A stretch of DNA of 64,000 nt from an uncultured Bacteroidales bacterium. GTDB taxonomy: Bacteria; Bacteroidota; Bacteroidia; Bacteroidales; Muribaculaceae. A program made the translations under genes and the position numbers. The stretch lies in NCBI GenBank assembly GCA_902779125.1, contig CACZAC010000021.1, positions 22,977 to 86,976 on the forward strand. Direction: 5' to 3'. Below are positions 1 to 64,000 of the stretch, piece after piece (position 1 is the stretch's first letter; every line of letters starts with the position of its first letter). The notes below the pieces were generated by a model, which made no database searches, was not told the origin of the DNA, and saw nothing but the letters and a program-made list of their open reading frames with translations.

Positions 1-320
1 TCAGTCAGCCAACCACCCACATAGAACGGATCTGCAGCATTCACCTCAACCATGCCAGTGGACAACTCATTCCAGTCATACACATGAAGGAAACAAATGC
101 GCTCCCCCAACATGGCACTGGAACTGATGCCAAAGCTGGCGCTGCCACTCTTGGCGACAGGACGGACTGCCATACCGGCTGCCGATGACATGGCAGCTGA
201 ATTCTCATGATGTCCCATCACTCGAGTAGCCTTGACAACATCCGTTCGATTCATCTGAGGCGCGCCTGCCATAGCAGTCAAACATGCACTAACACATAAC
301 AGTGCTAAAATCTTCTTCAT
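1..320 (-). CDS. Secreted protein, N-terminal part (cut by window edge)
   Basis: Only the first 106 codons are in the window; the reading frame stays open to base 1. It starts with a clear signal peptide (MKKILALLCVSACLTAMAGA), so the product is exported. The first part resembles the next gene at 601-1992: similar signal peptide, then APQMNRTD against APQVNKTD, and a later ICFLHVYDW...ADPFYVGG stretch that matches VCFLYAAGY...EDPFFAGS. I therefore read the two as tandem paralogs of a secreted family of unknown function. The start is the ATG directly before the hydrophobic stretch. A Bacteroidetes-type -7 box lies about 130 bp upstream. The C-terminus, and whether it carries a dockerin as the neighbour does, cannot be seen. 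Confidence 0.8.
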   Translation of the reverse strand, partial: MKKILALLCVSACLTAMAGAPQMNRTDVVKATRVMGHHENSAAMSSAAGMAVRPVAKSGSASFGISSSAMLGERICFLHVYDWNELSTGMVEVNAADPFYVGGWLT

Positions 321-451
321 ATATTATACTTTTAGTTTGTTGATAAAAATTTCTGCGGCAAGACAGCAGGATAACCGACAATCTTCTGATTCAAAGTGCC
401 ACCACCAAACTCGGTGCCACTGAGCAGTATCCTCGCTGTTGTTACAACTTG

Positions 452-481
452 CAAAGATATATAAAAACAACGCAACTCAAA
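452..481 (-). promoter_or_regulatory. Bacteroidetes-type promoter for the gene at 1-320
   Basis: On the minus strand TATCTTTG (plus-strand bases 452-459) fits the TAnnTTTG -7 consensus, with a TTTG about 18 bp upstream (478-481). It points towards the partial secreted-protein gene, with a leader of roughly 125 nt. The rest of 321-600 holds only this promoter and the terminator at 514-552. Confidence 0.5.
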
Positions 482-513
482 CGAATTATCATTCTAAAAA
501 TACTTAAACCACT

Positions 514-552
514 AAAAAAGTGCAGGATCCCATCTGGAATCCTGCACCTGTT
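514..552 (-). terminator. Rho-independent terminator after the 601-1992 gene
   Basis: A GTGCAGGAT / ATCCTGCAC stem around a short loop is followed, on the minus strand, by a run of six to seven T (plus-strand A run at 514-519). It lies about 50 bp beyond the stop of the minus-strand gene at 601. Confidence 0.75.
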
Positions 553-600
553 TTTGCTAGATGCAGAATAAGAATTCTTACATCAACTCAATGCTCTGGA

Positions 601-1992
601 TTAGCCCAGCATCATATCGAGCAGAGCGGTGAGGTCATCGAGGTCAATCGAACCATCCTGATTTACATCAGCACCAGTTGAGCTGAATACGTCACTGTCA
701 TCAAAGTCGTCCTTCAGCATGTGGTCGATCAGAGTGGTCATGTCATCAATGTTGATGCTACCATCGTTGTTTACATCACCAGGCTCAGCATCGCCGCCAC
801 CGGGAATCTCGAACTTGCCACCATTGATCCAGGTCAGAACGTTGTTGTTGTAACCATAGAACAAGTGATAACCGTTGGTGGGAGCAGCATAGTCCCAAGT
901 GATCTTCTCGGGAGTAACATCACCCTCAAAGCCCCAGATGAACTCGTCAATGTAGCCATCCTCGGTTTCAGTATAGCCACCAATTGCATAGCACATGCCG
1001 AGACCGCCCTGGATCCAGCTGTCGTCAATGTCCCAAACGGGGTTCTCCAGATATACAGTGCCTTCCTCGCTAGTTTCGGCAACGCAGTTGTAGTGCATCT
1101 TGGCATCGCTGTCAATGGTCATAGCGACATTGGGCATACCATAGTTCCACATGTTACCAACATAGAGAGAGTCAGCGTTCTGATACATGAAGACGTATGA
1201 CTCATCAGCAGCACCATTCTGCTCACGGTTGTAGTTCAGGATACCATTAGCAGCGAGAATCTCAGTGCCAACGAATACGGTTGCATTGACAACAGTGTCG
1301 GTACCAGTCAGACGACCGTTCAGATACTTCTTGATGATGTCCTCACGATAGTAAACATAGTTGTCATCAAAGATGATTGAGCCATCCTCATACAGGGTAC
1401 CCATGCAATCATTCTGCTCATTGTTCATGAAGTAATCCTCAGAGAAGAGGGCGTGCCAACGGATGGTGTCATTACCGGTACGGCCACTGTGCTTTACAGT
1501 GTCGTCACGCAGCAGCAGACCCCAAGTCAGAGCAACTTCGCCAGTCTCGTAATCAATAGTGGTGGGCAGATAATAGGTGCTACCTTCTTCATCCCAATAG
1601 TAACCTGCGAAGTAAAGGGTTCCATCCTCGTCAATCTCAGGATACCAATAAGCACCCGAACCAGCAAAGAACGGATCTTCCTCTACATAGTTACCGTCCT
1701 GATCATAGCCAGCAGCATACAAGAAGCAAACATAAGGCTTAGAAATAATGTCTTCACCAGTGATGCGGCGAGGAGCACGCTTGTTCACCAAGTTGGTGTT
1801 AGCCTTTACAACGGCTTTCTTTGCGCCTTCCATGAAGCTCTTGCTAACGCCAGCGGTCATGTGGTTGCTGAGCGTGTTAGCCTTCATTACCATCTGGCCC
1901 TTGTTCTGGCTCAGGTCAGTCTTGTTCACCTGGGGTGCAGCCATAGCAGTAAGACCTGCACACACAAACAAAAGTGCTAAAAATTTCTTCAT
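601..1992 (-). CDS. Secreted protein with C-terminal dockerin-like repeat pair
   Basis: 463 residues. The signal peptide is MKKFLALLFVCAGLTAMAA. The central region (about 80-400) is rich in Asp, Tyr and Trp and contains acidic loops; I do not recognise its fold. The last 60 residues hold two dockerin type I-like calcium loops, GDVNNDGSINIDDM and ADVNQDGSIDLDDL, each followed by an amphipathic helix. Dockerins bind cohesins in cellulosomal bacteria, but in Bacteroidales such pairs are common on secreted proteins without known cohesins, so the role of the tail is unknown. It is a paralog of the partial gene at 1-320. Function is otherwise unassigned. Confidence 0.85.
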   Translation of the reverse strand: MKKFLALLFVCAGLTAMAAPQVNKTDLSQNKGQMVMKANTLSNHMTAGVSKSFMEGAKKAVVKANTNLVNKRAPRRITGEDIISKPYVCFLYAAGYDQDGNYVEEDPFFAGSGAYWYPEIDEDGTLYFAGYYWDEEGSTYYLPTTIDYETGEVALTWGLLLRDDTVKHSGRTGNDTIRWHALFSEDYFMNNEQNDCMGTLYEDGSIIFDDNYVYYREDIIKKYLNGRLTGTDTVVNATVFVGTEILAANGILNYNREQNGAADESYVFMYQNADSLYVGNMWNYGMPNVAMTIDSDAKMHYNCVAETSEEGTVYLENPVWDIDDSWIQGGLGMCYAIGGYTETEDGYIDEFIWGFEGDVTPEKITWDYAAPTNGYHLFYGYNNNVLTWINGGKFEIPGGGDAEPGDVNNDGSINIDDMTTLIDHMLKDDFDDSDVFSSTGADVNQDGSIDLDDLTALLDMMLG

Positions 1993-2123
1993 AAATCTGT
2001 TAATTGAACTTTTTTAAAATTATTAATGATGTTAATAAAAAAATTGAGTGTCTATAAACATAGTTTTTCTTTCTAAAACCCGAACACTGAAAAATTCCAA
2101 TATCGAGTTTTAAAAAGATGGCA

Positions 2124-2154
2124 CAAATTTATATCTAATAAATGAATAACGCAA
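2124..2154 (-). promoter_or_regulatory. Promoter for the 601-1992 gene
   Basis: Minus-strand TAAATTTG (2124-2131) matches TAnnTTTG, with a TTG 20 bp upstream (2152-2154). The leader would be about 125 nt and strongly AT-rich. The remainder of the 1993-2328 gap holds only this promoter and a hairpin at 2276-2307. Confidence 0.5.
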
Positions 2155-2275
2155 CTTTTTTTCATGATTTTTATGCTCACAATGTCTTTTTCATTAAAAA
2201 ATGCTTTTACCACTGGCACAATGCAAATTATGCTTCGTGCCTTAATTTACTCGGCACAGACACGTCAATAGCATA

Positions 2276-2307
2276 GATGCTCCCTCCTATCTACAGGAGA
2301 GAGCATC
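2276..2307 (-). terminator. Hairpin, possible terminator of the DJ-1 family gene
   Basis: GATGCTC and GAGCATC arms, extended by CTCCT/AGGAG, form a strong stem about 20 bp after the stop of the minus-strand gene at 2329. No clear T-run follows on the minus strand, so this could be a 3'-end stabilising hairpin rather than an intrinsic terminator. Confidence 0.4.
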
Positions 2308-2328
2308 AGTAACAGTATTATCAATAAT

Positions 2329-2883
2329 TTAAAAATCCTGCAACATGCCGGAAGCAACCTCAGCGGCCTTCTCACGCCCCAGGCTCTCGGCTACAATTGT
2401 CAAGGCAAACGGTGCAGCCGACGCGGGACCGTTTCCTGTCACCACATTACCATCGACGGCAACACGTGTATCTCCCCAGTTCACCTCTCCTTCAGGATTC
2501 TCCATGCCTGGATAGCACACGGCCTGACGATGGCTGAGGATTCCCAGCGGAGCCAACACTACTGATGGCGAAGCACAAATCGCTGCAACCTTGCCTCCTC
2601 GCTCGTTCTGTGCCAACAGAGCATCACACAACGGCTCACAAGCGACCAGATTGGGGGCACCAGGCACTCCGCCGGGCAACACCAGCCACTCGGCATCACT
2701 GTAATCGTTGTCTTCAAACAGGCTGTCGGCAACTACCGTCACCCCATGAGCTCCAGTTACTTCCAAGACAGGATTAATCGACACCGTCACCACAGACATC
2801 CCTGCGCGACGCATAACATCTACACATGTCAAAGCCTCGACTTCCTCAAAGCCATCGGCAAAAAATACATAACTTACCTTCAT
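2329..2883 (-). CDS. DJ-1/PfpI (ThiJ) family protein
   Basis: 184 residues from the ATG at 2883, the usual length for a DJ-1 protein. The start MKVSYVFFADGFEEVEA aligns with the beginning of the family; the frame runs 44 codons further upstream, but that part looks non-coding. The nucleophile elbow AICASP places the conserved Cys at residue 103, and Glu17 fits the partner acid seen in human DJ-1. VDVMRRAGM is also family-typical. Members act in oxidative or glyoxal stress or as small-molecule hydrolases; the exact reaction cannot be told from sequence. It appears monocistronic, between a hairpin and the divergent tRNA-Val promoter. Confidence 0.9.
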   Translation of the reverse strand: MKVSYVFFADGFEEVEALTCVDVMRRAGMSVVTVSINPVLEVTGAHGVTVVADSLFEDNDYSDAEWLVLPGGVPGAPNLVACEPLCDALLAQNERGGKVAAICASPSVVLAPLGILSHRQAVCYPGMENPEGEVNWGDTRVAVDGNVVTGNGPASAAPFALTIVAESLGREKAAEVASGMLQDF

Positions 2884-3131
2884 GATTACAAAGTCCTCAC
2901 ATTTATATTTAAAATAGATTAATTCTCTTAATATCATTCTCTCAGTTTTCGCTTGATAAAACTCAGTCCAGCCTGAATAACCGACCTGAACTGAAAAGTC
3001 CAGTTCCGAGAGCACATCCTAAGAAGCTGCCAGAACAGCCTACGAAGTTACCCTTTTTTCCTGAAAAAGCAGCTCAAAAATCGACTTTTTTGAAAAAAAA
3101 CACCATTTTTTGAAAAAAAAGTCCGATTTTT

Positions 3132-3162
3132 TTTGGTGGTTTAAAAAAAAGCAGTACCTTTG
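3132..3162 (+). promoter_or_regulatory. Promoter of tRNA-Val
   Basis: TTTG (3132-3135), a 19-bp spacer and TACCTTTG (3155-3162) form a near-perfect Bacteroidetes promoter ending 19 bp before the mature tRNA. The extended -7 AAAAGCAGTACCTTTGC recurs before the SRP RNA and the HAD phosphatase. Just upstream (about 3075-3140) is an imperfect A/T-tract inverted repeat. Confidence 0.8.
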
Positions 3163-3181
3163 CATCGCTTTTGACGGCAAC

Positions 3182-3259
3182 GGGCAGTTAGCGCAGTTGG
3201 TTCAGAGCATCTGCCTTACAAGCAGAGGGTCGGGGGTTCGAATCCCTCACTGCCCACCA
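3182..3259 (+). tRNA. tRNA-Val (anticodon UAC)
   Basis: The acceptor arms GGGCAGT and ACTGCCC pair perfectly, and the 3' CCA is encoded. The anticodon stem TCTGC/GCAGA encloses CTTACAA, giving anticodon TAC (reads GUA and wobble valine codons). The T-arm shows GGGTTCGAATCCC. The mature end without CCA would be 3256. It stands alone and is followed by its own terminator. Confidence 0.95.
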
Positions 3260-3265
3260 ACAAGG

Positions 3266-3297
3266 GTCCAGCATCTAGGTGCTGGGCTTATTTTTTT
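3266..3297 (+). terminator. Rho-independent terminator after tRNA-Val
   Basis: GTCCAGCA and TGCTGGGC arms with a six-base loop are followed by a T-rich tail (TTATTTTTTT), seven bases after the encoded CCA. Confidence 0.85.
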
Positions 3298-3385
3298 GTC
3301 AAAAAACCAGAAAATCCCTTAAACCTGCCCCACGATTGAAAAATAATGTGTAGTTTTGGGGTTTGAAATTATTAAAGACATAACA

Positions 3386-3973
3386 ATGAGCAAGAAAATC
3401 CTTATACTTTTCCTCTTGATCGCCATGGCTCTGCCTGCTGCGGCTCAGTTCCACATGGGTGTGCGCGGTGGCATCACATTGAACAAGATGCGCTTCGACC
3501 GCGACATCATTAACAGTGATAATCGCATGGGCTACACCGCAGGACTCGTCTTCGACGTGGGCATCCCTGTCGTTGGCCTGGGCATTGAGGCAAGCCTCAT
3601 GTACACACGACGCAACAATCGCCTCACCGACCACGAACACGTGTTCAAGCGCCACTATTTTGAGATACCCCTGTATGCCCGCTATCGCCTGGAACTGCCC
3701 TCCGTGAGCAGGGCTTTCGCGCCTTACATATTCACGGGACCCAGCTTTGCCATTTTGTTTGACAACAGTTCCAGCGACCTCTACTCCAACCGCAAGACCT
3801 ACATCTCATGGGATGCGGGCCTCGGTATGGACTTATTCCAGCATGTGAGAATCTCGGCTTCCTACGGTCTGGGCATTACCAAGGCGTTGAAATATGTGAA
3901 CAAGGAATATGAGGGCAGCACTGTCAACGGCAAGGATAAGTTCTGGACAGTGAGCGCCGCTTATCTGTTCTAA
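3386..3973 (+). CDS. Outer-membrane beta-barrel protein (PorT-like family)
   Basis: 195 residues from the ATG at 3386, chosen because it directly precedes the signal peptide (MSKKILILFLLIAMALPAAA) and because the ten upstream codons look non-coding. After the cleavage site, QFHMGVRGGITLNKM begins a series of alternating hydrophobic strands ending in an aromatic residue (VSAAYLF), as in eight-stranded outer-membrane beta-barrels of the PorT / OMP_b-brl_2 type. Its role (structural porin or accessory protein) is unknown. The following gene, 66 bp on, encodes a similar barrel, so they are probably co-transcribed. Confidence 0.8.
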   Translation: MSKKILILFLLIAMALPAAAQFHMGVRGGITLNKMRFDRDIINSDNRMGYTAGLVFDVGIPVVGLGIEASLMYTRRNNRLTDHEHVFKRHYFEIPLYARYRLELPSVSRAFAPYIFTGPSFAILFDNSSSDLYSNRKTYISWDAGLGMDLFQHVRISASYGLGITKALKYVNKEYEGSTVNGKDKFWTVSAAYLF

Positions 3974-4039
3974 CACGGCAAGCCGACTCAAGACACAACA
4001 GTCATCTACCAAAGAAACAAAACAAACACAACGCATAAC

Positions 4040-4663
4040 ATGAAAAAAATTGCTTTAGTTTTAGCCGCAATCATCATCACATCGGCTGCCGCAATGGCAC
4101 AGACCACTTCTCGATGGGGTATCACTGCCGGTGTCAACATGAACAACATTCATTTCAAGCAACAGGACATCGTGCCCAGCAAAAAGGCCTGGGGACCTCA
4201 ATTGGGTGTCACGGGTGAGATGAACTTCAGCGGCATCGGTTTTGGCGTTGACGGAGGTCTGCTTTACACACTCAAACAGGGCAAGGTCAATTATGGCGAC
4301 CGCACCATGTGGTCCTCAGTGGGAGCCGGTAACGAGACCGTATCGATGCACTTCCTCGACGTCCCTCTGCACCTCAAATTCAAATACAATCGCTTGAACG
4401 GCATAGAAACAAGCTTCATGCCCCTTGTTTACGTGGGGCCTCAGTTCTCCTTCCTCGTAGGAGGCAACCACAGGGAACTCAACACTTACCCCCCTGTCCA
4501 CGTTTACCTGGACATGGGACTGGGTTTTGAGCTCAAAGAGCGCGTGCAGATCAAGGCTGGCTACAACTTCTCAATCGGTCAGTCATTCCACACCAAACTA
4601 CTCGACGAGAACTTCGCCAAGAACCGCACCTGGTACGCCAATGTAACCTGGTTCTTCAAGTAA
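4040..4663 (+). CDS. Outer-membrane beta-barrel protein (PorT-like family)
   Basis: 207 residues with signal peptide MKKIALVLAAIIITSAAAMA. The mature part starts QTTSRWGITAGVNMNNI, a pattern shared with the previous gene, and alternates hydrophobic beta-strands to a terminal WYANVTWFFK. It is a tandem paralog of the 3386-3973 product with low identity. It lies 57 bp before apbE on the same strand, so the three may form one operon. The exact function is unknown. Confidence 0.8.
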   Translation: MKKIALVLAAIIITSAAAMAQTTSRWGITAGVNMNNIHFKQQDIVPSKKAWGPQLGVTGEMNFSGIGFGVDGGLLYTLKQGKVNYGDRTMWSSVGAGNETVSMHFLDVPLHLKFKYNRLNGIETSFMPLVYVGPQFSFLVGGNHRELNTYPPVHVYLDMGLGFELKERVQIKAGYNFSIGQSFHTKLLDENFAKNRTWYANVTWFFK

Positions 4664-4720
4664 ACTCCAAATCCCAAGGGGTCGTCTTTCCGTGGCACCC
4701 GGTCACGGCTCACTTTAAGT

Positions 4721-5731
4721 ATGAAAAGGAATCGCTATATCGCCATTTTACTCGCCCTCGTTATTGCCATCGTGATGATGTTTGTTTCTCGCGACCGCAA
4801 GCGTTTCTTCTCCCATGAGGGCGTGGTTTGGACAACGGACTACCACATCACCTACGAGGCATCCCGCGACCTGAACGACAGCATCCAACTCATACTAGGC
4901 AATCTGGACATGAGCGTTTCACCCTACAACAAAGCATCGCTCATCTCGGCTATCAACGAAAACAAAGCCACTCAGGCCGACGACTTCATCAAACGCCTTT
5001 TCAACGCCTCAGTTATCATCAATCACGAGAGTGGCGGCGCCTTCGACCCCACCGTAATGCCACTGGTCAACGCTTGGGGCTTCGGCTACAAACATGGTGA
5101 CCTGCCCACCAGAGCCCAAATTGACAGCATCCTGCAATTCGTCGGGATGAACAAAATCGCCCTACATGGCGACTCTATCGTCAAACAAGACCTACGCGTC
5201 ATGCTTGACTTCTCTTCCATTGCCAAGGGAATGGCTTGTGACGAAATCGGCCGCATGCTCGCCCGTAATGGTGCACGCAACTGGCTCGTCGAAATCGGTG
5301 GAGAAGTAATGGCAAGCGGTGTCAACAAGCGCGGCACACCATGGGCGGTGTCTGTCGATATGCCCGACGACCAGCAACAGGGCGTCAGCCACCAGAGCGC
5401 TATGACACTCTCGCTCGACAGCGGCGCTGTAGCCACCAGCGGCAACTACCGCAAGTGGCGTGACGAGGGCAACAGAAGGCTATCACACATCATTGACCCA
5501 CACACAGGCGACAGCCGAACCGGCACACTTCTCAGCGTCACCGTCATCGCTCGCGACTGCATGACAGCCGATGCTTGGGCAACAGCCTGCATGGTCATGG
5601 GAGAAAATGAAGTGAAAAAAGCGATGAAAGAGCGAAAAGACCTCGGCGTGATGACCATCAGCGCTGACACAGTCAGCGGCAGCCTTGTCGTCTGGAGCAA
5701 TGCCCCATTTGCCGATAAAATCAATCGATAA
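4721..5731 (+). CDS. apbE: FAD:protein FMN transferase (ApbE family)
   Basis: 336 residues. ApbE enzymes split FAD and attach FMN covalently to a Thr of exported flavoproteins such as NqrB/NqrC or RnfG. The N-terminus (about 4-22) is a membrane anchor or uncleaved signal; unlike many homologs it has no lipobox Cys. Family motifs appear in order: GGAFDP (105-110), DFSSIAKG (163-170), VEIGGEV (190-196), SGNY (240-243), HIIDPHTG (256-263) and TADAWATA (282-289), the last contributing Mg2+ ligands. The protein should act at the periplasmic face. No Nqr or Rnf genes are in this window, so its substrate lies elsewhere. It is convergent with the regulator gene at 5761. Confidence 0.93.
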   Translation: MKRNRYIAILLALVIAIVMMFVSRDRKRFFSHEGVVWTTDYHITYEASRDLNDSIQLILGNLDMSVSPYNKASLISAINENKATQADDFIKRLFNASVIINHESGGAFDPTVMPLVNAWGFGYKHGDLPTRAQIDSILQFVGMNKIALHGDSIVKQDLRVMLDFSSIAKGMACDEIGRMLARNGARNWLVEIGGEVMASGVNKRGTPWAVSVDMPDDQQQGVSHQSAMTLSLDSGAVATSGNYRKWRDEGNRRLSHIIDPHTGDSRTGTLLSVTVIARDCMTADAWATACMVMGENEVKKAMKERKDLGVMTISADTVSGSLVVWSNAPFADKINR

Positions 5732-5760
5732 AAATCCAAACCCTAAAGAGGCCAGAACAT

Positions 5761-6537
5761 CTAGAGCGTCGCAGTTCCAGCGACAATTAGCTCTATGCCC
5801 AAATCCTCCAACTTCTTAACAACTTTGGGCGACACTCCTGCATCAGTAATGATTATATCCACAGCATCAATGTCGGCAATTTTGGCGAAGCCCCGTCTTC
5901 CAAACTTGCTGCTGTCAGCCAGGACTATAGTCTTCTGGGCAGCAGCCATCATCTTTTGATTGAGCGTCGCTTCACGGATTTCGGTCGTGGTGATTCCGTA
6001 GTCCACATCAATGCCATCTACCCCCAGATACAATTTGCTGAAGGAGCACTGATCCAAGATGCGTGAAGCATACTCACCAACTACCGACAGACTACTATGG
6101 CGCAACATGCCACCCAACTGGTAAATGTCGATGTTTTCGTGCTGCGACAAAATGTTGCTCACAGGCAGCGAAGCAGAAACAACCGTCAACTTATGGATTG
6201 GCACAATGTTGCGTGCCAACGCATGAACCGTCGTCCCCGAGGCGATGCAGATACTATCATTGCGCGTAATCAATCGAGCAGCTTCACGACCGATGGCATG
6301 TTTCTCGTCGGTTGCCAGTTTCTCTTTCTCGTTCACCGAACGGTTGTTGATATAAGGATTGACCAAAACAGCCTTTCCATGGCTCCGGTACAACTTATCA
6401 CTCTTTTCCAGTTCGGTGAGGTCCTTGCGAACTGTCACCGCGCTCACGTTGAGCATGGACACCAAATCTGATACCAGCACCGAACCGTGCTTAATCAGTT
6501 CCTCCATGATCATTTCGTGACGTTCTTCCTTTGTCAT
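5761..6537 (-). CDS. DeoR/GlpR-family transcriptional regulator
   Basis: 258 residues. Residues 1-57 form the DeoR winged helix-turn-helix (MTKEERHEMIMEELI...VSAVTVRKDLTELE). The rest is a DeoR sensor domain with the sugar-phosphate pocket motifs IASGTTVHALA, LGGMLR and LGVDGI, and a C-terminal ADSSKFGRRGF. This family usually represses catabolic genes and releases DNA on binding a phosphorylated sugar or polyol. The gene is divergent from glpABC-T-Q, and the shared 435-bp intergenic region has repeated ACGAAA sites, so I infer that it is a GlpR-type repressor sensing glycerol-3-phosphate. It probably also controls itself. Confidence 0.9.
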   Translation of the reverse strand: MTKEERHEMIMEELIKHGSVLVSDLVSMLNVSAVTVRKDLTELEKSDKLYRSHGKAVLVNPYINNRSVNEKEKLATDEKHAIGREAARLITRNDSICIASGTTVHALARNIVPIHKLTVVSASLPVSNILSQHENIDIYQLGGMLRHSSLSVVGEYASRILDQCSFSKLYLGVDGIDVDYGITTTEIREATLNQKMMAAAQKTIVLADSSKFGRRGFAKIADIDAVDIIITDAGVSPKVVKKLEDLGIELIVAGTATL

Positions 6538-6614
6538 AGCAATCAGATAATTTCATTTTGATGTGGCAAATGTAAGTAAAAGACAAATACGCACCAAAGA
6601 AATCAGCAAAAAAC

Positions 6615-6820
6615 TTTCGAAAAATATCAAAACGAAATACAAAACATGAACAATAACGAAATAATCGGTTTTGATTTTATAGCAAAACGAAATATATTTA
6701 AAAAACAAACGAAACCAACGATTCCAGTAAAAATCAAAAGCCAAACATGAAGTATCTATTTGATTATTTGAATTTTAACTATCGTCCAAACAGAAAACAA
6801 CAAAAATAAATACGAAATTA
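6615..6820. promoter_or_regulatory. Cluster of ACGAAA operator-like sites (probable GlpR-type operators)
   Basis: In the divergent gap between the DeoR-type regulator and glpA the element AACGAAAT or close variants occurs at about 6631-6637, 6655-6662, 6686-6693, 6709-6714 and 6811-6818, plus TTTCGAAAA at 6615-6623. DeoR-family GlpR proteins of other bacteria bind TTTCG/CGAAA-type sequences. The last site lies just before the -33 element of the glp promoter, where bound protein would block polymerase. The rest of 6538-6972 is AT-rich with no gene. Confidence 0.55.
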
Positions 6821-6821
6821 T

Positions 6822-6852
6822 TTTGTCAATCCAAAAAGCCTTTATAACTTTG
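6822..6852 (+). promoter_or_regulatory. Promoter of the glp operon
   Basis: TTTG (6822-6825), a 19-bp spacer and TAACTTTG (6845-6852) match the Bacteroidetes consensus. The leader to the glpA ATG is about 115 nt. A candidate repressor site abuts the -33 element. Confidence 0.8.
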
Positions 6853-6972
6853 CACCGAAACTAATTCAACGTCTTCACTTACAATGCCGCTCAGACGTGC
6901 TACCATTTTTGGCCGTCAGCGAATTGATATGGAAATAATGATTAGTTTGGCTACCTTAAAAACTTCTGTTTC

Positions 6973-8616
6973 ATGGTAACAAGCGATATTTACAAGAAAG
7001 AATATGATGTGATCATCGTTGGAGGTGGCGCGACTGGCGCCGGCGCCGCAAGAGATTGCGCATTGCGCGGCCTGAGCGTCCTGCTCGTGGAGCGCAACGA
7101 CTACAGCACAGGTGCCACGGGGCGCAACCACGGTCTCATGCACAGCGGTGCGCGCTATGCTGTGACCGACAGTGAAAGTGCCAGCGAATGCATCAGCGAG
7201 AACATGATTCTCAGGCGTATCGCGCGTCACTGCGTCGAGGAAACCGACGGCTTGTTCATCACCCTTCCCGAGGACGACCTGCAATACCAGCAGACCTTTG
7301 TGGAAGCGTGCAAACACGCTGGAATCCGAGCTGACATTATCGACCCTCAGGAGGCGCACAGCATAGAGCCCGCCGTCAACCCTAAACTGATTGGCGCAGT
7401 ACGTGTTCCCGATGCCTCTATCGATCCCTTCCGTTTGACAGTCGCCAACCTGCTCGACGCACGTATGCATGGTGCTGAAACGCTCAACTACCACGAAGTG
7501 GAGGGCCTCATCATCAACCAGAACCGTGTTGAGGGTGTGAAGTTGCTCAACAAGCGCAATGGCGAACACGTCGAAGTGCACAGTCGTGTGGTGGTCAACG
7601 CCGCCGGTATATGGGGACAACGCATCGCACAACAGGCTGGAGTGAACATCTCGATGTTCCCCGCCCGTGGTGCATTGCTTATTTTTGGTCACCGCGTCAA
7701 CAACATGGTCATTAACCGCTGCCGCAAGCCAGCCAATGCCGACATCCTGGTGCCCGACGACACAGTGTGCGTAATCGGTACAACCAGCGACCGAATCCCC
7801 ATTGAAACGGTGGATGACATGCGCGTGACCCGAGAAGAAGTGGATATCCTCCTCAAGGAGGGCGTGAAAATCGCTCCATCGCTGGCCACCACTAGAATCA
7901 TCCGCGCCTATGCGGGTGTACGCCCGCTCGTCGCAAGCGATGATGATCCCAGCGGACGCAGCATCAGTCGCGGCATCGTATGCCTGGATCACGCCAAGCG
8001 CGATGGACTCGAAGGACTGATCACCATAACTGGCGGCAAAATGATGACCTACCGACTGATGGGAGAAATTGCCACCAATGCTGTATGCGCCAAGTTGGGC
8101 AACACCGCTCCGTGCGTTACTGCCAACCAGCCGCTACCCGGCTCTGAGCCAGACGCTCCCGACCAGAGAGACGCCACCAAGCGTTACAGTTTCGGTCAGC
8201 GCGCTGCCATCGGCCGTCACGGCTCGCTCGCTGCACGCATTGAGAAGGACAATGACATCGATAATGCCCTGGTTTGTGAATGTGAAGGCGTCACCGTGGG
8301 CGAAATCAAATATGCCGTACATCAGTTACACGTACACAACCTGGTGAATCTGCGCCGACGCACCCGCGTTGGCATGGGAACCTGCCAAGGCAAGCTGTGC
8401 TCCTGCCGCGCCGCATCACTGATGGGCGAGTTCAATGGCAACGTGAAGGCAGCCCAAGAAGACCTGGCAGCTTTCCTTGACGAACGCTGGAAGGGCATGA
8501 GACCCGTGGCATGGGGCGACACGCTGCGCGAGGCACAGTTGACCTCCATGATTTATGAGGGCCTATGCGGACTTGATATGGCAGTTAATATGGAAGGAAA
8601 GGAGGACGTGCAATGA
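6973..8616 (+). CDS. glpA: Anaerobic glycerol-3-phosphate dehydrogenase subunit A
   Basis: 547 residues (E. coli GlpA is about 540). It oxidises sn-glycerol-3-phosphate to dihydroxyacetone phosphate with FAD and passes electrons through GlpB/GlpC to quinones. A Rossmann motif GGGATGAGAARD starts at residue 17, followed by the DAO-type signature RNHGLMHSGARY. The last ~115 residues contain a BFD-like [2Fe-2S] domain with VCECEGV and GTCQGKLCSC, typical of GlpA. It is the first gene of the operon and its ATGA overlaps glpB by 4 bp. In an anaerobic Bacteroidales the electrons probably end at fumarate reductase. Confidence 0.95.
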   Translation: MVTSDIYKKEYDVIIVGGGATGAGAARDCALRGLSVLLVERNDYSTGATGRNHGLMHSGARYAVTDSESASECISENMILRRIARHCVEETDGLFITLPEDDLQYQQTFVEACKHAGIRADIIDPQEAHSIEPAVNPKLIGAVRVPDASIDPFRLTVANLLDARMHGAETLNYHEVEGLIINQNRVEGVKLLNKRNGEHVEVHSRVVVNAAGIWGQRIAQQAGVNISMFPARGALLIFGHRVNNMVINRCRKPANADILVPDDTVCVIGTTSDRIPIETVDDMRVTREEVDILLKEGVKIAPSLATTRIIRAYAGVRPLVASDDDPSGRSISRGIVCLDHAKRDGLEGLITITGGKMMTYRLMGEIATNAVCAKLGNTAPCVTANQPLPGSEPDAPDQRDATKRYSFGQRAAIGRHGSLAARIEKDNDIDNALVCECEGVTVGEIKYAVHQLHVHNLVNLRRRTRVGMGTCQGKLCSCRAASLMGEFNGNVKAAQEDLAAFLDERWKGMRPVAWGDTLREAQLTSMIYEGLCGLDMAVNMEGKEDVQ

Positions 8617-9860
8617 GAATGGACACCGTCATCATGGGAGGCGGCCTAAGCGGCTTAGCCTGTGGCATCTCCCTCGCCAAGCGCGGCAAGCGCGTGACCA
8701 TCGTAGCCAGTGGACAAAGTACCATGTTTTTTAACGGTGGCTCAATGGAACTGCTGGGATGCGTCAATGGCAAGACCATCGAGAATCCCTTGGAGGCCAT
8801 TGCTTCACTTCCCGAAAGCCATCCTTATCACAAAGTCGGCGTTGACCGCATCGCGTCAATAGCCGAACGCGTGAAGCTGCTGTTTAGCGATTCGGGCATC
8901 GACATGACCGGTTCGGCCAATGCCAATCACTGGCGCATCACTCCGATGGGCATTGCAAAGCCCGCATGGCTTACCCTGAACGACCACCTACGCATCGACG
9001 ACCTCAATCAGTTGCCTGCCAAGCGGTTGGCGCTGATGTGCATCCGCGGATACTTCGACCAACCCAACTCTATGTTGGCACAGGGCCTGAGAAATCTGGG
9101 CTTTGAGGTGGACATGATTGAGTTCACCACCGACGATATTACCGCCCTGCGCCGCAGCCCCAGCGAAATGCGCGCCACTAGCCTCGCCAAGCATCTGGTA
9201 AGCAACAATGCACTACAACGCATAGCTGACCAATTCAACAACTTGGCCGGAAATGCTGATATGGTGCTGATGCCTAGCGTATTTGGCCAGAGTGACAGCA
9301 GTGACTTCCAGACGTTGCAGGCAAGAACAAATAAGCCACTTCGACTGGTTGCCACGTTGCCTCCTTCGGTGGCTGGCATGAGGATGATGAAGCAACTGCG
9401 CCACTACTTCAAGATGCTAGGCGGCACCTACCTGATGGGCGACACCGCCCTCAGCGGCACCTTTGATGGGGACCGCCTCACCAGTATCACCACTGCCAAA
9501 CTTGCCGACATGCCCCTGAAGGCCGACAACTTTGTGCTCGCTACAGGCTCATTTATCAGTCGTGGACTGAAAGCCGACTTTGAGCGAGTGTACGAGCCTA
9601 TTCTGGGCGTTGACGTGGATGCCGATGCTGACCCAGAACAATGGACGCGTTTCGGCGTGTTACAGCCTCAGGCCTACTTCGGCTACGGCGTGGCCACCGA
9701 CAACCAGTTGCGATGCCTCAAACAGGGAAAACCCATTCAAAACCTGCGCGCCATCGGCTCTGTCCTGAGCGGGCATGATGCAGTGAAGATGGGTGATGGT
9801 ACAGGTGTGTCGCTGTTAACTGCCATAGCTGCTGCCGACCAAATCAGGGAAAACAAATAA
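8613..9860 (+). CDS. glpB: Anaerobic glycerol-3-phosphate dehydrogenase subunit B
   Basis: 415 residues, close to E. coli GlpB (419). The N-terminal flavin-binding motif MGGGLSGLACGISLAKRGK starts at residue 8. The C-terminal half contains LATGSFISRGL and the NLRAIGSVLSGHDAVKMGDG stretch expected in the family. GlpB is the subunit thought to link the GlpA dehydrogenase to the GlpC iron-sulfur membrane subunit. It overlaps glpA by 4 bp (translational coupling). A 100-bp gap with a perfect 16-bp dyad separates it from glpC. Confidence 0.93.
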   Translation: MRMDTVIMGGGLSGLACGISLAKRGKRVTIVASGQSTMFFNGGSMELLGCVNGKTIENPLEAIASLPESHPYHKVGVDRIASIAERVKLLFSDSGIDMTGSANANHWRITPMGIAKPAWLTLNDHLRIDDLNQLPAKRLALMCIRGYFDQPNSMLAQGLRNLGFEVDMIEFTTDDITALRRSPSEMRATSLAKHLVSNNALQRIADQFNNLAGNADMVLMPSVFGQSDSSDFQTLQARTNKPLRLVATLPPSVAGMRMMKQLRHYFKMLGGTYLMGDTALSGTFDGDRLTSITTAKLADMPLKADNFVLATGSFISRGLKADFERVYEPILGVDVDADADPEQWTRFGVLQPQAYFGYGVATDNQLRCLKQGKPIQNLRAIGSVLSGHDAVKMGDGTGVSLLTAIAAADQIRENK

Positions 9861-9888
9861 CCGCATTCATAACCATGCGTTACCTCTA

Positions 9889-9904
9889 GTCGAAACATTT
9901 CGAC
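9889..9904. promoter_or_regulatory. Perfect dyad GTCGAAA-CA-TTTCGAC between glpB and glpC
   Basis: A 16-bp inverted repeat (GTCGAAA and TTTCGAC around CA) lies in the 101-bp gap between glpB and glpC. Its CGAAA/TTTCG halves resemble the operator-like sites upstream of glpA, so it could be an internal regulator site; an RNA hairpin or processing site is the alternative. Confidence 0.4.
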
Positions 9905-9961
9905 AAAAGGTTTAAGAATAGATAGATAACGATTTGATTGATGATTTTTTAATTAGTTATT

Positions 9962-11224
9962 ATGGCTGAACGAATGCAAACATGCAACCTCAGCGAAAAC
10001 AACTTTGAGCAGTGCACTAAGTGCAGCATTTGCACTACTGTCTGCCCTGTCGCTGCCGTAACGACCGACTATCCCGGTCCCAAGCAGGCTGGTCCAGACG
10101 GTGAGCGTTATCGCTTGAAGGATCCAGCCTACTTTGACAAGGCGCTGAAACTCTGCCTCAACTGCAAACGCTGTGAGGTGGCATGTCCCAGTGGTGTTCA
10201 CATTGCCGATATTATCCAACAGGCGCGCATGCGTGCCTCCGAGGGAAAGCGTGCCAGCCTGCGCGACACAATGCTCGCCAACACCGATCTGTTGGGCACC
10301 GTTGCCAACCTAGTAGCTCCCGTCGCCAACACGACGTTGGGACTCTCCCCTACTAAACTGGTGATGCACAGCGTAATGGCCATCGACAAGCACCGCACTT
10401 TCCCCGCCTACAGCCGTCAGAAATTCACTACCTGGTTTAAGCGCCACGCCGCCAAGGAGCAGGACGCATACCGCCAGCATGTGAGCTATTTCCACGGTTG
10501 CTACGTCAACTACAATTTTCCCAAGTTGGGTCAAGACCTGGTGAAAATTCTGAATGCCATCGGTTACGGCGTTCACTTGCTCGACAAAGAGCAGTGCTGC
10601 GGTGTTGCTCTCATCGCTAACGGCCTTTACAAGCAAGCCAAGCGCCAGGCCCGCACTAACATCGACAACATACGCACATCAATGAACCGCGACCATCGCG
10701 TGGTTCTCACTACCAGCTCGAGCTGTACCTTTAACATGCGTGATGAATACCCCTCGATGCTTGGTATTGACAATGCCGATGTGCGCGACAATATTAACCT
10801 CGCAACACGATTCATCTATAACCTTGTTGATGAGGAGAAAATAAAACTAATCTTTAAGCAAAACTATAAGCGTAGATTAGCCTATCATACTGCCTGTCAC
10901 ATGCAGCGAATGGGCTGGCAGCTCTACAGCATCGAGCTGCTGCGCATGATTCCTGGTCTTGATCTGATAGAACTCGAACAGGAGTGTTGCGGCATCTCGG
11001 GTACCTACGGCTTCAAAAAAGAGAATTACGAGCGCTCCCAGGCCATAGGTTCGATTTTATTCAAGAGCATCGAGGAAGCACAGGTTGAGGCCGTTACCAC
11101 CGATTGCGAGACCTGCAAATGGCAGATTGAGATGTCCACCGGTCTACCCGTCGAAAATCCCATCAGCGTCCTAGCCGACGCCCTCGACGTAGAGGCCACC
11201 CGCCGTGCAAACGGGGTTTTCTAG
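9962..11224 (+). CDS. glpC: Anaerobic glycerol-3-phosphate dehydrogenase subunit C
   Basis: 420 residues (E. coli GlpC 396). It transfers electrons from the GlpAB flavin to menaquinone at the cytoplasmic membrane. Two [4Fe-4S] motifs are visible: C18, C21, C24, C28-P and C65, C68, C71, C75-P. Two cysteine-rich CCG domains follow (EQCCGVALIANG and QECCGISGTYGF), as in heterodisulfide-reductase-like subunits. The ATG at 9962 is preceded by an A/T-rich stretch. A short tandem heptamer repeat (CTAGTCC) begins at its stop codon, before glpT. Confidence 0.94.
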   Translation: MAERMQTCNLSENNFEQCTKCSICTTVCPVAAVTTDYPGPKQAGPDGERYRLKDPAYFDKALKLCLNCKRCEVACPSGVHIADIIQQARMRASEGKRASLRDTMLANTDLLGTVANLVAPVANTTLGLSPTKLVMHSVMAIDKHRTFPAYSRQKFTTWFKRHAAKEQDAYRQHVSYFHGCYVNYNFPKLGQDLVKILNAIGYGVHLLDKEQCCGVALIANGLYKQAKRQARTNIDNIRTSMNRDHRVVLTTSSSCTFNMRDEYPSMLGIDNADVRDNINLATRFIYNLVDEEKIKLIFKQNYKRRLAYHTACHMQRMGWQLYSIELLRMIPGLDLIELEQECCGISGTYGFKKENYERSQAIGSILFKSIEEAQVEAVTTDCETCKWQIEMSTGLPVENPISVLADALDVEATRRANGVF

Positions 11225-11241
11225 TCCCTAGTCCCTAGTTT
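11221..11241 (+). repeat. Tandem heptamer repeat CTAGTCC x3
   Basis: Three 7-bp units (CTAGTCC, CTAGTCC, CTAGTTT) followed by a degenerate fourth begin at the glpC stop codon and continue into the glpC-glpT gap. One of several intergenic period-7 repeats in this window. Confidence 0.7.
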
Positions 11242-11332
11242 CTAGATAGCTGTGCGATGACAACAGATTACATGATGAAAATTAATAACTTACTATAAAC
11301 TAACAACTTACAACTAAAAACCAAAAGAAATT

Positions 11333-12763
11333 ATGGCAAGTTTTTTAGCCCCCCCGGCCTATAAGCCGGAACAGACCGGTCCCGAAGCCGATGCCAAATA
11401 CAAGAGAATGCGTTGGCAAGTCTTTATCGGCATCTTCATCGGCTATGCCGGTTTCTATCTGGTGAGAAAGAACCTCTCAATGGCGGTTGCGCCACTGGGC
11501 AATCTCGGATTTAACGAAGCCGAACTCGGTGGTGCCATGGCAATGAATGCCCTGGCCTACGGTATCTCCAAGTTTGTCATGGCCAGCGTGAGCGACCGCA
11601 GCAATGCGCGCCGCTTCTTGCCTTTGGGCTTGATTCTGTCGTCCATCGCCATGTTATTCATGATTGTGCCCGTTGTGGCTATCGGCCCCGAGAACAAGGG
11701 ATTGGCCATCACCCTGATGGGTGTGTTCAACTTCCTCGTGGGTTGGTTCCAGGGTATGGGCTGGCCTCCGTGCGGTCGTGTGATGACCCGCTGGTTCTCC
11801 ATCAAGGAGCGCGGCACATGGATGAGTGTGTGGAACTGTGCCCACAACGTGGGTGGTGCCCTCGTAGGCCCCATGGCCGGTTATGGTGCGCTGTGGTTCG
11901 GTCACTGGTTCTTCGGCAAGAACGAGAATCTCTACTTCCTGATCGGTACTTATGCCTTCCCCGCCGCTGTGGCTATCCTGATTGCCATCATCGCCTATGT
12001 GCTCATCCGTGACACCCCTCAGTCCTGCGGTCTTCCCTCGATTGAGAAGTGGAGCGGCAGTGCTTCCAAGAACTATGACGAGAAGAAGAGCGAGCAGTCG
12101 CTTAGCGTAAAGGAAATCTTCCGCACCGTGCTGTCCAACAAGTTCTTGTGGTATATCGCCTTGGCCAACTCCTTTATCTACATGGTGCGCTACGGCTGTC
12201 TTGACTGGGCTCCCAAGATTCTCGACACCCAGGGTGCCGACCTCAAGAGCGCCGGTTGGGCTTACTTCGCGTTTGAGTTCGCCGCCATTCCCGGCACTAT
12301 CTTCTGCGGCTGGTTGAGCGACAAGGTCTTCAAGGGCCGTCGCGCAATGCCCACGATGCTGTTCATGGCCATCATCATCGCCGTGATTTTCGTCTACTGG
12401 CAGTTCATCAACAACTTCTGGGTTGTTGTCGGCTGTCTGATTGCCATCGGTTTCCTGATTTACGGTCCCGTCATGCTCATCGGTGTGCAGGCCCTCGACC
12501 TGGCCCCGAAGAATGCAGCAGGCACCGCTGCCGGACTCACGGGCTTCATGGGCTATGTGCTCGGCACCAGTATTCTTGCCAACACCGTTCTGGGCTATGT
12601 GCTCAAGATGGCCAAGAGTGCCGCCGGCTATGACTTCACCAATTATTTCCTCTTGCTCATCGGAGCCTGTGTGCTTGCCATCTTCTTCATGGCGCTGACC
12701 TTCAAGGAAGAACAGTACCTCGTGGCCGACCGCAAGGGCGAACATGTTGAGGATAAGAAATAA
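11333..12763 (+). CDS. glpT: Glycerol-3-phosphate transporter (MFS, OPA family)
   Basis: 476 residues with about 12 membrane segments. The organophosphate:phosphate antiporter signature is clear: YLVRKNLSMAVAPL near residue 45, then QGMGWPPCGRVMTRWF and ERGTWMSVWNCAHN. GlpT exchanges external glycerol-3-phosphate for internal inorganic phosphate. The gene lies between the dehydrogenase (glpABC) and the diesterase (glpQ), so the substrate assignment as G3P rather than hexose phosphate is supported by context. The 43-bp gap to glpQ suggests co-transcription. Confidence 0.93.
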   Translation: MASFLAPPAYKPEQTGPEADAKYKRMRWQVFIGIFIGYAGFYLVRKNLSMAVAPLGNLGFNEAELGGAMAMNALAYGISKFVMASVSDRSNARRFLPLGLILSSIAMLFMIVPVVAIGPENKGLAITLMGVFNFLVGWFQGMGWPPCGRVMTRWFSIKERGTWMSVWNCAHNVGGALVGPMAGYGALWFGHWFFGKNENLYFLIGTYAFPAAVAILIAIIAYVLIRDTPQSCGLPSIEKWSGSASKNYDEKKSEQSLSVKEIFRTVLSNKFLWYIALANSFIYMVRYGCLDWAPKILDTQGADLKSAGWAYFAFEFAAIPGTIFCGWLSDKVFKGRRAMPTMLFMAIIIAVIFVYWQFINNFWVVVGCLIAIGFLIYGPVMLIGVQALDLAPKNAAGTAAGLTGFMGYVLGTSILANTVLGYVLKMAKSAAGYDFTNYFLLLIGACVLAIFFMALTFKEEQYLVADRKGEHVEDKK

Positions 12764-12805
12764 TCATTTAACACAATAATTTATTCATTTAAAACCAATT
12801 AACTT

Positions 12806-14428
12806 ATGTTTAAGAATCTCGTTAGAGTAGGTTTGCTGAGCGCCGTTGTGCTTGCAACCTTTACCTCATGTGAGGAAGAACAGCAGTTCACCAATGAGAA
12901 GCTTGACGCCAAGCGCGTGGAGGTTCAAGTGCTGAACTCAGAACTTGCCAAAGTTCGTGACTATGTGCCCCTGTATGCAGTTGTTGCACACCGTGGTTCC
13001 ACCTTCTGGGCTCCCGAGGAGACCGAGGCATCGTGGCGTTGGGCCCGTGAGATGGGTGCCGACTATCTGGAGAGTGACGTACAGTGCACCAAGGACGGTA
13101 TCGTGCTCGCCAACCACGATGAGAACCTGAAGCGCACCACCAACATCGAGAACGTGTTCAGCGAGAATGTTCCCGCCAGCCGTGTTGAATTCTACATGAG
13201 CTTGGGCTTCTCACGTGCAGATGCTGAGGCACAGTACGGCCGTGACATGGCTGCTTTCCGTCCCTTCTACACGTTGTCCTATTATTATGCCGAGCTGCTC
13301 ATGCTTGATGCCGGTAGCTGGTTCAACGAAAGTTCTCTGGAGCAGGCTCGTCCGACCTTCAAGGCTACCGAGAACGGCCGCTTCGAGAATGGCATGATTG
13401 TTTACAGCAATGGTCTGTACATCAGCGCCATCCAGGACCAGATTGCCTATGCACAGGGCAAGCGCCTGATTCGTGATGCTGAGGGCCGTCGCGTGCTCAC
13501 CTACAAGATTAAGGACGAATACAAGGGCATGACGCTGGAGCAGATTTACAACAAAATCAAGGAAAAAGGCCAGTACAACCCCAAGTACATGGACTTCATC
13601 GAGTACGACTTCGCTAACGCCTACGAAGCTGACCCTGAGGACACCGGCAACCGTCCCGGCATCTATGTCGAGTTCAAGGAGAGCTGGCTGAACCCTGGCA
13701 ACATGGAGCAGCGTGTGTATGACGTGCTGGCCGAGCAGGGCTGGAACATCATCACCAAAGATCCCGGTGAACAGCCCTTCTATAAGAACGGTAAGGTGAA
13801 CGTGGGTAACACCCGCGGTCGCGTCATCCTGCAGACCTTCTCGTTTGACGCATTGCGTCGTGCTAACGACGTCTTCAAGGGTCGCATTCCCATGTGCTAT
13901 CTGCTGTGGATCAGCGAGCCCGCTTATGCTACCGATATCGCCTATGACACCCCCACTGGCTATGCAGCCTTCATCAAGTGGGCTCAGGACAATGGCGCCC
14001 ACATCATCGGTCCCGCCATCAGTGGCGCTCCCAACAACTATCCCGAGATGAATGCACCCTGGCAGGCCTATATGATTCGCCGTGCCGGTATGATTAACCA
14101 CCCCTACAGCTTCGACAGCTGGGCACAGATGTGCAAGTACATGGGTTACTACAACTACGAGTGGGAGACCGAGTTTGACGACCTGCTCCGTCTGGAGATT
14201 CCCGCTACTCCCTACTGCACCGCCAGCTATCCCCACAGTGTGCCCGTTTACATGGACGGTTTCTTCACCAACCGCACCGAGATGTCGCTGCGCTACATGA
14301 TTGAGAACGGTTTCCGCGGCAACGCCCAACTGCCCAACCCCTTCCACGCTGGGCAGAAGTATGACAACTCACAGGCCAACGTCATCGTTCCCGATGCAGT
14401 TGCTACCCTTGAGCGTCTGGGTTACTAA
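12806..14428 (+). CDS. glpQ: Glycerophosphodiester phosphodiesterase (GlpQ-like lipoprotein)
   Basis: 540 residues. It hydrolyses glycerophosphodiesters (deacylated phospholipids) to glycerol-3-phosphate and an alcohol. The N-terminus ends in a lipobox with Cys22 (ATFTSC), so it is an anchored lipoprotein. GDPD catalytic motifs are present: AHRG (His62), PEET (Glu71), LESDVQCTKDG (Glu89, Asp91) and NHDENLKRTTN (His104). It is some 200 residues longer than E. coli GlpQ; an extra segment of about 100 residues follows the His-Asp motif. It lies between glpT and a porin, fitting a role in feeding G3P to the transporter. Confidence 0.92.
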   Translation: MFKNLVRVGLLSAVVLATFTSCEEEQQFTNEKLDAKRVEVQVLNSELAKVRDYVPLYAVVAHRGSTFWAPEETEASWRWAREMGADYLESDVQCTKDGIVLANHDENLKRTTNIENVFSENVPASRVEFYMSLGFSRADAEAQYGRDMAAFRPFYTLSYYYAELLMLDAGSWFNESSLEQARPTFKATENGRFENGMIVYSNGLYISAIQDQIAYAQGKRLIRDAEGRRVLTYKIKDEYKGMTLEQIYNKIKEKGQYNPKYMDFIEYDFANAYEADPEDTGNRPGIYVEFKESWLNPGNMEQRVYDVLAEQGWNIITKDPGEQPFYKNGKVNVGNTRGRVILQTFSFDALRRANDVFKGRIPMCYLLWISEPAYATDIAYDTPTGYAAFIKWAQDNGAHIIGPAISGAPNNYPEMNAPWQAYMIRRAGMINHPYSFDSWAQMCKYMGYYNYEWETEFDDLLRLEIPATPYCTASYPHSVPVYMDGFFTNRTEMSLRYMIENGFRGNAQLPNPFHAGQKYDNSQANVIVPDAVATLERLGY

Positions 14429-14478
14429 TCCACAACCGCTGTAATAACATTAACAACATTAAATTGACACATTTAAAT

Positions 14479-15822
14479 ATGAAAAAATATATTTTAATGC
14501 CTCTTATGGCAGTCTTCGCTCTGACAGCAGCAGCTCAGGATTTCGACACCGACCCCACTCTGGAGCTCGAGAACGCCGAGAAGCAAGTGAAGTTCACCGT
14601 TGGTGCCCGCATGATGGCCGACGCAGCATATTATCACAGCGATTTCACTCCCCTGCAGAGCGGCGCTTCGATTACTGACGCCCGTATCCGCACCTCGATG
14701 ACCTATAAGGACTGGTATTTCTATGCCGACTTCGGTTTTGGCGGTGGCAAGTTCGCCCAGAAGAACATCTTCTTGCAGTACAGCCACCTAGACAACAACG
14801 ACAACACCCATGCCGTAAAGGTTGGTTACTACAATGACCCCGCTGGTTCGATGGCCCGCAACACCTCGCTGGGCAGCTACCACTTCATCAGCCGTCCCGG
14901 TTCGTCCTATGCACTGGGCGAAGGCCGTGAACTGGGTATCAGCTACAAGTACAACAGTGACCGTTTCATGGCCTATCAGGGTGTGTTCACCGAGAACCAG
15001 TATAACAAAATTGATGCTGGCTTCAATGGTATTACCGTTGCCGGTCGCTACTTGTTCCGTCCCATCAGTAATGATTACCAGACCCTTCACGTGGGTGTGA
15101 GCGCACGCTTTGCCCATCTGGGTGGTGGTGAGGTTTATAACAACGTGCTCAAGAAAAGCCTCCACTTGGGTCAGGCTCTTGAAACCCTCGTTGACGAGGA
15201 CGAGCAGTTTATGAACGCAGACCTCGATTGGGCTAACAACGTGGTTAACGTGGGCGCTGAGGCCCTCTATCAGAACAACAAGTTCTTTGCCCGTGGTGAG
15301 TTCTTCTACAAGCATGTGACCAAGAAGCGTGACAGCTACTCGCTCTTTATCGATGCCCAGAACAACATCGACGGTTGGGGCGACATCGACTGGTGGGAGA
15401 ATGCCAACAAACTGAAAAACAACAATTTCTTTGGTGGATATGTTGAGGCTGGCATCCAGCTCCTGGGTAATGGCTTCAAGTATAACAAGCAGGAAGGTGT
15501 GCTCGGCGGCATGGACGGCAAGTCACTCGAACTGGTGGCCCGTTACAACTATACCGGTTTGAATAACCTCACCAAAGGTGAGTATTACAATGCCGGTCGC
15601 GGCCACTACTATGCTAACGGTTACATGGAGGATTGGCCCGGCACTGGCGCTACCAGCGTTGGCGGTGGTGACATCCACAGCTTTACCCTTGGTCTGAACT
15701 ACGCGTTCAACCGCTACGTGCTGTGCATGGTAGACTACACCTTCCACAAGCTGGACAAGCCCTTCTTGCCCAACGACAAGAACATCCACGTGGCTCAGGC
15801 CCGCGTTCAGTTCACGTTCTAA
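14479..15822 (+). CDS. OprO/OprP-type porin
   Basis: 447 residues from the ATG at 14479, chosen because the signal peptide MKKYILMPLMAVFALTAAAQ starts there. The mature protein opens with KQVKFTVGARMMADAAYYH, and runs of alternating beta-strands with short turns end in ARVQFTF, the terminal Phe typical of outer-membrane barrels. It resembles the phosphate-selective porin O/P family. As last gene of the glp operon, 50 bp after glpQ, it probably lets anionic glycerophospho-compounds through the outer membrane. Substrate is inferred from context only. Confidence 0.82.
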   Translation: MKKYILMPLMAVFALTAAAQDFDTDPTLELENAEKQVKFTVGARMMADAAYYHSDFTPLQSGASITDARIRTSMTYKDWYFYADFGFGGGKFAQKNIFLQYSHLDNNDNTHAVKVGYYNDPAGSMARNTSLGSYHFISRPGSSYALGEGRELGISYKYNSDRFMAYQGVFTENQYNKIDAGFNGITVAGRYLFRPISNDYQTLHVGVSARFAHLGGGEVYNNVLKKSLHLGQALETLVDEDEQFMNADLDWANNVVNVGAEALYQNNKFFARGEFFYKHVTKKRDSYSLFIDAQNNIDGWGDIDWWENANKLKNNNFFGGYVEAGIQLLGNGFKYNKQEGVLGGMDGKSLELVARYNYTGLNNLTKGEYYNAGRGHYYANGYMEDWPGTGATSVGGGDIHSFTLGLNYAFNRYVLCMVDYTFHKLDKPFLPNDKNIHVAQARVQFTF

Positions 15823-15881
15823 AAAGTAGTATTAACTACCATTCAGCATATACTATTTAATCATTTTTTCCTATCAATCAA

Positions 15882-15922
15882 TCCCGCCAAACCCGTGAAG
15901 GGCATGGCGGGATTTTTCTTTT
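15882..15922 (+). terminator. Rho-independent terminator of the glp operon
   Basis: TCCCGCCA and TGGCGGGA arms with a 15-base loop are followed by TTTTTCTTTT, about 60 bp after the porin stop. Confidence 0.85.
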
Positions 15923-15940
15923 CACGGAGCAGGCTTGTGG

Positions 15941-16240
15941 AATTACGGCGGCAAAGCCGCCGCCCACGGGACAAAGCTGCTTGGTGCCGCGGCGGGAGCC
16001 GCGGCATGGTCGACACTGACGCGGGAAACGGGCGAACGAGGGCGATCCTGGGGCCGCGGCAGGAGCCGCGGCATAGTCAACACTGACGCGGGAACAGGGC
16101 GAACAAGGGGCGATCTTGGGGCCGCGGCGGGAGCCGCGGCATAGGCGACACTGACGCGGGAAACGGGCGGACGGGAGGCACTCTTGGGGCCGCGGCGGGA
16201 GCCGCGGCACAGTCAACCCTGACGCGGGAACAGGGCGGAC
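15941..16240 (+). repeat. GC-rich hairpin repeat array 1 (REP-like), head plus 4 units
   Basis: A head hairpin (GGCGGC-AAA-GCCGCC, 15947-15961) followed by GCCCACGGGACAAAGC leads into four units at about 68-bp spacing. Each unit has GCCGCGGC arms around GGGA or AGGA, then CATRGTCGAC-like sequence and CTGACGCGGGAA. It fills the convergent gap between the porin and the 16299-17522 gene. The same head and unit structure recurs at 28.3, 39.3 and 42.1 kb, with a diverged copy at 22.8 kb. Not a coding region despite long Pro/Arg-rich open frames. Confidence 0.85.
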
Positions 16241-16243
16241 GGA

Positions 16244-16279
16244 AGAGGCGCGGCCGTGGAGCGGTCGCGCCTCTTTTTT
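16244..16279 (+). terminator. Hairpin with T-run beyond repeat array 1
   Basis: AGAGGCGCG and CGCGCCTCT arms are followed on the plus strand by TTTTTT. It would stop plus-strand read-through into the convergent gene at 16299; on the minus strand no T-run follows. Confidence 0.6.
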
Positions 16280-16298
16280 CATTGGGTGGTTGTGATGG

Positions 16299-17522
16299 TT
16301 ACTTGATGACCTTAGTGGCGGAAGTGGTGCCGTCGCTGTAGGTTGTTACCTGGATGGTCATGCCGCTGGGCTGTGCCATCTGCTGGCCAGCCATGTTGTA
16401 ATAGCGCACATCAGTTACCTGCTTGCCGGCATTGACCTCGTTGATTGCCGTGGTGTGGGGATAAACCTCGAGATAAACGATGTCGGACTTGTTGGTCTCA
16501 CGACCTACGGTATAGTTCACCTGGATACCGATGCGCCAATCAAACATCGGGTTGTCGCCCATGTTGGTGCGGTAGAAGTAAACGCGGCGCAGATAGAAGT
16601 CATAACCGCTGTAACCATAGGGAATCTCGGTCATGTCAGTCTCGAATCCATTGTTCAAGCCGTAGGTGTCATAGTCGAAGGTGAACAGTTCGTCTTCGTC
16701 GGTGAAGATGCTGTAAGTCAGGCAGTCGGGGTCAAGCGGGTTGCCGTCAACGTCAAAGAGGTTGATGTTGAAGTCAAAGCGCGTGTAACCGTCCTCAGCA
16801 ACGCCACAGTCAAAGAAGTCAAGAGCCTCAGGGTTGGCAGGTACTGCAGGTACTGCCTCGCCAAGCGGTGTCCAAACCGAATTCCACTCGATGGTGGCAA
16901 CGCTGCCATCATCGCTCCAAATGCCAGCAAGGCCCGTTGCCACGCAGTTGTTGGGATAAGGATTATCCACGCTGCCCTCACTGCCGACCATGGTGATGGT
17001 ACCGTTTTCAGGGTCGATGGCATAAATCACCTCCTCGGCACGGTCGTCGGCAATGTAATCGAGCCAGTAGAAGTCATCGCCCAAGTCGATGACTTCGGTC
17101 GAACCCCATGATAATATCACGCCATAGCCAAACTCCTCGTTGAAGGCGACATACTGTCCCAGAGGTACCGAAATCATTGTTCCGTCCTCAATCAGCTCTC
17201 CAACTACCCAAACGCCAGTACCCTCGGCGTAGCAGAGGATGTCCTGAATGTAAACGGTTGTGCCGTCATCGGCATAAACGACCTTCACACGTCCAGTCTG
17301 ATAGTCGGTGTCATAACCATAAAGACTCGACAGCAGGTACTCGCCCCCGCGCAAGTAATTGACGACAGTGCCCTCGGGCTGCTCGGTGATGATGTCAACA
17401 CGCGAGGTGTGATTCCTGGTAGGCTTGTCCATCGGGCGATAGGCGTTGCCGTGGGATTTCACACCAGCCGACGCACACATAGCGACAGCCATACAAATGA
17501 TAAGTAATGTTAATTTCTTCAT
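16299..17522 (-). CDS. Secreted protein with C-terminal sorting-like tail
   Basis: 407 residues. The signal peptide is MKKLTLLIICMAVAMCASAG. The central part (80-350) is Asp/Tyr/Gly-rich beta-type sequence of unknown family. The last ~40 residues read VRYYNMAGQQMAQPSG, then MTIQVTTYSDGTT and finally KVIK. The Y-NMxGQ start matches type A (T9SS-like) C-terminal sorting tails, but the following strand differs from the usual GIYI..GKK.VVK form. The same variant tail ends the unrelated protein at 42386-44239, so it is probably an interchangeable export or attachment signal. The ligand or activity is unknown. Confidence 0.8.
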   Translation of the reverse strand: MKKLTLLIICMAVAMCASAGVKSHGNAYRPMDKPTRNHTSRVDIITEQPEGTVVNYLRGGEYLLSSLYGYDTDYQTGRVKVVYADDGTTVYIQDILCYAEGTGVWVVGELIEDGTMISVPLGQYVAFNEEFGYGVILSWGSTEVIDLGDDFYWLDYIADDRAEEVIYAIDPENGTITMVGSEGSVDNPYPNNCVATGLAGIWSDDGSVATIEWNSVWTPLGEAVPAVPANPEALDFFDCGVAEDGYTRFDFNINLFDVDGNPLDPDCLTYSIFTDEDELFTFDYDTYGLNNGFETDMTEIPYGYSGYDFYLRRVYFYRTNMGDNPMFDWRIGIQVNYTVGRETNKSDIVYLEVYPHTTAINEVNAGKQVTDVRYYNMAGQQMAQPSGMTIQVTTYSDGTTSATKVIK

Positions 17523-17684
17523 ACGCTTAATAGTTTATGTTTGAATAAAAGATTCTTCCAGAGTTGGGAACATTAATCGTTAATAGTGATGCAAATTTAG
17601 TGAATTATTTCAAAATAATTGCTCAATTTGATAAAAAACATTAGTTTTGTAGTCGCAATAATTACATTCTAACAAAATACTGAA

Positions 17685-18332
17685 ATGACAATGAAACATC
17701 TGATTAAGACATCCTTAATGCTGCTGGCATTTTGCTTACCCCTGAGCGCTATGGCCTATGACTTTGAAGTGGACGGTATCTACTACATTACAGATTTGTG
17801 GGGCGACTTTGCTATGGTCTGTGACCAAGGCGAGGACGGAGATCATTACAGTGGCAATGTGACGATACCTGCTACTGTCACCATTAGCGATGGTACTACC
17901 TATCCCATTAACAGAATCAACGCCTATGCCTTCAGCAATTGCGCTGAACTCACCAGTGTAACCATCCCCGGCTCTGTCACTGAAATCGGTGACCATTCGT
18001 TTGAAAATTGCACATCTTTGTCGGCTGTGGAGCTTCCTGAAGCGCTCACTGAAATCGGCGCGGCTGCTTTTGAGGGTTGTACAGCTATTACCCGAATCGA
18101 CATTCCCGCCGGTATCACCAAAATAGGAATCTGGGGTTTCCAGAACTGTACCAACCTCACCGACGTGTATAGCCACATTGCTGACCCGTCGCAGGTGGAT
18201 TTCGGTTTCAATACCTTTGCTCTTGAAAACGAGAATTACTCGTCGCGCACGCTGCATGTGCCCGCAGGCACCATCCCAGCCTATAAGGAGGCCGGATGGG
18301 ACAGTTATTTCGGCAAGATTGTCGAGTTTTAA
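17685..18332 (+). CDS. BspA-type leucine-rich repeat surface protein
   Basis: 215 residues; ATG at 17685 or 17691. The signal peptide is KHLIKTSLMLLAFCLPLSAMA. Residues about 80-170 hold three to four LRR_5 repeats of about 23 residues, with the pattern I..YAFSNCAELTSVTIP, I.DHSFENCTSLSAVELP, I.AAAFEGCTAITRIDIP and a GFQNCTNLTDV half repeat. BspA-like LRR proteins in Bacteroidales are exported and often bind host or bacterial surfaces. The C-terminal segment (HVPAGTIPAYKEAGWDSYF) is a common closing unit. No sorting tail is present. It seems to be transcribed alone. Confidence 0.88.
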   Translation: MTMKHLIKTSLMLLAFCLPLSAMAYDFEVDGIYYITDLWGDFAMVCDQGEDGDHYSGNVTIPATVTISDGTTYPINRINAYAFSNCAELTSVTIPGSVTEIGDHSFENCTSLSAVELPEALTEIGAAAFEGCTAITRIDIPAGITKIGIWGFQNCTNLTDVYSHIADPSQVDFGFNTFALENENYSSRTLHVPAGTIPAYKEAGWDSYFGKIVEF

Positions 18333-18398
18333 GCACCATATTCACGCATAAAACCACCCTGTCAGATGCCAACGCATCGTGGGCAGCCATAACTTGGA

Positions 18399-18432
18399 TT
18401 TCTGGTGAAAAAATCAGTTTTTTCACCAGAAA
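18399..18432. promoter_or_regulatory. 34-bp perfect palindrome at the symporter promoter (operator candidate)
   Basis: Two perfect 15-bp arms (left arm TTTCTGGTGAAAAAA) surround TCAG. The right arm ends 4 bp before the -7 box at 18437, covering the -33 region of the promoter for the sodium:alanine symporter. That position suits a repressor or activator site. A terminator for the LRR gene upstream is less likely, because no T-run follows. Confidence 0.55.
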
Positions 18433-18436
18433 TTCT

Positions 18437-18444
18437 TATCTTTG
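18437..18444 (+). promoter_or_regulatory. -7 box for the AGCS symporter gene
   Basis: TATCTTTG, followed by C, matches the Bacteroidetes -7 consensus and lies 27 bp before the ATG. No clear TTTG -33 element is present; the region is occupied by the 34-bp palindrome, which hints at an activator-dependent or repressed promoter. Confidence 0.65.
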
Positions 18445-18471
18445 CACATTCAACCTTAATAAAGACCATTC

Positions 18472-19854
18472 ATGATGGAAACCTTGAACAACTTTTTTGA
18501 AACTATGAGCGGCTACCTGTGGGGGTGGCCCATGATTATATTGCTGCTTGGAACACACATTTTCCTCACCATCAGGTTAGGATTTCCCCAACGCAAATTA
18601 CTGACAGCCATCCGTTTGTCAATCAGCAAGGACAAGGATTCTACCGGTGACGTGTCGCAGTTTGGTGCGCTGGCTACTGCGCTTGCAGCGACCATTGGCA
18701 CGGGTAACATCGTGGGTGTGGCTACGGCTGTTGCCCTGGGAGGTCCCGGCGCCGTGCTGTGGTGCTGGCTGTCGGGCGTGTTCGGCATTGCCACCAAGTA
18801 CAGCGAGGGCTTGCTCGCCATCAAATACCGTGTCAAAGCCAAGGACGGCCGTATGTTGGGCGGTCCGATGTACGCCCTGGAGCGCGGTCTTGGTTGGAAA
18901 TGGCTTGCCGTGCTGTTCGCCTTGTTCACCGCCCTGGCGTCATTCGGCATCGGCAACACCGTGCAGGCCAATGCCATCTCGACGATAGCTCAGGAATCCT
19001 ACAACATCCCCACCTGGCTGTCGGGTAGCTTTGTGTGCCTGCTCACAGCACTCGTGCTGCTGGGAGGCATCAAGAGCATTGCCCGCGTGTGCGGCGCCCT
19101 GGTACCTTTCATGGCCTTCTTCTATGTGCTTGGGTGCATCTATATCCTGTTTGCCAACGGTCAGTACGTGTGGCCCGCCATTAAGCTCATCTGCGAATCG
19201 GCATTCACTGCCAAAGCTGCTGGTGGCGGCTTTATCGGTACCACCGTCATCATCGCGGCACGCATGGGTATAGCGCGTGGCTTGTTCAGCAATGAATCGG
19301 GTCTAGGCTCCGCACCTATCGTCGCAGCAGCAGCTCAGACACGCAACCCGGTGCGCCAGGCGCTGGTATCCTCGACGGGCACATTCTGGGACACGGTGGT
19401 CATCTGTGCTTTCACCGGTCTGGTTATCGTGAGCTCTATCCTCGCCCACCCCGACATCAGTGCCAGCGACGGCGCCGCGTTGACCAAAGCAGCCTTCTCC
19501 AAGATACCATACATTGGTACACCGCTGCTGTCCTTCGGCCTGCTAACGTTTGCCTTCACCACGATTCTGGGCTGGTGCTACTATGGTGAGCGTGCCGTGG
19601 AATACCTCAAGGGCAAGCGTTGGATGCTGGCTTACCGCATCCTGTTTGTCATCATGGTGTTTGTGGGCAGCATCATCAGCCTCGACATCGTGTGGAACGC
19701 CGCCGACTGCATGAACGCCCTCATGGCAATCCCCAACCTCATTGCCCTGCTGTTGCTGAGCAACGTCATCGCCCGCGAGACTAAGCATTACCTGTACGAG
19801 AACCGTCTGGACCATCACGCGCCCAGCCAACCAGAGGATGACCGAGACCAATAA
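18472..19854 (+). CDS. Sodium:alanine symporter family protein (AGCS)
   Basis: 460 residues with about 11 hydrophobic segments. The alanine/glycine:cation symporter family (AlsT/DagA) couples uptake of alanine or glycine to Na+ entry. Family motifs visible are ATIGTGNIVGVATAVALGG (about 71-89), PGAVLWCWLSGVFGIATKY and RGLFSNESGLGSAPIVAAAA (about 266-285). The start could be either of two consecutive ATGs (18472 or 18475). It has its own promoter with a striking palindrome and no operon partner. Whether alanine or glycine is the main substrate cannot be read from sequence. Confidence 0.93.
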   Translation: MMETLNNFFETMSGYLWGWPMIILLLGTHIFLTIRLGFPQRKLLTAIRLSISKDKDSTGDVSQFGALATALAATIGTGNIVGVATAVALGGPGAVLWCWLSGVFGIATKYSEGLLAIKYRVKAKDGRMLGGPMYALERGLGWKWLAVLFALFTALASFGIGNTVQANAISTIAQESYNIPTWLSGSFVCLLTALVLLGGIKSIARVCGALVPFMAFFYVLGCIYILFANGQYVWPAIKLICESAFTAKAAGGGFIGTTVIIAARMGIARGLFSNESGLGSAPIVAAAAQTRNPVRQALVSSTGTFWDTVVICAFTGLVIVSSILAHPDISASDGAALTKAAFSKIPYIGTPLLSFGLLTFAFTTILGWCYYGERAVEYLKGKRWMLAYRILFVIMVFVGSIISLDIVWNAADCMNALMAIPNLIALLLLSNVIARETKHYLYENRLDHHAPSQPEDDRDQ

Positions 19855-19931
19855 GTCCAGGACATTTTAAGGATAGATTTTATTGAGATATAACCATCTC
19901 ATTATTAGCCAATTATCGATAATGAAAAATA

Positions 19932-19978
19932 TTTTTCCCGAAAAAGGCTTGCCAGTTCGGGAAAAAGCAGTACTTTTG
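19932..19978 (+). promoter_or_regulatory. SRP RNA promoter with inverted repeat
   Basis: TTG at 19949-19951, a 19-bp spacer and TACTTTTG (19971-19978) form the promoter. It is embedded in an 11-bp inverted repeat (TTTTTCCCGAA at 19932-19942 and its complement at 19956-19966), with the right arm ending 4 bp before the -7 box. The extended -7 GAAAAAGCAGTACTTTTGC matches that of tRNA-Val. Confidence 0.7.
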
Positions 19979-19981
19979 CAG

Positions 19982-20080
19982 CCGGGTAAGTCCTACACGG
20001 CCAGCTCCCTCCCAATCCCCCAGGCCTTGACCGGAGCAAGGGTAACGAGGTTGTAGCGGAGCATCAGCAAACACCTCAAG
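19982..20080 (+). ncRNA. ffs: Signal recognition particle RNA, small bacterial type (probable)
   Basis: The segment around 20015-20050 shows the SRP domain IV core: CCC, CAGG, CC, a hexaloop TTGACC, GG, AGCAA, GGGTAAC. The CAGG/AGCAA internal loop is the Ffh-binding site; the outer arms GCTCC and GGAGC can pair. A hexaloop replaces the usual GGAA tetraloop. It starts just after a strong stable-RNA-like promoter and lies in a gap without ORFs. The RNA binds Ffh protein for co-translational membrane targeting. The 3' end is not clear: no terminator is visible before the ATP-grasp gene at 20117, so the boundary given is approximate. Confidence 0.7.
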
Positions 20081-20116
20081 GGCATCTATGGACATGTTGT
20101 CGGCATTCCGTCAAGG

Positions 20117-21205
20117 ATGGCCGACTGGGTGCTGCTGAGAGGTTCGGACAAGGCCGCCACAGCATTCCTGAAGCGATTTCCCCAACCTGAATTATCGGCT
20201 GCTGACAAGCAAGCGATTGACGCATACTGGCGTCAATATGGTGTTCAATTCAAGGATTACAGCTGGTTCCAGATGTACTATGGCGTGACGGGCAAACATG
20301 ACCCGCGCTTCATACCCGACTCTATCGCCCGCTTCGCTCTCTTCAAATACTACAACGACATCAGAGCAATACCAGGATGGGATGACAAGAACCTGTATGA
20401 GAGCTTTTTGCCCGACATCAAGTTTCCCAAGACATTTGCACACATCTATCATGATGAAATCTATGACGGAGAGTGGAAATACTATTCCCCTGAGAATCTG
20501 CCGCTGCTGAGCGAGAAAATCTTCAGCGAACTGGGTGATGATAAGGAATTTGTGTTAAAAGTCACTAAAGGCTCCTATGCCGGTCAGGGCGTGAGGTTAA
20601 TCCATGCCGATTCCCCCGACGATGTCCTGACTGTACTCACCGAGAATGCCAAGGGCAATTTCATCGTTCAGGAGCGCCTTCACCAGAGTGACTTCATGAG
20701 CCAGTTCTGCAAATCGTCGGTCAACATTTTCAGGGTCATCACATGGCGTCATCAGGGCGAAGTCAAGGTGCTGTCGACGAGCATCAGGTTTGGTCTTGAA
20801 GGATATTTCACCGATGTTTGCTATATCGATGGCGAAGAAATCGTGAATGTCGTGGGCGTTGAGAAAGACGGCACTGTGAAAGAGCAGTATGGCTCTTTTA
20901 GGGGTCTGACCGATATTACCATAGATTTGCACGAACGTATATCCCCCAACTTTGACACCATCATCGCAATGGCCAAGAAAGGTCACGAGAGGCTTTTTCC
21001 ATTTGGCCTTGTCGGTTGGGACATTACTCTTGACCAGGACAACACACCCTACTGCATTGAGTTTAATGTAAACGCACCCGGAACCATCTTGTATCAATAC
21101 GCCAACGGTCCCTTTGGTGGTGATTACAACGAGGAACTCATGGCCTTCCTTCTTGACAAAGAAAACGTAAAAAAGTATATCCCCAAGAAATACCGCATCA
21201 AGTAG
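20117..21205 (+). CDS. ATP-grasp enzyme (sugar-transfer-associated family)
   Basis: 362 residues. The middle has ATP-grasp features: FVLKVTKGSYAGQGVRLI (Lys-rich strand plus glycine loop), NFIVQERLHQ, and the C-terminal GWDITLDQDNTPYCIEFNVN with acidic and Asn metal ligands. It resembles the ATPgrasp_ST group found in polysaccharide loci, which likely ligates an amino acid or similar acid to a sugar; substrate unknown. It starts about 35 bp after the probable SRP RNA and may be transcribed from that promoter. In-frame codons continue 20 residues upstream to a TAG at 20054 without any usual start codon, so ATG 20117 is preferred. Confidence 0.8.
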   Translation: MADWVLLRGSDKAATAFLKRFPQPELSAADKQAIDAYWRQYGVQFKDYSWFQMYYGVTGKHDPRFIPDSIARFALFKYYNDIRAIPGWDDKNLYESFLPDIKFPKTFAHIYHDEIYDGEWKYYSPENLPLLSEKIFSELGDDKEFVLKVTKGSYAGQGVRLIHADSPDDVLTVLTENAKGNFIVQERLHQSDFMSQFCKSSVNIFRVITWRHQGEVKVLSTSIRFGLEGYFTDVCYIDGEEIVNVVGVEKDGTVKEQYGSFRGLTDITIDLHERISPNFDTIIAMAKKGHERLFPFGLVGWDITLDQDNTPYCIEFNVNAPGTILYQYANGPFGGDYNEELMAFLLDKENVKKYIPKKYRIK

Positions 21206-21250
21206 TATTCTAGGGGATATTCCCGTTTATCAGAATCACATTCTTGCCTG

Positions 21251-22450
21251 TCAACGCAACATGTCGGCAACCTCGTCGAGGGTGCCGTCGTTGGGTGACG
21301 GTGTTACGCCTAGCAGGTAGCATAGCAAGGGGTAGATGCACACATTGCGGAAACGGTCGGGCTTTTCATAGCCCACCTTGAAGTCGGGACCGATAGCGCG
21401 GAATCCGACCTGCATGTCGGCTGCCATGTGGTCGAAGCCGTGGCTACCACGCTGCTTTTTAGACGGCTTGTCGGCAAAAAGCCATCCCACGTCGGGCAAT
21501 ACCACCACGTCTCCCATGTTGGGATGAGTGCCATAGTTCAAGTAGGCAGGCAGTTCCCCGCGTTTCCAAGCGCGGATGTGGTCAACGCCCTGCAACATGT
21601 TGTAGATGGAGTCAACATATTGTGGTGCGCTGGCATAAATGAGCGTGGGATAATCGTTGCAGAAGCGTTCGTACCAGTGCTCGGGCAGCACATCGTCGAT
21701 GTCCACAAAGCGTTTGGGGTCCACGCTGGTCATGCCATGGTCGCCCGTGACAATGAAGTTCACCTTGTCGGCAAAGGGCAGGAGCTGGATGCGTGCCCAA
21801 AGATTGCTCAACAGCAGGTCCATGTCCTCCATGGCACGGCGTGTCATGCGATTCATGGGGCCGTAGTTGTGACCCGAGCGGTCGGGCTCCTCAAAATAGG
21901 CCATCACCAGGTGGGGACGCTTGTCCTCGGGGAGTGACAGAAGCCTGATAATCTCGTTCACCCTGCCGGGGTAGTCAATCTGTTGGGTCTGATAATCAAG
22001 CCAATAGGTGGGATGCTCTCCCTGGATTGCCACATCGCTGCCCACCCAGAAGACCGTTGCCGTTTTCACGCCCTGGTGTTTGGCCGTGAGCCATACAGGG
22101 TCGCCACCGTAATAGTAGCCCTTGCTGCGTGTTTCCTTGTTGCCGAGCGAGAACTCGACGCCACGCTCGCGGTCCCAGAAGGTGTTGGTGATAATGCCGT
22201 GGTGGTCGGGGACGAGTCCTGTTGCCAGGGTATAATGGTTGGGGAAGGTCTTGCTGGGGAATGAGGGCTGCATGACCGCCTTGACGCCCTCACGCGCCAA
22301 CTGCTGCATGAACGGCACGTCATAGGTGTCCAGATAGTCCCATCGCAAGCCGTCGAGGGAGATAATCACCGTGTAATTGTCGCGTCCGGCTGCCCATGCC
22401 TGCAAGGGCAGCATGGTCAGCAAAAGCATAAGATAAATAAGTCTTCTCAT
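21251..22450 (-). CDS. Nucleotide pyrophosphatase/phosphodiesterase-type hydrolase (alkaline phosphatase superfamily)
   Basis: 399 residues from the ATG at 22450; this start gives signal peptide MRRLIYLMLLLTMLPLQAWA, whereas the upstream extension does not look coding. Two-metal site residues of the NPP family are visible: ISLDG (Asp33), PSKTFPNHYTL (nucleophile Thr68, Asn71), EEPDRSGHNYGP (Asp, His), VTGDHGM (Asp-His) and GSHGFDHM (His). Such exported enzymes cleave phosphodiester or pyrophosphate bonds in nucleotides or lipid head groups. It is convergent with the ATP-grasp gene, and no partner genes are close. Exact substrate unknown. Confidence 0.88.
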   Translation of the reverse strand: MRRLIYLMLLLTMLPLQAWAAGRDNYTVIISLDGLRWDYLDTYDVPFMQQLAREGVKAVMQPSFPSKTFPNHYTLATGLVPDHHGIITNTFWDRERGVEFSLGNKETRSKGYYYGGDPVWLTAKHQGVKTATVFWVGSDVAIQGEHPTYWLDYQTQQIDYPGRVNEIIRLLSLPEDKRPHLVMAYFEEPDRSGHNYGPMNRMTRRAMEDMDLLLSNLWARIQLLPFADKVNFIVTGDHGMTSVDPKRFVDIDDVLPEHWYERFCNDYPTLIYASAPQYVDSIYNMLQGVDHIRAWKRGELPAYLNYGTHPNMGDVVVLPDVGWLFADKPSKKQRGSHGFDHMAADMQVGFRAIGPDFKVGYEKPDRFRNVCIYPLLCYLLGVTPSPNDGTLDEVADMLR

Positions 22451-22503
22451 TTTCGTGTATCTAGTTTTTACATTATTATCTAACTGTGAGGAAGTTCGCT
22501 CCA

Positions 22504-22738
22504 TCATGTGAGCAAATGTTCAATCCATTCTACTCCATTGAGCACTGCTATCCGTTGGTATTCCTCATCAAAGCACCATACTCCTTGCCCCAGCCCTCAA
22601 ATTGGGGATAGAGGCCGCTTTTCTTTGCCCAGTCACTGCTCGAGAGCTTGATGTCACATACTAGATGAGATAAAGTGACGGTCGGCGCCAAGCAACTAGC
22701 ATGCGGATATGGTTCTCGATGCCTCCAATACGGCACTA
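22504..22738 (-). pseudogene. Decayed REP-associated (IS200-like, Y1) transposase fragment
   Basis: Three short pieces in different minus-strand frames line up with the second half of an IS200-like/RAYT transposase: GGIENHIRMLV (HUH region, second His changed to Arg), LSHLVCDIKLSSSDW with FEGWGKEYGA, and FDEEYQRIAVLNGVEWIEHL before a stop. Frameshifts separate the pieces, and the segment with the catalytic Tyr is deleted. A -7-like TACCTTTG remains upstream (minus strand, 22750-22757). It lies 80 bp from a diverged copy of the GC-rich hairpin repeat, which such enzymes typically mobilise. Recognition is from family pattern memory, not alignment. Confidence 0.7.
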
Positions 22739-22818
22739 TTATTTTTCCACAAAGGTAATCATAAATAATGATACATACAAGCGCAGGGGAGACTACCGCA
22801 CCTCGTAGAGAGCCTATA

Positions 22819-22980
22819 GTGAGGCACCCGCGTTGCGGGAGGCCTCACAATGGGATAACTATATCGCCACCGCGGAGCGGTGGCACGGGCGGACCTGGAT
22901 GGCGGGGATGTCAAGGGCGATGACAATAAGGGCCGTGGCGGGAGCCACGGCATAGATAAACCCTGATGGCGGGGGTGCTG
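22819..22980 (+). repeat. Diverged hairpin repeat copy next to the transposase remnant
   Basis: Three hairpins in a row: GTGAGGC/GCCTCAC enclosing CCCGC/GCGGG (22819-22848), GCCACCGC-GGA-GCGGTGGC (22866-22884) and GCCGTGGC-GGGA-GCCACGGC (22932-22951), then CATAGATAAACCCTGATGGCGGG. The last two correspond to the head and unit of the other arrays, with paired changes (for example GCCGCGGC to GCCGTGGC matched by GCCACGGC). The rest of 22508-23085 holds the transposase remnant and a terminator. Confidence 0.75.
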
Positions 22981-22986
22981 TGGAGA

Positions 22987-23022
22987 AAAAAAGAGGGGGC
23001 GGCTGTTGGAGCCGCTCCCCTT
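22987..23022 (-). terminator. Rho-independent terminator of the TonB/BACON operon
   Basis: On the minus strand a GGGGAGCGGCT / AGCCGCCCCC stem (one bulge) is followed by a run of seven T. It is about 65 bp after the stop of the lipoprotein gene at 23086. Confidence 0.8.
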
Positions 23023-23085
23023 AACAAATTCATGTGTTGAAATGTAATCGCTTAGTAACGGGACTCAGAAAAATGTTTCTTTCCG

Positions 23086-24591
23086 TTACTGGGCCTTCTC
23101 GTGCGAGAAGTAGATACCGTTTGCCAACTGAGCTGTGCCATTGTAGGTGCTCTTGACACCGATTACGCTCAACTGGTCACCCAACTCAATGCCCTTGGAC
23201 TCAAGCAGGCCCTTGCGGTTGTCACCAGTAGCACCCCAACCGGGATAGCAGCCATAAACGTACACTCTGTTGGTCTCATCCTCAAGATAGAGGTTACCGT
23301 AGTCAGCCCTTACGATTTCGGTAATGGTACCGGAGATCATGTAATAGGTATCGGGATCATCCTCCTTGTCAAGGAACTCGTCGATGGAGAGGCGGGTCAC
23401 GGGGATAACATTCTCGACAACGCCCTCGACCATTTGAGGAGTGCCCTTGTAGTCGCCGCGCTTGCCCACAACAGTGACTACGTCACCCTCCTTGATCTCA
23501 ATGCCGGTGAAGCCAGCGGGACGGTAAACCAAGGTCTCGCCAGAGTAGTCACGGATGTAGAAGCCCTGGGTCTCGCGATAGATGCCAGTCACAACACCTG
23601 TCATACGATACTGGGTCTCACCAATCTCGGCAGCGAGGAAATCGGCCACGGTGCATTCAACGATTGAACCAGCCTGATAGATAGTAGCCTCGGCAGTATA
23701 TTCCTTACCGCTATCGTCGGTGGTCTTGAAGACTACAGTTGCGCTGCGGTCGCCACCGGTATTGGCATTGGCATGGAAGGTTACCACGGGCTCAGCACCA
23801 CCGACTACGGAAACGATGCCCAGCCAGTCCTTTTCCTCTTCGGGAATCTCGACCGAAACGCCATTGTTGGTCTTGCAGCTCAGGGTAACGGCTACATTAC
23901 CGCCCTCAACGGGGATGGTAGCATCCAAGGGGTCATAACCCTCGACCTTGACGAGCGACTTCTGAATCTTGACAACGGTCACGTCGACGAGCTCGACAGT
24001 ACCGTTATAGACGGTCTTGGGACCCTCAACGGTGACGATGTCACCCACCTCGAGACCGAGGCTAAGGAAGTTCTTGGTGTTGCCCTTGGCGTCCAGAGTA
24101 CCATAGATGTAGATTTCGCCGGTCTCGTCACGCAGGTACCAGTTACCATAGGTTGTGTTGACGATTGAGGCAACAGTACCGGTCACGCGGTAGTTCTTGC
24201 TCTCGGGACCTTCAATGACCTCGGCACAAGTGGCATTCTTTACAACGGACAGACCTTGGATTACGTTGATATTCTGAGAGTTGATTCCACATGCGATGTG
24301 CAGCACGGTGTTGCGGCCGTCGGGGGCAGCAGGAGCAGTAAAGGTCACCGTGGTCTCACCAGCGCCACCTTTCATGGGGCTAACGGTGAGCCAAGCGGGA
24401 ATCTCAGCTTCATCAAACGACCAAGCCTCCTTGGCATTGACGGTAATCGTGTTGGAGCCACCGTTGACATCGATGCTCACATAGGAGGATGAAACCTTAA
24501 TTTCATCGAGCAGAGTTATTGCATCGTCGTCGGAGCAGCTAGAGAGCAGAGCGACCAGTGCAAAAAACGAAAGAAAATATTTAAGTTTCAT
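23086..24591 (-). CDS. BACON and OB-fold domain lipoprotein, partner of TonB receptor
   Basis: 501 residues. The signal ends in a lipobox (LLSSCSDDD, Cys19). Two BACON-like beta-sandwich domains (about 35-115 and 215-300) carry the VNGGSNTITV...WLTVSP and VEGGNVAVTL...DWLGIV patterns. Three OB-fold-like modules follow the theme YRVTGTV...YGNWYLRDETGEIYIYG (about 130, 330 and 420). BACON domains often bind glycans or mucin, and lipoproteins of this type sit on the outer surface. It starts 27 bp after the TonB receptor stop, on the same strand, so both are probably one operon and one uptake complex. The ligand is unknown. Confidence 0.82.
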   Translation of the reverse strand: MKLKYFLSFFALVALLSSCSDDDAITLLDEIKVSSSYVSIDVNGGSNTITVNAKEAWSFDEAEIPAWLTVSPMKGGAGETTVTFTAPAAPDGRNTVLHIACGINSQNINVIQGLSVVKNATCAEVIEGPESKNYRVTGTVASIVNTTYGNWYLRDETGEIYIYGTLDAKGNTKNFLSLGLEVGDIVTVEGPKTVYNGTVELVDVTVVKIQKSLVKVEGYDPLDATIPVEGGNVAVTLSCKTNNGVSVEIPEEEKDWLGIVSVVGGAEPVVTFHANANTGGDRSATVVFKTTDDSGKEYTAEATIYQAGSIVECTVADFLAAEIGETQYRMTGVVTGIYRETQGFYIRDYSGETLVYRPAGFTGIEIKEGDVVTVVGKRGDYKGTPQMVEGVVENVIPVTRLSIDEFLDKEDDPDTYYMISGTITEIVRADYGNLYLEDETNRVYVYGCYPGWGATGDNRKGLLESKGIELGDQLSVIGVKSTYNGTAQLANGIYFSHEKAQ

Positions 24592-24618
24592 AATATATAT
24601 ATATTCTGTGACTTTGAA

Positions 24619-27600
24619 TTAGTTGAAGATGTACTTAATACCGATGGAGGCGTTCCAGCACTGACCGATGGACTTGTTGGGCACAAAGGTCTTGGTAAGG
24701 CTGTTGATAGCAGGATTGGTCGAGAAGGTAGCGTAACCCTCGGCATCAACGCCCTCATACTTGAGCAGGCGGGGATCGCTGCCAATCTCGGGATTGAGAT
24801 ACTTGCTCACACCCCAGCTGGAGTTGAAGAGGTTGAGGACGTTCTTGACGTCGAAGCTCAACTGCAGGGTGTGCTTAGCACCGCAGACGCGTACCGAGAA
24901 GTCATGCTTGTAGCTCAAGTCCACGCGGTGAACCCAGGGGCTGTAGAGGCTGTAAGGCTCGGCATACTCACCCTGATGGTTCTTCAGGCTCTTGTTGTTG
25001 TGAACATAGTCCATGAAGCGGGTCTTGCTATCGTTGTTGACGAAACGGAACTGGCCGTTCTCAACCTCGGCATCGGTGGGGATGTACATAGCATCGTAGT
25101 TGTAACCGTCACCGTTCATATCATTGTTCATCATGTAGGAATACTTGTAACCGCCGCGCCAGGTCTCATAGATCAGGCCATAGTGGTTACCGCTCTTGTC
25201 ATGACCGGTTGCCGAGAAGACGAAACGGTCGGGAGTCACATACTGTGAGTTGTGCAGCTTGATGTTGTTGGGACCCTCTACAGTGGGAACATAGGTGAAG
25301 GCGCTCTCGGCAGCCGAACCAGGCATACCGGTAACCTCCTTGTTCACGGTGTGGGTGTAAGCAGCCATCAGGCTCAGCCAGTCGACGGGACGGGCATTGA
25401 CGGTCACGTTGGCAATCCAACCATAACCACGGCTGGTGTTCTCGAGGACGAAAGCCTTGGTACCACGACGGAAGTTGTCGGGGAAGATGGGACGGTTGTC
25501 AGCACCGTTGAAGCGGGCATAACCACCCACGCTGGGCATGCTCCAGTCACTGATGCTGGCAGCATTGATGTTGCGGTTGAAGATACCCTCAACAGTCACG
25601 CTGAAGGGGAAGGAAACGGGGATGTTGTAGTCAATAGCCAACGAGGTCTTCCATACCATCGGCATCTTGAACTTGGGATCTACAGCCGAGATTGAGCTGG
25701 GAACGGTACCCATGTCGGAGGTCACGTTCTCGGGATAGCCCATGCTGATGAGCTTGTCGCGCAGAGCTGCAACAGTAGCCTTGCCATTGGCGTCGGTCAC
25801 CAGACCGCCGGCAAACTGGCTCATGTCGGTATTCTTGCTGTTGAGCTGTGCCTGATACTGTACCAGACCACCGTTGGTGGGCATGTTGGTGAAGAATACG
25901 AGGGGCAGACGGCCCGAGAAGAGGCCAGAACCACCACGGAGCTTCAAGGTGTTGTTGCCAAATACGTCCCAGCTGAAACCAACACGGGGTTGCACGATGA
26001 GGTTGCTGTTGGGCCACTTGCCAGTGTCGATGTGGCGAACATTGCCCTTCTTGTCATAGTAGTCGAGTGCCAAGATGGCGTTGTTGGTGATCAGGTCACC
26101 GTTGTTGAAGAACAGACCGTCGAGACGCAGACCGTAGGTCAGCTTGAAGTTGCGGGTCACGTTCCACTCGTCCTGCAGATACAGGCCGGCCTTGTTGAAC
26201 TGCACACGAGCAGCAGGCTTGGTCTCACTGCCGTAACCGTAGGTCAAGCAAACGACCTCGGGGATACCGCCGTTGATAAAGTCGTCAACGCTGTTGTAGC
26301 GATAGTAACCGGTACCGTTGCGCATGTACTGGTTGTCGGCCATCTGATGCTCAAAGGTGAGACCACCCATGAACTTGTGGTTACCATAGTACCAGGTGAC
26401 ATCGTCACGGATGTTCCAAATGGTGTTGTGAACGGCGTTGTTCCAAGTAAAGAGCTCATAACCCAGAGCCATGTAGTTGTCCTTGTTGCCGTACTCATCG
26501 GTCATCGTGATGTCGATGAAGGGGAACTCGCTGGAGTTGCTGGCGCGAACGTCATCGAGCTTGGAGAAGGTAGCCAGGAACTCGTTCGACAGGTTGTCGG
26601 CGAGACGGCTGTTCAAGTTAGCAGCAAACGAGTGTACCAGGTTGTCCATGCCATACATTGAGTTGGCGAAGGAGTAGGAGTACATGGACACGCGTGCGTT
26701 GGGCATACGGGTACCACCGTCCATCGAAGTAGCATTGGGGTTGGACCAGTAGCGGTTCTTGGTGTAGTTGTAACGCAACGACAAGTGGTGGTCGTGGCTG
26801 ATGTTCCAGTCCAGACGGGCCAGCAGCTTGTAGTTGTTCTCGTCGGCGGGGAAGTTGGTGTAAGAGCCAGTGTCATAACCATACTTGCCCATCACATGGT
26901 CACTGACGCGAGCCAGGTCGCGCAGGGTGGTGCGAGAGATGAAAGCATCAGCGTCACCGACGCCGTCCTCGGAAGCACGCCAGCGGTTAACGATGGTCGG
27001 CTGCTTGGTCATCTCACCGTTTACAAAGAAGAAGAGCTTGTCTTTCCAGATGGGGCCACCAAGGGTGAAACCGTAGGTGGTCACCTGGTCCTTCTCACGC
27101 GACTGAGGAATCTGATAACGGTCTACAGCATCACCGCGCATGTTCTCGTTGCGGTGGAAGATGTAGGCGCTGCCGCGGAAGGTGTTGGTACCGCTCTTGG
27201 TAACGGCGTTCACGCCACCACCGATGAAGTTGGTCTGACGCACGTCATAGGGCGAAATCACAACCTGCATTTCCTCGATAGCCTCGATTGAAATGGGGTT
27301 GCCACCACCGGGCAGACCGTCGCTCAGACCGAAGTTGTTATTAAAGTTGGCACCGTCAACGGTGAAGTTGGCCAGACGGCCGTCGGTACCGGCAAAGCTC
27401 ATGCCGTTACCACCGTAGGGCGACAGACGAGTCACGTCGGTCAGGCTACGGGTCACCGTGGGCAGGCTGCTGATCTGGCTGCTGTTGATGTTGGTTGCAG
27501 CACCAGTTTTTTCAGCCCTGAACTTGGTGGCCTCGGAGGTGACAACCACCTCACCGATAGTATTGGCACCAAGAGTCATGTCAACATTGAGGTCATAGGT

Positions 27601-27903
27601 CTCGGCGAGCTGCAGGGTCACGTCCTCGATTTGACGAGTCTGGTAACCGATGTAGCTTACTGTAACCGTGTAGGGACCACCGGGTCGCATACCACGCATG
27701 GTATAGCGTCCGTCGATGTTGGTAACGGCGTTGTACTTGGTGCCCGAAGGCGTGTGCAACGCGGTAACCGTGGCGCCAATCAACGCCTCCTGGTTTTCAT
27801 CGGTCACGACACCGGACATTGCCGAGGTCGTCACCTGAGCACTTGCCGACAATGCCACGAAGAACATTGCCACCAAAGCCAAAAGCTTAACTGTTCTCAA
27901 CAT
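24619..27903 (-). CDS. TonB-dependent receptor, Oar-like
   Basis: 1094 residues. After the signal peptide (about 1-22), a carboxypeptidase-regulatory-like domain (SGVVTDENQEALIGATVTAL..., 30-115) precedes the plug (SLPTVTRSLTDVTRLSPYGG..., about 140-270) and a large beta-barrel ending in GIKYIFN. Plug motifs EAIEEMQVVISPYDVRQ and VNAVTKSGTNTFRGSAYIF are typical of Oar-type receptors rather than SusC. It would import a ligand in a TonB-driven way, or act in secretion as some Oar proteins do. Its partner is the BACON/OB lipoprotein just downstream, not a SusD protein. A long leader of about 250 nt precedes it. Confidence 0.92.
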   Translation of the reverse strand: MLRTVKLLALVAMFFVALSASAQVTTSAMSGVVTDENQEALIGATVTALHTPSGTKYNAVTNIDGRYTMRGMRPGGPYTVTVSYIGYQTRQIEDVTLQLAETYDLNVDMTLGANTIGEVVVTSEATKFRAEKTGAATNINSSQISSLPTVTRSLTDVTRLSPYGGNGMSFAGTDGRLANFTVDGANFNNNFGLSDGLPGGGNPISIEAIEEMQVVISPYDVRQTNFIGGGVNAVTKSGTNTFRGSAYIFHRNENMRGDAVDRYQIPQSREKDQVTTYGFTLGGPIWKDKLFFFVNGEMTKQPTIVNRWRASEDGVGDADAFISRTTLRDLARVSDHVMGKYGYDTGSYTNFPADENNYKLLARLDWNISHDHHLSLRYNYTKNRYWSNPNATSMDGGTRMPNARVSMYSYSFANSMYGMDNLVHSFAANLNSRLADNLSNEFLATFSKLDDVRASNSSEFPFIDITMTDEYGNKDNYMALGYELFTWNNAVHNTIWNIRDDVTWYYGNHKFMGGLTFEHQMADNQYMRNGTGYYRYNSVDDFINGGIPEVVCLTYGYGSETKPAARVQFNKAGLYLQDEWNVTRNFKLTYGLRLDGLFFNNGDLITNNAILALDYYDKKGNVRHIDTGKWPNSNLIVQPRVGFSWDVFGNNTLKLRGGSGLFSGRLPLVFFTNMPTNGGLVQYQAQLNSKNTDMSQFAGGLVTDANGKATVAALRDKLISMGYPENVTSDMGTVPSSISAVDPKFKMPMVWKTSLAIDYNIPVSFPFSVTVEGIFNRNINAASISDWSMPSVGGYARFNGADNRPIFPDNFRRGTKAFVLENTSRGYGWIANVTVNARPVDWLSLMAAYTHTVNKEVTGMPGSAAESAFTYVPTVEGPNNIKLHNSQYVTPDRFVFSATGHDKSGNHYGLIYETWRGGYKYSYMMNNDMNGDGYNYDAMYIPTDAEVENGQFRFVNNDSKTRFMDYVHNNKSLKNHQGEYAEPYSLYSPWVHRVDLSYKHDFSVRVCGAKHTLQLSFDVKNVLNLFNSSWGVSKYLNPEIGSDPRLLKYEGVDAEGYATFSTNPAINSLTKTFVPNKSIGQCWNASIGIKYIFN

Positions 27904-27984
27904 ACAAATAATTAGTTTTTAAATTTAAAAAAATAGTAATTATAAATAATTTGTTTTGTTTAATTGACATTTATAAAAGAATTT

Positions 27985-28023
27985 GCGCCATATTAGCGGT
28001 AGTTACCCCGTCTAATGTGGCGC
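27985..28023 (-). promoter_or_regulatory. Leader hairpin upstream of the TonB receptor
   Basis: A 12-bp stem (GCGCCATATTAG with CTAATGTGGCGC, one G-U pair) encloses 15 bases and lies in the presumed leader, about 80 bp before the ATG. On the minus strand it is followed by AAATTCTTTT, so it could work as an attenuator. I cannot match it to a known riboswitch. Confidence 0.4.
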
Positions 28024-28152
28024 GTTATTGCAGTCTTCCCTTGCTTGCAGTGGGTTGTAGAACGTGTTCACCGATCGACCACTACAAGTTATCCTAAAAG
28101 GTATTACAAAAGAATAAACTGACATTTCTCTTAATAGCCCATAATTCGAGTG

Positions 28153-28182
28153 CAAAGGTAGACATTTTTCCTCAACTGGCAA
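28153..28182 (-). promoter_or_regulatory. Promoter of the TonB receptor operon
   Basis: Minus-strand TACCTTTG (28153-28160) with TTG 19 bp upstream (28180-28182). The transcript would have a leader of about 245 nt that includes the hairpin at 27985-28023. Confidence 0.6.
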
Positions 28183-28257
28183 GCATCTAGCAGCTAGATT
28201 TATTAACAAATCCTGCCTTTAACACAATTAACTAAAAATAGTCAAAAAAAATGAGGC

Positions 28258-28800
28258 ACAGGCGGGAGAGGAAGCCCTGACGCGAGGGGCCGCGACGGGA
28301 GGGATGCTTGAGGAATGACGGCGGCTTTGCCGCCGCCCACAGGACAAAGCGGGCGGGAACAGGGGCCGCGGCAGGAGCCGCGGCATAGCCGACCCTGACG
28401 CGGGGGTGGCGGCAATGACGCGGGAACTGCGGGAACAGGGGCCGCAGCGGAAGCCGCGGCATAGCCGACCCTGACGCGGGGGCGGGGGCGATGACGCGGG
28501 ACAAAGCGGGCGAAGGGGCCGCGGCAGGAGCCGCGGCATGGGCGACCCTGACGCGGGGGCGGTGGCGCTGACGCGGGAAGAGGCGGGAACAGGGGCTGCG
28601 GCGGGAGCCGCGGCATGGTCGACCCTGACGCGGGGGCGGTGGCGCTGACGCGGGACAAAGCGGGCGCGAACAGGGGCCGCGGCATAGCCGACCCTGACGC
28701 GGGGGCGGGGGCGGTGGCGCTGACGCGGGACAAAACGGGCGAAGGGGCCGCGGCGGGAGCCGCGGCATGGTCGACCCTGTCGCGGGGGGTGGCATTGAGG
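28258..28800 (+). repeat. GC-rich hairpin repeat array 3 (largest), head plus about 6 units
   Basis: The head hairpin GGCGGC-TTT-GCCGCC (28320-28334) and GCCCACAGGACAAAGC are followed by units near 28363, 28439, 28516, 28592, 28673 and 28745, about 76 bp apart. Each has GCCGCGGC arms around a GGGA/AGGA loop, CATRGYCGAC, CCTGACGCGGGGGCGG and a second TGACGCGGGA element. The unit at 28673 has lost one arm. The array sits in the 1057-bp divergent gap between the TonB receptor and the MBOAT gene; the rest of the gap holds two promoters and a leader hairpin. Pro/Arg-rich open frames here are artefacts. Confidence 0.85.
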
Positions 28801-28839
28801 CGGGGGTGGTGGGGATGGTGGGGTGATTTTTCTTTATTA

Positions 28840-28873
28840 TTGGGGAGGGGTAATGAGAAAATGATTACCTTTG
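28840..28873 (+). promoter_or_regulatory. Promoter of the MBOAT gene
   Basis: TACCTTTG (28866-28873), followed by C, matches the -7 consensus, with TTG at 28840-28842 at a rather wide 23-bp spacing. GGTAAT and ATTACC form a short inverted repeat across the spacer. Confidence 0.55.
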
Positions 28874-28960
28874 CAACGCTATAACTCATCATTTCTATAA
28901 CACGCCTGGTGCAGAGCCTCTGTGCGGACGTTTTATTGAAAATGAAGTAATAAAGGGGAT

Positions 28961-30406
28961 ATGCTTTTTAATTCTCTGGAGTTTTTCCTGTTCCTGCCGA
29001 TAGTGTTTGTTCTCTATTGGTTTGTCTTTCGTGGTCGCCGTTGGCAAAATCTGCTGGTGGTGGCTGCGAGTTATGTCTTCTATGGCTGGTGGGACTGGAG
29101 ATTCCTGATATTGATTGCCATCACGTCGTGCTGCAGTTTTGCCAGTGGTTTGCTGCTGGAGCATTTTGAGGGGAAACGTCGTTTTCAGCAACTTGTAAGT
29201 GCCTGCAACATTGTGATTAACCTCACTATCCTCTTCATTTTCAAATATTTTAACTTCTTCACCGAGAGTTTGAACATGCTGTTGGATTCGTTGTTGGGAT
29301 ACCACCTGGACAACGTGACCGTGAACATTGTCCTGCCTGTGGGCATCAGTTTCTATACCTTCCAGGCCTTGAGTTACAGCATCGACGTCTATCAGAAGAA
29401 ACTGCGCGCAACGCATGACGTGGTGGAATTCTTCGCCTACATCAGTTTCTTCCCGCAGCTGGTGGCTGGCCCTATCGAACGTGCCACGAACCTGCTGCCA
29501 CAGTTCCAGAGGGAACGCCGCTTTGATTACGCCCAAGCAGTTGACGGCTTGAGACAGATGCTGTGGGGATTCCTTAAAAAGCTTGTCGTTGCTGACAACT
29601 GTGCCAAAATCGTGAATGACTACTGGGACCAATACCAGGACTTGCCCGCTGTGTCGCTGTTCCTGCTCGGTGTGCTATTTACGTTCCAAATATACTGCGA
29701 TTTCTCGGGCTATTCAGATATTGCCATCGGATGTGCCCGGTTGTTCGGGTTTAACCTGATGCGGAATTTCAATTTCCCGTATTTCTCGCGCAGTATTCCT
29801 GAGTTTTGGCGCCGATGGCATATCTCGTTGACCACATGGTTCCGTGACTACATTTATTTTCCGCTGGGTGGCAGCCGTTGCGGCAAATGGAAAATCATCC
29901 GCAACGTCTTTATCGTGTGGGCCGTCAGCGGTCTGTGGCACGGAGCGAACTGGACATTCGTCTGCTGGGGCTTGTTCCACGCCACCCTGCTGGCCATCTA
30001 TAACCTGTTCGGCATCAACACCAAGTACAAGCAAGTGGTAGCGCATGGTCGCTTTTTCCCCAACATCAAGGAAACGCTGCAGATGGGGTTGACGTTCTTC
30101 CTGGCCGTAATCGGCTGGATTATCTTCCGAGCCGAGACGATGACGCAGGCTTGGCAATTCCTCACGGCGATGGTAAGCAACAAGTTCTTTGATGCCTCGC
30201 TTGTCAAGGGTGGTACCTACCTGCTGCTCGGCATTGCGCTGCTGGCAGTGGAATGGCTGCAACGTGACAAACAGCACGCGTTGCAATTCGGCAGTCAACC
30301 TGCATTTAAGCACGCAGCGGTGCGGTGGGGCATCTATTACCTGATCATCCTTATCTGTTACCAGTTTGCCGGTTCATCCCAAACGTTTATCTACTTCCAA
30401 TTCTGA
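28961..30406 (+). CDS. MBOAT family O-acyltransferase (AlgI-like)
   Basis: 481 residues, many membrane helices. AlgI-like MBOAT proteins move acyl (usually acetyl) groups across the cytoplasmic membrane to an exported glycan. Signature regions are present: SFYTFQALSYSIDVYQKK (about 130), FFPQLVAGPIERATNLLPQF, EFWRRWHISLTTWFRDYIYF and VSGLWHGANWTFVCWG, with the catalytic His in GLWHGA near residue 327. The next gene, 8 bp on, is an SGNH-like exported protein that would be the periplasmic acyl acceptor/transferase, as in AlgI/AlgJ-X pairs. Confidence 0.93.
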   Translation: MLFNSLEFFLFLPIVFVLYWFVFRGRRWQNLLVVAASYVFYGWWDWRFLILIAITSCCSFASGLLLEHFEGKRRFQQLVSACNIVINLTILFIFKYFNFFTESLNMLLDSLLGYHLDNVTVNIVLPVGISFYTFQALSYSIDVYQKKLRATHDVVEFFAYISFFPQLVAGPIERATNLLPQFQRERRFDYAQAVDGLRQMLWGFLKKLVVADNCAKIVNDYWDQYQDLPAVSLFLLGVLFTFQIYCDFSGYSDIAIGCARLFGFNLMRNFNFPYFSRSIPEFWRRWHISLTTWFRDYIYFPLGGSRCGKWKIIRNVFIVWAVSGLWHGANWTFVCWGLFHATLLAIYNLFGINTKYKQVVAHGRFFPNIKETLQMGLTFFLAVIGWIIFRAETMTQAWQFLTAMVSNKFFDASLVKGGTYLLLGIALLAVEWLQRDKQHALQFGSQPAFKHAAVRWGIYYLIILICYQFAGSSQTFIYFQF

Positions 30407-30414
30407 TAGCAGCA

Positions 30415-31338
30415 ATGAAAAAGTTCATATATAAGACAGTAGCGTTCGTTTTGCCGTTCTGGTTGTTGCTGACGGTGGTGGACTACCTGTTTTCTCAGGT
30501 TGCCAAGGAGACGAACGACTATGCCTTTGCTATCGAGTCATGGCATGACGTGATGAATGGGGATGTTGAAGCCGATGTTGTTGTCATGGGAAGTTCCCGA
30601 GCGTTGTACCATATGAATCCAGTGGTCATGGACAGCATCCTGGGCGAAAACACCTACAACCTGGGTGTTGACGGCAGGAACCTGAACACCCAGATCAACA
30701 AGTACTACATCTACCGCAAACGCAACAAGAAACCAAGGCTCATCATCCAGAACATCGACGCCTTTGCACTAAAATATGAGGTAGGTTACAATAAATACCA
30801 GTTCTTCCCCTACTTCTGGGATGAGGACATGAGAAAAGCCTATTTCAACGAAGAGCCATTTACCGCTGGAGAAAAGTACTTGCCAATGTATCGATATATC
30901 CATCGCGGATTATGGGTTTTTCTCTCGAATAACGAGAAGCATCTAGTGAAGGGATTTAGAGGTCAAAACTCCTCGTGGAACGGAAGTGCATTTGAGCGTA
31001 TTGACTCTATTCCTTTTGTTGTCAGTGACACGACCTCACGCAGATTTGACGAATATCTGTCCCAAGTCAAAGCAGACGGCATCAAAGTGGTGTTTGTGTA
31101 CTCCCCTATCTACATCGGCGCCACCCGCAAGATGACAGACCAGAAGCGGGTGTATGCCACCTATCAACATTATGCCGACAAATACGACATTCCCATCCTG
31201 GATTACACGAATATGTGGCTGTGCTACGATACCAGCTATTTCTACAACGCCATGCACCTGAACAAACAAGGTGCCGACATCTTCTCGGACTCGCTGGCCC
31301 ATGACATCAAGAGACTTGGTATCCTGAATAAGCCATGA
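30415..31338 (+). CDS. SGNH-hydrolase-like protein, partner of MBOAT
   Basis: 307 residues from the ATG at 30415, 8 bp after the MBOAT stop; the open frame extends upstream into the MBOAT gene but the signal/anchor (FIYKTVAFVLPFWLLLTVVD) marks the real start. VVVMGSSRALYHMNP supplies the block I Ser (near residue 60) and AMHLNKQGADIFS the C-terminal His of an SGNH fold. Such proteins complete O-acetylation of exopolysaccharide or cell-wall glycan outside the membrane, taking the acyl group from the MBOAT protein. Target glycan unknown. Confidence 0.83.
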   Translation: MKKFIYKTVAFVLPFWLLLTVVDYLFSQVAKETNDYAFAIESWHDVMNGDVEADVVVMGSSRALYHMNPVVMDSILGENTYNLGVDGRNLNTQINKYYIYRKRNKKPRLIIQNIDAFALKYEVGYNKYQFFPYFWDEDMRKAYFNEEPFTAGEKYLPMYRYIHRGLWVFLSNNEKHLVKGFRGQNSSWNGSAFERIDSIPFVVSDTTSRRFDEYLSQVKADGIKVVFVYSPIYIGATRKMTDQKRVYATYQHYADKYDIPILDYTNMWLCYDTSYFYNAMHLNKQGADIFSDSLAHDIKRLGILNKP

Positions 31339-31394
31339 AGTTTTCCCAAAATTGTGCTCGCCAAGCCGTTCATGCCCATAGACAATAGAGACGG

Positions 31395-31418
31395 CAGCAT
31401 CTCTGTTACGAGATGCTG
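31395..31418. terminator. Hairpin between convergent genes
   Basis: CAGCATCTC and GAGATGCTG arms with a six-base loop lie about 55 bp after the SGNH-like gene and 45 bp beyond the end of the convergent acyltransferase gene. No strong T-run on either side, so termination is uncertain. Confidence 0.45.
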
Positions 31419-31461
31419 AAAATGGGATGAGCGTGTCGTCTAATCGATAATCGGGAGAGAA

Positions 31462-32451
31462 TTATTTCAGCCTCAGGACCTTACTTATATAGTCTGAAAC
31501 CGGCATAAGCAGACATGCGACCAAATAAGACGTGATGACCCAAACCAGCCAGATGAGTGGTGGCCACTTGAACATGAGATAAAAGTCGTTAAACAGTTTC
31601 CATGCCAGATAACCGTGAACAAACCACATCATCATTGATTTGTTGCCAAGAGGCACAAAGACGTGCTGTATCAATTTTGTTGGCGAGAAATGGAGAAGAA
31701 TCAAAACTACAATTGCGGCAAAATAGGGAACAATCGGTATGGGCAATAACCATTTAACCACAAACACAATGACGAGCAAAGCCAATACCAACAGATTCTT
31801 ACCTTTCAACTTGCTCCAAGTCAAGTCATGGCCTGCAAAAAACCACCTTGCCATCACAGCACCAAAGGTGAAGTTGGACAAGGTCTGAAGGACCAATACG
31901 GGATGATATGCCCAATAGTTATAGCGCAGGAAAGTCATATAGTAACGACTTATTAACCAGGTCATTAACAATGAAATAGCGCAAGTCACCAAGATGGATA
32001 ATATATTGCCTAAACGGTCAACGCACTTAAAAATGACCCTTGAACCCAGTGAGACAAATACGTATGGCAGCAAGAACCATGTGTACTGGTTATAATCCCA
32101 ACGCCAGCCTAAAAAGTTTGTCAGCACAAGATAAGGAGACCTTGGAAACAATTCAGGTTTCAACCAAAACCCAAGAGCAACCGCGAAGAGCAGCACTACT
32201 AGCCAAAATGAGATAAACAGGCGCAAGTTGCGTTTTAGCAGATAACTATAAGTGAGACGATTATTCCTATAAGCGTAGTACAATCCATAACCACTGACAA
32301 CCATAAAAAACGCAATCGGATGACACGTTTTTCCTATGAACATAGCCATTTCATTTGATAATCCGTTGGGGCCTAACACACGACCAAAATGGTATGCCAG
32401 CATCAGTAGAATTGCCAAGCCTTTTACTAGTGCAGATTGTTCTCGACTCAT
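31462..32451 (-). CDS. Acyltransferase 3 family membrane protein
   Basis: 329 residues from the ATG at 32451 (MSREQSALVKGLAILLMLAYHF); an upstream in-frame ATG at 32490 would add 13 residues. About ten membrane helices. The LVKGLAILLMLAYHFGR opening with its conserved His, followed by a FMVVSGYGLYYAYR stretch, is the acyltransferase 3 signature. Members O-acylate surface glycans or lipids. Its position opposite the MBOAT/SGNH pair suggests a glycan-modification neighbourhood, though it is on the other strand with its own promoter. Confidence 0.85.
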   Translation of the reverse strand: MSREQSALVKGLAILLMLAYHFGRVLGPNGLSNEMAMFIGKTCHPIAFFMVVSGYGLYYAYRNNRLTYSYLLKRNLRLFISFWLVVLLFAVALGFWLKPELFPRSPYLVLTNFLGWRWDYNQYTWFLLPYVFVSLGSRVIFKCVDRLGNILSILVTCAISLLMTWLISRYYMTFLRYNYWAYHPVLVLQTLSNFTFGAVMARWFFAGHDLTWSKLKGKNLLVLALLVIVFVVKWLLPIPIVPYFAAIVVLILLHFSPTKLIQHVFVPLGNKSMMMWFVHGYLAWKLFNDFYLMFKWPPLIWLVWVITSYLVACLLMPVSDYISKVLRLK

Positions 32452-32565
32452 ATTATTATCCGTAATACTATTAAATGAAACCCCTTTCAAAAACCACAGG
32501 ACCGAAGAATCTCATGGATTATAAGTTCCATTGGTAAAAATGAATTTGCGGAGGTTTAGCGGTTG

Positions 32566-32595
32566 CAAAGATAGTCATTTATTCAGAGATAACAA
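32566..32595 (-). promoter_or_regulatory. Promoter of the acyltransferase 3 gene
   Basis: Minus-strand TATCTTTG (32566-32573), a 19-bp spacer and TTG (32593-32595). About 115 nt of leader precede the ATG at 32451. Confidence 0.65.
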
Positions 32596-32714
32596 GAATT
32601 ATCTCATCATCCCACGTCGAAACCATACCAGAACCGGTAGTGTTCCCGATGAGACACCACCGATTCCGGTAATCATTTCCTTTATTATTCACCCATTACG
32701 GGGATGGAGACTGT

Positions 32715-35150
32715 CTAGTCGTATAAAGAGAGGATGGCATGCACGACTGCGTTTACATCGGCGATATTGAGCTCGCCGTCGTTGTTGACGTCCATTGTTA
32801 TGTCTTGGGAATTCAACAGGATGGCTTTGACGATTGCATTGACATCGGCAATAGTGACCTCGCCGTCGTCGTTCAGGTCGCCAGTGAGCTGCACATGATT
32901 CTTGATTTCTGTCACATGAAGCAGAGGTCTGTCATTAAACACGTTGAAAATGAATCCCTTGACATCATATTGACTCCCTTTAACCATCGCGGACATGTCA
33001 ATTCCATAATTGTTGTAAATCTCCAACTCATTGCCATACTTATCTCCCATTTTGTAAAGCATATTGTAACTTTGATTTACAAAGGTTAAATTATTCAACT
33101 GGACATAGTGATGCGTCATGTCGCGTGCCTGTGCCACATTAACCACATGAGGCTGTACCAGTGCTCCATGGTCGATGGGCGACCAATCTCCGACCGGGAA
33201 AATGAGAGGAATTCTGGCACTCTTAGTCCAGTGGCAGAGGACGTTGTCGATAAGGTCTCCGTTGCTGAAAGTGCCGTTGATGCTTCCAGATACCATTTCA
33301 TCGACGCCATCGGCATCACGAACATACATCAGCATGCCCCACTGGTAGATTGCCCTAAGCGGCTGTACAAATCTTGCCACGACATTGCCTGGCAACTCAT
33401 ACAGTTCGCTAATTGTCCTCACCTCAACCGTATCCTGTGGCAGAATAGGCAGCAGTCGATAGTGGACTTCGCCGGCATCATCAGTATAGCTGTGCACAAT
33501 ACCGGTTAACTCGTGGTAATGCCCCGAGGACAGGGGCTGGTCAAACAGGTTATATCCCTTGCAGGCATCGCCAGTGGCATCGGTCAAGACGAAGTTCCGA
33601 TTGTTGATATCGCTTACCGTGACATCATTCATCACTACATAGTGCGCCCAAAAATCATGGTTAACATCTTGAATGGTAATCAGTTCGGGCTCAATTTCCA
33701 CATTTTGTATTGGTGACGATGTGATTTTAGGGGCATCAAAACGCACCTCGCCATCGACAGTGGCTTTGGTGACACTGTAGGATGAGGTGTTCATGACGTC
33801 ACCAGGGCACATGGGAGGTAATTCTCCATACAAGAGTCCATAGCCGGTAAAGTCCCTGGCAAATGTGTAAGAATCATGTTGGTAAAGGACGGTGGGTGTG
33901 AAATTGATAGTGAATTGTTTTCCGTCCGCCACTTGGCTATAGTCAGTCCCAAGCCCCTTGCGGTCAGGTTTATCGGTCAAGAACACGAAACCAGGGGCAA
34001 CCACGATGGCATATTCGTCGGCTGGAACCGGAGGATCATCATCTATCACCATAGGGAAATAGAAATTCTGATAAATCGTACAGGTGTTGCCGTCCTGGTC
34101 AACAAGCGTTTTACCGCCTCTCCAAACCACCTGACGGAGGATGACAAAATGGCCTAAATGGCGTGTGTCGATTTGAGGAATCGAAATCTCCTCGGCCTCA
34201 AGCTCCTCATATCCGATAATGTTTCTATAGTTTGAAACATTTTCAAGCGCAGGCAAAGAATAATCTTGATGTTCAGCTACTGTGGCCGTCACATTGCCAC
34301 CTGAGATGATATCTCCCTGATGCAGGCCAGACTCTGGCAAAAGAAATGCAGCATAACCCGTCTTGTCTTTCACAAAGACAAACTCTTGGTCAGTTGCCAG
34401 TACCGTCATGTCGTGATGCAGGGTAAGCGTTGTTCCAATGGGCGATATCGCGGCTTCGCCCAAGCCGCCTGTCCTGTCGATGAAGGTATAGGTGCGTGAA
34501 ACCACATCGCTGACCTGACCGCCTCGCACAGTGATAGCCTTGACAGTAGTCGTTTTTCTCAGGATAAACGGTGAAGTATATTTTTTAGAATTTGGTGTGG
34601 GATTGGTGCCATCAAGTGTATAGCGAATCGAGGCGTTGTCTGTTGTGCACCACATGGACACTTCCAATTCGTCATAAATATCACCTTCGTCACTGGGGAG
34701 AATGTGCGGCGCACTGAGCGAGTCGCCATTTATAGTCACTGTTATTTGGGCAATCCTCACTTGTTTATTGGGCGCTGTGAAGACGATGCTCGCTTCGTTG
34801 CCCGTCCACAAGCCGTCGTTGTTGTTGGCGACATAATTGCCGACGTCAGCGGTCAGGTAAACGGGAGAATACTGCTGATCGGTCGATGAGACGGGACAGT
34901 CCATCTGCACCGAGGTAATCACGCTCTCTTGTGCAGTGATTGTACAGGTACTGCCTGGAAACATCACATAATAAGCGAATAATGACGCAGCACCAGACAT
35001 AGTAAGTTTAACACCCTCTTTCTCAATGACATAGGGATTATCGACAGAGAGAACATCCACCCGAGGGTTAAACGTAACAGTCCTTGCGAGAACAGTTCCC
35101 GCAAACATACACAGAAACAAGGCAGACAACAAACGATTCATAATAGTCAT
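32715..35150 (-). CDS. Large secreted multidomain protein with dockerin-like tail
   Basis: 811 residues. Start at 35150 or 35141; both keep the signal peptide MNRLLSALFLCMFAGTVLA. A chitobiase/hexosaminidase C-terminal-like domain (about 155-225) shows IRYTLDGTNPTPNSKKYTSP and TTTVKAITVRGG. The long middle part repeats beta-rich OB-like segments (IVLRQVVWRGGK, YVVMNDVTVSDINNRNFVL, YVQLNNLTFVNQS). Two dockerin type I-like loops close it: GDLNDDGEVTIADVNAIV and MDVNNDGELNIADVNAVV. No catalytic domain is recognisable, so a scaffold or binding role is possible. It begins 45 bp after ruvC on the same strand. Confidence 0.82.
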   Translation of the reverse strand: MTIMNRLLSALFLCMFAGTVLARTVTFNPRVDVLSVDNPYVIEKEGVKLTMSGAASLFAYYVMFPGSTCTITAQESVITSVQMDCPVSSTDQQYSPVYLTADVGNYVANNNDGLWTGNEASIVFTAPNKQVRIAQITVTINGDSLSAPHILPSDEGDIYDELEVSMWCTTDNASIRYTLDGTNPTPNSKKYTSPFILRKTTTVKAITVRGGQVSDVVSRTYTFIDRTGGLGEAAISPIGTTLTLHHDMTVLATDQEFVFVKDKTGYAAFLLPESGLHQGDIISGGNVTATVAEHQDYSLPALENVSNYRNIIGYEELEAEEISIPQIDTRHLGHFVILRQVVWRGGKTLVDQDGNTCTIYQNFYFPMVIDDDPPVPADEYAIVVAPGFVFLTDKPDRKGLGTDYSQVADGKQFTINFTPTVLYQHDSYTFARDFTGYGLLYGELPPMCPGDVMNTSSYSVTKATVDGEVRFDAPKITSSPIQNVEIEPELITIQDVNHDFWAHYVVMNDVTVSDINNRNFVLTDATGDACKGYNLFDQPLSSGHYHELTGIVHSYTDDAGEVHYRLLPILPQDTVEVRTISELYELPGNVVARFVQPLRAIYQWGMLMYVRDADGVDEMVSGSINGTFSNGDLIDNVLCHWTKSARIPLIFPVGDWSPIDHGALVQPHVVNVAQARDMTHHYVQLNNLTFVNQSYNMLYKMGDKYGNELEIYNNYGIDMSAMVKGSQYDVKGFIFNVFNDRPLLHVTEIKNHVQLTGDLNDDGEVTIADVNAIVKAILLNSQDITMDVNNDGELNIADVNAVVHAILSLYD

Positions 35151-35195
35151 ATTTTAAAATTATTACCTTTTTCCTCTAAAATGCCGCTCAAGAAT

Positions 35196-35762
35196 TTATT
35201 TCTTGACGCGGTCGGGGTGCTGTGCGATGAAGGATTTCCAGGATTTTGAGCCCTTGCCCTGGAAGGGCTTGTTGCGCTCGTAGAAGTGGCAAAGCGCTGC
35301 CGCGAGGGCATCGGTGGCGTCGAGCAGTGCTGGCATCTGAGCCTCGTCGATGCCCAGGGTGCGCTGGAGCATCATCGCCACCTGCTCCTTGCTGGCTGCA
35401 CCGTTGCCAGTGATTGCCATCTTGATTTTGCGGGGCTCATACTCGGCAATGGGTATCTCGCGGTTGAGAGCTGCGACCATCGCAACACCCTGCGCACGCC
35501 CCAACTTGAGCATCGACTGGACGTTCTTGCCGTAGAAAGGCGCCTCGATTGCCATCTCGTCGGGGAGGTACTCATCGATGACACCGCTCACGCGCTCGTA
35601 GATGTGCCTGAGGCGCATGTAGTGGTCCTCCATGCGGCTCAACTGCAAGACGCCCATGACGATGAGTTGCGGCTTCTTGCCATTGACACCCAGCAGCGCA
35701 TAACCCATGACGTTGGTGCCCGGGTCGATGCCGATGATGATATTCTCAAACTCCCTCTCCAT
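35196..35762 (-). CDS. ruvC: Crossover junction endodeoxyribonuclease RuvC
   Basis: 188 residues, the usual length. RuvC cuts Holliday junctions symmetrically in the RuvABC complex. The RNase H-like acidic residues are all present: Asp13 (GIDPGT), Glu73 ([10 protein letters not shown]), Asp148 and Asp151 ([15 protein letters not shown]), matching E. coli Asp7, Glu66, Asp138 and Asp141. The region [16 protein letters not shown] is also diagnostic. It has its own promoter immediately upstream, overlapping the terminator of the amylase gene. The dockerin protein gene follows. Confidence 0.95.
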
Positions 35763-35769
35763 CGTTGCG

Positions 35770-35800
35770 CAAAATTACAATTTTTCTGGTAAAAAAACAA
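35770..35800 (-). promoter_or_regulatory. Promoter of ruvC
   Basis: Minus-strand TAATTTTG (35770-35777) with TTG 20 bp upstream (35798-35800). The -7 box lies only 8 bp from the ATG, so the transcript would be nearly leaderless. Confidence 0.55.
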
Positions 35801-35850
35801 CAATGGCCACGGATGAATCATCAGAAACCTGAAAGACCCACCCGTGGCCA
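35791..35850 (-). terminator. Terminator of the alpha-amylase gene
   Basis: TGGCCACGGA (35804-35813) pairs with CCCGTGGCCA (35841-35850) over a 27-base loop; on the minus strand TTGTTGTTTTTTT follows. It lies just after the amylase stop and overlaps the ruvC promoter. Confidence 0.7.
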
Positions 35851-35864
35851 CGGTTGCTTATCGA

Positions 35865-38800
35865 TTACCACTTATTGGAGAGGAGGTAATCAACGAGGGT
35901 TGTCACATCGCCGATGTCCAAGAGGTTATTCTGGTCACAATCGGCATTTGCCAGATTGATGGCCGTTGAATCACCATTCAACAGATAGTCGATGATTTCG
36001 GTTACATCGATGATGTCAATGTCACCATCCTCGTTCACGTCACCCCTGACGACGGTGACCGGCTCGGTCCACTTCTCGACAACGAGAACGCGTCGTGACA
36101 GATAGAACGTGAGGTTGTACTTGCCAGTGCGAATCCTGAAGGAATTGGTGCCAGGCACCACGCTCAACTCGGTGCCCAGACGGGCATCGTTGATGAGGAA
36201 GTTGTTGCTGGTAGCGCCCATTCGGTCATTGGCAATCTCGTCCCAAGTGCTTCCCAGCGCGGTGGAGAAGCTGAAGTAGCTGTAGCCACCATAAGGATCG
36301 ACAAAGTCGATGGTGGCGGTGTACTTCTCACCATTGGTGGTGGTCATCTCATAGCCGTTGCTGGGAGACCATCCTGCAGAGTTGATGTTACCGAGGACAT
36401 AAACCTTGTCATAGCTAGCTGCGCCGGCACCGGCATATTTCTCGGTCACGTCGAGATAGGTGTCGGTAGCGGGGTAGTTGTAGGTTGACAGGTCGCTGTT
36501 GGGATAGATGAAGAAGGCATCGCGCGTCACGGTGATGGTTGATGTCTGCTTCTCGAAGCCGCCAGTACCGGTGTTGAAGATGAGCGATACCTCGCTGGCA
36601 TCGACATGGAGACGATTCCACTCGATGTCGTTGACGGTCACCTTTTCAAGGCTGGAGATAGCCTTACCAGGCCAAGTGCTGCCCGTCACGCTGCCCTCGC
36701 TTGTCCAAGCCCAAATGTTGGCGCTGCTCGACGAAGACCTCACATAGATGTCGATGCCCGTCGTTGCAGCATCGGTGATGGTGTAGGTGTAGTTCTCGAT
36801 ATTCTCGACCTGGTTGCCGTTGAGGACACCCACCTTGAGGGTGGTGTTCTCGGTAAAGGTCATCGAGGTCGAGGAAGTAATCGTGGTGCTGGAAACCGTA
36901 GGCTCGCTGCCATCGGTGGTATAGACGAGGGTCGTACCGCTCTTGCTGGGAGCGACGGTGAGCGTCACATTGCCCACATAGTTGCCAGCAGGCTTGTTGA
37001 CCACGGGATAGCCCAGAATGCTGCCATCCTTGCCCACGTGCTGCCAGTCGATGCCGTTGCTGATGAACAGGTTGTATCCGTCACCGCCCTGGACCAAGGT
37101 ATAGCCCGCCGGGGTGCCGTTGAAGACAGCACCGCCCACCTGCAGATAGAGGTTGCCGCGCGTGCCCTGGGTTTCCAGGATGTAACCGCCGCTGCTCTCC
37201 TGCTGCGTGAGGATGGCGCTCTGGTTGTGTACGCCAGCAGCGCGACGCGCCTTGATGCAGTTGTTGATTTCGTCGGTATAGACGAGGTAGTGCTTGTAGA
37301 AGATGCACGGGGTGCCCGGCATCGTCAGGATGAAGGCATTGGCCGGCATGATGTTGGTCTTGAGGCAGTCATAGTTGGAGCTTTGACCCGTGTCATGATT
37401 GTCGACGAAGGTCACCGAGTAGCGCTGGTAGTTGGGGTCAGCAGCCAAGCCCTTGTCATTCAAGGCGCTCCAGTTGCCAGCAGCAAAGGCGCTCTGCATC
37501 GGGTACTTCAGTGCGAAGTCGAAGACGGCGGTCTGGATGCGTCCGTCCTGCTTGGTCTCGTTCAGCCACCAGCGGAGGGTCTCGGCGTTGCCGTCCCAGT
37601 ACTCACCCACCGAGAACGTGGGCTGGCTTGCCTGGTTGTACAGACCGACGTAGTAGCCTGCATAGCCCTTGCACATATCGTAGCGGAAGCCGTCGTAGCC
37701 GAGTTCCTTCATCAGGTACTGCTGGTAGGTCTTGACGTTCTTCTGCACATTGGCGCTGGTGTGGTCCAGGTCACGGCTGCCGTCAAAGTCCTCGCCCTCG
37801 TCGGCAGCCCCCGTTGCTGCATAGCCAGAGCCGACGCACTCGTCGGTGCGGCAGATGTCGGCAAGTGACCAGGTCATGCTGTAGGTATCACACGTGACGG
37901 GACCGGTAACGGTCTCGTTGGCGAAGTCCACCCAACCGGTCTTGCCGCTCTTGTGGTTGATGACCATATCCATGAGGACACTGGTGTTGTGCTGGTGGAA
38001 GACATCAATCATCTCGCGCAACTGAGACTCGGTGCCGAAGCAGGAGTTGTGCTTGAGCCAGTAAACGGGCATGTAACCCATGCTCTGCCCTACTCCATTG
38101 GCATCGACGCTGCCCGAGTTGGGAACCCACATCACATCGAAGTACTGACCCAGTTCCTGAGCCTCGTCGGTCAACGTGGACCAGCGCGTAGCCTTGTAGC
38201 TGTCCCAATAGAAGCCCTGAAGCATGACACCGCCATACATCGCGGGCCATCCCTTGCCAGCCACGGGACCGCCACCTCCGTCACGCGTGATGACACAAGT
38301 GTGGTCGTTCACGTTCACCGTGATGGTATAGGTGCCAGCGGGGATGCGGAATGCCACATCGATGTTCTCGCCGAACTGGTTCAAAGGAATGGTCTGTCCC
38401 AAGGTGGAAGAAGTTACCCAGTAGTTGCCCTCGCTCACGGGTGTGAGACGATAGGACTGGATAGAGGCCCAATCCTCGCTGCTGGCCGATAACTTGGTCG
38501 TGAAGGAGAAGTAGCTTACACTGGCATCCTCTTCGGACCACTCGCCGTTGAAAGTCACCTGAGAGGTGAAGATGTTGCCGTCGGTGGTGGTCATTTCCAC
38601 ACCATGTGACGGATCCCAGCTGTTGCCTTCGGCCTCGCCCAGAATGTAGAGGTGACCTGTCACGGGATTGACGGGGCCGCCACCGCTCTCATTGAAAATC
38701 CTGAAACGCTTGTTGATTGTGTCGAAGGTGAAGGTGTAGCTTGAACCGTTGCCCGTGAAGTAGTAAGCGCCGGCGCTACTCTTCTGGGTCGAAATCCAGG

Positions 38801-39095
38801 TGTCATTGGCCGAAACCGCCTGGTCGGTGCCATTGGGGCCATAACGATAGTTGTTGTTGAAGGTGTCCCAATCATCAGTTGATGAGGCCTGGTTGTCGGC
38901 AAAGACAAAATAGACCGTTCCGCTGATGGTTGTCGTCAGATTGTAGGTGCCGTCAGCCTTGGCATTCATGCGGACACCGCCGGCAGGGTTCCATCCGCCA
39001 AAGGGTCCATCGCCCACGATGAACATCTGGGCACTGGCTTGCAGCGTCAATAATGATACTGCAAGTGCTAGAAAAAATGTAAACGTTTTTTTCAT
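35865..39095 (-). CDS. Secreted modular alpha-amylase (GH13) with starch-binding modules and dockerin-like tail
   Basis: 1076 residues. The signal peptide is followed by two SusE/F-like modules (about 22-135 and 145-275) with FIVGDGPFGGWNPAGG and LYILGEAEGNSWDPSHG starts. The GH13 catalytic part (about 282-640) has DMVINHKSG, GFRYDMCKG (nucleophile Asp near 473), SVGEYWDG (acid Glu near 497) and TFVDNHDTG (Asp near 565). Next come a chitobiase-C-like domain (TLVYTTDGSEPTVSST), a CBM26-like module (IYVRSSSSSANIWAWTSEG), another SusE-like module, and a dockerin-like pair (GDVNEDGDIDIIDV, ADCDQNNLLDIGDV). It should degrade starch or glycogen outside the cell. No susC/D genes accompany it. Confidence 0.93.
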   Translation of the reverse strand: MKKTFTFFLALAVSLLTLQASAQMFIVGDGPFGGWNPAGGVRMNAKADGTYNLTTTISGTVYFVFADNQASSTDDWDTFNNNYRYGPNGTDQAVSANDTWISTQKSSAGAYYFTGNGSSYTFTFDTINKRFRIFNESGGGPVNPVTGHLYILGEAEGNSWDPSHGVEMTTTDGNIFTSQVTFNGEWSEEDASVSYFSFTTKLSASSEDWASIQSYRLTPVSEGNYWVTSSTLGQTIPLNQFGENIDVAFRIPAGTYTITVNVNDHTCVITRDGGGGPVAGKGWPAMYGGVMLQGFYWDSYKATRWSTLTDEAQELGQYFDVMWVPNSGSVDANGVGQSMGYMPVYWLKHNSCFGTESQLREMIDVFHQHNTSVLMDMVINHKSGKTGWVDFANETVTGPVTCDTYSMTWSLADICRTDECVGSGYAATGAADEGEDFDGSRDLDHTSANVQKNVKTYQQYLMKELGYDGFRYDMCKGYAGYYVGLYNQASQPTFSVGEYWDGNAETLRWWLNETKQDGRIQTAVFDFALKYPMQSAFAAGNWSALNDKGLAADPNYQRYSVTFVDNHDTGQSSNYDCLKTNIMPANAFILTMPGTPCIFYKHYLVYTDEINNCIKARRAAGVHNQSAILTQQESSGGYILETQGTRGNLYLQVGGAVFNGTPAGYTLVQGGDGYNLFISNGIDWQHVGKDGSILGYPVVNKPAGNYVGNVTLTVAPSKSGTTLVYTTDGSEPTVSSTTITSSTSMTFTENTTLKVGVLNGNQVENIENYTYTITDAATTGIDIYVRSSSSSANIWAWTSEGSVTGSTWPGKAISSLEKVTVNDIEWNRLHVDASEVSLIFNTGTGGFEKQTSTITVTRDAFFIYPNSDLSTYNYPATDTYLDVTEKYAGAGAASYDKVYVLGNINSAGWSPSNGYEMTTTNGEKYTATIDFVDPYGGYSYFSFSTALGSTWDEIANDRMGATSNNFLINDARLGTELSVVPGTNSFRIRTGKYNLTFYLSRRVLVVEKWTEPVTVVRGDVNEDGDIDIIDVTEIIDYLLNGDSTAINLANADCDQNNLLDIGDVTTLVDYLLSNKW

Positions 39096-39273
39096 ATCCT
39101 GAAGTTTTTAAGTTATGGTTTGAATTGCTTGGTTATTCAGATGGCGGTAGACCATAGCAGCGCATGATGGTCCCTTTGATGTGTCCAAAATTAGTGATTC
39201 TTGCCCACATTATTATAAATACCAGTGGCAGCAGCTAGTAAAAATCAACGCAAACGATTGCACGTAATGATGT

Positions 39274-39308
39274 AGTTAATAGTTAATAGTTAATAGTTGA
39301 TAGTTGAG
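39274..39308 (+). repeat. Tandem heptamer repeat AGTTAAT x5
   Basis: Five 7-bp units: three AGTTAAT, then AGTTGAT and AGTTGAG. They lie immediately before hairpin repeat array 4 in the amylase-HAD phosphatase gap. Confidence 0.8.
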
Positions 39309-39310
39309 TT

Positions 39311-39510
39311 ATGGCGGCAGAGCCGCTGCCCACGGGACATGCTGCTCTTGGGGCCGCGGCGGGAGCCGCGGCATAGGCGACCCTGACGCGCGGGGCAACC
39401 CTAATTGGGGCCGCGGCGGGAGTGGCGGCACAGGGGGACCCTGACGCGAGGGCAACCCTAATGGGGGCCGCGGCGGGAGCCGCGGCATAGGCGACCCTGA
39501 CGCGGGGGCT
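39311..39510 (+). repeat. GC-rich hairpin repeat array 4, head plus 3 units
   Basis: Head GGCGGC-AGA-GCCGCT and GCCCACGGGACAT (39313-39339), then units near 39350, 39407 and 39464, each with GCCGCGGC arms (the middle one broken to GTGGCGGC), CATAGGCGACCC and TGACGCG. It lies in the 507-bp divergent gap between the amylase and the HAD phosphatase; the rest of the gap holds heptamer repeats and a promoter. Confidence 0.85.
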
Positions 39511-39553
39511 GACGGCTGGCGGGGCTCTTATTGGGGGATTGTTGGGGATTTTT

Positions 39554-39585
39554 TGCATCTGTTGGAGAAAAGCAGTACCTTTGCG
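39554..39585 (+). promoter_or_regulatory. Promoter of the HAD phosphatase gene
   Basis: TTTG (39554-39557), a 20-bp spacer and TACCTTTG (39578-39585), followed by C. The extended AAAAGCAGTACCTTTGC is identical to that before tRNA-Val. The start ATG is 18 bp beyond the -7 box. Confidence 0.8.
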
Positions 39586-39602
39586 GATATTTTGAGAGAG
39601 AA

Positions 39603-40271
39603 ATGAAGAAGCTGGTGATATTTGACCTGGATGGGACGCTGCTCAACACGATAGAGGACTTGGGGCAGGCGGCGAACTATGCGCTGGAACGTAATGGCTA
39701 TGCTACTCACAGCATGGCGAGTTACCCGTATTTTGTGGGTAATGGCGTGCGAAGGCTGATGACGCGTGTGCTGCCTGAGGATGCCCGCGACGATGAGACG
39801 GTGGACAGGGTGCTGGGGGACTTCTTGGAGTACTATGATGAGCATTGCACTGACTACACGAAGCCTTATAATGGTATGCACGAGCTGCTTCAGGACCTGC
39901 GCGACCTGGGCGTGTCGATGGCTGTTGCGAGCAACAAGTATCAGAAGGCTGTGGATAAGATTATCCCGCACTTCTATCCTGACATTCCCTTTATTGCTGT
40001 CGAGGGCCACCGTGAGGGCGTTAACGTGAAGCCTGACCCGAGTGTTGTGTTTGCCATCCTTGCTAAGGCTAGAGTCGCCAAGGCCGACACGCTGTACATC
40101 GGTGACAGCGGTGTGGATATGGAAACTGCCCGTCGTGCGTGCATCGATTCGGTGGGCGTTACCTGGGGATTCCGCAGCAAGAAGGAACTGGTGGAATATT
40201 ACGCCAATGTCATCGTCAACAATCCTGTTGATATCTTGGGTATCGTTGAGAACGGGATTGGAATAGCTTAA
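39603..40271 (+). CDS. HAD superfamily phosphatase (phosphoglycolate phosphatase-like)
   Basis: 222 residues from the ATG at 39603, chosen because the HAD motif I follows at once (VIFDLDGTLLNT, Asp8 and Asp10) and because the promoter lies inside the upstream open frame. Motif II is VASNK, the motif III Lys is in VKPDPSVVF, and motif IV is YIGDSGVDMETA. An alpha-helical cap (about 15-80) of the Gph/PGMB type is inserted after motif I. It hydrolyses small phosphate esters; 2-phosphoglycolate is the usual guess for this subgroup but is not proven by sequence. A strong 15-bp inverted repeat follows the stop. Confidence 0.88.
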   Translation: MKKLVIFDLDGTLLNTIEDLGQAANYALERNGYATHSMASYPYFVGNGVRRLMTRVLPEDARDDETVDRVLGDFLEYYDEHCTDYTKPYNGMHELLQDLRDLGVSMAVASNKYQKAVDKIIPHFYPDIPFIAVEGHREGVNVKPDPSVVFAILAKARVAKADTLYIGDSGVDMETARRACIDSVGVTWGFRSKKELVEYYANVIVNNPVDILGIVENGIGIA

Positions 40272-40307
40272 TTCCATTTAAACGTGGTAAGGCACGTTTA
40301 AATGGAA
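40272..40307. repeat. Perfect 15-bp inverted repeat after the HAD gene
   Basis: TTCCATTTAAACGTG and its exact complement flank GTAAGG, starting at the stop codon of the HAD gene. No T-run follows, so it may be an RNA 3'-end structure rather than a classical terminator; a heptamer repeat follows directly. Confidence 0.75.
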
Positions 40308-40334
40308 GTTTAGAGTTTAGAGTTTAGGGTTTAG
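40307..40334 (+). repeat. Tandem heptamer repeat AGTTTAG x4
   Basis: Three AGTTTAG units and one GGTTTAG, directly after the inverted repeat and about 35 bp before the transporter ATG. Confidence 0.8.
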
Positions 40335-40367
40335 AGATAATTAGTGAATTGAAGCTTAAAAAAGGAT

Positions 40368-42053
40368 ATGGACTGGTTTACTGAATTATTTGTCGGGAAC
40401 AGTGTGGCACACACTTTGATTATCTATGCCATCGTGATTGCTATCGGCGTGATGCTGGGCAAAGTGAAAATCTTTGGTATCTCGCTTGGAGCGACCTTTG
40501 TGCTGTTTTGCGGTATCTTAGTGGGTCATCTGGGCGTAGAGGTGGACCATGCGACGCTCAAGTTCATCCAGGAGTTCGGTCTGATACTGTTTATCTTCTC
40601 GATTGGTCTGCAGGTGGGTCCGAGCTTTTTCTCGTCGTTCAAGCACGAGGGCATCCAGCTGAACGGTATCGCCATGCTTATCGTGGGTCTGAACGTCGCT
40701 GTAGCGTTTGCCATCTATTTTATTGCCGGCAACATCAGCATTACCGACCTGGTGGGCGTGATGAGCGGTGCTGTTACCAATACTCCCGGTCTGGGTGCTG
40801 CCCAGCAGGCCCTTATAGAGACGGTGGGCGATGGTGCCACTGAACTCAACGAGTCGATGTCGCTGGGCTATGCCGCAGCCTATCCGCTGGGCGTTGTGGG
40901 CATCATCCTGTCGATGGTGCTGCTGAAAATCATCTTCAAGATTAATGTCGAAAAAGAAGTGGATGACATCGAGCGCGAGAAGGAGGACAGCCAGCTGAAG
41001 CCCCACGTCATCACCTATCGGGTGACCAACAAGCTTATCTATGACATTCCCGTGACTCGGCTGCATGCCATCATCGACCGCAACTACACGATTTCACGCA
41101 TGAAACGTGAGGACGGTACTGTGGAGATTCCGCAGGGCGAGACCATCATCCGCAAGAATGACGTGCTGCGCATCGTGATGAGCGCTCACGACCAGGATAT
41201 GTTTGATGCCATTATCGGTCCGCATGAGGACTTTGACTGGCAGATGGAAACGTCCCCGAAGGGCATCGTGAGCAAGCGCATCGTCATCACCAACAATGAG
41301 CTTAACGGCAGGAAAATCGGTTCCATCCGCCTGCATGAGGGCTATAAGGTGAACGTCACGCGCGTCTATCGTGCCGGCGTGGAACTGCTCGCCAGCCCCA
41401 ACCTGTCGCTGCAAGTGGGCGACCGCTTGACAGTGGTGGGCCGTGAGGAGGACGTTGACCGCCTGGGCAAACGCATGGGCGACTCTTACAAGCGTCTGGA
41501 GCATCCCAACCTGTTCACGATGTTCATCGGCATCTTCCTGGGTATCATCGTGGGCTCCATTCCCATCATGTTACCGGGAATGTCGGTGCCCATGAAACTG
41601 GGTCTGGCAGGAGGACCGCTGATTGTCGCCATCCTTATTGGCCGCTACGGCTATAAAGCCCGACTTGTCACCTATACCAGCACTGCAGCCAGCTTGATGC
41701 TGCGAGAATTGGGCCTGTGCCTGTTCCTTGCATCGGTGGGTATTGCTGCCGGCGGCAAGTTTGTGTCGACTATCCTGAGTGCCAACGGTGCCATGTGGGT
41801 GCTGTATGGCTTCCTGATTACTATCATTCCGCTGATTATCGCTGTCATCGTGGCGCGTGGCAAACTGCACCTGAACTATTGCACGATCATGGGCGTTGTT
41901 GCCGGTGCAACTACCGACCCTCCTGCACTGGGCTATGCCAATAGCACTGCAGGTAATGACGCTCCCGCGGTGGCGTATGCGACGGTTTACCCGTTGACGA
42001 TGTTCATGAGGGTGCTGATTGCTGAATTGATAATTATCTTTGCTGTCGCTTGA
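40368..42053 (+). CDS. AAE family transporter (YidE/YbjL type, two TrkA-C domains)
   Basis: 561 residues. Two homologous membrane halves of about five helices each (20-190 and 385-560) flank two soluble TrkA-C/RCK-C-like domains (about 210-290 and 300-375; RKNDVLRIVMSAHDQ and LQVGDRLTVVGREEDVD). Each membrane half contains a SGAVTNTPGLGAAQQ or VAGATTDPPALGYANS motif, the duplicated signature of the aspartate:alanine exchanger family. Substrates of this clade are mostly unknown; dicarboxylates or amino acids are likely. It is separated from the HAD gene by repeats and seems independent. Confidence 0.9.
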   Translation: MDWFTELFVGNSVAHTLIIYAIVIAIGVMLGKVKIFGISLGATFVLFCGILVGHLGVEVDHATLKFIQEFGLILFIFSIGLQVGPSFFSSFKHEGIQLNGIAMLIVGLNVAVAFAIYFIAGNISITDLVGVMSGAVTNTPGLGAAQQALIETVGDGATELNESMSLGYAAAYPLGVVGIILSMVLLKIIFKINVEKEVDDIEREKEDSQLKPHVITYRVTNKLIYDIPVTRLHAIIDRNYTISRMKREDGTVEIPQGETIIRKNDVLRIVMSAHDQDMFDAIIGPHEDFDWQMETSPKGIVSKRIVITNNELNGRKIGSIRLHEGYKVNVTRVYRAGVELLASPNLSLQVGDRLTVVGREEDVDRLGKRMGDSYKRLEHPNLFTMFIGIFLGIIVGSIPIMLPGMSVPMKLGLAGGPLIVAILIGRYGYKARLVTYTSTAASLMLRELGLCLFLASVGIAAGGKFVSTILSANGAMWVLYGFLITIIPLIIAVIVARGKLHLNYCTIMGVVAGATTDPPALGYANSTAGNDAPAVAYATVYPLTMFMRVLIAELIIIFAVA

Positions 42054-42059
42054 CGGGGT

Positions 42060-42235
42060 GACGGCGGCAGAGCCGCCGCCCACGGGACAGGCTGCTCTTG
42101 GGGCCGCGGCGGGAGCCGCGGCATAGAGGGACGCTGTCACGGATGGACTGGACGGGCTGGACTAACTGGATGGGTTGGACAGACTGGACGGGCTGCTCTT
42201 GGGGCCGCGGCGGGAGCCGCGGCATAGAGGGACCC
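42060..42235 (+). repeat. GC-rich hairpin repeat array 5, head plus 2 units
   Basis: Head GGCGGC-AGA-GCCGCC and GCCCACGGGACAGGCTGCTCTTGG (described in pieces; 42063-42102) precedes two units (near 42101 and 42201) with GCCGCGGC-GGGA-GCCGCGGC stems and CATAGAGGGAC. A TGGAC-type minisatellite is inserted between the units. The array fills the 332-bp convergent gap between the transporter and the 42386-44239 gene. Confidence 0.82.
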
Positions 42236-42290
42236 TGTCGCGGATGGGATGGACTAACTGGATGGACTGGATGGGATGGATGGGGGAGGT
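42139..42290 (+). repeat. TGGAC/TGGAT minisatellite
   Basis: Degenerate short repeats of TGGAC, TGGAT and GGGC type run from 42141 to 42190 and again from 42243 to 42287, interrupted by the second hairpin unit of array 5. Confidence 0.6.
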
Positions 42291-42322
42291 TTTTATTGAG
42301 GTATCTGGTGAATGAATAATGA

Positions 42323-42358
42323 AAAACAGGCGGCCCGGAAGGGGTCGCCTGTATTTTT
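42323..42358 (-). terminator. Terminator of the 42386-44239 gene
   Basis: ACAGGCG and CGCCTGT arms, with an inner CCC/GGG stem, are followed on the minus strand by a T-run (plus-strand AAAAA at 42319-42324). It is nearly identical to the terminator at 44418-44455. Confidence 0.8.
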
Positions 42359-42385
42359 AGAATCGTTTAGGTAAAAGCTAATGGT

Positions 42386-44239
42386 TTACTTCATTACCTT
42401 AACGGCGGTGGTGGTGCCGTCACTGTAGGTGGTAACGACGATGGTCATGCCGTTAGCCTCCTGCATCTCTTGACCAGCCATGTTGAAGTAGCGTACAGTA
42501 GCAATGCTCTTGCCGCTGACGAGCTCGTCAACACCGCTAGGCTTGCCACCGGGTACAGTAACGGTAGTGGTATACTCACCGTCAATCTGACCGTCGATGT
42601 GGGCAACAGCCACGAGTACAATCGTCTGATCCTCCTCGGTGCGGTTAACCATGAAGGGATTGCTTACCTCAACGCGATTGCCGGTCTCATCAACGATGTA
42701 GAGGGTAATCGTAGCATCGGGATCACCTTCCTTGACTTGGGCGGTGAAGGTGTAGAACTCATCACCGGGAACGGTAACGATTTCGGGCTCTGCTGTCTGC
42801 TGAGGAACCTCCTCGGCCAGGGTGGTGAAGATTACGCTCTCGCTCCATTCGCTCTTAAGGGACTCGTCGTAAGCATTGTAAGCCTGTACCTGCAACTCGT
42901 AGGTGGTCTCGGGAGTCAGGCCAGTGATAGTGATAATCGGGTAATCCACATTGTTAAGGTAGATCCAAGGATTCTCACGGTTATCACTACCGATTTTCAC
43001 GTCGTCGATGTTCAGGCGGAACATGTCGTAGCAGTCGAAGTGACGGATAGCGATGTGTCCAGTCTGTCCCTCATACTCAGAGAGGTCGAAGGTGTACTCA
43101 GTGCATGTACCGGTAGCTTCGATCACGTCGGAGAGCGCTACATAGCTGCTCAAGTCATTGGGATCGCCAACGGTAACATAAGCAGCAAAGTGCTCTTCAG
43201 CCCAGCTGGGATCCTGAGCACAAGCCCAGAACGAAAGCTGTCCATTGAGAACTACCTCAGGCGATACCAGCCAGTTGTCGGGGCTGAGAGGCTCGCCAAA
43301 GTAGCTTGCCGAGGTCAAGTGACCATATCCACTGTGGCAATTGTATACGCCTCCTGCTGTATTGAGGTGGTACCAGGTATAGCCGTCGCCATCGGCGTCA
43401 ATCGAGGTCCAGCCATTCTGCAGCGAGTTATCGCTGTTCTGAGCCTCCTCGAAGTCCCAGAAGTAGGTTTGGTAGGCGGGAGTGGTGGGATCGTACTCAC
43501 GATAGCGCACGTTCCAAAGCACGTCCGTATAGTCCTCGTCGATTTCCCATTGTGCATCGGCAGTGGTAACAGCGGGGTCAACGATAATACCCTGGGGCAC
43601 AGGGGGATTTTCTACAACGTCGCCGAAGGTATAGAGCTTTACACCATCATAGCCCCATTCGGTCATGCTAATTTCAAAGATGTACTCCAAACCAGACTCG
43701 AACTCGAAGTCGTCAAAACGTCCAGGCTGATCACCAAAATCGGAGGCAATCCACATATACTCACCGGGAGTGGGATTGGTGATGACATAGTCATAAATAC
43801 CAGCAGGAACGGTTATCGATTGCATATCTTCCACCACGATGTTGCTGGTGTATACCGAACCGTCGGCATTCTCGGGAATCTTGTACTCGAACTGAGCATA
43901 CAGTTCATCGCTGGCATTGCCGTAAGCCAAGGGGCCAGTCTCACCGAAAAGAGAGCCATAGGCAGTGTGGTCGGCATCGAGCAGCATCTGATAGCCGGTT
44001 CCATCCATCCAGATATCTTCAGGTACATACAATGTCACGATTGCCATACCCGGCTCAAGCCCCTCTCTTTGCCGTGCAGTCACATTGGTAACCTTGGCGT
44101 GAACCACAGGATTGTCGGTGTGACGTACCACTTGCTCTGCCATGGCCTTCTGGGCTTCGGCCTTAGTCGTGAAATGATTGTGCGCCGACATCGGCATTGC
44201 CAATGCAGCCAGCGCCAAAATAAAAGCTAATTTTTTCAT
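42386..44239 (-). CDS. Secreted protein with gingipain-type DUF2436 and cleaved-adhesin domains
   Basis: 617 residues, signal peptide MKKLAFILALAALAMPMSAH. Residues about 65-210 match the DUF2436 domain known from gingipain/hemagglutinin adhesins (MDGTGYQMLLDADHTAYG, EYMWIASDFGDQPGRFDDF). Residues about 255-415 form a cleaved-adhesin (choice-of-anchor J) beta-sandwich with DGWLVSPEV-like SPDNWLVSPEVVL and DMFRLNIDDVKI. A fibronectin-III-like segment and a beta domain follow. The end reads VRYFNMAGQEMQEANG, then MTIVVTTYSDGTT and KVMK, the same variant tail as at 16299. No protease domain is present, so binding rather than cleavage is expected. The partner is unknown. Confidence 0.85.
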   Translation of the reverse strand: MKKLAFILALAALAMPMSAHNHFTTKAEAQKAMAEQVVRHTDNPVVHAKVTNVTARQREGLEPGMAIVTLYVPEDIWMDGTGYQMLLDADHTAYGSLFGETGPLAYGNASDELYAQFEYKIPENADGSVYTSNIVVEDMQSITVPAGIYDYVITNPTPGEYMWIASDFGDQPGRFDDFEFESGLEYIFEISMTEWGYDGVKLYTFGDVVENPPVPQGIIVDPAVTTADAQWEIDEDYTDVLWNVRYREYDPTTPAYQTYFWDFEEAQNSDNSLQNGWTSIDADGDGYTWYHLNTAGGVYNCHSGYGHLTSASYFGEPLSPDNWLVSPEVVLNGQLSFWACAQDPSWAEEHFAAYVTVGDPNDLSSYVALSDVIEATGTCTEYTFDLSEYEGQTGHIAIRHFDCYDMFRLNIDDVKIGSDNRENPWIYLNNVDYPIITITGLTPETTYELQVQAYNAYDESLKSEWSESVIFTTLAEEVPQQTAEPEIVTVPGDEFYTFTAQVKEGDPDATITLYIVDETGNRVEVSNPFMVNRTEEDQTIVLVAVAHIDGQIDGEYTTTVTVPGGKPSGVDELVSGKSIATVRYFNMAGQEMQEANGMTIVVTTYSDGTTTAVKVMK

Positions 44240-44297
44240 AAGCGAATAAAATTAAAAAAAGTTAAACATAAAAAAGTTCATTCACTACATTTGCCTG

Positions 44298-44305
44298 CAA
44301 ATATA
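44298..44305 (-). promoter_or_regulatory. -7 box for the 42386-44239 gene
   Basis: Minus-strand TATATTTG followed by C fits TAnnTTTG and lies about 60 bp before the ATG. No clear -33 element. The 44240-44497 gap otherwise holds the terminator at 44418. Confidence 0.45.
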
Positions 44306-44417
44306 CGAAGAAATAATGAATATCCAGAATAATAAATGATGTATCTATATAAACATTAAAAGGTGTGACGAGCGAACCAACAGATGCCAGCTCTCGGGTT
44401 CAGGGCCGCCAGCCTTG

Positions 44418-44455
44418 CTCTAAAAAGAACAGGCGGCCCGAAAGGGGTCGCCTGT
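44418..44455 (-). terminator. Terminator of the 44498-46063 gene
   Basis: AACAGGCG and CGCCTGTT arms with an inner CCC-GAAA-GGG hairpin. On the minus strand TTCTTTTTAG follows. It shares the core GGCGGCCCGRAAGGGGTCGC with the terminator at 42323. Confidence 0.75.
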
Positions 44456-44497
44456 TTGTTATATAATCCTAAGAAGGATTAAAGTCAAGATGAGAGC

Positions 44498-46063
44498 TTA
44501 CTTCACAACAATCTTCTTGCCGTTGTGGATGTAGATGCCAGCGGGCAGGTTGTTGGGATTCATCTTCTGACCCATCAGGTTGTAGTAAGCGCCATCGGCG
44601 GTAGCGGCATTGATTTCCTGAACAGAAGTCACATCACCCTCGGTGGTGAAGATAAGAGACTCGCTCCACTTGCTGGGAATACCGTCCTCACTTATACCCT
44701 GAACCTGAACCTCATAGGTAGTCTCGGGGTCGAGGTCAGTGAGCGTGAAGTTGGGCTCAGTGATGTTGTCAACATAGATCCACTCAGCCGGCTCAACGGG
44801 CTCGGGCATCTCGCCGATGAGCACGTTGTCGATGTTGAGGCGGAACATGTCATAGCAGTTGTAGTGACGGATAGCCACATAACCCTCCATGCCCTCATAC
44901 TCACTCAGGTCGAAGGTGTACTCCTCGATGGGGCTGGTAGCGGTGATATCGTCAGAAATCTTCACGAATTCGCCACGGTCCTCAGTCTTTACATAAACAG
45001 CGAATACCTCAGATGCATAGGAGGGATCCTGTCCGGCAGCCCAGAATGAGAGGGTCTTGCCAAGGGTTACCTTGGGAGAAATCATCCAGTCATCGGGAGT
45101 CAAAGCGCCATAGCCATTGTAGCTAGCTGAAGTAGCGCACTTGGTACCAAACAGTCTCACGCCATCACCGGGATCATAACCTAATGAAACGGGATCCCAG
45201 AGGAACCAGCCAAAGCCATCACCGTCGGCATCCTCGGAGGTCCAAGAGAGTTCGGTCTCATCCTCGAAGTCCCAGAAGTATCCAGTCATTTCGGGCTCGG
45301 GAGTGTAGGGCCTGTAGCGGAGAGTCCAGCCAGCATTCTCATCATCTACCCAAGAAATATTGGCTTTGTCCACACCAGGGATAGCCTCTAACTCAACGGG
45401 AACGGGGGTAACGGGACCATTCTCGAAGGTGTAGGTCACGTCATCGATGAACAGGCGGAACATGTCATAGCTGTTAAAGTGACGGAAAGCGAAGCAGCCA
45501 GTCTGACCAGCGTACTCGCTCAGGTCGAAGGTATACTCGGTCCAAGTGGTGGGCGGAGTGATGAGTTCGGAAATCTGCACGAAGTCGTTTACGTTCTCGG
45601 GGTCACCAACACATACATAAACTGCGAAGTTATCAGCATAGTATGTGAGGTAGTTCATAGCAAAGAACGACAATGTGCCACCGAGGGGTACCTCGGGCGA
45701 AATCAGCCAGTTGTCGGGATCCAACGCACCACCATAATAGCTGCGTGAGGTAAGACTATAAGTACCACTATTAGCATAGTAATCCTCAACTTCCCAGCCA
45801 TAGCCGTCGCCATCGTTGTCAAGGCTCATCCAGCCTTCATAGTCCTCTTCGTCCTCGAAGTCCCAAACGATTGTTTCCGTGTCACGAGTCATATCGGCAG
45901 CAACCAGGTTCCAATCAAAAGCCTTGATTGGGCTGTAAGGATTCTGCTTGATAGTACTGCGATCGGGTTTCGGAGCCATGGCCTCGCTCTTGTTAGCAAA
46001 CACCTGAGCCATCATGGGCAGTGCCAATACGGCCATCAACAAAATAAGAGATAATTTCTTCAT
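44498..46063 (-). CDS. Secreted protein with two cleaved-adhesin domains and type A-like sorting tail
   Basis: 521 residues, signal peptide MKKLSLILLMAVLALPMMA. Two choice-of-anchor J/cleaved-adhesin domains (about 65-215 and 260-410) carry LDPDNWLISPEVPLG...DMFRLFIDDV and LTPDDWMISPKVTLG...DMFRLNIDNV. A fibronectin-III-like segment (TDLDPETTYEVQVQG) follows. The last ~30 residues, YYNLMGQKMNPNNLPAG followed by IYIHNGKKIVVK, are the common Bacteroidales C-terminal sorting tail. It lies next to the related gene at 42386 on the same strand, each with its own terminator. Surface binding is likely; the ligand is unknown. Confidence 0.87.
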   Translation of the reverse strand: MKKLSLILLMAVLALPMMAQVFANKSEAMAPKPDRSTIKQNPYSPIKAFDWNLVAADMTRDTETIVWDFEDEEDYEGWMSLDNDGDGYGWEVEDYYANSGTYSLTSRSYYGGALDPDNWLISPEVPLGGTLSFFAMNYLTYYADNFAVYVCVGDPENVNDFVQISELITPPTTWTEYTFDLSEYAGQTGCFAFRHFNSYDMFRLFIDDVTYTFENGPVTPVPVELEAIPGVDKANISWVDDENAGWTLRYRPYTPEPEMTGYFWDFEDETELSWTSEDADGDGFGWFLWDPVSLGYDPGDGVRLFGTKCATSASYNGYGALTPDDWMISPKVTLGKTLSFWAAGQDPSYASEVFAVYVKTEDRGEFVKISDDITATSPIEEYTFDLSEYEGMEGYVAIRHYNCYDMFRLNIDNVLIGEMPEPVEPAEWIYVDNITEPNFTLTDLDPETTYEVQVQGISEDGIPSKWSESLIFTTEGDVTSVQEINAATADGAYYNLMGQKMNPNNLPAGIYIHNGKKIVVK

Positions 46064-46109
46064 AAGCTTAATAATTTAAAAGTTAAACATAAAAGAATTG
46101 GTTAGACTG

Positions 46110-46140
46110 CAAAATTATCAATAATCGGCAACAAATCAAA
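46110..46140 (-). promoter_or_regulatory. Promoter of the 44498-46063 gene
   Basis: Minus-strand TAATTTTG (46110-46117), a 19-bp spacer and TTTG (46137-46140). The leader is about 40 nt. Confidence 0.65.
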
Positions 46141-46253
46141 ACAAATCATCAAATATTTTAAAAAAAATATATAAAACCGCAAAAAAATGACCAAAAACCG
46201 TAGATGTGACGGGCACATCCCGGCAAGCCCAAGAGGACAATAGGGGGAAGAAA

Positions 46254-48590
46254 TCAGAAGGGGTAACCGACCGAGAAATGGAACTCGCTGTCGCGCTTGA
46301 ACTTGGGGTGCAACAGTGGCCAATGCTCTTGTCCGCTAGCGGGGTTGTGTGCCTTCATACCCATATCCACACGAACAAGGAAGTACTTGAAATCCAATCG
46401 GATGCCGGCGCCATAGGCTGCTGCAATCTGCTCGTAGAACTTGTTCCACTTGAAGACACCGCCCTGCTGTGACTCATACTCCTTGATGGTCCAAATGTTA
46501 CCTGCATCCGCAAAGAGTCCCAACTCGACCACCCAGAAGAGCTTGGCCCTGTACTCCAGGTTGAGGTCAAACCTGATGTCACCGCACTGGAAGATGAAGT
46601 TGGACAGGTTGTTGTTGCTGTTGTAGCTGCCCGGTCCAAGCGTTCTCACGCCCCATCCGCGCACGCTGTTGGCACCACCGCTGTAGAAGCGTTTCTCGAA
46701 GGGCAGCACGTCGCTGTTGCCATAGGGCACAGCGATGCCTACTCCCACATGGAAAGCAAGACTCTGCCGCCTGTCGAAGTAATGAGTAAAGGCGTAGTCG
46801 GCATCAGCCTTGAAATACTGTGAGTATCGGATGCCCAACATCTTGTAGTTACCGTCATCATCGGCTTTCTGGCGCGTGAGATGAGAGAGCCCATAGAGGA
46901 GGTTGCCCGCCGTCTCGGCATTGGCACGGATGGTGAAGACGTTGCGCTGGAACTGGCCCATCTGCTGCACACTCATCTCGGCCTTGTTGGTACGGTAGAA
47001 GTTGTAGCCCATCCTCATAATCAAGTGGTCCTGGTAACTATAGAGGAGGAGCGGGTTGGTGATGCGGTCGAAGAACTCGTCGTTGAACTTGGGGACGCTA
47101 ATGATGCTCAGGTCGAAGAGGGTGAGCGTGTGGGACTGGCGCAGGCTGCGCTGTGTCCACTGGTATCGCCAAGCACCGCCGGCGATGACACGGGTGTATT
47201 CGGGTCGTGCCTGGTAGTCGAAGTTGAGCGTGAAAGCCGTGGAAGCCTGAATCTTGCTCTTAAAGGAACTCTTCAGGAAGGGCGCCATGAACTTGGGGAA
47301 AGTGAGTCCCAACTCGGTGGAATACTCACTGTAGTTGTTGTTAATGAGTCCGCTCAGGTTACCCGAAATGCTCTCATAGGAGACTTTAGCCTTGGCACTG
47401 AAGACTTCCGCCCCTCTGAAAATGTCACGATGCTGGTAGTCCACTCCGACGCCGAAGCCCAAATCACCCTCGCTGTTGGTACCCATGAGGGAAACGGAGA
47501 CCGTCTGTGACTTGTCGGGCTGGAGGAGGACATAAGCATCGACCATGAGCACACCATCAATCTCGCCGACGGGTCGCACGTCGATGTTAATCTGCTTGAG
47601 GATGTTGAGTCGTCCCAGCGCCCGATAGGTGCGGTTGATGGCATCGACGCTGTAGAGCGACCCCGGCTCGATGTGGTTGCACTCGTTGATTACTCCTGCC
47701 CGCAAGTAGTAGTCGCGCGGCTGCAGGATTTTGACGCCATTGCGCAGCACCACAGTATCCTCGCCCCAATAGCCGTCGCGCATCTCGAGAGGGTCGTAGT
47801 TGGTCACATAGACTACATCGCGGATGTAGAAAGGCTCATGCTCGGTGTAATAGGGCATGCGTTCGTTGTGGTACGGGTCACGGCTGTAGAAGGTCAGGTC
47901 TACGGCCCTGGAATCGGCAGCGGTATCGGCCAAGAAGGAGATGTACTCCTTATTAAAGGCATAGTAGCCGTGATTGCGCAAGTTCTCGGTGACAGCTTGC
48001 CTCCATTCATCCAGCTTGTTGTAATTGAGCAAATCGCCCGGATGGACCGTAAAATGCGTTGAGTCGGCAAGTATAATCTCGCTCAGTTCGGCATCGGGGA
48101 TGTCGTAGTCAATCGAACGGATGTAGTAAGGTTCCCCCAGGGTGATATCGTAGTTGACACGCGCCTTGCGCTTGACGCTGTCGGCATCGACGGTATAGGT
48201 GACCTTGTTGTTCATGAAACCGCGGTTGCTCAAAGCAGTGTGCAACTGCTCGGCACCGGCGACGGTGAGCGTGCTGTCATAGATGACAGGAGGCGTGCCC
48301 ACACGTTGAATCCAACGGTTGAACCAGTTGTTCTCATTCTTACCCGAGAGGTTGTAGAATGCCAACTGCAGTTTGAGTCCGCCAAGCACGCGATGGTTGG
48401 GGGTTTGGCGCAGGTAATTGGTCAATTGTGAGGGTTCCACATCGGGATGCTTGTCGTTGACCTTGATGTTGACCTTGTCGAGCAGAAGCTGTCCCTCGGG
48501 CACATGCTTGGTCGAAGAACACGACGCCAAGAACGCCATGGCAATCAGTGCCATGACGATGCCTGTCCACGTTCTTGTACCGCGCATCAT
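46254..48590 (-). CDS. BamA/TamA-family outer-membrane lipoprotein (TamL-like)
   Basis: 778 residues; start at 48590 or the next ATG. The N-terminus has a lipobox (FLASCSSTKHVPEG), unusual for an Omp85 barrel but typical of the Bacteroidetes TamL type. POTRA-like segments occupy about 35-370, and the surface-antigen barrel (about 400-778) contains GGANSVRGWGVRTLGPGSY near residue 640, the conserved RGF/RGW loop, and ends in FSVGYPF. In these bacteria TamL is thought to work with TamB in envelope biogenesis. No tamB is visible in the window. The TPR gene upstream is on the same strand, separated by a 9-bp-period repeat. Confidence 0.88.
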   Translation of the reverse strand: MMRGTRTWTGIVMALIAMAFLASCSSTKHVPEGQLLLDKVNIKVNDKHPDVEPSQLTNYLRQTPNHRVLGGLKLQLAFYNLSGKNENNWFNRWIQRVGTPPVIYDSTLTVAGAEQLHTALSNRGFMNNKVTYTVDADSVKRKARVNYDITLGEPYYIRSIDYDIPDAELSEIILADSTHFTVHPGDLLNYNKLDEWRQAVTENLRNHGYYAFNKEYISFLADTAADSRAVDLTFYSRDPYHNERMPYYTEHEPFYIRDVVYVTNYDPLEMRDGYWGEDTVVLRNGVKILQPRDYYLRAGVINECNHIEPGSLYSVDAINRTYRALGRLNILKQINIDVRPVGEIDGVLMVDAYVLLQPDKSQTVSVSLMGTNSEGDLGFGVGVDYQHRDIFRGAEVFSAKAKVSYESISGNLSGLINNNYSEYSTELGLTFPKFMAPFLKSSFKSKIQASTAFTLNFDYQARPEYTRVIAGGAWRYQWTQRSLRQSHTLTLFDLSIISVPKFNDEFFDRITNPLLLYSYQDHLIMRMGYNFYRTNKAEMSVQQMGQFQRNVFTIRANAETAGNLLYGLSHLTRQKADDDGNYKMLGIRYSQYFKADADYAFTHYFDRRQSLAFHVGVGIAVPYGNSDVLPFEKRFYSGGANSVRGWGVRTLGPGSYNSNNNLSNFIFQCGDIRFDLNLEYRAKLFWVVELGLFADAGNIWTIKEYESQQGGVFKWNKFYEQIAAAYGAGIRLDFKYFLVRVDMGMKAHNPASGQEHWPLLHPKFKRDSEFHFSVGYPF

Positions 48591-48609
48591 TGCTGTGATA
48601 GTAGTTCGG

Positions 48610-48663
48610 CTAGATTAACTAGATTTTCTAGATGGTCTAGATTTTCTAGATTAACTAGATTCT
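48610..48663. repeat. Nonamer repeat CTAGATTNN x6 between TPR gene and TamL-like gene
   Basis: Six 9-bp units CTAGAT + NNN with endings TAA, TTT, GGT, TTT, TAA, TCT. The first five are mirror-ordered around the GGT unit. The array ends exactly at the stop codon of the TPR gene and lies 20 bp from the start of the next gene. Confidence 0.85.
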
Positions 48664-50265
48664 TTAATTGGTCTCGGTGAAGTTGCGCTGGGCCTTCTGG
48701 ATGAGGAGGTCGAAGCCTGGCTCGGAACGTAAAGCCTTGAAGCCAAATGGAGTCAGGTTATCATACTGCAGGTTGTAGAGGCTGCCATATCCGTTCTCGA
48801 TGGCCCGCTGCAAGTATTCCATCGCCTTGAAGTTATCACCCCTGAGCGCCATGAAGAGAGCTGCATAGTAGAAGTTCTCTCCTCCGGGTTGTGCAGTTCT
48901 GGTAATACTGTTCAACCACTTGAAGGCGTCATTGTCACGTCCCATCTCACTCAGTCCGATGCCCTTCATGTCGGCAGGATCATCGCTAAGACGCGACAGG
49001 ATATTGTAGTCGTTGATAGCGACCTTGAGGTTGTCGAGTTTCTTGAGCAACAGTCCTCGAGAAAGCAGGGCTTCGGCATTACCCGGCTCGTTGGCGACCG
49101 CCGCATTGAGGTATCCCAAGGCATCCTTATCCTTGCCCTGGCTCATGAGCAGGTTGGCCTTGGTCAGAAGCATGGGGACATATTGAGGTGTAATTCTTGA
49201 GCAATGGTTGAGTGTTTCCATCGCCGGTGCAAAATTGTTGCCGCTGCCGGCGTTGTACTGAGCAAGGGCTTTCACCACATAATACTCGGGCATCGCAGGA
49301 TGCATACTCAGCGCCATCTCGGCATTTTCCAACGCCTCGTCAAAACGTGCCAGTTCCAAATAGCACTTGGCAAGGTTATAGTAGAGGCCGTGGCTGTTGT
49401 AGGCATTGCTGCGCTTGATGAGATTAAGGTCCTTGAGCGCCTGTCCATAGCGGTTATGGTCGATGGCAAGGTTGGCACGCAGATAGCGGTACATCGTGCC
49501 GTCGGAGCTATTGTCGGCCAAAGTGGCCAGCGAGTTCATCACGGCGTCATAGTTGGTGTCGCTCAAGTCAAAGAGTTTCTGCACAGCAGAGCCACCATCT
49601 CCCACCGTCGAGCCCATGAGCAGGTCGGTCACGGCAGCATCGATGTTGCCCAGACGCGCATTGATGTCGGCACGGTTGACGTACACCTGTGGTTCGACAC
49701 GGAAGAGTTCCACCGCCTTGTCCACGTGAGCCAAGGCATTCTTGGCATTGTTGCGGCCCAGTTCAACCTGTGCCATGCCATACATCGCGTCATAGTTCAT
49801 CGGCTCAGCCCTCAGAATGGTCTTGAAAGCTTTCTCGGCGGCATTGAGGTTTCCAGCCTTGAGGTTGGCCTTAGCAATCATGTCGGTGCAAGGCAGCGAC
49901 TTGGGTTGCAGTTCCTGTGCCATTCTCAAGTCGGCAAGCTCACTGGTATAGTCCTGTCGAGCCTCGCTGATGCGTGCACGCAGGATGTACTCGTCAAACC
50001 TCAGGTCATTGTCGGTCTTGGGAGTAATCAGCAATGCCTGGTTGACATCGGCCACCGCAGCGTTATAATCGCCATTGTAGTAGTGCTGGTGGGCACGTGC
50101 AAACAGCGTGTTGTAGTCGTTGGGATCCTTAGCGAGCTGCTCATCATAGACCTTCATCACCGCATTGGTGATTTTGTCCCTGAGTGCGGGGTCGCTATTT
50201 TGAGCCACCGCTGTCATGGCACAGACGGCGACGATGAGCGACAGGATGAACTTAGTGGTATTCAT
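48664..50265 (-). CDS. Exported tetratricopeptide repeat protein
   Basis: 533 residues. Signal peptide MNTTKFILSLIVAVCAMTAVA. Nearly all the rest is TPR helix pairs, about a dozen (for example LFARAHQHYYNGDYNAAVADV, AEKAFKTILRAEPMNYDAMYG, ALENAEMALSMHPAMPEYYVV, ALGYLNAAVANEPGNAEALL). It should be a periplasmic protein-interaction scaffold. It is upstream of the TamL-like gene and may be co-transcribed through the CTAGAT repeat, which would suggest an envelope-assembly role; this is inference. Confidence 0.87.
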   Translation of the reverse strand: MNTTKFILSLIVAVCAMTAVAQNSDPALRDKITNAVMKVYDEQLAKDPNDYNTLFARAHQHYYNGDYNAAVADVNQALLITPKTDNDLRFDEYILRARISEARQDYTSELADLRMAQELQPKSLPCTDMIAKANLKAGNLNAAEKAFKTILRAEPMNYDAMYGMAQVELGRNNAKNALAHVDKAVELFRVEPQVYVNRADINARLGNIDAAVTDLLMGSTVGDGGSAVQKLFDLSDTNYDAVMNSLATLADNSSDGTMYRYLRANLAIDHNRYGQALKDLNLIKRSNAYNSHGLYYNLAKCYLELARFDEALENAEMALSMHPAMPEYYVVKALAQYNAGSGNNFAPAMETLNHCSRITPQYVPMLLTKANLLMSQGKDKDALGYLNAAVANEPGNAEALLSRGLLLKKLDNLKVAINDYNILSRLSDDPADMKGIGLSEMGRDNDAFKWLNSITRTAQPGGENFYYAALFMALRGDNFKAMEYLQRAIENGYGSLYNLQYDNLTPFGFKALRSEPGFDLLIQKAQRNFTETN

Positions 50266-50314
50266 ATCATTATCAATTATGTTGTTTTCTGTTATTCAGA
50301 CGGCTGTGGTTACA

Positions 50315-51127
50315 TCACATCCGGTTGTCAATCTTGTTGATGACCTCACGCAGCTGGGACAGTCGCGTCAGCAGTCCCTCAAGCAGGTCAAGACGCAGCA
50401 TATTGGCTCCATCACTCTTGGCAACGGAGGGGTCCTGATGAGTCTCGAGGAAGATACCATCGGCACCGGCAGCAATAGCGGCACGCGCCATTGTCTCGAT
50501 GAGTTCAGGTCGTCCACCGGTCACTCCCCCACCCTGGTTAGGCTGCTGCAGGGAGTGGGTGACATCGACAATAACCGGGGCAAACGCCTGCATCACGGGG
50601 ACGCCACGGAAGTCCACCACCAGGTCCTGGTAACCGAAGGTCGTGCCACGCTCGGTAATGGTCACCTGGTCGTTGCCTGCATCGCGCACCTTCTGCACAG
50701 CAAAGCGCATTGACTCTGGAGCCAGGAACTGTCCTTTCTTGATGTTCACCACGCGGCCAGTATGAGCTGCTGCGACCAGCAATTCGGTCTGTCGGCAGAG
50801 GAAGGCGGGAATCTGCAGCACGTCAACAAACTCAGCTGCTATATCGGCCTCCACAGGCTCGTGAATGTCGGTCACAACGGGAATCTTGAAGGTCTCTCCC
50901 ACCTTGCGCAAAATCTTCAAGGCCTTCTCGTCACCGATGCCGGTAAACGAGTCGATGCGTGAGCGGTTGGCCTTGCGGTAACTACCCTTGAACACATAGG
51001 GGATGCCCAGTGTCGAAGTTATTTTCAGCGCCTTCTCGGCAATATCCATCGCCATTTCCTCTCCCTCGATGACACAGGGACCGGCAAGCAGGAAGAAATT
51101 GGGCGACGACAGTAATTGGTCTAACAT
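50315..51127 (-). CDS. kdsA: 3-deoxy-8-phosphooctulonate synthase
   Basis: 270 residues, standard length. KdsA condenses phosphoenolpyruvate with arabinose-5-phosphate to Kdo-8-phosphate for lipid A core synthesis. Diagnostic segments are LLAGPCVIEG (12-21), VFKGSYRKANRSRIDSF, VVTDIHEP, IPAFLCRQTELL, NIKKGQFLAPE and PVIVDVTHSLQQPN. Cys18 in AGPCVIE takes the position that is Asn in the E. coli enzyme, so this should be a metal-dependent (class II) KdsA. It shares the minus strand with rsmE, 33 bp apart. Confidence 0.95.
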   Translation of the reverse strand: MLDQLLSSPNFFLLAGPCVIEGEEMAMDIAEKALKITSTLGIPYVFKGSYRKANRSRIDSFTGIGDEKALKILRKVGETFKIPVVTDIHEPVEADIAAEFVDVLQIPAFLCRQTELLVAAAHTGRVVNIKKGQFLAPESMRFAVQKVRDAGNDQVTITERGTTFGYQDLVVDFRGVPVMQAFAPVIVDVTHSLQQPNQGGGVTGGRPELIETMARAAIAAGADGIFLETHQDPSVAKSDGANMLRLDLLEGLLTRLSQLREVINKIDNRM

Positions 51128-51160
51128 ATTCTTTTCTTTTTAGCTGTTAGCGTTTGTTAT

Positions 51161-51883
51161 CTAAACTTTGCTCTTTGCCAGCAAAGCGTGAATCCAAGCC
51201 ACGGCCATCATTCCAGCCGTCTCGGTGCGCAAGCGGCTCTCGCCCAGCGTCACTGGCAAGAAACCCGCATCGCGGGCTGCCTGTACCTCCTCGGGGCTGA
51301 AGTCCCCCTCGGGGCCAATGAGCACCATCACGTCGCTGTCATGCTGATAGGCGCCAGCGAGGGAAAGACGCTCGTCACGCGGCAGTTGCTCGTCGCAATA
51401 GGCGATGCAGCGCGTGCCGTCAAATGGCTCGGCCAGTACACGGTCGATGGGCGTCAATTCGTCGAGTTGAGGCAAGGTCGCCTTGAGGGACTGCTTCATG
51501 GCAGAGACCATGATTTTCTTCAGTCGCTCGGTTTTGAGCACAGTGCGCTCGCTGTTGTGGCAGCGCAGCGGGATAATGCGGTCCACGCCCATCTCGACGC
51601 ATTTCTCGACGAGCCACTCGATGCGGTCCAGATTCTTGGTGGGCGCGATGCCCAGGACAATGCGGTGTACCCAGTGGGGGTCGTGGTGCTGCTTGTCGAG
51701 CACCTCGATGGCGCACCGCTTGGGATGCGCCATCGAGATGCGGCAAGTGTATAGGTTACCGTTCCCGTCAACGACCTCGATAGTGTCGCCCTCGGCCATG
51801 CGCAACACCTTGACACAGTGCTTGGAATCTTCCTCGCCCAGCGTCAATGTGTCGGCTATGTCAGGACAATAGAAACGGTGCAT
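51161..51883 (-). CDS. rsmE: 16S rRNA (uracil-1498-N3)-methyltransferase
   Basis: 240 residues. RsmE methylates U1498 of 16S rRNA with SAM. The N-terminal PUA-like part (MHRFYCPDI...HCVKVLRMAEGD) is followed by the SPOUT trefoil-knot domain with IGPEGDFSPEEVQAARDAGF and VTLGESRLRTETAGMMAVAW, which binds SAM. It lies upstream of kdsA on the same strand. A heptamer repeat occupies the gap before it. Confidence 0.95.
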   Translation of the reverse strand: MHRFYCPDIADTLTLGEEDSKHCVKVLRMAEGDTIEVVDGNGNLYTCRISMAHPKRCAIEVLDKQHHDPHWVHRIVLGIAPTKNLDRIEWLVEKCVEMGVDRIIPLRCHNSERTVLKTERLKKIMVSAMKQSLKATLPQLDELTPIDRVLAEPFDGTRCIAYCDEQLPRDERLSLAGAYQHDSDVMVLIGPEGDFSPEEVQAARDAGFLPVTLGESRLRTETAGMMAVAWIHALLAKSKV

Positions 51884-51890
51884 TCCTTTT

Positions 51891-51932
51891 AGTTAGGAGT
51901 TAGGAGTTAGGAGTTAGGAGTTAGAAGTTGGG
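51891..51932 (+). repeat. Tandem heptamer repeat AGTTAGG x6
   Basis: Four AGTTAGG units, then AGTTAGA and AGTTGGG, just 8 bp upstream of the rsmE start codon, where the promoter or leader would be expected. Confidence 0.85.
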
Positions 51933-51966
51933 AGTTTTTGACTTCTAGTCCTTAACTCGATATCCT

Positions 51967-53289
51967 TTATTTGTCGGTGCGAACGTGTTTGTACTTGAAC
52001 AGGAACATGAACGACACGGCTACCACCAGAGCAAATGTGGCAAAGATAAACCATGCCGTGCTCCAGCTCGAGGGCGTGTTGCCCACGAGGAAGCCGTCCT
52101 CGGTCCAGTGGCACAGGCTGTTGACAATGGCACCGGCAGCAAGCGTACCGATGGTGGCACCGAGACCGTTGGTCATCAACATGAACAGACCCTGGGCCGA
52201 AGCCTTGACATCGGGAGCGCATTCCTTGTCGACGAAGATACCGCCCGAGACATTGAAGAAGTCGAAGGCAACGCCGTAAACCAGGCAGGAAAGCACGATG
52301 AGGATGACACCGGGGAAGGCGGGGTTACCGGCACCGAAGAAACCGAACCTCAATACCCATGCAAACATGGCAATCAGCATCACGACCTTGATGCCAAAAC
52401 GCTTGAGGAAGAATGGAATCAACAGGATGCAGAGCGCCTCGGCAATCTGCGAGAGCGACACGAGCATCGTGGCGTTGTTGGCGCCGAAGGTGTCGGCCAT
52501 CGCGGGATCACTCTTGAAGTGGGTCAGGTAAGGCGTGGCAAAACCGTTGGTCACCTGGAGCGACATACCCAGCATTGCCGAGAAGATGAAGAACATCGCC
52601 ATCTTCTTGGTCTTGAAGAGCTTGAATGCGCTCAGGCCCAACTTCTCGGCCAGTGACTGCTCCTCCTTCTTCACCAGCTTGCACTCGGGCAAGGTGAGGC
52701 AGTACAGGAACAGCACGAAGCTCAGCAGACCCGAAACCATGAACTGCATATAGGTGTATTGGAACTTGTTGGCATTCTCGCCCAGCGTAAAGCCGAAGCT
52801 GCCGCCATCAAGCACGGCGCAGTTGACAAACCACATCGTGGCGATGAAACCGATTGTACCGAACACACGGATGGGCGGGAAGTCCTTCTCGGTGTCCATC
52901 CTGTTGTCCTTCAAGATGGTGAACGCCACCGTGTTGGACAAGGCCAACGTGGGCATGTAGAATGCCACGCTGAGGGTGTAGACGGCAATAAACATCGCCT
53001 TATTGGGGATGGCGGTGCTCATGCCCATATAGGCAAGGTAAATCATCGCTGCACCAGCAATCAGGTGGCAGATGCCCAACAGACGCTGCGGCTGGATGTA
53101 CTTGTCGGCGACAATACCCATGAGAGTGGGCATGAAAATCGACACGATGCCCTGGATGGCATAGAACCACGAGATTTCGGCACCCATGCCTGCACGTCCC
53201 AGATAGTTGCCCATGCAGGTGAGATAGGCACCCCACACGGCGAACTCCAGGAAATTCATCACGATGAGTCTCAACTTAAGATTTTTCAT
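51967..53289 (-). CDS. Nucleoside:H+ symporter family transporter (NupG-like, MFS)
   Basis: 440 residues, about 12 membrane helices. The start MKNLKLRLIVMNFLEFAVWGAYLTCMGNYLG and SWFYAIQGIVSIFMPTLMGIVADKY are typical of NupG/XapB-type nucleoside permeases. Cation-driven uptake of nucleosides for salvage is the likely role; nucleoside preference cannot be read. No salvage enzyme genes are adjacent. Its -7 box (minus-strand TACCTTTG at 53334-53341) lies between it and the bifunctional nuclease gene. Confidence 0.88.
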   Translation of the reverse strand: MKNLKLRLIVMNFLEFAVWGAYLTCMGNYLGRAGMGAEISWFYAIQGIVSIFMPTLMGIVADKYIQPQRLLGICHLIAGAAMIYLAYMGMSTAIPNKAMFIAVYTLSVAFYMPTLALSNTVAFTILKDNRMDTEKDFPPIRVFGTIGFIATMWFVNCAVLDGGSFGFTLGENANKFQYTYMQFMVSGLLSFVLFLYCLTLPECKLVKKEEQSLAEKLGLSAFKLFKTKKMAMFFIFSAMLGMSLQVTNGFATPYLTHFKSDPAMADTFGANNATMLVSLSQIAEALCILLIPFFLKRFGIKVVMLIAMFAWVLRFGFFGAGNPAFPGVILIVLSCLVYGVAFDFFNVSGGIFVDKECAPDVKASAQGLFMLMTNGLGATIGTLAAGAIVNSLCHWTEDGFLVGNTPSSWSTAWFIFATFALVVAVSFMFLFKYKHVRTDK

Positions 53290-53333
53290 AAAACCGATGC
53301 TTTATAGTTACTGTTTAGGTTAGTTTCAATGCA

Positions 53334-53341
53334 CAAAGGTA
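53334..53341 (-). promoter_or_regulatory. -7 box for the nucleoside transporter gene
   Basis: Minus-strand TACCTTTG fits the consensus and lies about 45 bp before the ATG. The -33 region would fall at the 3' end of the upstream gene, with no clear TTTG. Confidence 0.55.
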
Positions 53342-53356
53342 GTAAAAAACCGCTGA

Positions 53357-53944
53357 TTACCCCTCACTTTGAGGGGGATTAGTTTTATTAGAGATGATTT
53401 TTTGGATACGGGCAGCTTTTTCATACTCCTCGCTGTCGACATAATGCTGCAGACGCCGCTCGAGCTTTTCAAGTGGCATATCCTCCAATCTGACGGGCTT
53501 GTACTCGCCGTCGCGACGCCATTCATAGCTGGTGTGCTCCATCACCTCGGGGGTGGTGTAGATGGGTGCACCAGTGCGCAATGCCAAGGCGATGGCATCG
53601 CTCGTGCGTGAGTCGATATCCACCTCGACCTGTCCGTTGCTCACGTGGAGCATAGCGGCAAACACACCGTCCTTGAAACTGTAGATGGTGACGCGTTGCA
53701 ACTCAATGCCATAGACGTGGAAAAGACTCACGAACAAATCGTGGGTCATGGGCCTTGTCGGCACTACCTGCTCCATGCGCATGGCGATGGACTGGGCCTC
53801 GGCAGTACCCACGACGATGGGGATGCGCCGGGCGACATCGGGTGTGCTATCGGCATTCTCCAGCAGGAGGGCATAGGCTCCAGGCTGCACCTCACTGCGT
53901 GTGATGCCGAACACCTTGAGTTCTATCAATTTCTCGCTTTCCAT
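53357..53944 (-). CDS. Bifunctional nuclease family protein (DUF151) with UVR motif
   Basis: 195 residues. The BFN/DUF151 domain (about 5-135) contains RRIPIVVGTAEAQSIAMRME, a conserved DLFVSLFHVYGIELQRVTIY stretch and VDIDSRTSDAIALALRTGAPIY. The C-terminal ~35 residues (LEKLERRLQHYVDSEEYEKA) form a UvrB/UvrC-type helical hairpin. Some members show DNase and RNase activity; the in vivo role is unclear. It precedes the nucleoside transporter gene, which suggests a possible but unproven link to nucleic-acid use. Confidence 0.9.
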   Translation of the reverse strand: MESEKLIELKVFGITRSEVQPGAYALLLENADSTPDVARRIPIVVGTAEAQSIAMRMEQVVPTRPMTHDLFVSLFHVYGIELQRVTIYSFKDGVFAAMLHVSNGQVEVDIDSRTSDAIALALRTGAPIYTTPEVMEHTSYEWRRDGEYKPVRLEDMPLEKLERRLQHYVDSEEYEKAARIQKIISNKTNPPQSEG

Positions 53945-54075
53945 TTGCTATCTATCTCGTTTTGCCATCGCGGGACGTAATCCCATGACGACACTGGACC
54001 AAATTATGCGCAAAAATAACCACATTTCGCCATTGCACCAAACAAAGCGAGGGAAAAGAATTAACAAGCCCGTGA

Positions 54076-55872
54076 TTAACGGTTCATAAATTGGTCGTAG
54101 TCGATGTTATTGTAGATGATTCGGGGTGATGGTTTGTAGGCAGGATGGAGAATGTTGCGGGTGCTGTCACACCATGGGCTGTTGACCTCGCCGAGCCAAA
54201 GCATCATCTGGCCGACAACATCATTCATCATCGGACGTGCCGCGGCTGCCTCGATAGCTGCGACGCGCTCGGGATGACGCGCCTTGTAAACGGGGGAATA
54301 CCATACCATGAAGGGAATATCGTTCTCGTGACGCACCATCTCGGGCGTCTTGACGGGATTGTGGTCACGCTCCATAAAATCGCGGTAATCGAACACCTCC
54401 TCGCCATGGTCACTGAGCATCACCACCACGGCATTGCGGTGGCGGAAATAATCGACGATGGTAGCGAGCACGTAATCATTGTAACGTGTGGCCCGTGCAT
54501 AATCCAGTATGATTTCACGTTTAGAATCATCAAGATAGGGCGCCGTGGCATCAGGCAACTGGGCGGTGGTCCATACTTCCCAATCCGCCGTGTGGGGATA
54601 GCGTGCAGCGTACTCGGTGTGCTGTCCCATCAAGTGGAAGACCACCAAATTGAGGTCGCCGAGACGGCACTTATTGAAATAATCCTGAACTAATAGTTCA
54701 TCATAGTCAAAGTAATCCTCGTTCACATCACGGTAGACCATATTGACCACACGAGGATTGAAAAGATACATGTTGAGCGAGGCTGTAAACAGTTCGTTGG
54801 TCATGAAAGCCCGCTGATTGTCCCAGATGTCAACCTGCCAACCAGCACGCCGCATGACAGCAGTCCACATGGGGTAATCGTTCCAACGCTCTCCGTCGCC
54901 CAAACTATTGAGGCTGAAGAGGTTCTTGAGCGTGATACTGGTCAAATTATAGGGCGAAATGACGTCGGTAAATACTGTAAGGAGGCCGCGTTCGCGTTCT
55001 GCCTTCATCAGCGGAGATGTGTCCAAGCCATAACCATACAGGCTGGAATGCCGCTTGTTGTAACTCTCGCCGATGACCAGCACCAAGTCCATGGAATCAA
55101 CATCACAGGTCGGATCTCCTGTTGTCACTTCGCGCAGGGTACAGTCAACCGCAGCATCGGCCTCGTCAGCCTGGAATCGCAGTGTCAGGATGGACTTGTG
55201 TAGCGTCGATATCAGGTCATTGGGATGACTTCCCGTCTGTGTCATTTCCAGGTCGTAAACCGAGTGATAGGGCCTCACCAAAAACCGCCAATTCCAAAGG
55301 CCCCACAACAAGAGTGCAGACAACGCTACGGAGGCAACAGCCATTGGTGTCCTGCGCATGAACCAGTCAGCAACCGGTTTACGCTTCCATTCGGCAACAA
55401 GTATGCAGAGCAGCGTAAAGGCTGCAATCTGGATAGCACGACGGGTCCCGATAGCACCCATCCAAGCATGAAAGAACTCGCTGCTCTCTCCACTATTGGT
55501 CTCCATCATCAGTTGGAGAATCTGTGGAGTAAAAGTCGTGTTGAAATTGCGCATCAGGAATAGACTTGCCACCCAAAGCGCCAACAACAGAATGTAGAGA
55601 GCCCACTTCACTACGCGCCGACCCGGCACGACATTGACCACCCAAGCGACTAGCGTCGCAAGGACAGCGACAACGCTGGCGTCGTTGACAAGAGACCCGA
55701 GAAGATAGGATGCCGGGAAATCATGCTTCTGCAGCACATGGAAGTCCCATGCCATCCAAGTCATCGGGATGAGCGTCAACACCATCGTGAGCCACAAGGG
55801 CCACTGCTGCAAAACAGGTTTGACCACTGCCTTGACAGTTCTCTTGACTATTTCAACGGATTTTGCTCCCAT
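54076..55872 (-). CDS. Phosphoethanolamine transferase (EptA-like, sulfatase fold)
   Basis: 598 residues. Five N-terminal membrane helices (about 20-195) are followed by a periplasmic alkaline-phosphatase-fold domain. VLVIGESYNKRHSSLYGYG supplies the first metal ligand Glu; SPYNLTSITLKNLFSLNS contains the likely nucleophile Thr; FHLMGQHTEYAARYP and VMLSDHGEEVFDY supply His and Asp-His ligands. Such enzymes put phosphoethanolamine on lipid A or other glycans and can lower cationic peptide sensitivity. Lipid A is only the most likely target. Adjacent, 28 bp after mnmA on the same strand orientation. Confidence 0.9.
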   Translation of the reverse strand: MGAKSVEIVKRTVKAVVKPVLQQWPLWLTMVLTLIPMTWMAWDFHVLQKHDFPASYLLGSLVNDASVVAVLATLVAWVVNVVPGRRVVKWALYILLLALWVASLFLMRNFNTTFTPQILQLMMETNSGESSEFFHAWMGAIGTRRAIQIAAFTLLCILVAEWKRKPVADWFMRRTPMAVASVALSALLLWGLWNWRFLVRPYHSVYDLEMTQTGSHPNDLISTLHKSILTLRFQADEADAAVDCTLREVTTGDPTCDVDSMDLVLVIGESYNKRHSSLYGYGLDTSPLMKAERERGLLTVFTDVISPYNLTSITLKNLFSLNSLGDGERWNDYPMWTAVMRRAGWQVDIWDNQRAFMTNELFTASLNMYLFNPRVVNMVYRDVNEDYFDYDELLVQDYFNKCRLGDLNLVVFHLMGQHTEYAARYPHTADWEVWTTAQLPDATAPYLDDSKREIILDYARATRYNDYVLATIVDYFRHRNAVVVMLSDHGEEVFDYRDFMERDHNPVKTPEMVRHENDIPFMVWYSPVYKARHPERVAAIEAAAARPMMNDVVGQMMLWLGEVNSPWCDSTRNILHPAYKPSPRIIYNNIDYDQFMNR

Positions 55873-55900
55873 TATTCTTCACACACTGGCACAACAGCCA

Positions 55901-56965
55901 CTAGCCGGTGATGACGCCGCTGCCGTAGCACAGGTGGCCCTGCCGGTCATAGATGACGGCGAACTGGCCTGGGGCAATGCCCTGCACGTCTTCCTCGCTC
56001 TCGATGACCCAGCGGCGGTCCTCAACATGGGTGAGTTTGCCAGGCATAATGTGGGGGGTGTGACGGTTCTTGAACATGATGTCAACGGGGCCCTCGATAC
56101 CTTGCCAGGGGTTTCCTGAGATGAAGTGCATCTCATCGAGCGGCAGCGTGCGCCCATACTGCTTGGCAGTGCCGTAGCCGTTGCTAACATAGATGATGTT
56201 GTCTTTCACGTCCTTGCGCACCACATACCAAGGGCCACCGCTCAAGCCCAATCCCTTGCGCTGGCCGATGGTGTGGAACCAATAGCCACGGTGCTCGCCC
56301 AACTTGCGCCCCGTTTCGAGTTCGATTATAGGACCCGGTTGCTCGCCCAGATGGCGACGGATAAAGTCATTATAATCGATTTGCCCCAAGAAACAGATAC
56401 CCTGGCTATCACGCCGATGGGCGTTGGGCAGGTGGGCATCCTCGGCGATACGGCGCACTTCCTCCTTGGGCAGGTTGCCGATGGGGAACATGACATGGCA
56501 CAACTGTTCATAGGTGATTTGTGCCAGGAAATCGGTCTGGTCCTTGACAGGGTCCACAGCCGTGGAGAGGTATTTCACGCCATCCACCACCGAGGTCGTG
56601 GCATAGTGCCCCGTCGCCGTCATGTCGAAGTCCTTGCCCCAGCGCTGCTCAAAGAATCCGAACTTGATCATGCGGTTGCACATCATGTCGGGATTGGGTG
56701 TTCGCCCCTCCTTGACGGTGCGCAACGCATATTCCATGACATGGTCCCAATACTCCTCGTGGAGGGACACGACATCCAAGGGCAAGCCATAGCGGTGAGC
56801 GATGAGTGTACACATCTCGATGTCCTCCTCGGCGCTGCAATCGCCCTCGTCATTGTCCATGCCGATGCGTATATAAAACAGGTGCAGGTCCTCGCCCTGC
56901 TCCTTGAGCCGGTGGACCACCACAGCGCTGTCAACGCCTCCCGATATCAGTACTGCTATTTTCAA
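55901..56965 (-). CDS. mnmA: tRNA-specific 2-thiouridylase
   Basis: 354 residues. MnmA thiolates U34 of Lys, Glu and Gln tRNAs using ATP. The PP-loop SGGVDS is at 8-13; catalytic cysteines are Cys96 ([13 protein letters not shown]) and Cys191 ([10 protein letters not shown]). [15 protein letters not shown] is also family-typical. The usual D-x-x-K ahead of the first Cys region is replaced by a slightly divergent segment, and Bacteroidales often carry two MnmA-like genes, so this could be the second paralog. It ends 28 bp before the phosphoethanolamine transferase start. Confidence 0.93.
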
Positions 56966-56969
56966 GTAT

Positions 56970-56997
56970 AAAGGTTAAAGGTTAAAGTTTAAAGTTT
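56970..56997 (+). repeat. Tandem heptamer repeat AAAGGTT/AAAGTTT x4
   Basis: Two AAAGGTT and two AAAGTTT units begin 5 bp upstream of the mnmA start codon, in the 66-bp gap to the doxX-like gene. Confidence 0.8.
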
Positions 56998-57031
56998 AAA
57001 GAATATAGGTTGGTGATTAATAATCAATGGA

Positions 57032-57517
57032 TTATGCGTTATCAATCACTTGCTCGTCAGCACGGCTCTCGGTAAAGTGGGCCGCGATGATGTAATCAAG
57101 CGAAATCTTGCCGGGTCCAGCCAGCAGGATATAGATGAAGATGCCGATGAACATCACGGGATAGCCCGGCGCAAAGTTAAACAAAGAATCGGTGACAGGT
57201 GTCGAGGACGACATGACGACATTCTCGGCAAAGAGCATCACTCCTAGCGGGAACAATACCGCCAGACGCGTCAAAAAGCCCAGCATGAGGCACACAGCGC
57301 ACAACAGTTCCAGCGCTACCAACAAGGTCATTGACGCCTCGGGCGACATTCCCAAGAAACCAGTAAACGAGGGCACAATGGCATCAAAACTCAACACCTG
57401 TCGAATGCACAACTGCATGAACATAATGCCCGTGAACAAGCGCAGGAACAAGCGTGACAAGTTGCTATAGGTGTAACCCGTGCTATAAAGGAATAAGTTC
57501 TTGAAAAAAGCGGTCAT
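57032..57517 (-). CDS. DoxX family membrane protein
   Basis: 161 residues with four membrane helices. RLFLRLFTGIMFMQLCIRQV, VALELLCAVCLMLGFLTRLA and PGYPVMFIGIFIYILLAGPG match the DoxX/SURF4 group. The family is named after a thiosulfate:quinone oxidoreductase subunit, but most bacterial members have unknown function. The stop of the DUF5106-like gene lies 15 bp upstream on the same strand, so the two are probably co-transcribed; both may relate to redox or envelope quality control. Confidence 0.85.
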   Translation of the reverse strand: MTAFFKNLFLYSTGYTYSNLSRLFLRLFTGIMFMQLCIRQVLSFDAIVPSFTGFLGMSPEASMTLLVALELLCAVCLMLGFLTRLAVLFPLGVMLFAENVVMSSSTPVTDSLFNFAPGYPVMFIGIFIYILLAGPGKISLDYIIAAHFTESRADEQVIDNA

Positions 57518-57531
57518 AAGCGTGGAATTTA

Positions 57532-58431
57532 TCAGTAATTGGGATTAACTAACGACATCAGCGCCTCGACAGACAGGCTTTTGTTCAAAAGTATACGCTG
57601 ACCGTCGAGCAAATAACAGCATGGAAAGGTGCGCAAGTCGAGCGCATCCAACAAGTCAGCACCGCAACCAACAGTCCAGTTATTGGCATATCCTGCTGCC
57701 GCTGCAGCCCAGTCGGCACTGTATTTGTTAACGCTCAGGCACAGCAATTTAACTTGACCGCTGTCAATCAACGAATTGAGGGCGACGTCGGTGCTCAGGC
57801 GCACTCGGCCGATGGTGCTGTCGGTGGAATCATCCAGAAACAGTATAATATAGTTAGAAACTGAATCGTTCAAGGCACTCAAACTGGTTTTCACGCCGTC
57901 AAGTCCCGTGAACTCGACGTCGAGATCCATTCCCGCCTGTACCCTGTTCATCCTGGTGAGCTGTGCCGCATAGCGCTCACGCACCGTCTTATCCAGGCTC
58001 TTGGATGCCGCCAACGGTTTGATAAAGGCGATGTACACCTCATCGCTCCAATACTCAGCCTCAGAGCCATAGAGGGCACGCTCGGCTACGACACCAAGCT
58101 TCTGAAGGTTGGAGGCATTGGACTGAGCCTTATTGACTAAATTACGCACACTGGCGAGAACCACATTGCGGTGGGCATATCGGAAAAAGTCCACATAGTC
58201 GCGGAAAGTGGTCTCGAACGCGGCATTGTCGGTAATCGGCTTGCTGATGTCAAAATCATCCCAAAAATGGGATATAATGTAGTTGCAGCGGCTCTCAAGC
58301 GTGCTGCACGAGTCGGGCGCCAGCGGATAGGCAAAAAGTGTACCGGGTTGTTGTTCAGCAACCTGGCCCTGTGCCGAAACATTCACGCTGACGATAGTCA
58401 ATAAACTAATTATTAATAGAATACGTTTCAT
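57532..58431 (-). CDS. Exported DUF5106/thioredoxin-like protein
   Basis: 299 residues from the ATG at 58431; the upstream in-frame start at 58467 adds residues before the signal peptide (MKRILLIISLLTIVSVNVSA). The N-terminal part (about 35-170, YIISHFWDDFDISKP...YVDFFRYAH) resembles DUF5106. The C-terminal part (170-299) looks thioredoxin-like (NYIILFLDDSTDSTIGRV, TFPCCYLLDGQRILLNK) but lacks a CxxC active site. DUF5106 in Bacteroidales is usually fused to thiol:disulfide exchange domains. The gene is upstream of doxX-like, 14 bp apart. Confidence 0.78.
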   Translation of the reverse strand: MKRILLIISLLTIVSVNVSAQGQVAEQQPGTLFAYPLAPDSCSTLESRCNYIISHFWDDFDISKPITDNAAFETTFRDYVDFFRYAHRNVVLASVRNLVNKAQSNASNLQKLGVVAERALYGSEAEYWSDEVYIAFIKPLAASKSLDKTVRERYAAQLTRMNRVQAGMDLDVEFTGLDGVKTSLSALNDSVSNYIILFLDDSTDSTIGRVRLSTDVALNSLIDSGQVKLLCLSVNKYSADWAAAAAGYANNWTVGCGADLLDALDLRTFPCCYLLDGQRILLNKSLSVEALMSLVNPNY

Positions 58432-59056
58432 TATAAAATCCAGTTGACCGCTAAGGGTCGATTTCAACCCGCTAAATTAATATAAATGTCGTAAACCCTG
58501 TAACACGCCAGAGCAAAAAAGAATCAGCTACAACATTTTTTCACAATCGGTCGTTGAGTTTTGTTTGAGGACCGTGGAGAGAAATCATCAAACACAGGTG
58601 ACGCTATAAAAAATGAAATAGGCCGGAAACCGGGTTAAAATGTTTCCAGCCATCTTATCATAACGCTTTGGGTAAATACAGCGTCCAGTAATTATCATCA
58701 ATATATGAGGGTCAAGAGGTTTTTTTCGAGTGCAAAGTTAGAGTCACGACACATACGATTTTATAAAAATAGCCAAAAACCATTAGGAGTTTTTGATTTT
58801 TTTTGACCAAAAATTTGTCTTTTTTTTACCTAAATTTGTCACAATTCACTAAATATCAGCGCTTTATTGAATAAAACTTGCTAAAAAACCGCAATTTGGC
58901 AGCAATTCTGGGCATTCAAAGAACCAAATGCTACAATTTTTGGTGATTTGCTTGCACAATTAAAATATTTATACTACTTTTGCAGTCATTCTGTATAATC
59001 AGAGCACCTCCACACACACTTTTTTAATCATTAACATCAACATTAACTATTAAAAC
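58432..59056. other. 625-bp AT-rich divergent intergenic region
   Basis: No gene is visible. It has a minus-strand -7-like TAACTTTG (58733-58740) that would give the DUF5106 gene a 300-nt leader, the plus-strand promoter at 58952-58982, and an imperfect hairpin (58622-58652, GGCCGGAAAC with GTTTCCAGCC). Poly-T/A tracts are common. A small RNA cannot be excluded. Confidence 0.5.
58952..58982 (+). promoter_or_regulatory. Promoter of the 59057-60445 gene
   Basis: TTG (58952-58954), a 20-bp spacer and TACTTTTG (58975-58982), followed by C. The leader is about 70 nt. Confidence 0.75.
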
Positions 59057-60445
59057 ATGACAAAATCTTTCAGATTTACAGTAGCCACACTGATGGCTGC
59101 CCTTACACTTAGCGCCGTTGCGCAAGGTGTTACCCTGCGCGGTATTTACCAAACCAGTCGCGATGACGATTATCCCAACGGTTTCTATACCGAGTATGTG
59201 GGTTACAACTACACATTGGGAAAGCCAATTTTCATCGTTCAGCAAGGCATGTACAAGATGGAATGGGACGGTACCACACTCCACAAGCCTGAGAAATATC
59301 CCGCCGTGAACAAAGCCGACTTCTACAGCAACGGCAAGTTCACCGATAATGATAAGGCCGAGTGGGCATCCAACTTCAATATGATGTACGGCAACTCGGG
59401 TGCCATCATCTATAAAGGCGTGCTCACCACAATCATGTCGCGCACCGACATGGACAGCAACAGCGGAGCCCAGGTTGTTCCTGGAGCCTCGGTCAACGAC
59501 ACGACCCGCTTTGCCGTGCGCAAGTGGGATGCACTGACCGGCGACCTGCTCAGTTCTGAAATCCGTCCCGCCTGGGACTGCCTGGAATCGGCAGGCATGG
59601 CCGTCAACCCCAAGGACGGCAAGGTCTATGGCCTGTTCCACATCACCCACAAGTACCTGCCCGACTCCATCCTCAACGACCCCGACTTCTTTGCCGACGA
59701 GGCTGCCGACTCGACCGACAGCGGTTATGCCATCTGCACCATTGACCTGGACAATATGGAAGTCACCCAGATTACCCCGGGCCTGTACTATAGTAACTTT
59801 GTCACCTTTGCCATCAACAGCGAGGGTCGCGCATTTGCCCTGACCAGCGGAGCAACTGCTGCATTCCCCGCCGAGAACGGCAAGTACTACGACATCAACG
59901 GCGACCTCACGGGCTCACATCTCTATGAGTTTGACCTCAAGACTGGCCTCATCATGGATGACAACCGCATGAACACGGGCTACATGACCCAAGTGAAGCG
60001 CCAAGCTGCCTGCTTCAGCAAGAATGACCCGAACAAGATGTACTGGATGGGCTACTACAACAGCGGACTGGGATTTGATGACTACGGCAACTGGAACCCC
60101 CTTCCCGACAAGAACTGGAAGACCAACGGCAAATATGACACGTCGCTCTATGAGGTGGACATCACCACCGGCGAAGCCAACCGCATCGACAATATCGAAG
60201 ACCGCTACCTGTTCTGCTACATGTGGGTTGACGGCGAAGAGGATATGCCCGTTGCCGGAGTGCGCGGCGATGTTAACAAGGATGGCTACGTCGATATTGC
60301 CGATGCCACCCGCCTTATCGACTATCTGCTGAATGACGAGACAGCCGAATTTGACACCACCAATGCCGACTGCAACAACGACAATTACATCGACATCAGC
60401 GACACCACAGTCCTGATTGACTATCTGCTCAAGGAGCAGTGGTAA
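59057..60445 (+). CDS. Secreted protein with C-terminal dockerin-like repeat pair
   Basis: 462 residues; signal peptide TKSFRFTVATLMAALTLSAVA. The body (about 25-390) is a beta-rich repeat fold with blades such as YGLFHITHKYLPDS, GYAICTIDLDNMEVTQITPG and THLYEFDLKTGLIMDD-like stretches, suggesting a beta-propeller, but the family is not recognised. The last ~65 residues hold two dockerin-like loops, GDVNKDGYVDIADATRLIDY and ADCNNDNYIDISDTTVLIDY, very similar to the tail of the amylase. It has its own promoter and terminator. Function unknown. Confidence 0.83.
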   Translation: MTKSFRFTVATLMAALTLSAVAQGVTLRGIYQTSRDDDYPNGFYTEYVGYNYTLGKPIFIVQQGMYKMEWDGTTLHKPEKYPAVNKADFYSNGKFTDNDKAEWASNFNMMYGNSGAIIYKGVLTTIMSRTDMDSNSGAQVVPGASVNDTTRFAVRKWDALTGDLLSSEIRPAWDCLESAGMAVNPKDGKVYGLFHITHKYLPDSILNDPDFFADEAADSTDSGYAICTIDLDNMEVTQITPGLYYSNFVTFAINSEGRAFALTSGATAAFPAENGKYYDINGDLTGSHLYEFDLKTGLIMDDNRMNTGYMTQVKRQAACFSKNDPNKMYWMGYYNSGLGFDDYGNWNPLPDKNWKTNGKYDTSLYEVDITTGEANRIDNIEDRYLFCYMWVDGEEDMPVAGVRGDVNKDGYVDIADATRLIDYLLNDETAEFDTTNADCNNDNYIDISDTTVLIDYLLKEQW

Positions 60446-60472
60446 TAGCCAGCCATTGGCCAAGACAACAAG

Positions 60473-60515
60473 AAAGCCGGTCTCCAGACTTAGGAGACCG
60501 GCTTTGCTTTTTGTC
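60473..60515 (+). terminator. Rho-independent terminator after 59057-60445
   Basis: A 13-bp perfect stem (AAAGCCGGTCTCC with GGAGACCGGCTTT) and a 7-base loop, then GCTTTTTG. The stem is symmetrical, so it may also stop transcription from the convergent glycosyltransferase gene. Confidence 0.88.
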
Positions 60516-60561
60516 TGGCTTCATCATCCGCCTCAATCGAATGATGAGCTCATATTGAAAC

Positions 60562-61557
60562 TTATAGTTTCAGATGTTTCTTTAATGGTTTTAGGATAAT
60601 TCTCGACAATTTACTCCCGCTATAATACCACAGCTTTATCATCCTTTTCCTATTCTCAGACCACATATCAGTAAAAACAAAAGAATTTGAACGAAACAAT
60701 TCTTTCATGATTTTCCTGAGGGTACGTTCCTTGTCAAGATCATAATCATAATTTGAAATGTATACTATAGATGCTATTTCCACCAAATTAGACAGGACAA
60801 TTGAGCGAACCTTAGGCTCATTTTCATTAAAAGGCAGATTGCTGTGAGCCGTTTCATCAATTGACCGAATCACTTTGAGATAATGATCATTATTTTTTAC
60901 TAAGACATCTATTGCAACAGACTGCCCATCACGTCCTACCAGATATTGATATAAACACAGATCCAACGCATAGAAATCACGGGCACACGAGAGCGGAGTA
61001 TAGACATATTCCAAATCGGTATAGCACACGCCCTCAGTCTGCTTATAATCAATCTTTCTCAACAAATCTGTTTTATAAGTCAAGCAGTGCATGTGGAAGC
61101 ACTCAATGGGCAACTTGAACTGATTCAGGTCAAGCACGATATTGAAAGGAGCCACCAAAGGCTGAACATCAATTTTATCATCACATCGTGTGGCATACTT
61201 GGTGCAGACGCAGTCCACATCCAAGTCGTTGAGTTTCGTCACCAGTTGGGCAAGAGCCTTGCTGTCCACCCAGTCGTCAGCATCGACGATGCGGAAGTAC
61301 TTTCCTGTCGCTACTTTAAGCGATGCGTTGATGCACGAGCCGTAATGGCCATTGGGTTTGTCAATAACCACCAGCGATTGGGGGTAGCGCTGCTTGTAGT
61401 CGTTAGCGATGGCAAGAGTTCCATCCTTGCTGCCGTCGTTGACGATGATAATTTCGAGCTGGTCGAGCACCTCATCAACCAGCATGGAGTCCACACAACG
61501 GCTGAGGTACTGCTCCATGTTGTAACTCGGGATGCAGATACTCAATAGCTTACTCAT
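60562..61557 (-). CDS. Glycosyltransferase family 2 protein
   Basis: 331 residues. The GT-A fold is seen at once: LSICIPSYNMEQYLSRCVDS (4-23), IIIVNDGSKDGTLAIAND, SCINASLKVATGKYFRIVDADDWVDS with the DxD-type metal site near residue 98. It transfers a sugar from a nucleotide donor in surface polysaccharide assembly. Its ATG overlaps the end of glf by 8 bp, so translation is coupled and the donor may be UDP-galactofuranose; this is inference from context. Confidence 0.9.
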   Translation of the reverse strand: MSKLLSICIPSYNMEQYLSRCVDSMLVDEVLDQLEIIIVNDGSKDGTLAIANDYKQRYPQSLVVIDKPNGHYGSCINASLKVATGKYFRIVDADDWVDSKALAQLVTKLNDLDVDCVCTKYATRCDDKIDVQPLVAPFNIVLDLNQFKLPIECFHMHCLTYKTDLLRKIDYKQTEGVCYTDLEYVYTPLSCARDFYALDLCLYQYLVGRDGQSVAIDVLVKNNDHYLKVIRSIDETAHSNLPFNENEPKVRSIVLSNLVEIASIVYISNYDYDLDKERTLRKIMKELFRSNSFVFTDMWSENRKRMIKLWYYSGSKLSRIILKPLKKHLKL

Positions 61558-62695
61558 TTTTCAATTCAGTGTTAACGGTTAACAATGCCTGTTCTATGAC
61601 TTTGTCCATGTCATAGTATTTATACTCGGCGAGGCGTCCTCCGAAGGTCACGTCACGCTCCTGCTCGGCAAGAGCCTTGTAGCGCTGATACAAGGCGGAA
61701 TTCGCCTCATCGTTGACCGGGTAATAAGGCTCCATGCCGGGTTTCCACTCGGATGAATACTCGCGACTGACGACGGTCCTGGGGACGGCATAGACCTCGT
61801 TGCCGAACATCTCGAAGTGCTTGTGCTCGATGATGCGTGTATAGGGCACCTCGCACTCGGTGTAGTTGATGACCGCGTTACCCTGGTAATTGGGCGTGTC
61901 CAGTACCTCGGTCTCAAAATTGACCGTGCGGTACTGTAGGTTGCCGTAGCAGTAGCCGAAATACTCGTCGATGGGTCCCGTATAGACCAGACGGTCGGCT
62001 ATCTCGTGCCAAGAGTCACGCAGCTCAGCAAAGTCCACGCCGGTGCGCGTTTCCACGCCATCTAACAGGCGTTCCACCAGACGATTATATCCTCCGATGG
62101 GAATTCCTTGGTAAGGGTCGTTGAAGTAGTTGTTGTCAAACACCAGTCGCACAGGGAGACGCCTAATAATCGACGCGGGCAGGTCGCGGCAATCACGTCC
62201 CCATTGCTTCTCGGTATAGCCCTTGATGAGACGTTCATAGATGTCCTTGCCGACCAACATCAAAGCCTGTTCCTCGAGGTTGCGTGGCTCGGTCACCCCC
62301 TCGGCACGCATCCTTGCCGCAGCCTCGGCCTTCTGCTCTTCGATTTTGGCAGTTGCCTCATCGGGCGTCTTCACGCCCCACATGCGGTTGAATGTGTTCA
62401 TATTGAACGGCAGGTTATACATATCGCCCTTGTAGCACGCTACCGGGCAGTTGGTATAGCGGTTGAACTCGACCAGGGAATTTACATATTCCCACACCCG
62501 CTTGTTGGCCGTGTGGAAGATGTGTGCTCCATAGCAGTGGACATTGATGCCTTCGACCTGTTCACAGTGCACATTGCCGCCCAAGTGAGAACGGCGGTCA
62601 ATCACCAAGCAGCGCTTGCCCGCCTTGCGAGCCTCAAGAGCAAACACCGCACCGAACAGTCCGGCACCTACAATCAAGTAATCGTATCGTTTCAT
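61550..62695 (-). CDS. glf: UDP-galactopyranose mutase
   Basis: 381 residues. Glf converts UDP-galactopyranose to UDP-galactofuranose, using reduced FAD. The FAD motif is YLIVGAGLFGAVFALEARK (6-24), followed by the Glf signatures NVHCYGAHIFHTANKRVWEYV, FNMNTFNRMWGV, YTEKQWGRDCRDLPASIIRRLPVR and YTGPIDEYFGYCYGNLQYR. It overlaps both neighbours by a few bases (4 bp with the upstream GT, 8 bp with the downstream GT), so all three are one translationally coupled unit making a Galf-containing surface glycan. A truncated second copy of its 5' end lies at 63853-63918. Confidence 0.96.
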   Translation of the reverse strand: MKRYDYLIVGAGLFGAVFALEARKAGKRCLVIDRRSHLGGNVHCEQVEGINVHCYGAHIFHTANKRVWEYVNSLVEFNRYTNCPVACYKGDMYNLPFNMNTFNRMWGVKTPDEATAKIEEQKAEAAARMRAEGVTEPRNLEEQALMLVGKDIYERLIKGYTEKQWGRDCRDLPASIIRRLPVRLVFDNNYFNDPYQGIPIGGYNRLVERLLDGVETRTGVDFAELRDSWHEIADRLVYTGPIDEYFGYCYGNLQYRTVNFETEVLDTPNYQGNAVINYTECEVPYTRIIEHKHFEMFGNEVYAVPRTVVSREYSSEWKPGMEPYYPVNDEANSALYQRYKALAEQERDVTFGGRLAEYKYYDMDKVIEQALLTVNTELKNE

Positions 62696-63702
62696 TTATA
62701 TTTGTATGAAAGAATCTTATTATATACCTTCGACAAACAAAGTAAAGTCCTGCAAGAGTGATAATGTTGAGAAACAAACCGTTTAAAACCATTATCCCAA
62801 CCAATAGCATCCCAATATTTTTTATCACAAGCCATCAGTTTTGCACACATTTCATTAAAAAGGTCATGTTCCCCGGCTCCAGCTGCTCGTTTTAAAGCCA
62901 CTTCAATACTCTTGACAGCCACACGATTTGCTTCATCAAAGTAAACCTGTTCCTTGTCTCTAAAGAAATCAACAATCAACAAGGCATTATCGATATCGTC
63001 CTTTAACCGTTTCTTATTGATTACACCTTTTTTTTCAGCTGTATAAGAGTGTTCACGTGTGCAGTCATAATGATAAACAACTTTATCAATCGTATCAAAT
63101 GATTCTGCATAATAAGCAAGACGGGTCATTACCCAGCAATCCTCACCACAGTTCACGCCCTCCTTGGCCCTAATATTGTACTCATCATACAATGACTTTC
63201 TAATAAGACGGTTCCAAAGGCTGTGATTGATGGTCAGCTGCATCATATCGATAACGAACTCTGCTTTTGAACTATAGTGAGGACTCGGCAACAAGATTTG
63301 ATTATTAGCCGTGTGCATCATTGCCAATCCGGTCACTATGTCAGCCTTGGAGCGCAACTGATGATTGACCAGAGTCTCTACCGCGTCCAATTCGGTAAAA
63401 TCGTCGGAATCGGCATGAATGACGAACTCCCCTGTACAGTGTTCCAGAGCTGTGTTTCTACACGCAGCAACTCCACGATTTCTATCATGGTTGATTATCT
63501 TAGTCTGGCTAGAACGATGGGGGTAACGACTCATTACCCGCATCAATACGTCAATACTTGAATCTGGCGTGCAGTCGTTGACAAAGACATACTCAATGTT
63601 AGCATAAGTTTGCTCGAACAGACTTACAGCACAACGCTCGAGATACTTTTCAACATTGTATATCGGGACAAGAATTGATACCTTGGGAGTCTCAATATTC
63701 AT
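62692..63702 (-). CDS. Glycosyltransferase family 2 protein
   Basis: 336 residues. The GT-A start VSILVPIYNVEKYLERCAVS, YVFVNDCTPDSS, ACRNTALEHCTGEFVIHADSDDF with the DxD-type acidic site near residue 97, and a long alpha-helical C-terminus support capsular/O-antigen glycosyltransferase. Its stop overlaps the glf start (ATGA). The 3' end of a very similar gene begins at 63915, so the gene has a tandem paralog beyond the window. Sugar specificity is unknown. Confidence 0.91.
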   Translation of the reverse strand: MNIETPKVSILVPIYNVEKYLERCAVSLFEQTYANIEYVFVNDCTPDSSIDVLMRVMSRYPHRSSQTKIINHDRNRGVAACRNTALEHCTGEFVIHADSDDFTELDAVETLVNHQLRSKADIVTGLAMMHTANNQILLPSPHYSSKAEFVIDMMQLTINHSLWNRLIRKSLYDEYNIRAKEGVNCGEDCWVMTRLAYYAESFDTIDKVVYHYDCTREHSYTAEKKGVINKKRLKDDIDNALLIVDFFRDKEQVYFDEANRVAVKSIEVALKRAAGAGEHDLFNEMCAKLMACDKKYWDAIGWDNGFKRFVSQHYHSCRTLLCLSKVYNKILSYKYK

Positions 63703-63852
63703 AAACAGTTTTTCTAATGTCAGTTAATTAATGAGAGTCACTGGTTTCCCGTTAAAATCAGGAAATGATAAAGATGTGCCTGTAAACCCTGCGGGGCTAA
63801 TGCGAATTACACGAATCTTTAGCTCGGCGTAGCCAATTTAACTAATTAGATG

Positions 63853-63918
63853 CTAGTATTTTAATCCCGCCGCGCAGAACAGTCCAGCGTTGACAATCAA
63901 GTAATCGTATCGTTTCAC
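63853..63918 (-). pseudogene. Truncated second copy of glf 5' end
   Basis: A minus-strand frame reads VKRYDYLIVNAGLFCAAGLKY then TAG: the first 14 to 15 codons match MKRYDYLIVGAGLFGA of glf, with the ATG changed to GTG, and the rest of glf is missing. It overlaps the stop of the GT2 paralog at 63915 by 3 bp, exactly like the intact junction at 62692-62695. Confidence 0.85.
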
Positions 63919-64000
63919 TTATATTTGTATGAAAGAATCTTATTATATACTTTCGACAAAAAAAGTGAGGTCCTGCAAGAGTGATAATGTTGAGAAACAA
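63915..64000 (-). CDS. Glycosyltransferase paralog, C-terminal end (cut by window edge)
   Basis: The frame reads VSQHYHSCRTSLFLSKVY, then NKILSYKYK and TGA. It is almost identical to the C-terminus of the 62692-63702 protein (VSQHYHSCRTLLCLSKVY...), so it is the end of a tandem paralog continuing outside the window. Confidence 0.85.
   Translation of the reverse strand, partial: VSQHYHSCRTSLFLSKVYNKILSYKYK

Follow-up and report, generated by a model that had tools for sequence, protein, structure and literature searches.

Arrays of REP-like palindromes linked to a RAYT-like transposase point away from a single switch, with opposite synonymous-site shifts on its two sides, in an uncultured Bacteroidales bacterium

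In an uncultured Bacteroidales bacterium (G000) and its close relative G082 (RUG14590), arrays of short palindromes linked to a RAYT-like transposase reverse their orientation at a single switch, and genes around it have shifted at synonymous sites toward the array strand. We lean, if only just, towards reading these as RAYT-associated REP arrays that are oriented by an outward-acting, strand-asymmetric process. The stretch under analysis (the window) comprises 64,000 nucleotides of G000 contig C21 (CACZAC010000021.1), window position 1 being contig position 22,977. What determines the orientation and spread of REPs is unclear, though REP/RAYT systems are widespread; with array polarity and an independent synonymous-site record both flipping inside one 17-kb interval, it can be asked here whether REPs respond to local strand-asymmetric DNA synthesis or bring it about.

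Five arrays of common design, one head hairpin followed by 2 to 6 units, had been proposed for the window by a sequence-only reading. This design holds at 15.94, 28.3, 39.3 and 42.06 kb, with 4, 6 (one truncated), 3 and 2 units, and does not at 22.9 kb, where a single diverged unit accompanies a diverged head-like hairpin; nor does the ARA loop ascribed to the head apply to the 28.3-kb array, whose loop is TTT (Table 1). Units follow each other head-to-tail, and matches on the opposite strand are only palindrome shadows (nhmmer E 0.5 or worse). Standard pairs occupy 99.1% of 232 cells in the 8-bp unit stem (29 distinct units), mostly because the stem sequence hardly varies, and folding of six strands as single-stranded DNA gave z-values of -1.86 to -3.75. 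As is typical of REP elements, the palindromes are short and repeated in intergenic gaps. An Rfam scan of the whole window returned one tRNA and nothing else. Some arrays lie near T-runs, in gaps between convergent genes.

Table 1. Features of the window (window coordinates; periods in bp from Tandem Repeats Finder)
Feature	Position	Strand	Basis
Switch zone without arrays	1..15944	.	Left arrays all -, right arrays all +
Array 1, head hairpin	15945..15979	+	nhmmer head match (C21:38921-38955)
Array 1, four units (15981-16026, 16049-16093, 16116-16161, 16184-16229)	15981..16229	+	nhmmer; period 68
Decayed IS200-type (Y1) transposase remnant beside diverged array	22515..22725	-	By-eye reading
Head-like hairpin, diverged, then ACGGGCGGAC	22866..22884	+	By-eye sequence reading; without profile match
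Lone diverged unit	22930..22967	+	nhmmer E 7.7e-7
Array 3, head hairpin, TTT loop	28318..28352	+	nhmmer
Array 3, six units (28672-28703 without 5' part)	28361..28786	+	nhmmer; period 77
Array 4, head hairpin	39311..39346	+	nhmmer
Array 4, three units	39348..39506	+	nhmmer; period 57
Array 5, head hairpin	42061..42096	+	nhmmer
Array 5, two units	42098..42245	+	nhmmer; period 101

That the family is REP-like, as had been suspected, gains support from a RAYT-like Y1 transposase with matching units on both sides, in this genome and in relatives; such a physical link to a cognate RAYT gene characterizes REPs. Units lie close on either side of a gene for a Y1_Tnp protein with the HUH motif MPDHLH at G000:C2, G082:C5 and G100:C96 (loci of ~3 kb; best flanking unit per side E 2e-8 to 2e-11, weaker extras down to 4e-3), and the G050:C46 transposase locus has weak flanking units only (0.03-0.44); the six long RAYT-like loci comprise three with strong units on both sides, a fourth with weak ones and two without. 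PF01797 is present in 7/7 transposases scanned (2 slightly below the Pfam cut-off) and MPDHLH is invariant in 6/6 aligned, which provides the Y1 domain with HUH motif expected of a RAYT. REP-associated tyrosine transposase (NF047646) is the best NCBIfam family for 5/5 proteins tested, although none reaches its 80-bit curated cut-off: four long proteins score 36.0 to 47.5 bits and a 266-aa protein 58.5. The C-terminal part matches no Pfam family in four proteins and, weakly, DprA chains (E about 0.2). Beside the ortholog of the diverged window array, PF01797 also matches at G082:C3:135042-135149.

With REPtrons (REP plus RAYT/TnpA_REP; E. coli, Pseudomonas, Stenotrophomonas) the family shares intergenic short palindromes and a conserved foot tag as well as a linked HUH/Y1 transposase flanked by units, including +/- unit pairs at the transposase locus. 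Unlike in REPtrons, the tag reads CTAT/CCAT rather than GTAG on the C-rich strand, which carries it 5', the arrays run head-to-tail with regional polarity and a single switch, and there are ~52 copies here as against the more than 100 per genome given as usual in the portion of PMC2817692 drawn on. The label BIME-like fits in part: paired + and - units occur at transposase loci and only there, whereas the window arrays, though clustered repeated palindromes like BIMEs and REPINs, run head-to-tail instead of alternating in orientation. As for RAYT subclasses (Quentin et al. 2018; the portion of PMC6006769 covering them), Y1 domain, HUH motif and NP motif are held in common and subclass 2.2 shares the DHLH and W-E motifs, yet none of subclasses 2.2 to 3 as set out there fits the third motif (YLDDNP and variants) plus the length (~320-340 aa) of the proteins here. 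On this basis, we would class the palindromes, with their foot tag and link to a RAYT-like HUH/Y1 transposase, as REP-type elements that have probably multiplied head-to-tail in intergenic gaps.

All five window arrays are + (nhmmer), as first read from the sequence, and their independence of neighbouring gene direction was borne out, too: of the 12 C21 arrays, 4 have convergent, 4 divergent and 4 tandem flanks, and these do not predict orientation (tallied by hand, ignoring ORFs that overlap arrays and using, at the 39.3-kb array, the + HAD gene rather than a longer - ORF). This speaks against the arrays being ordinary 3'-UTR hairpins that terminate transcription or stabilise mRNA, a role we find scarcely credible even though some arrays do sit between convergent genes near T-runs and REPs elsewhere are, in the portion of PMC3733652 drawn on, mainly downstream of genes. 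The idea that copies follow one chromosome strand was not confirmed, however, as seven further arrays on C21 (C21:3.8-21.8 kb, 1-19 kb left of the window) are all - (nhmmer), so orientation flips between window -1.2 and +15.9 kb. A scan independent of the repeat family, for GC-rich hairpins followed by CAT[AG], found 11 on the + strand of C21, none of them left of C21:38961, and 18 on the - strand, none right of C21:21734; 29/29 tagged hairpins segregate by side of the switch, in comparison with 148 + and 150 - for hairpins regardless of tag. The arrays and the switch recur on C3 of G082, and arrays on G000:C32 and C27 map with matching orientation to the outer ends of the G082:C3 domain. In the G000/G082 lineage, arrays fill one domain (~53-185 kb of G082:C3) and point away from the switch with their G-rich strand outward. 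As both genomes are close relatives, this orientation dipole counts as one evolutionary event.

A second record of polarity comes from matched four-fold-site GC skew in G082:C3 compared to the colinear contig C30 of G050, a relative almost without arrays; matched sites replaced whole-ORF third-position skew because ORF calls near arrays could include array sequence. Relative to G050, skew is shifted negatively left of the switch and positively right of it. Genes <1 kb from an array have moved by +0.281 toward the array strand (16/16), those at 1-5 kb by +0.089 (11/14) and at 5-10 kb by +0.094 (14/15), with -0.005 (5/12) at 10-20 kb and -0.018 (6/17) beyond 20 kb; for G000 against G050, 14/14 genes within 1 kb of an array are shifted the same way. 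A second outgroup, G094:C5, gave +0.191 (13/13) on the right side, where G050 and G094 are concordant with each other (+0.025, 5/10), and against G094:C2 on the left 8/8 genes at 94-111 kb are negative. On the array strand, C to G substitutions number 388 versus 125 from G to C on the right and 92 versus 26 on the left, compared with 207 versus 169 beyond 190 kb. Control pairs stayed close to zero, be it with arrays in both genomes (-0.010 to -0.001 in all distance classes) or without arrays (+0.010, 11/20). Fitted breakpoints fall at 116 kb of G082:C3, inside the array switch, and at 190 kb, just beyond the last array; the former (fits within 5%: 111 to 121) corresponds to window ~3.4 kb (range ~-1.6 to 8.5 kb). 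While the first fit (71 genes; 0/500 permutations as good) permuted on a coarser grid and took in 17 genes from 200-226 kb, a stretch inverted in G050, a refit with 54 colinear genes on one grid returned identical breakpoints (0/300 permutations as good) with a regional term of 0.128 (se 0.031) and a near-array term of 0.148 (se 0.039).

Several comparisons count against our favoured reading of a process acting outward from the switch. G000 versus G050 shows +0.262 (4/5) at 10-20 kb where G082 has no shift, comparisons with G094 are mixed (agreement at 4/9 for C3, 6/8 for C13, 6/6 for C5), two left-arm genes at 94-97 kb of G082:C3 are unshifted against G050 (-0.03, +0.03) and AT skew on the right side is no mirror image of GC skew. 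Nor were units seen to move. The tally for all genes left of 112 kb is -0.189 against G050 with 4/10 positive, the four being one of the two 94-97-kb genes plus three at 33-38 kb with a single paralogous match in G050 between them.

Might the arrays themselves drive the asymmetry? G-rich hairpins could stall forks or expose one strand so that nearby genes drift, and new arrays might survive or seed only when oriented like those beside them. Consistent with this, the effect is strongest <1 kb from arrays (16/16), the near-array term (~0.15, se 0.04) persists beside the regional one, and G050:C21, whose 10 arrays are all +, is shifted positively against G100 (9/10 at <1 kb, 15/16 at 1-5 kb, 2/4 at 5-10 kb, 5/5 at 10-20 kb). 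However, genes 4-16 kb from arrays within the domain have shifted as well (14/15 at 150-182 kb are positive, G082:C3 vs G050), the five colinear genes past the last array (190-198 kb, 5-10 kb away from it) scatter about zero (-0.14 to +0.18), and the single orientation flip is left unaccounted for, so that we hold this option to be real but somewhat unlikely. More doubtful still is an inversion of the region, or its import by recombination from an oppositely replicating relative, together with its arrays and skew. Inversions do occur here - G094:C2 and G100:C6 have the 115.9-132-kb block of C3 inverted with respect to the genes on its left, and G050:C30 has 200-226 kb inverted - but across the switch G050:C30 and G082:C3 are colinear, without a visible breakpoint from ~94 to 198 kb, and one inversion cannot move both arms outward, the left arm having shifted further in its existing direction.

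In the favoured reading, array orientation would be coupled to a strand-asymmetric DNA process moving outward from the switch point, and the same process would render synonymous sites of domain genes G-rich and C-poor on the array strand. It may expose single-stranded DNA on which the transposase could place or copy units in just one orientation, and we infer that the process could be outward-moving DNA synthesis. Y1 transposases need single-stranded DNA, and IS608 and ISDra2 favour the lagging-strand template (PMC6006769, in the portion drawn on). Yet the canonical REP strand, read as in E. coli with the tag 5' of the palindrome, points inward here; hence the lagging-template rule asks for inward forks and GC skew for outward ones, a conflict that tells against the outward process. 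Break resection with deamination of the exposed 3' strand was discarded, as we would expect it to produce the opposite skew sign.

Similar to a bidirectional replication origin, skew (- to +) and polar elements change sign at one point with G-rich strands outward. Different from an origin, the derived shift stops on the right of the switch after ~75 kb (116 to 190 kb), and a main replication origin at the switch was rejected: none of the landmarks of a chromosomal origin (DnaA boxes, initiator or parS nearby) was found there. The window lacks a DnaA-box cluster, the subset of switch-zone ORFs scanned contains no initiator gene, parS lies on contigs other than C21 and dnaA, in G000, on C18. What we may tentatively envisage, and consider unlikely as a specific mechanism, is that a replichore of the G000/G082 lineage newly acquired a local zone of bidirectional DNA synthesis around window -1.6 to 8.5 kb, be it through secondary initiation or through recurrent break-induced synthesis; RAYT-placed arrays on exposed single strands and synonymous sites would then record its outward polarity, and the arrays would serve as a fossil record of the way forks travel. 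Were a secondary initiation zone involved, bacterial replication programmes could change locally without rearrangement.

Ter and KOPS systems have sites of opposite polarity either side of one point. The switch shares that layout and the canonical REP strand is oriented inward, as would suit a replication terminus with arrays acting as polar fork-trap barriers or FtsK-type guides. This appears improbable to us, given that skew turns from - to + across the switch, the reverse of what a terminus would show with a G-rich leading strand, that genes flanking the domain to its left and right on G082:C3 mostly share a negative sign, and that no dif-like site turned up at the switch (loose patterns gave none common to all array-bearing genomes, which are not closed). 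A G-rich leading strand is weakly suggested by skew around parS: in closed G004, 10/12 samples left of parS are negative and 7/8 on the other side positive, and G082:C4 skew turns - to + ~35 kb from parS. A good dif candidate in G004 (at 106,955) has two neighbours whose G000 orthologs lie close to dnaA, which makes the G004 origin/terminus layout uncertain, tRNA, Rfam and DnaA-box checks being indecisive; an Rfam scan of the parS contig returned nothing.

A genome-wide search with a covariance model (R1), as proposed with the sequence-only reading, gave 52 matches in G000, 47 in G082 and 56 in G094 (E<=0.001), copy numbers that are probably undercounted, as several contigs end in arrays, and that stay below the >100 copies of REPs. 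R1 matches occur in 28/101 genomes of the genus (E<=0.001) and, at E<=1e-6, in 3/225 family genomes (>=90% completeness), all three in this genus, which upholds a lineage-specific family. Orientation by replication across the whole genome finds no support: array orientation agrees with local GC skew at 28/49 loci outside C21/C3 (20/40 with stronger matches only), so absolute local skew fails as a predictor there, and C21 itself carries both orientations. In the literature on Bacteroidetes REPs, origin-proximal repeats, REP orientation versus replication, RAYT with DprA and local skew, we did not find the pattern described. Orientation is nonetheless shared regionally, with 22/23 neighbouring array pairs agreeing on single fetched stretches: 9/10 on G000:C21, 9/9 on G050:C21, 2/2 on G094:C3, 1/1 on G094:C35 and 1/1 on G100:C34, the last not fully independent because its region is orthologous to part of G050:C21. 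The mixed clusters at RAYT loci (G000:C2, +4 and -2; G082:C5, +1 and -2) are single clusters and contribute no pair, and G082:C3, where 11/12 pairs agree, was excluded from the tally as orthologous.

Within the window (contig C21 of the source genome G000, 22977-86976), we recover four arrays of the GC-rich hairpin repeat family and one diverged copy, every one on the plus strand and placed as the sequence-only reading had located them. A 30-row unit alignment keeps most of the stem, the tag CA and the downstream AC and CTG invariant and, because each of the four arrays has its own period (68, 77, 57 and 101 bp), local tandem duplication, spacer included, probably multiplied the copies. A seven-base tandem repeat, TAGTTAA (window 39273-39305), lies just left of array 4, and a 6-kb block (window 28961-35150; MBOAT acyltransferase to dockerin protein) directly adjoins array 3 in G000; it is absent at the same place in contig C3 of the close relative G082, where the next shared gene comes straight after the array.

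Repeat elements and RAYT-like proteins sharing the conserved C-terminal part
Feature	Sequence or coordinates	Strand	Occurrence
Head hairpin	GGCGGC-NNN-GCCGCY + GCCCAYRGGAC		one per array, ahead of units
Unit	GGGGCCGCGGC-GGGA-GCCGCGGC-ATAG-N2-GACCCTGWCGCGGG		2 to 6 per array
RAYT-like protein	L156:1021-2022	-	
RAYT-like protein	L160:1252-2217	+	
RAYT-like protein	L159:1252-2232	+	

Left of the window, C21 has a further 23 kb with seven arrays, every one on minus. When the unit profile is ignored and only a GC-rich hairpin followed by CAT[AG] is scanned for, C21 has 29 tagged hairpins, 18 on minus (all at or left of 21734) and 11 on plus (all at or right of 38961). G082:C3, largely syntenic with C21, has the same switch, with minus matches at 53-111 kb and plus matches at 128-186 kb, the exception being one weak plus unit match (E 0.038) overlapping a minus unit at 53.1 kb; in the profile-independent scan 13/14 minus tags lie at or left of 111.4 kb and 15/17 plus tags at 128 kb or further right. 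By hand comparison, each of the 12 C21 arrays is matched by one at the orthologous G082 place (unit number differs in several). G000:C32 and C27 carry arrays orthologous to those lying farthest out on G082:C3 (53 and 185 kb), their orientation matching once contigs are turned.

Array orientation is not explained by flanking genes, since the gaps holding arrays are 4 convergent, 4 divergent and 4 tandem; the earlier claim of independence from gene direction is thus borne out. The accompanying claim that arrays follow replication or the chromosome strand is not supported, given the seven minus arrays on C21 itself. Genome-wide replication direction does not account for orientation, because parS pairs lie on other contigs (G000:C52, G082:C4, G050:C31, G094:C21) and, outside C21 and C3, 28 of 49 loci have arrays oriented as the local third-position skew (strand-balanced) would predict. 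Neighbouring arrays on single stretches are co-oriented in 22 of 23 pairs by our tally. The parS pair (G000:C52:12040 and 13138; G082:C4:82138 and 83227) combines a perfect site with a one-mismatch site at a distance of 1.1 kb and is a convenient marker of the origin in this genus.

Over about 94 to 198 kb of G082:C3, contig C30 of G050, another genome of the genus, is colinear. C30 has no gene-order breakpoint relative to G082:C3 at the switch and is nearly array-free, its one unit (C30:234915, model E 7e-8) lying in the switch zone. We compared GC skew at matched four-fold sites whose first two bases are identical; the difference (G082 minus G050) is -0.43, -0.50, -0.18, -0.41 and -0.28 for five genes at 98-111 kb, small at 114-125 kb (-0.09 to +0.14), +0.260 at 128.5-150 kb (8/8 genes) and +0.172 at 150-182 kb (14/15). 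It is +0.009 at 182-232 kb (16/31, a tally including 17 genes at 200-226 kb that are inverted in G050), and the eight colinear genes from 190 kb onward have a mean of -0.001 (4/8 positive). Fitting two free breakpoints to the 54 genes that are colinear and lie right of 90 kb places the breaks at 116 and 190 kb (112-120 and 186-194 for fits within 5% of the best). The array switch (111.4-128.4 kb) encloses the 116-kb break, and the 190-kb break follows closely on the last array (185-186 kb). This fit explains 55% of the variance, was equalled by 0/300 permutations on the same grid and keeps its breakpoints with all 71 genes; both a regional (0.128, se 0.031) and a near-array term (0.148, se 0.039) count.

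The shift is derived in G000/G082, since it appears against the outgroups and not among them: the right arm differs from a second array-poor outgroup, G094:C5, by +0.191 (13/13 genes), while no difference is seen in that arm between G094:C5 and G050 (+0.025, 5/10), and left-arm genes are all negative against G094:C2 (8/8, 94-111 kb) and G100:C6 (5/5, 98-111 kb), around which G050 scatters in the same block (4/9 and 4/8 positive). Central-block genes are also negative against G094:C2 and G100:C6, where that block is inverted. The array strand loses C and gains G (C to G vs G to C is 388 vs 125 on the right, 92 vs 26 on the left arm, 207 vs 169 beyond 190 kb). Contrary to a uniform picture, two left-arm genes at 94-97 kb lack the shift against G050, three at 33-38 kb, which have one paralogous match in common and were excluded from the fits, have the opposite sign, genes 10-20 kb from an array are shifted in G000 (4/5) but not in G082, AT skew is not mirrored on the right arm, and G094 loci are mixed (C3 4/9, C13 6/8, C5 6/6). 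In G094:C2 and G100:C6, a block of ~16 kb with a glpABC-like operon (G082:C3 115.9-132 kb) is inverted with respect to the genes on its left; in the synonymous skew of the block's genes G050 and G094 are about 0.1-0.5 apart, and the inverted block offers a natural yardstick for the effect of inversion.

We find REP-like units, a RAYT-like (REP-associated tyrosine transposase) gene with units of its own, polar arrays and a matching synonymous shift. To our minds, an outward-moving process may expose ssDNA and thereby let the transposase place units in a single orientation, after which tandem duplication would enlarge the arrays. REP/RAYT biology, ssDNA dependence, lagging-strand targeting by IS608 and ISDra2 and dif sites are covered in passages of PMC6006769, PMC3733652, PMC8266576, PMC3091885 and PMC3025954; no description of polar REP domains with synonymous-site asymmetry was found in these passages or elsewhere in the literature searched, largely open-access journal papers. 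Skew around parS in G004 (10/12 samples on the left negative, 7/8 on the other side positive) and in G082:C4 weakly suggests a G-rich leading strand, G050:C31 giving no clear sign. If so, the domain signature would be that of outward forks, hence of an initiation zone rather than a terminus. Contrary to this, the strand corresponding to an E. coli-type REP, with the tag 5' of the palindrome, is directed inward; a lagging-template rule would then call for inward forks, in conflict with the skew reading.

The RAYT-like gene at G000:C2:94.4-95.9 kb has the HUH motif MPDHLH and sub-variant units on either side. PF01797 matches occur in 6/6 genomes searched, the sole one in G004 being a short IS200-type gene, and five genomes have long RAYT-like genes, at six loci in all. 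These genes are flanked by units on either side at G000:C2, G082:C5 and G100:C96, weakly at G050:C46, but not at G100:C13 or G094:C14. An alignment of the six long proteins spans 345 columns (51-93% identity to the first). For 5/5 proteins tested, the best NCBIfam family is NF047646 (REP-associated tyrosine transposase), all scoring under its cut-off. A decayed IS200-type remnant adjoins the diverged 22.9-kb copy by eye, and a PF01797 match lies beside the orthologous G082 array. The conserved C-terminal part of the RAYT-like proteins (SPSISPGEK..FENGYPIIILQENGF) had no Pfam match in 4 proteins tested and weakly resembles DprA chains (E about 0.2).

A search of G000 (97 contigs, 3.35 Mb) and its relatives with R1, the covariance model of the repeat, gave matches in 28/101 genomes of the genus at E<=0.001, six having >10 (G094 56, G000 52, G082 47, G100 19, G092 13, G050 11). 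At E<=1e-6, 3/225 family genomes match, all 3 of this genus, under a completeness threshold (>=90%) that excludes G082 (88%) and G100 (86%); the exact unit pattern occurs in one record of a named-species collection from which near relatives of the window may be missing. As contigs C18, C23, C55, C26 and C35 of G094 end inside arrays or <1 kb away, assemblies seem to break at the repeats, and the copy numbers are probably underestimates.

A possible second case of polar arrays with a skew shift is G050:C21, whose ten arrays (87 to 156 kb, all plus) lie a little to the right of a switch in skew near 80 kb. Compared with G100, genes are shifted toward the arrays within 1 kb (9/10), at 1-5 kb (15/16), 5-10 kb (2/4) and 10-20 kb (5/5), a comparison that, G100 being rearranged in this region, carries no control of replication direction; G100:C34 has units itself. 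Left of the switch no arrays of the family were found, the tagged hairpins there being two isolated plus ones at 3.9 and 11.5 kb. The stretch just left of the array-bearing half (G050:C21:50000-80000) is poor in GC (0.40-0.44), and its third-position skew is strong (-0.27, -0.44 and -0.19 in three 10-kb bins).
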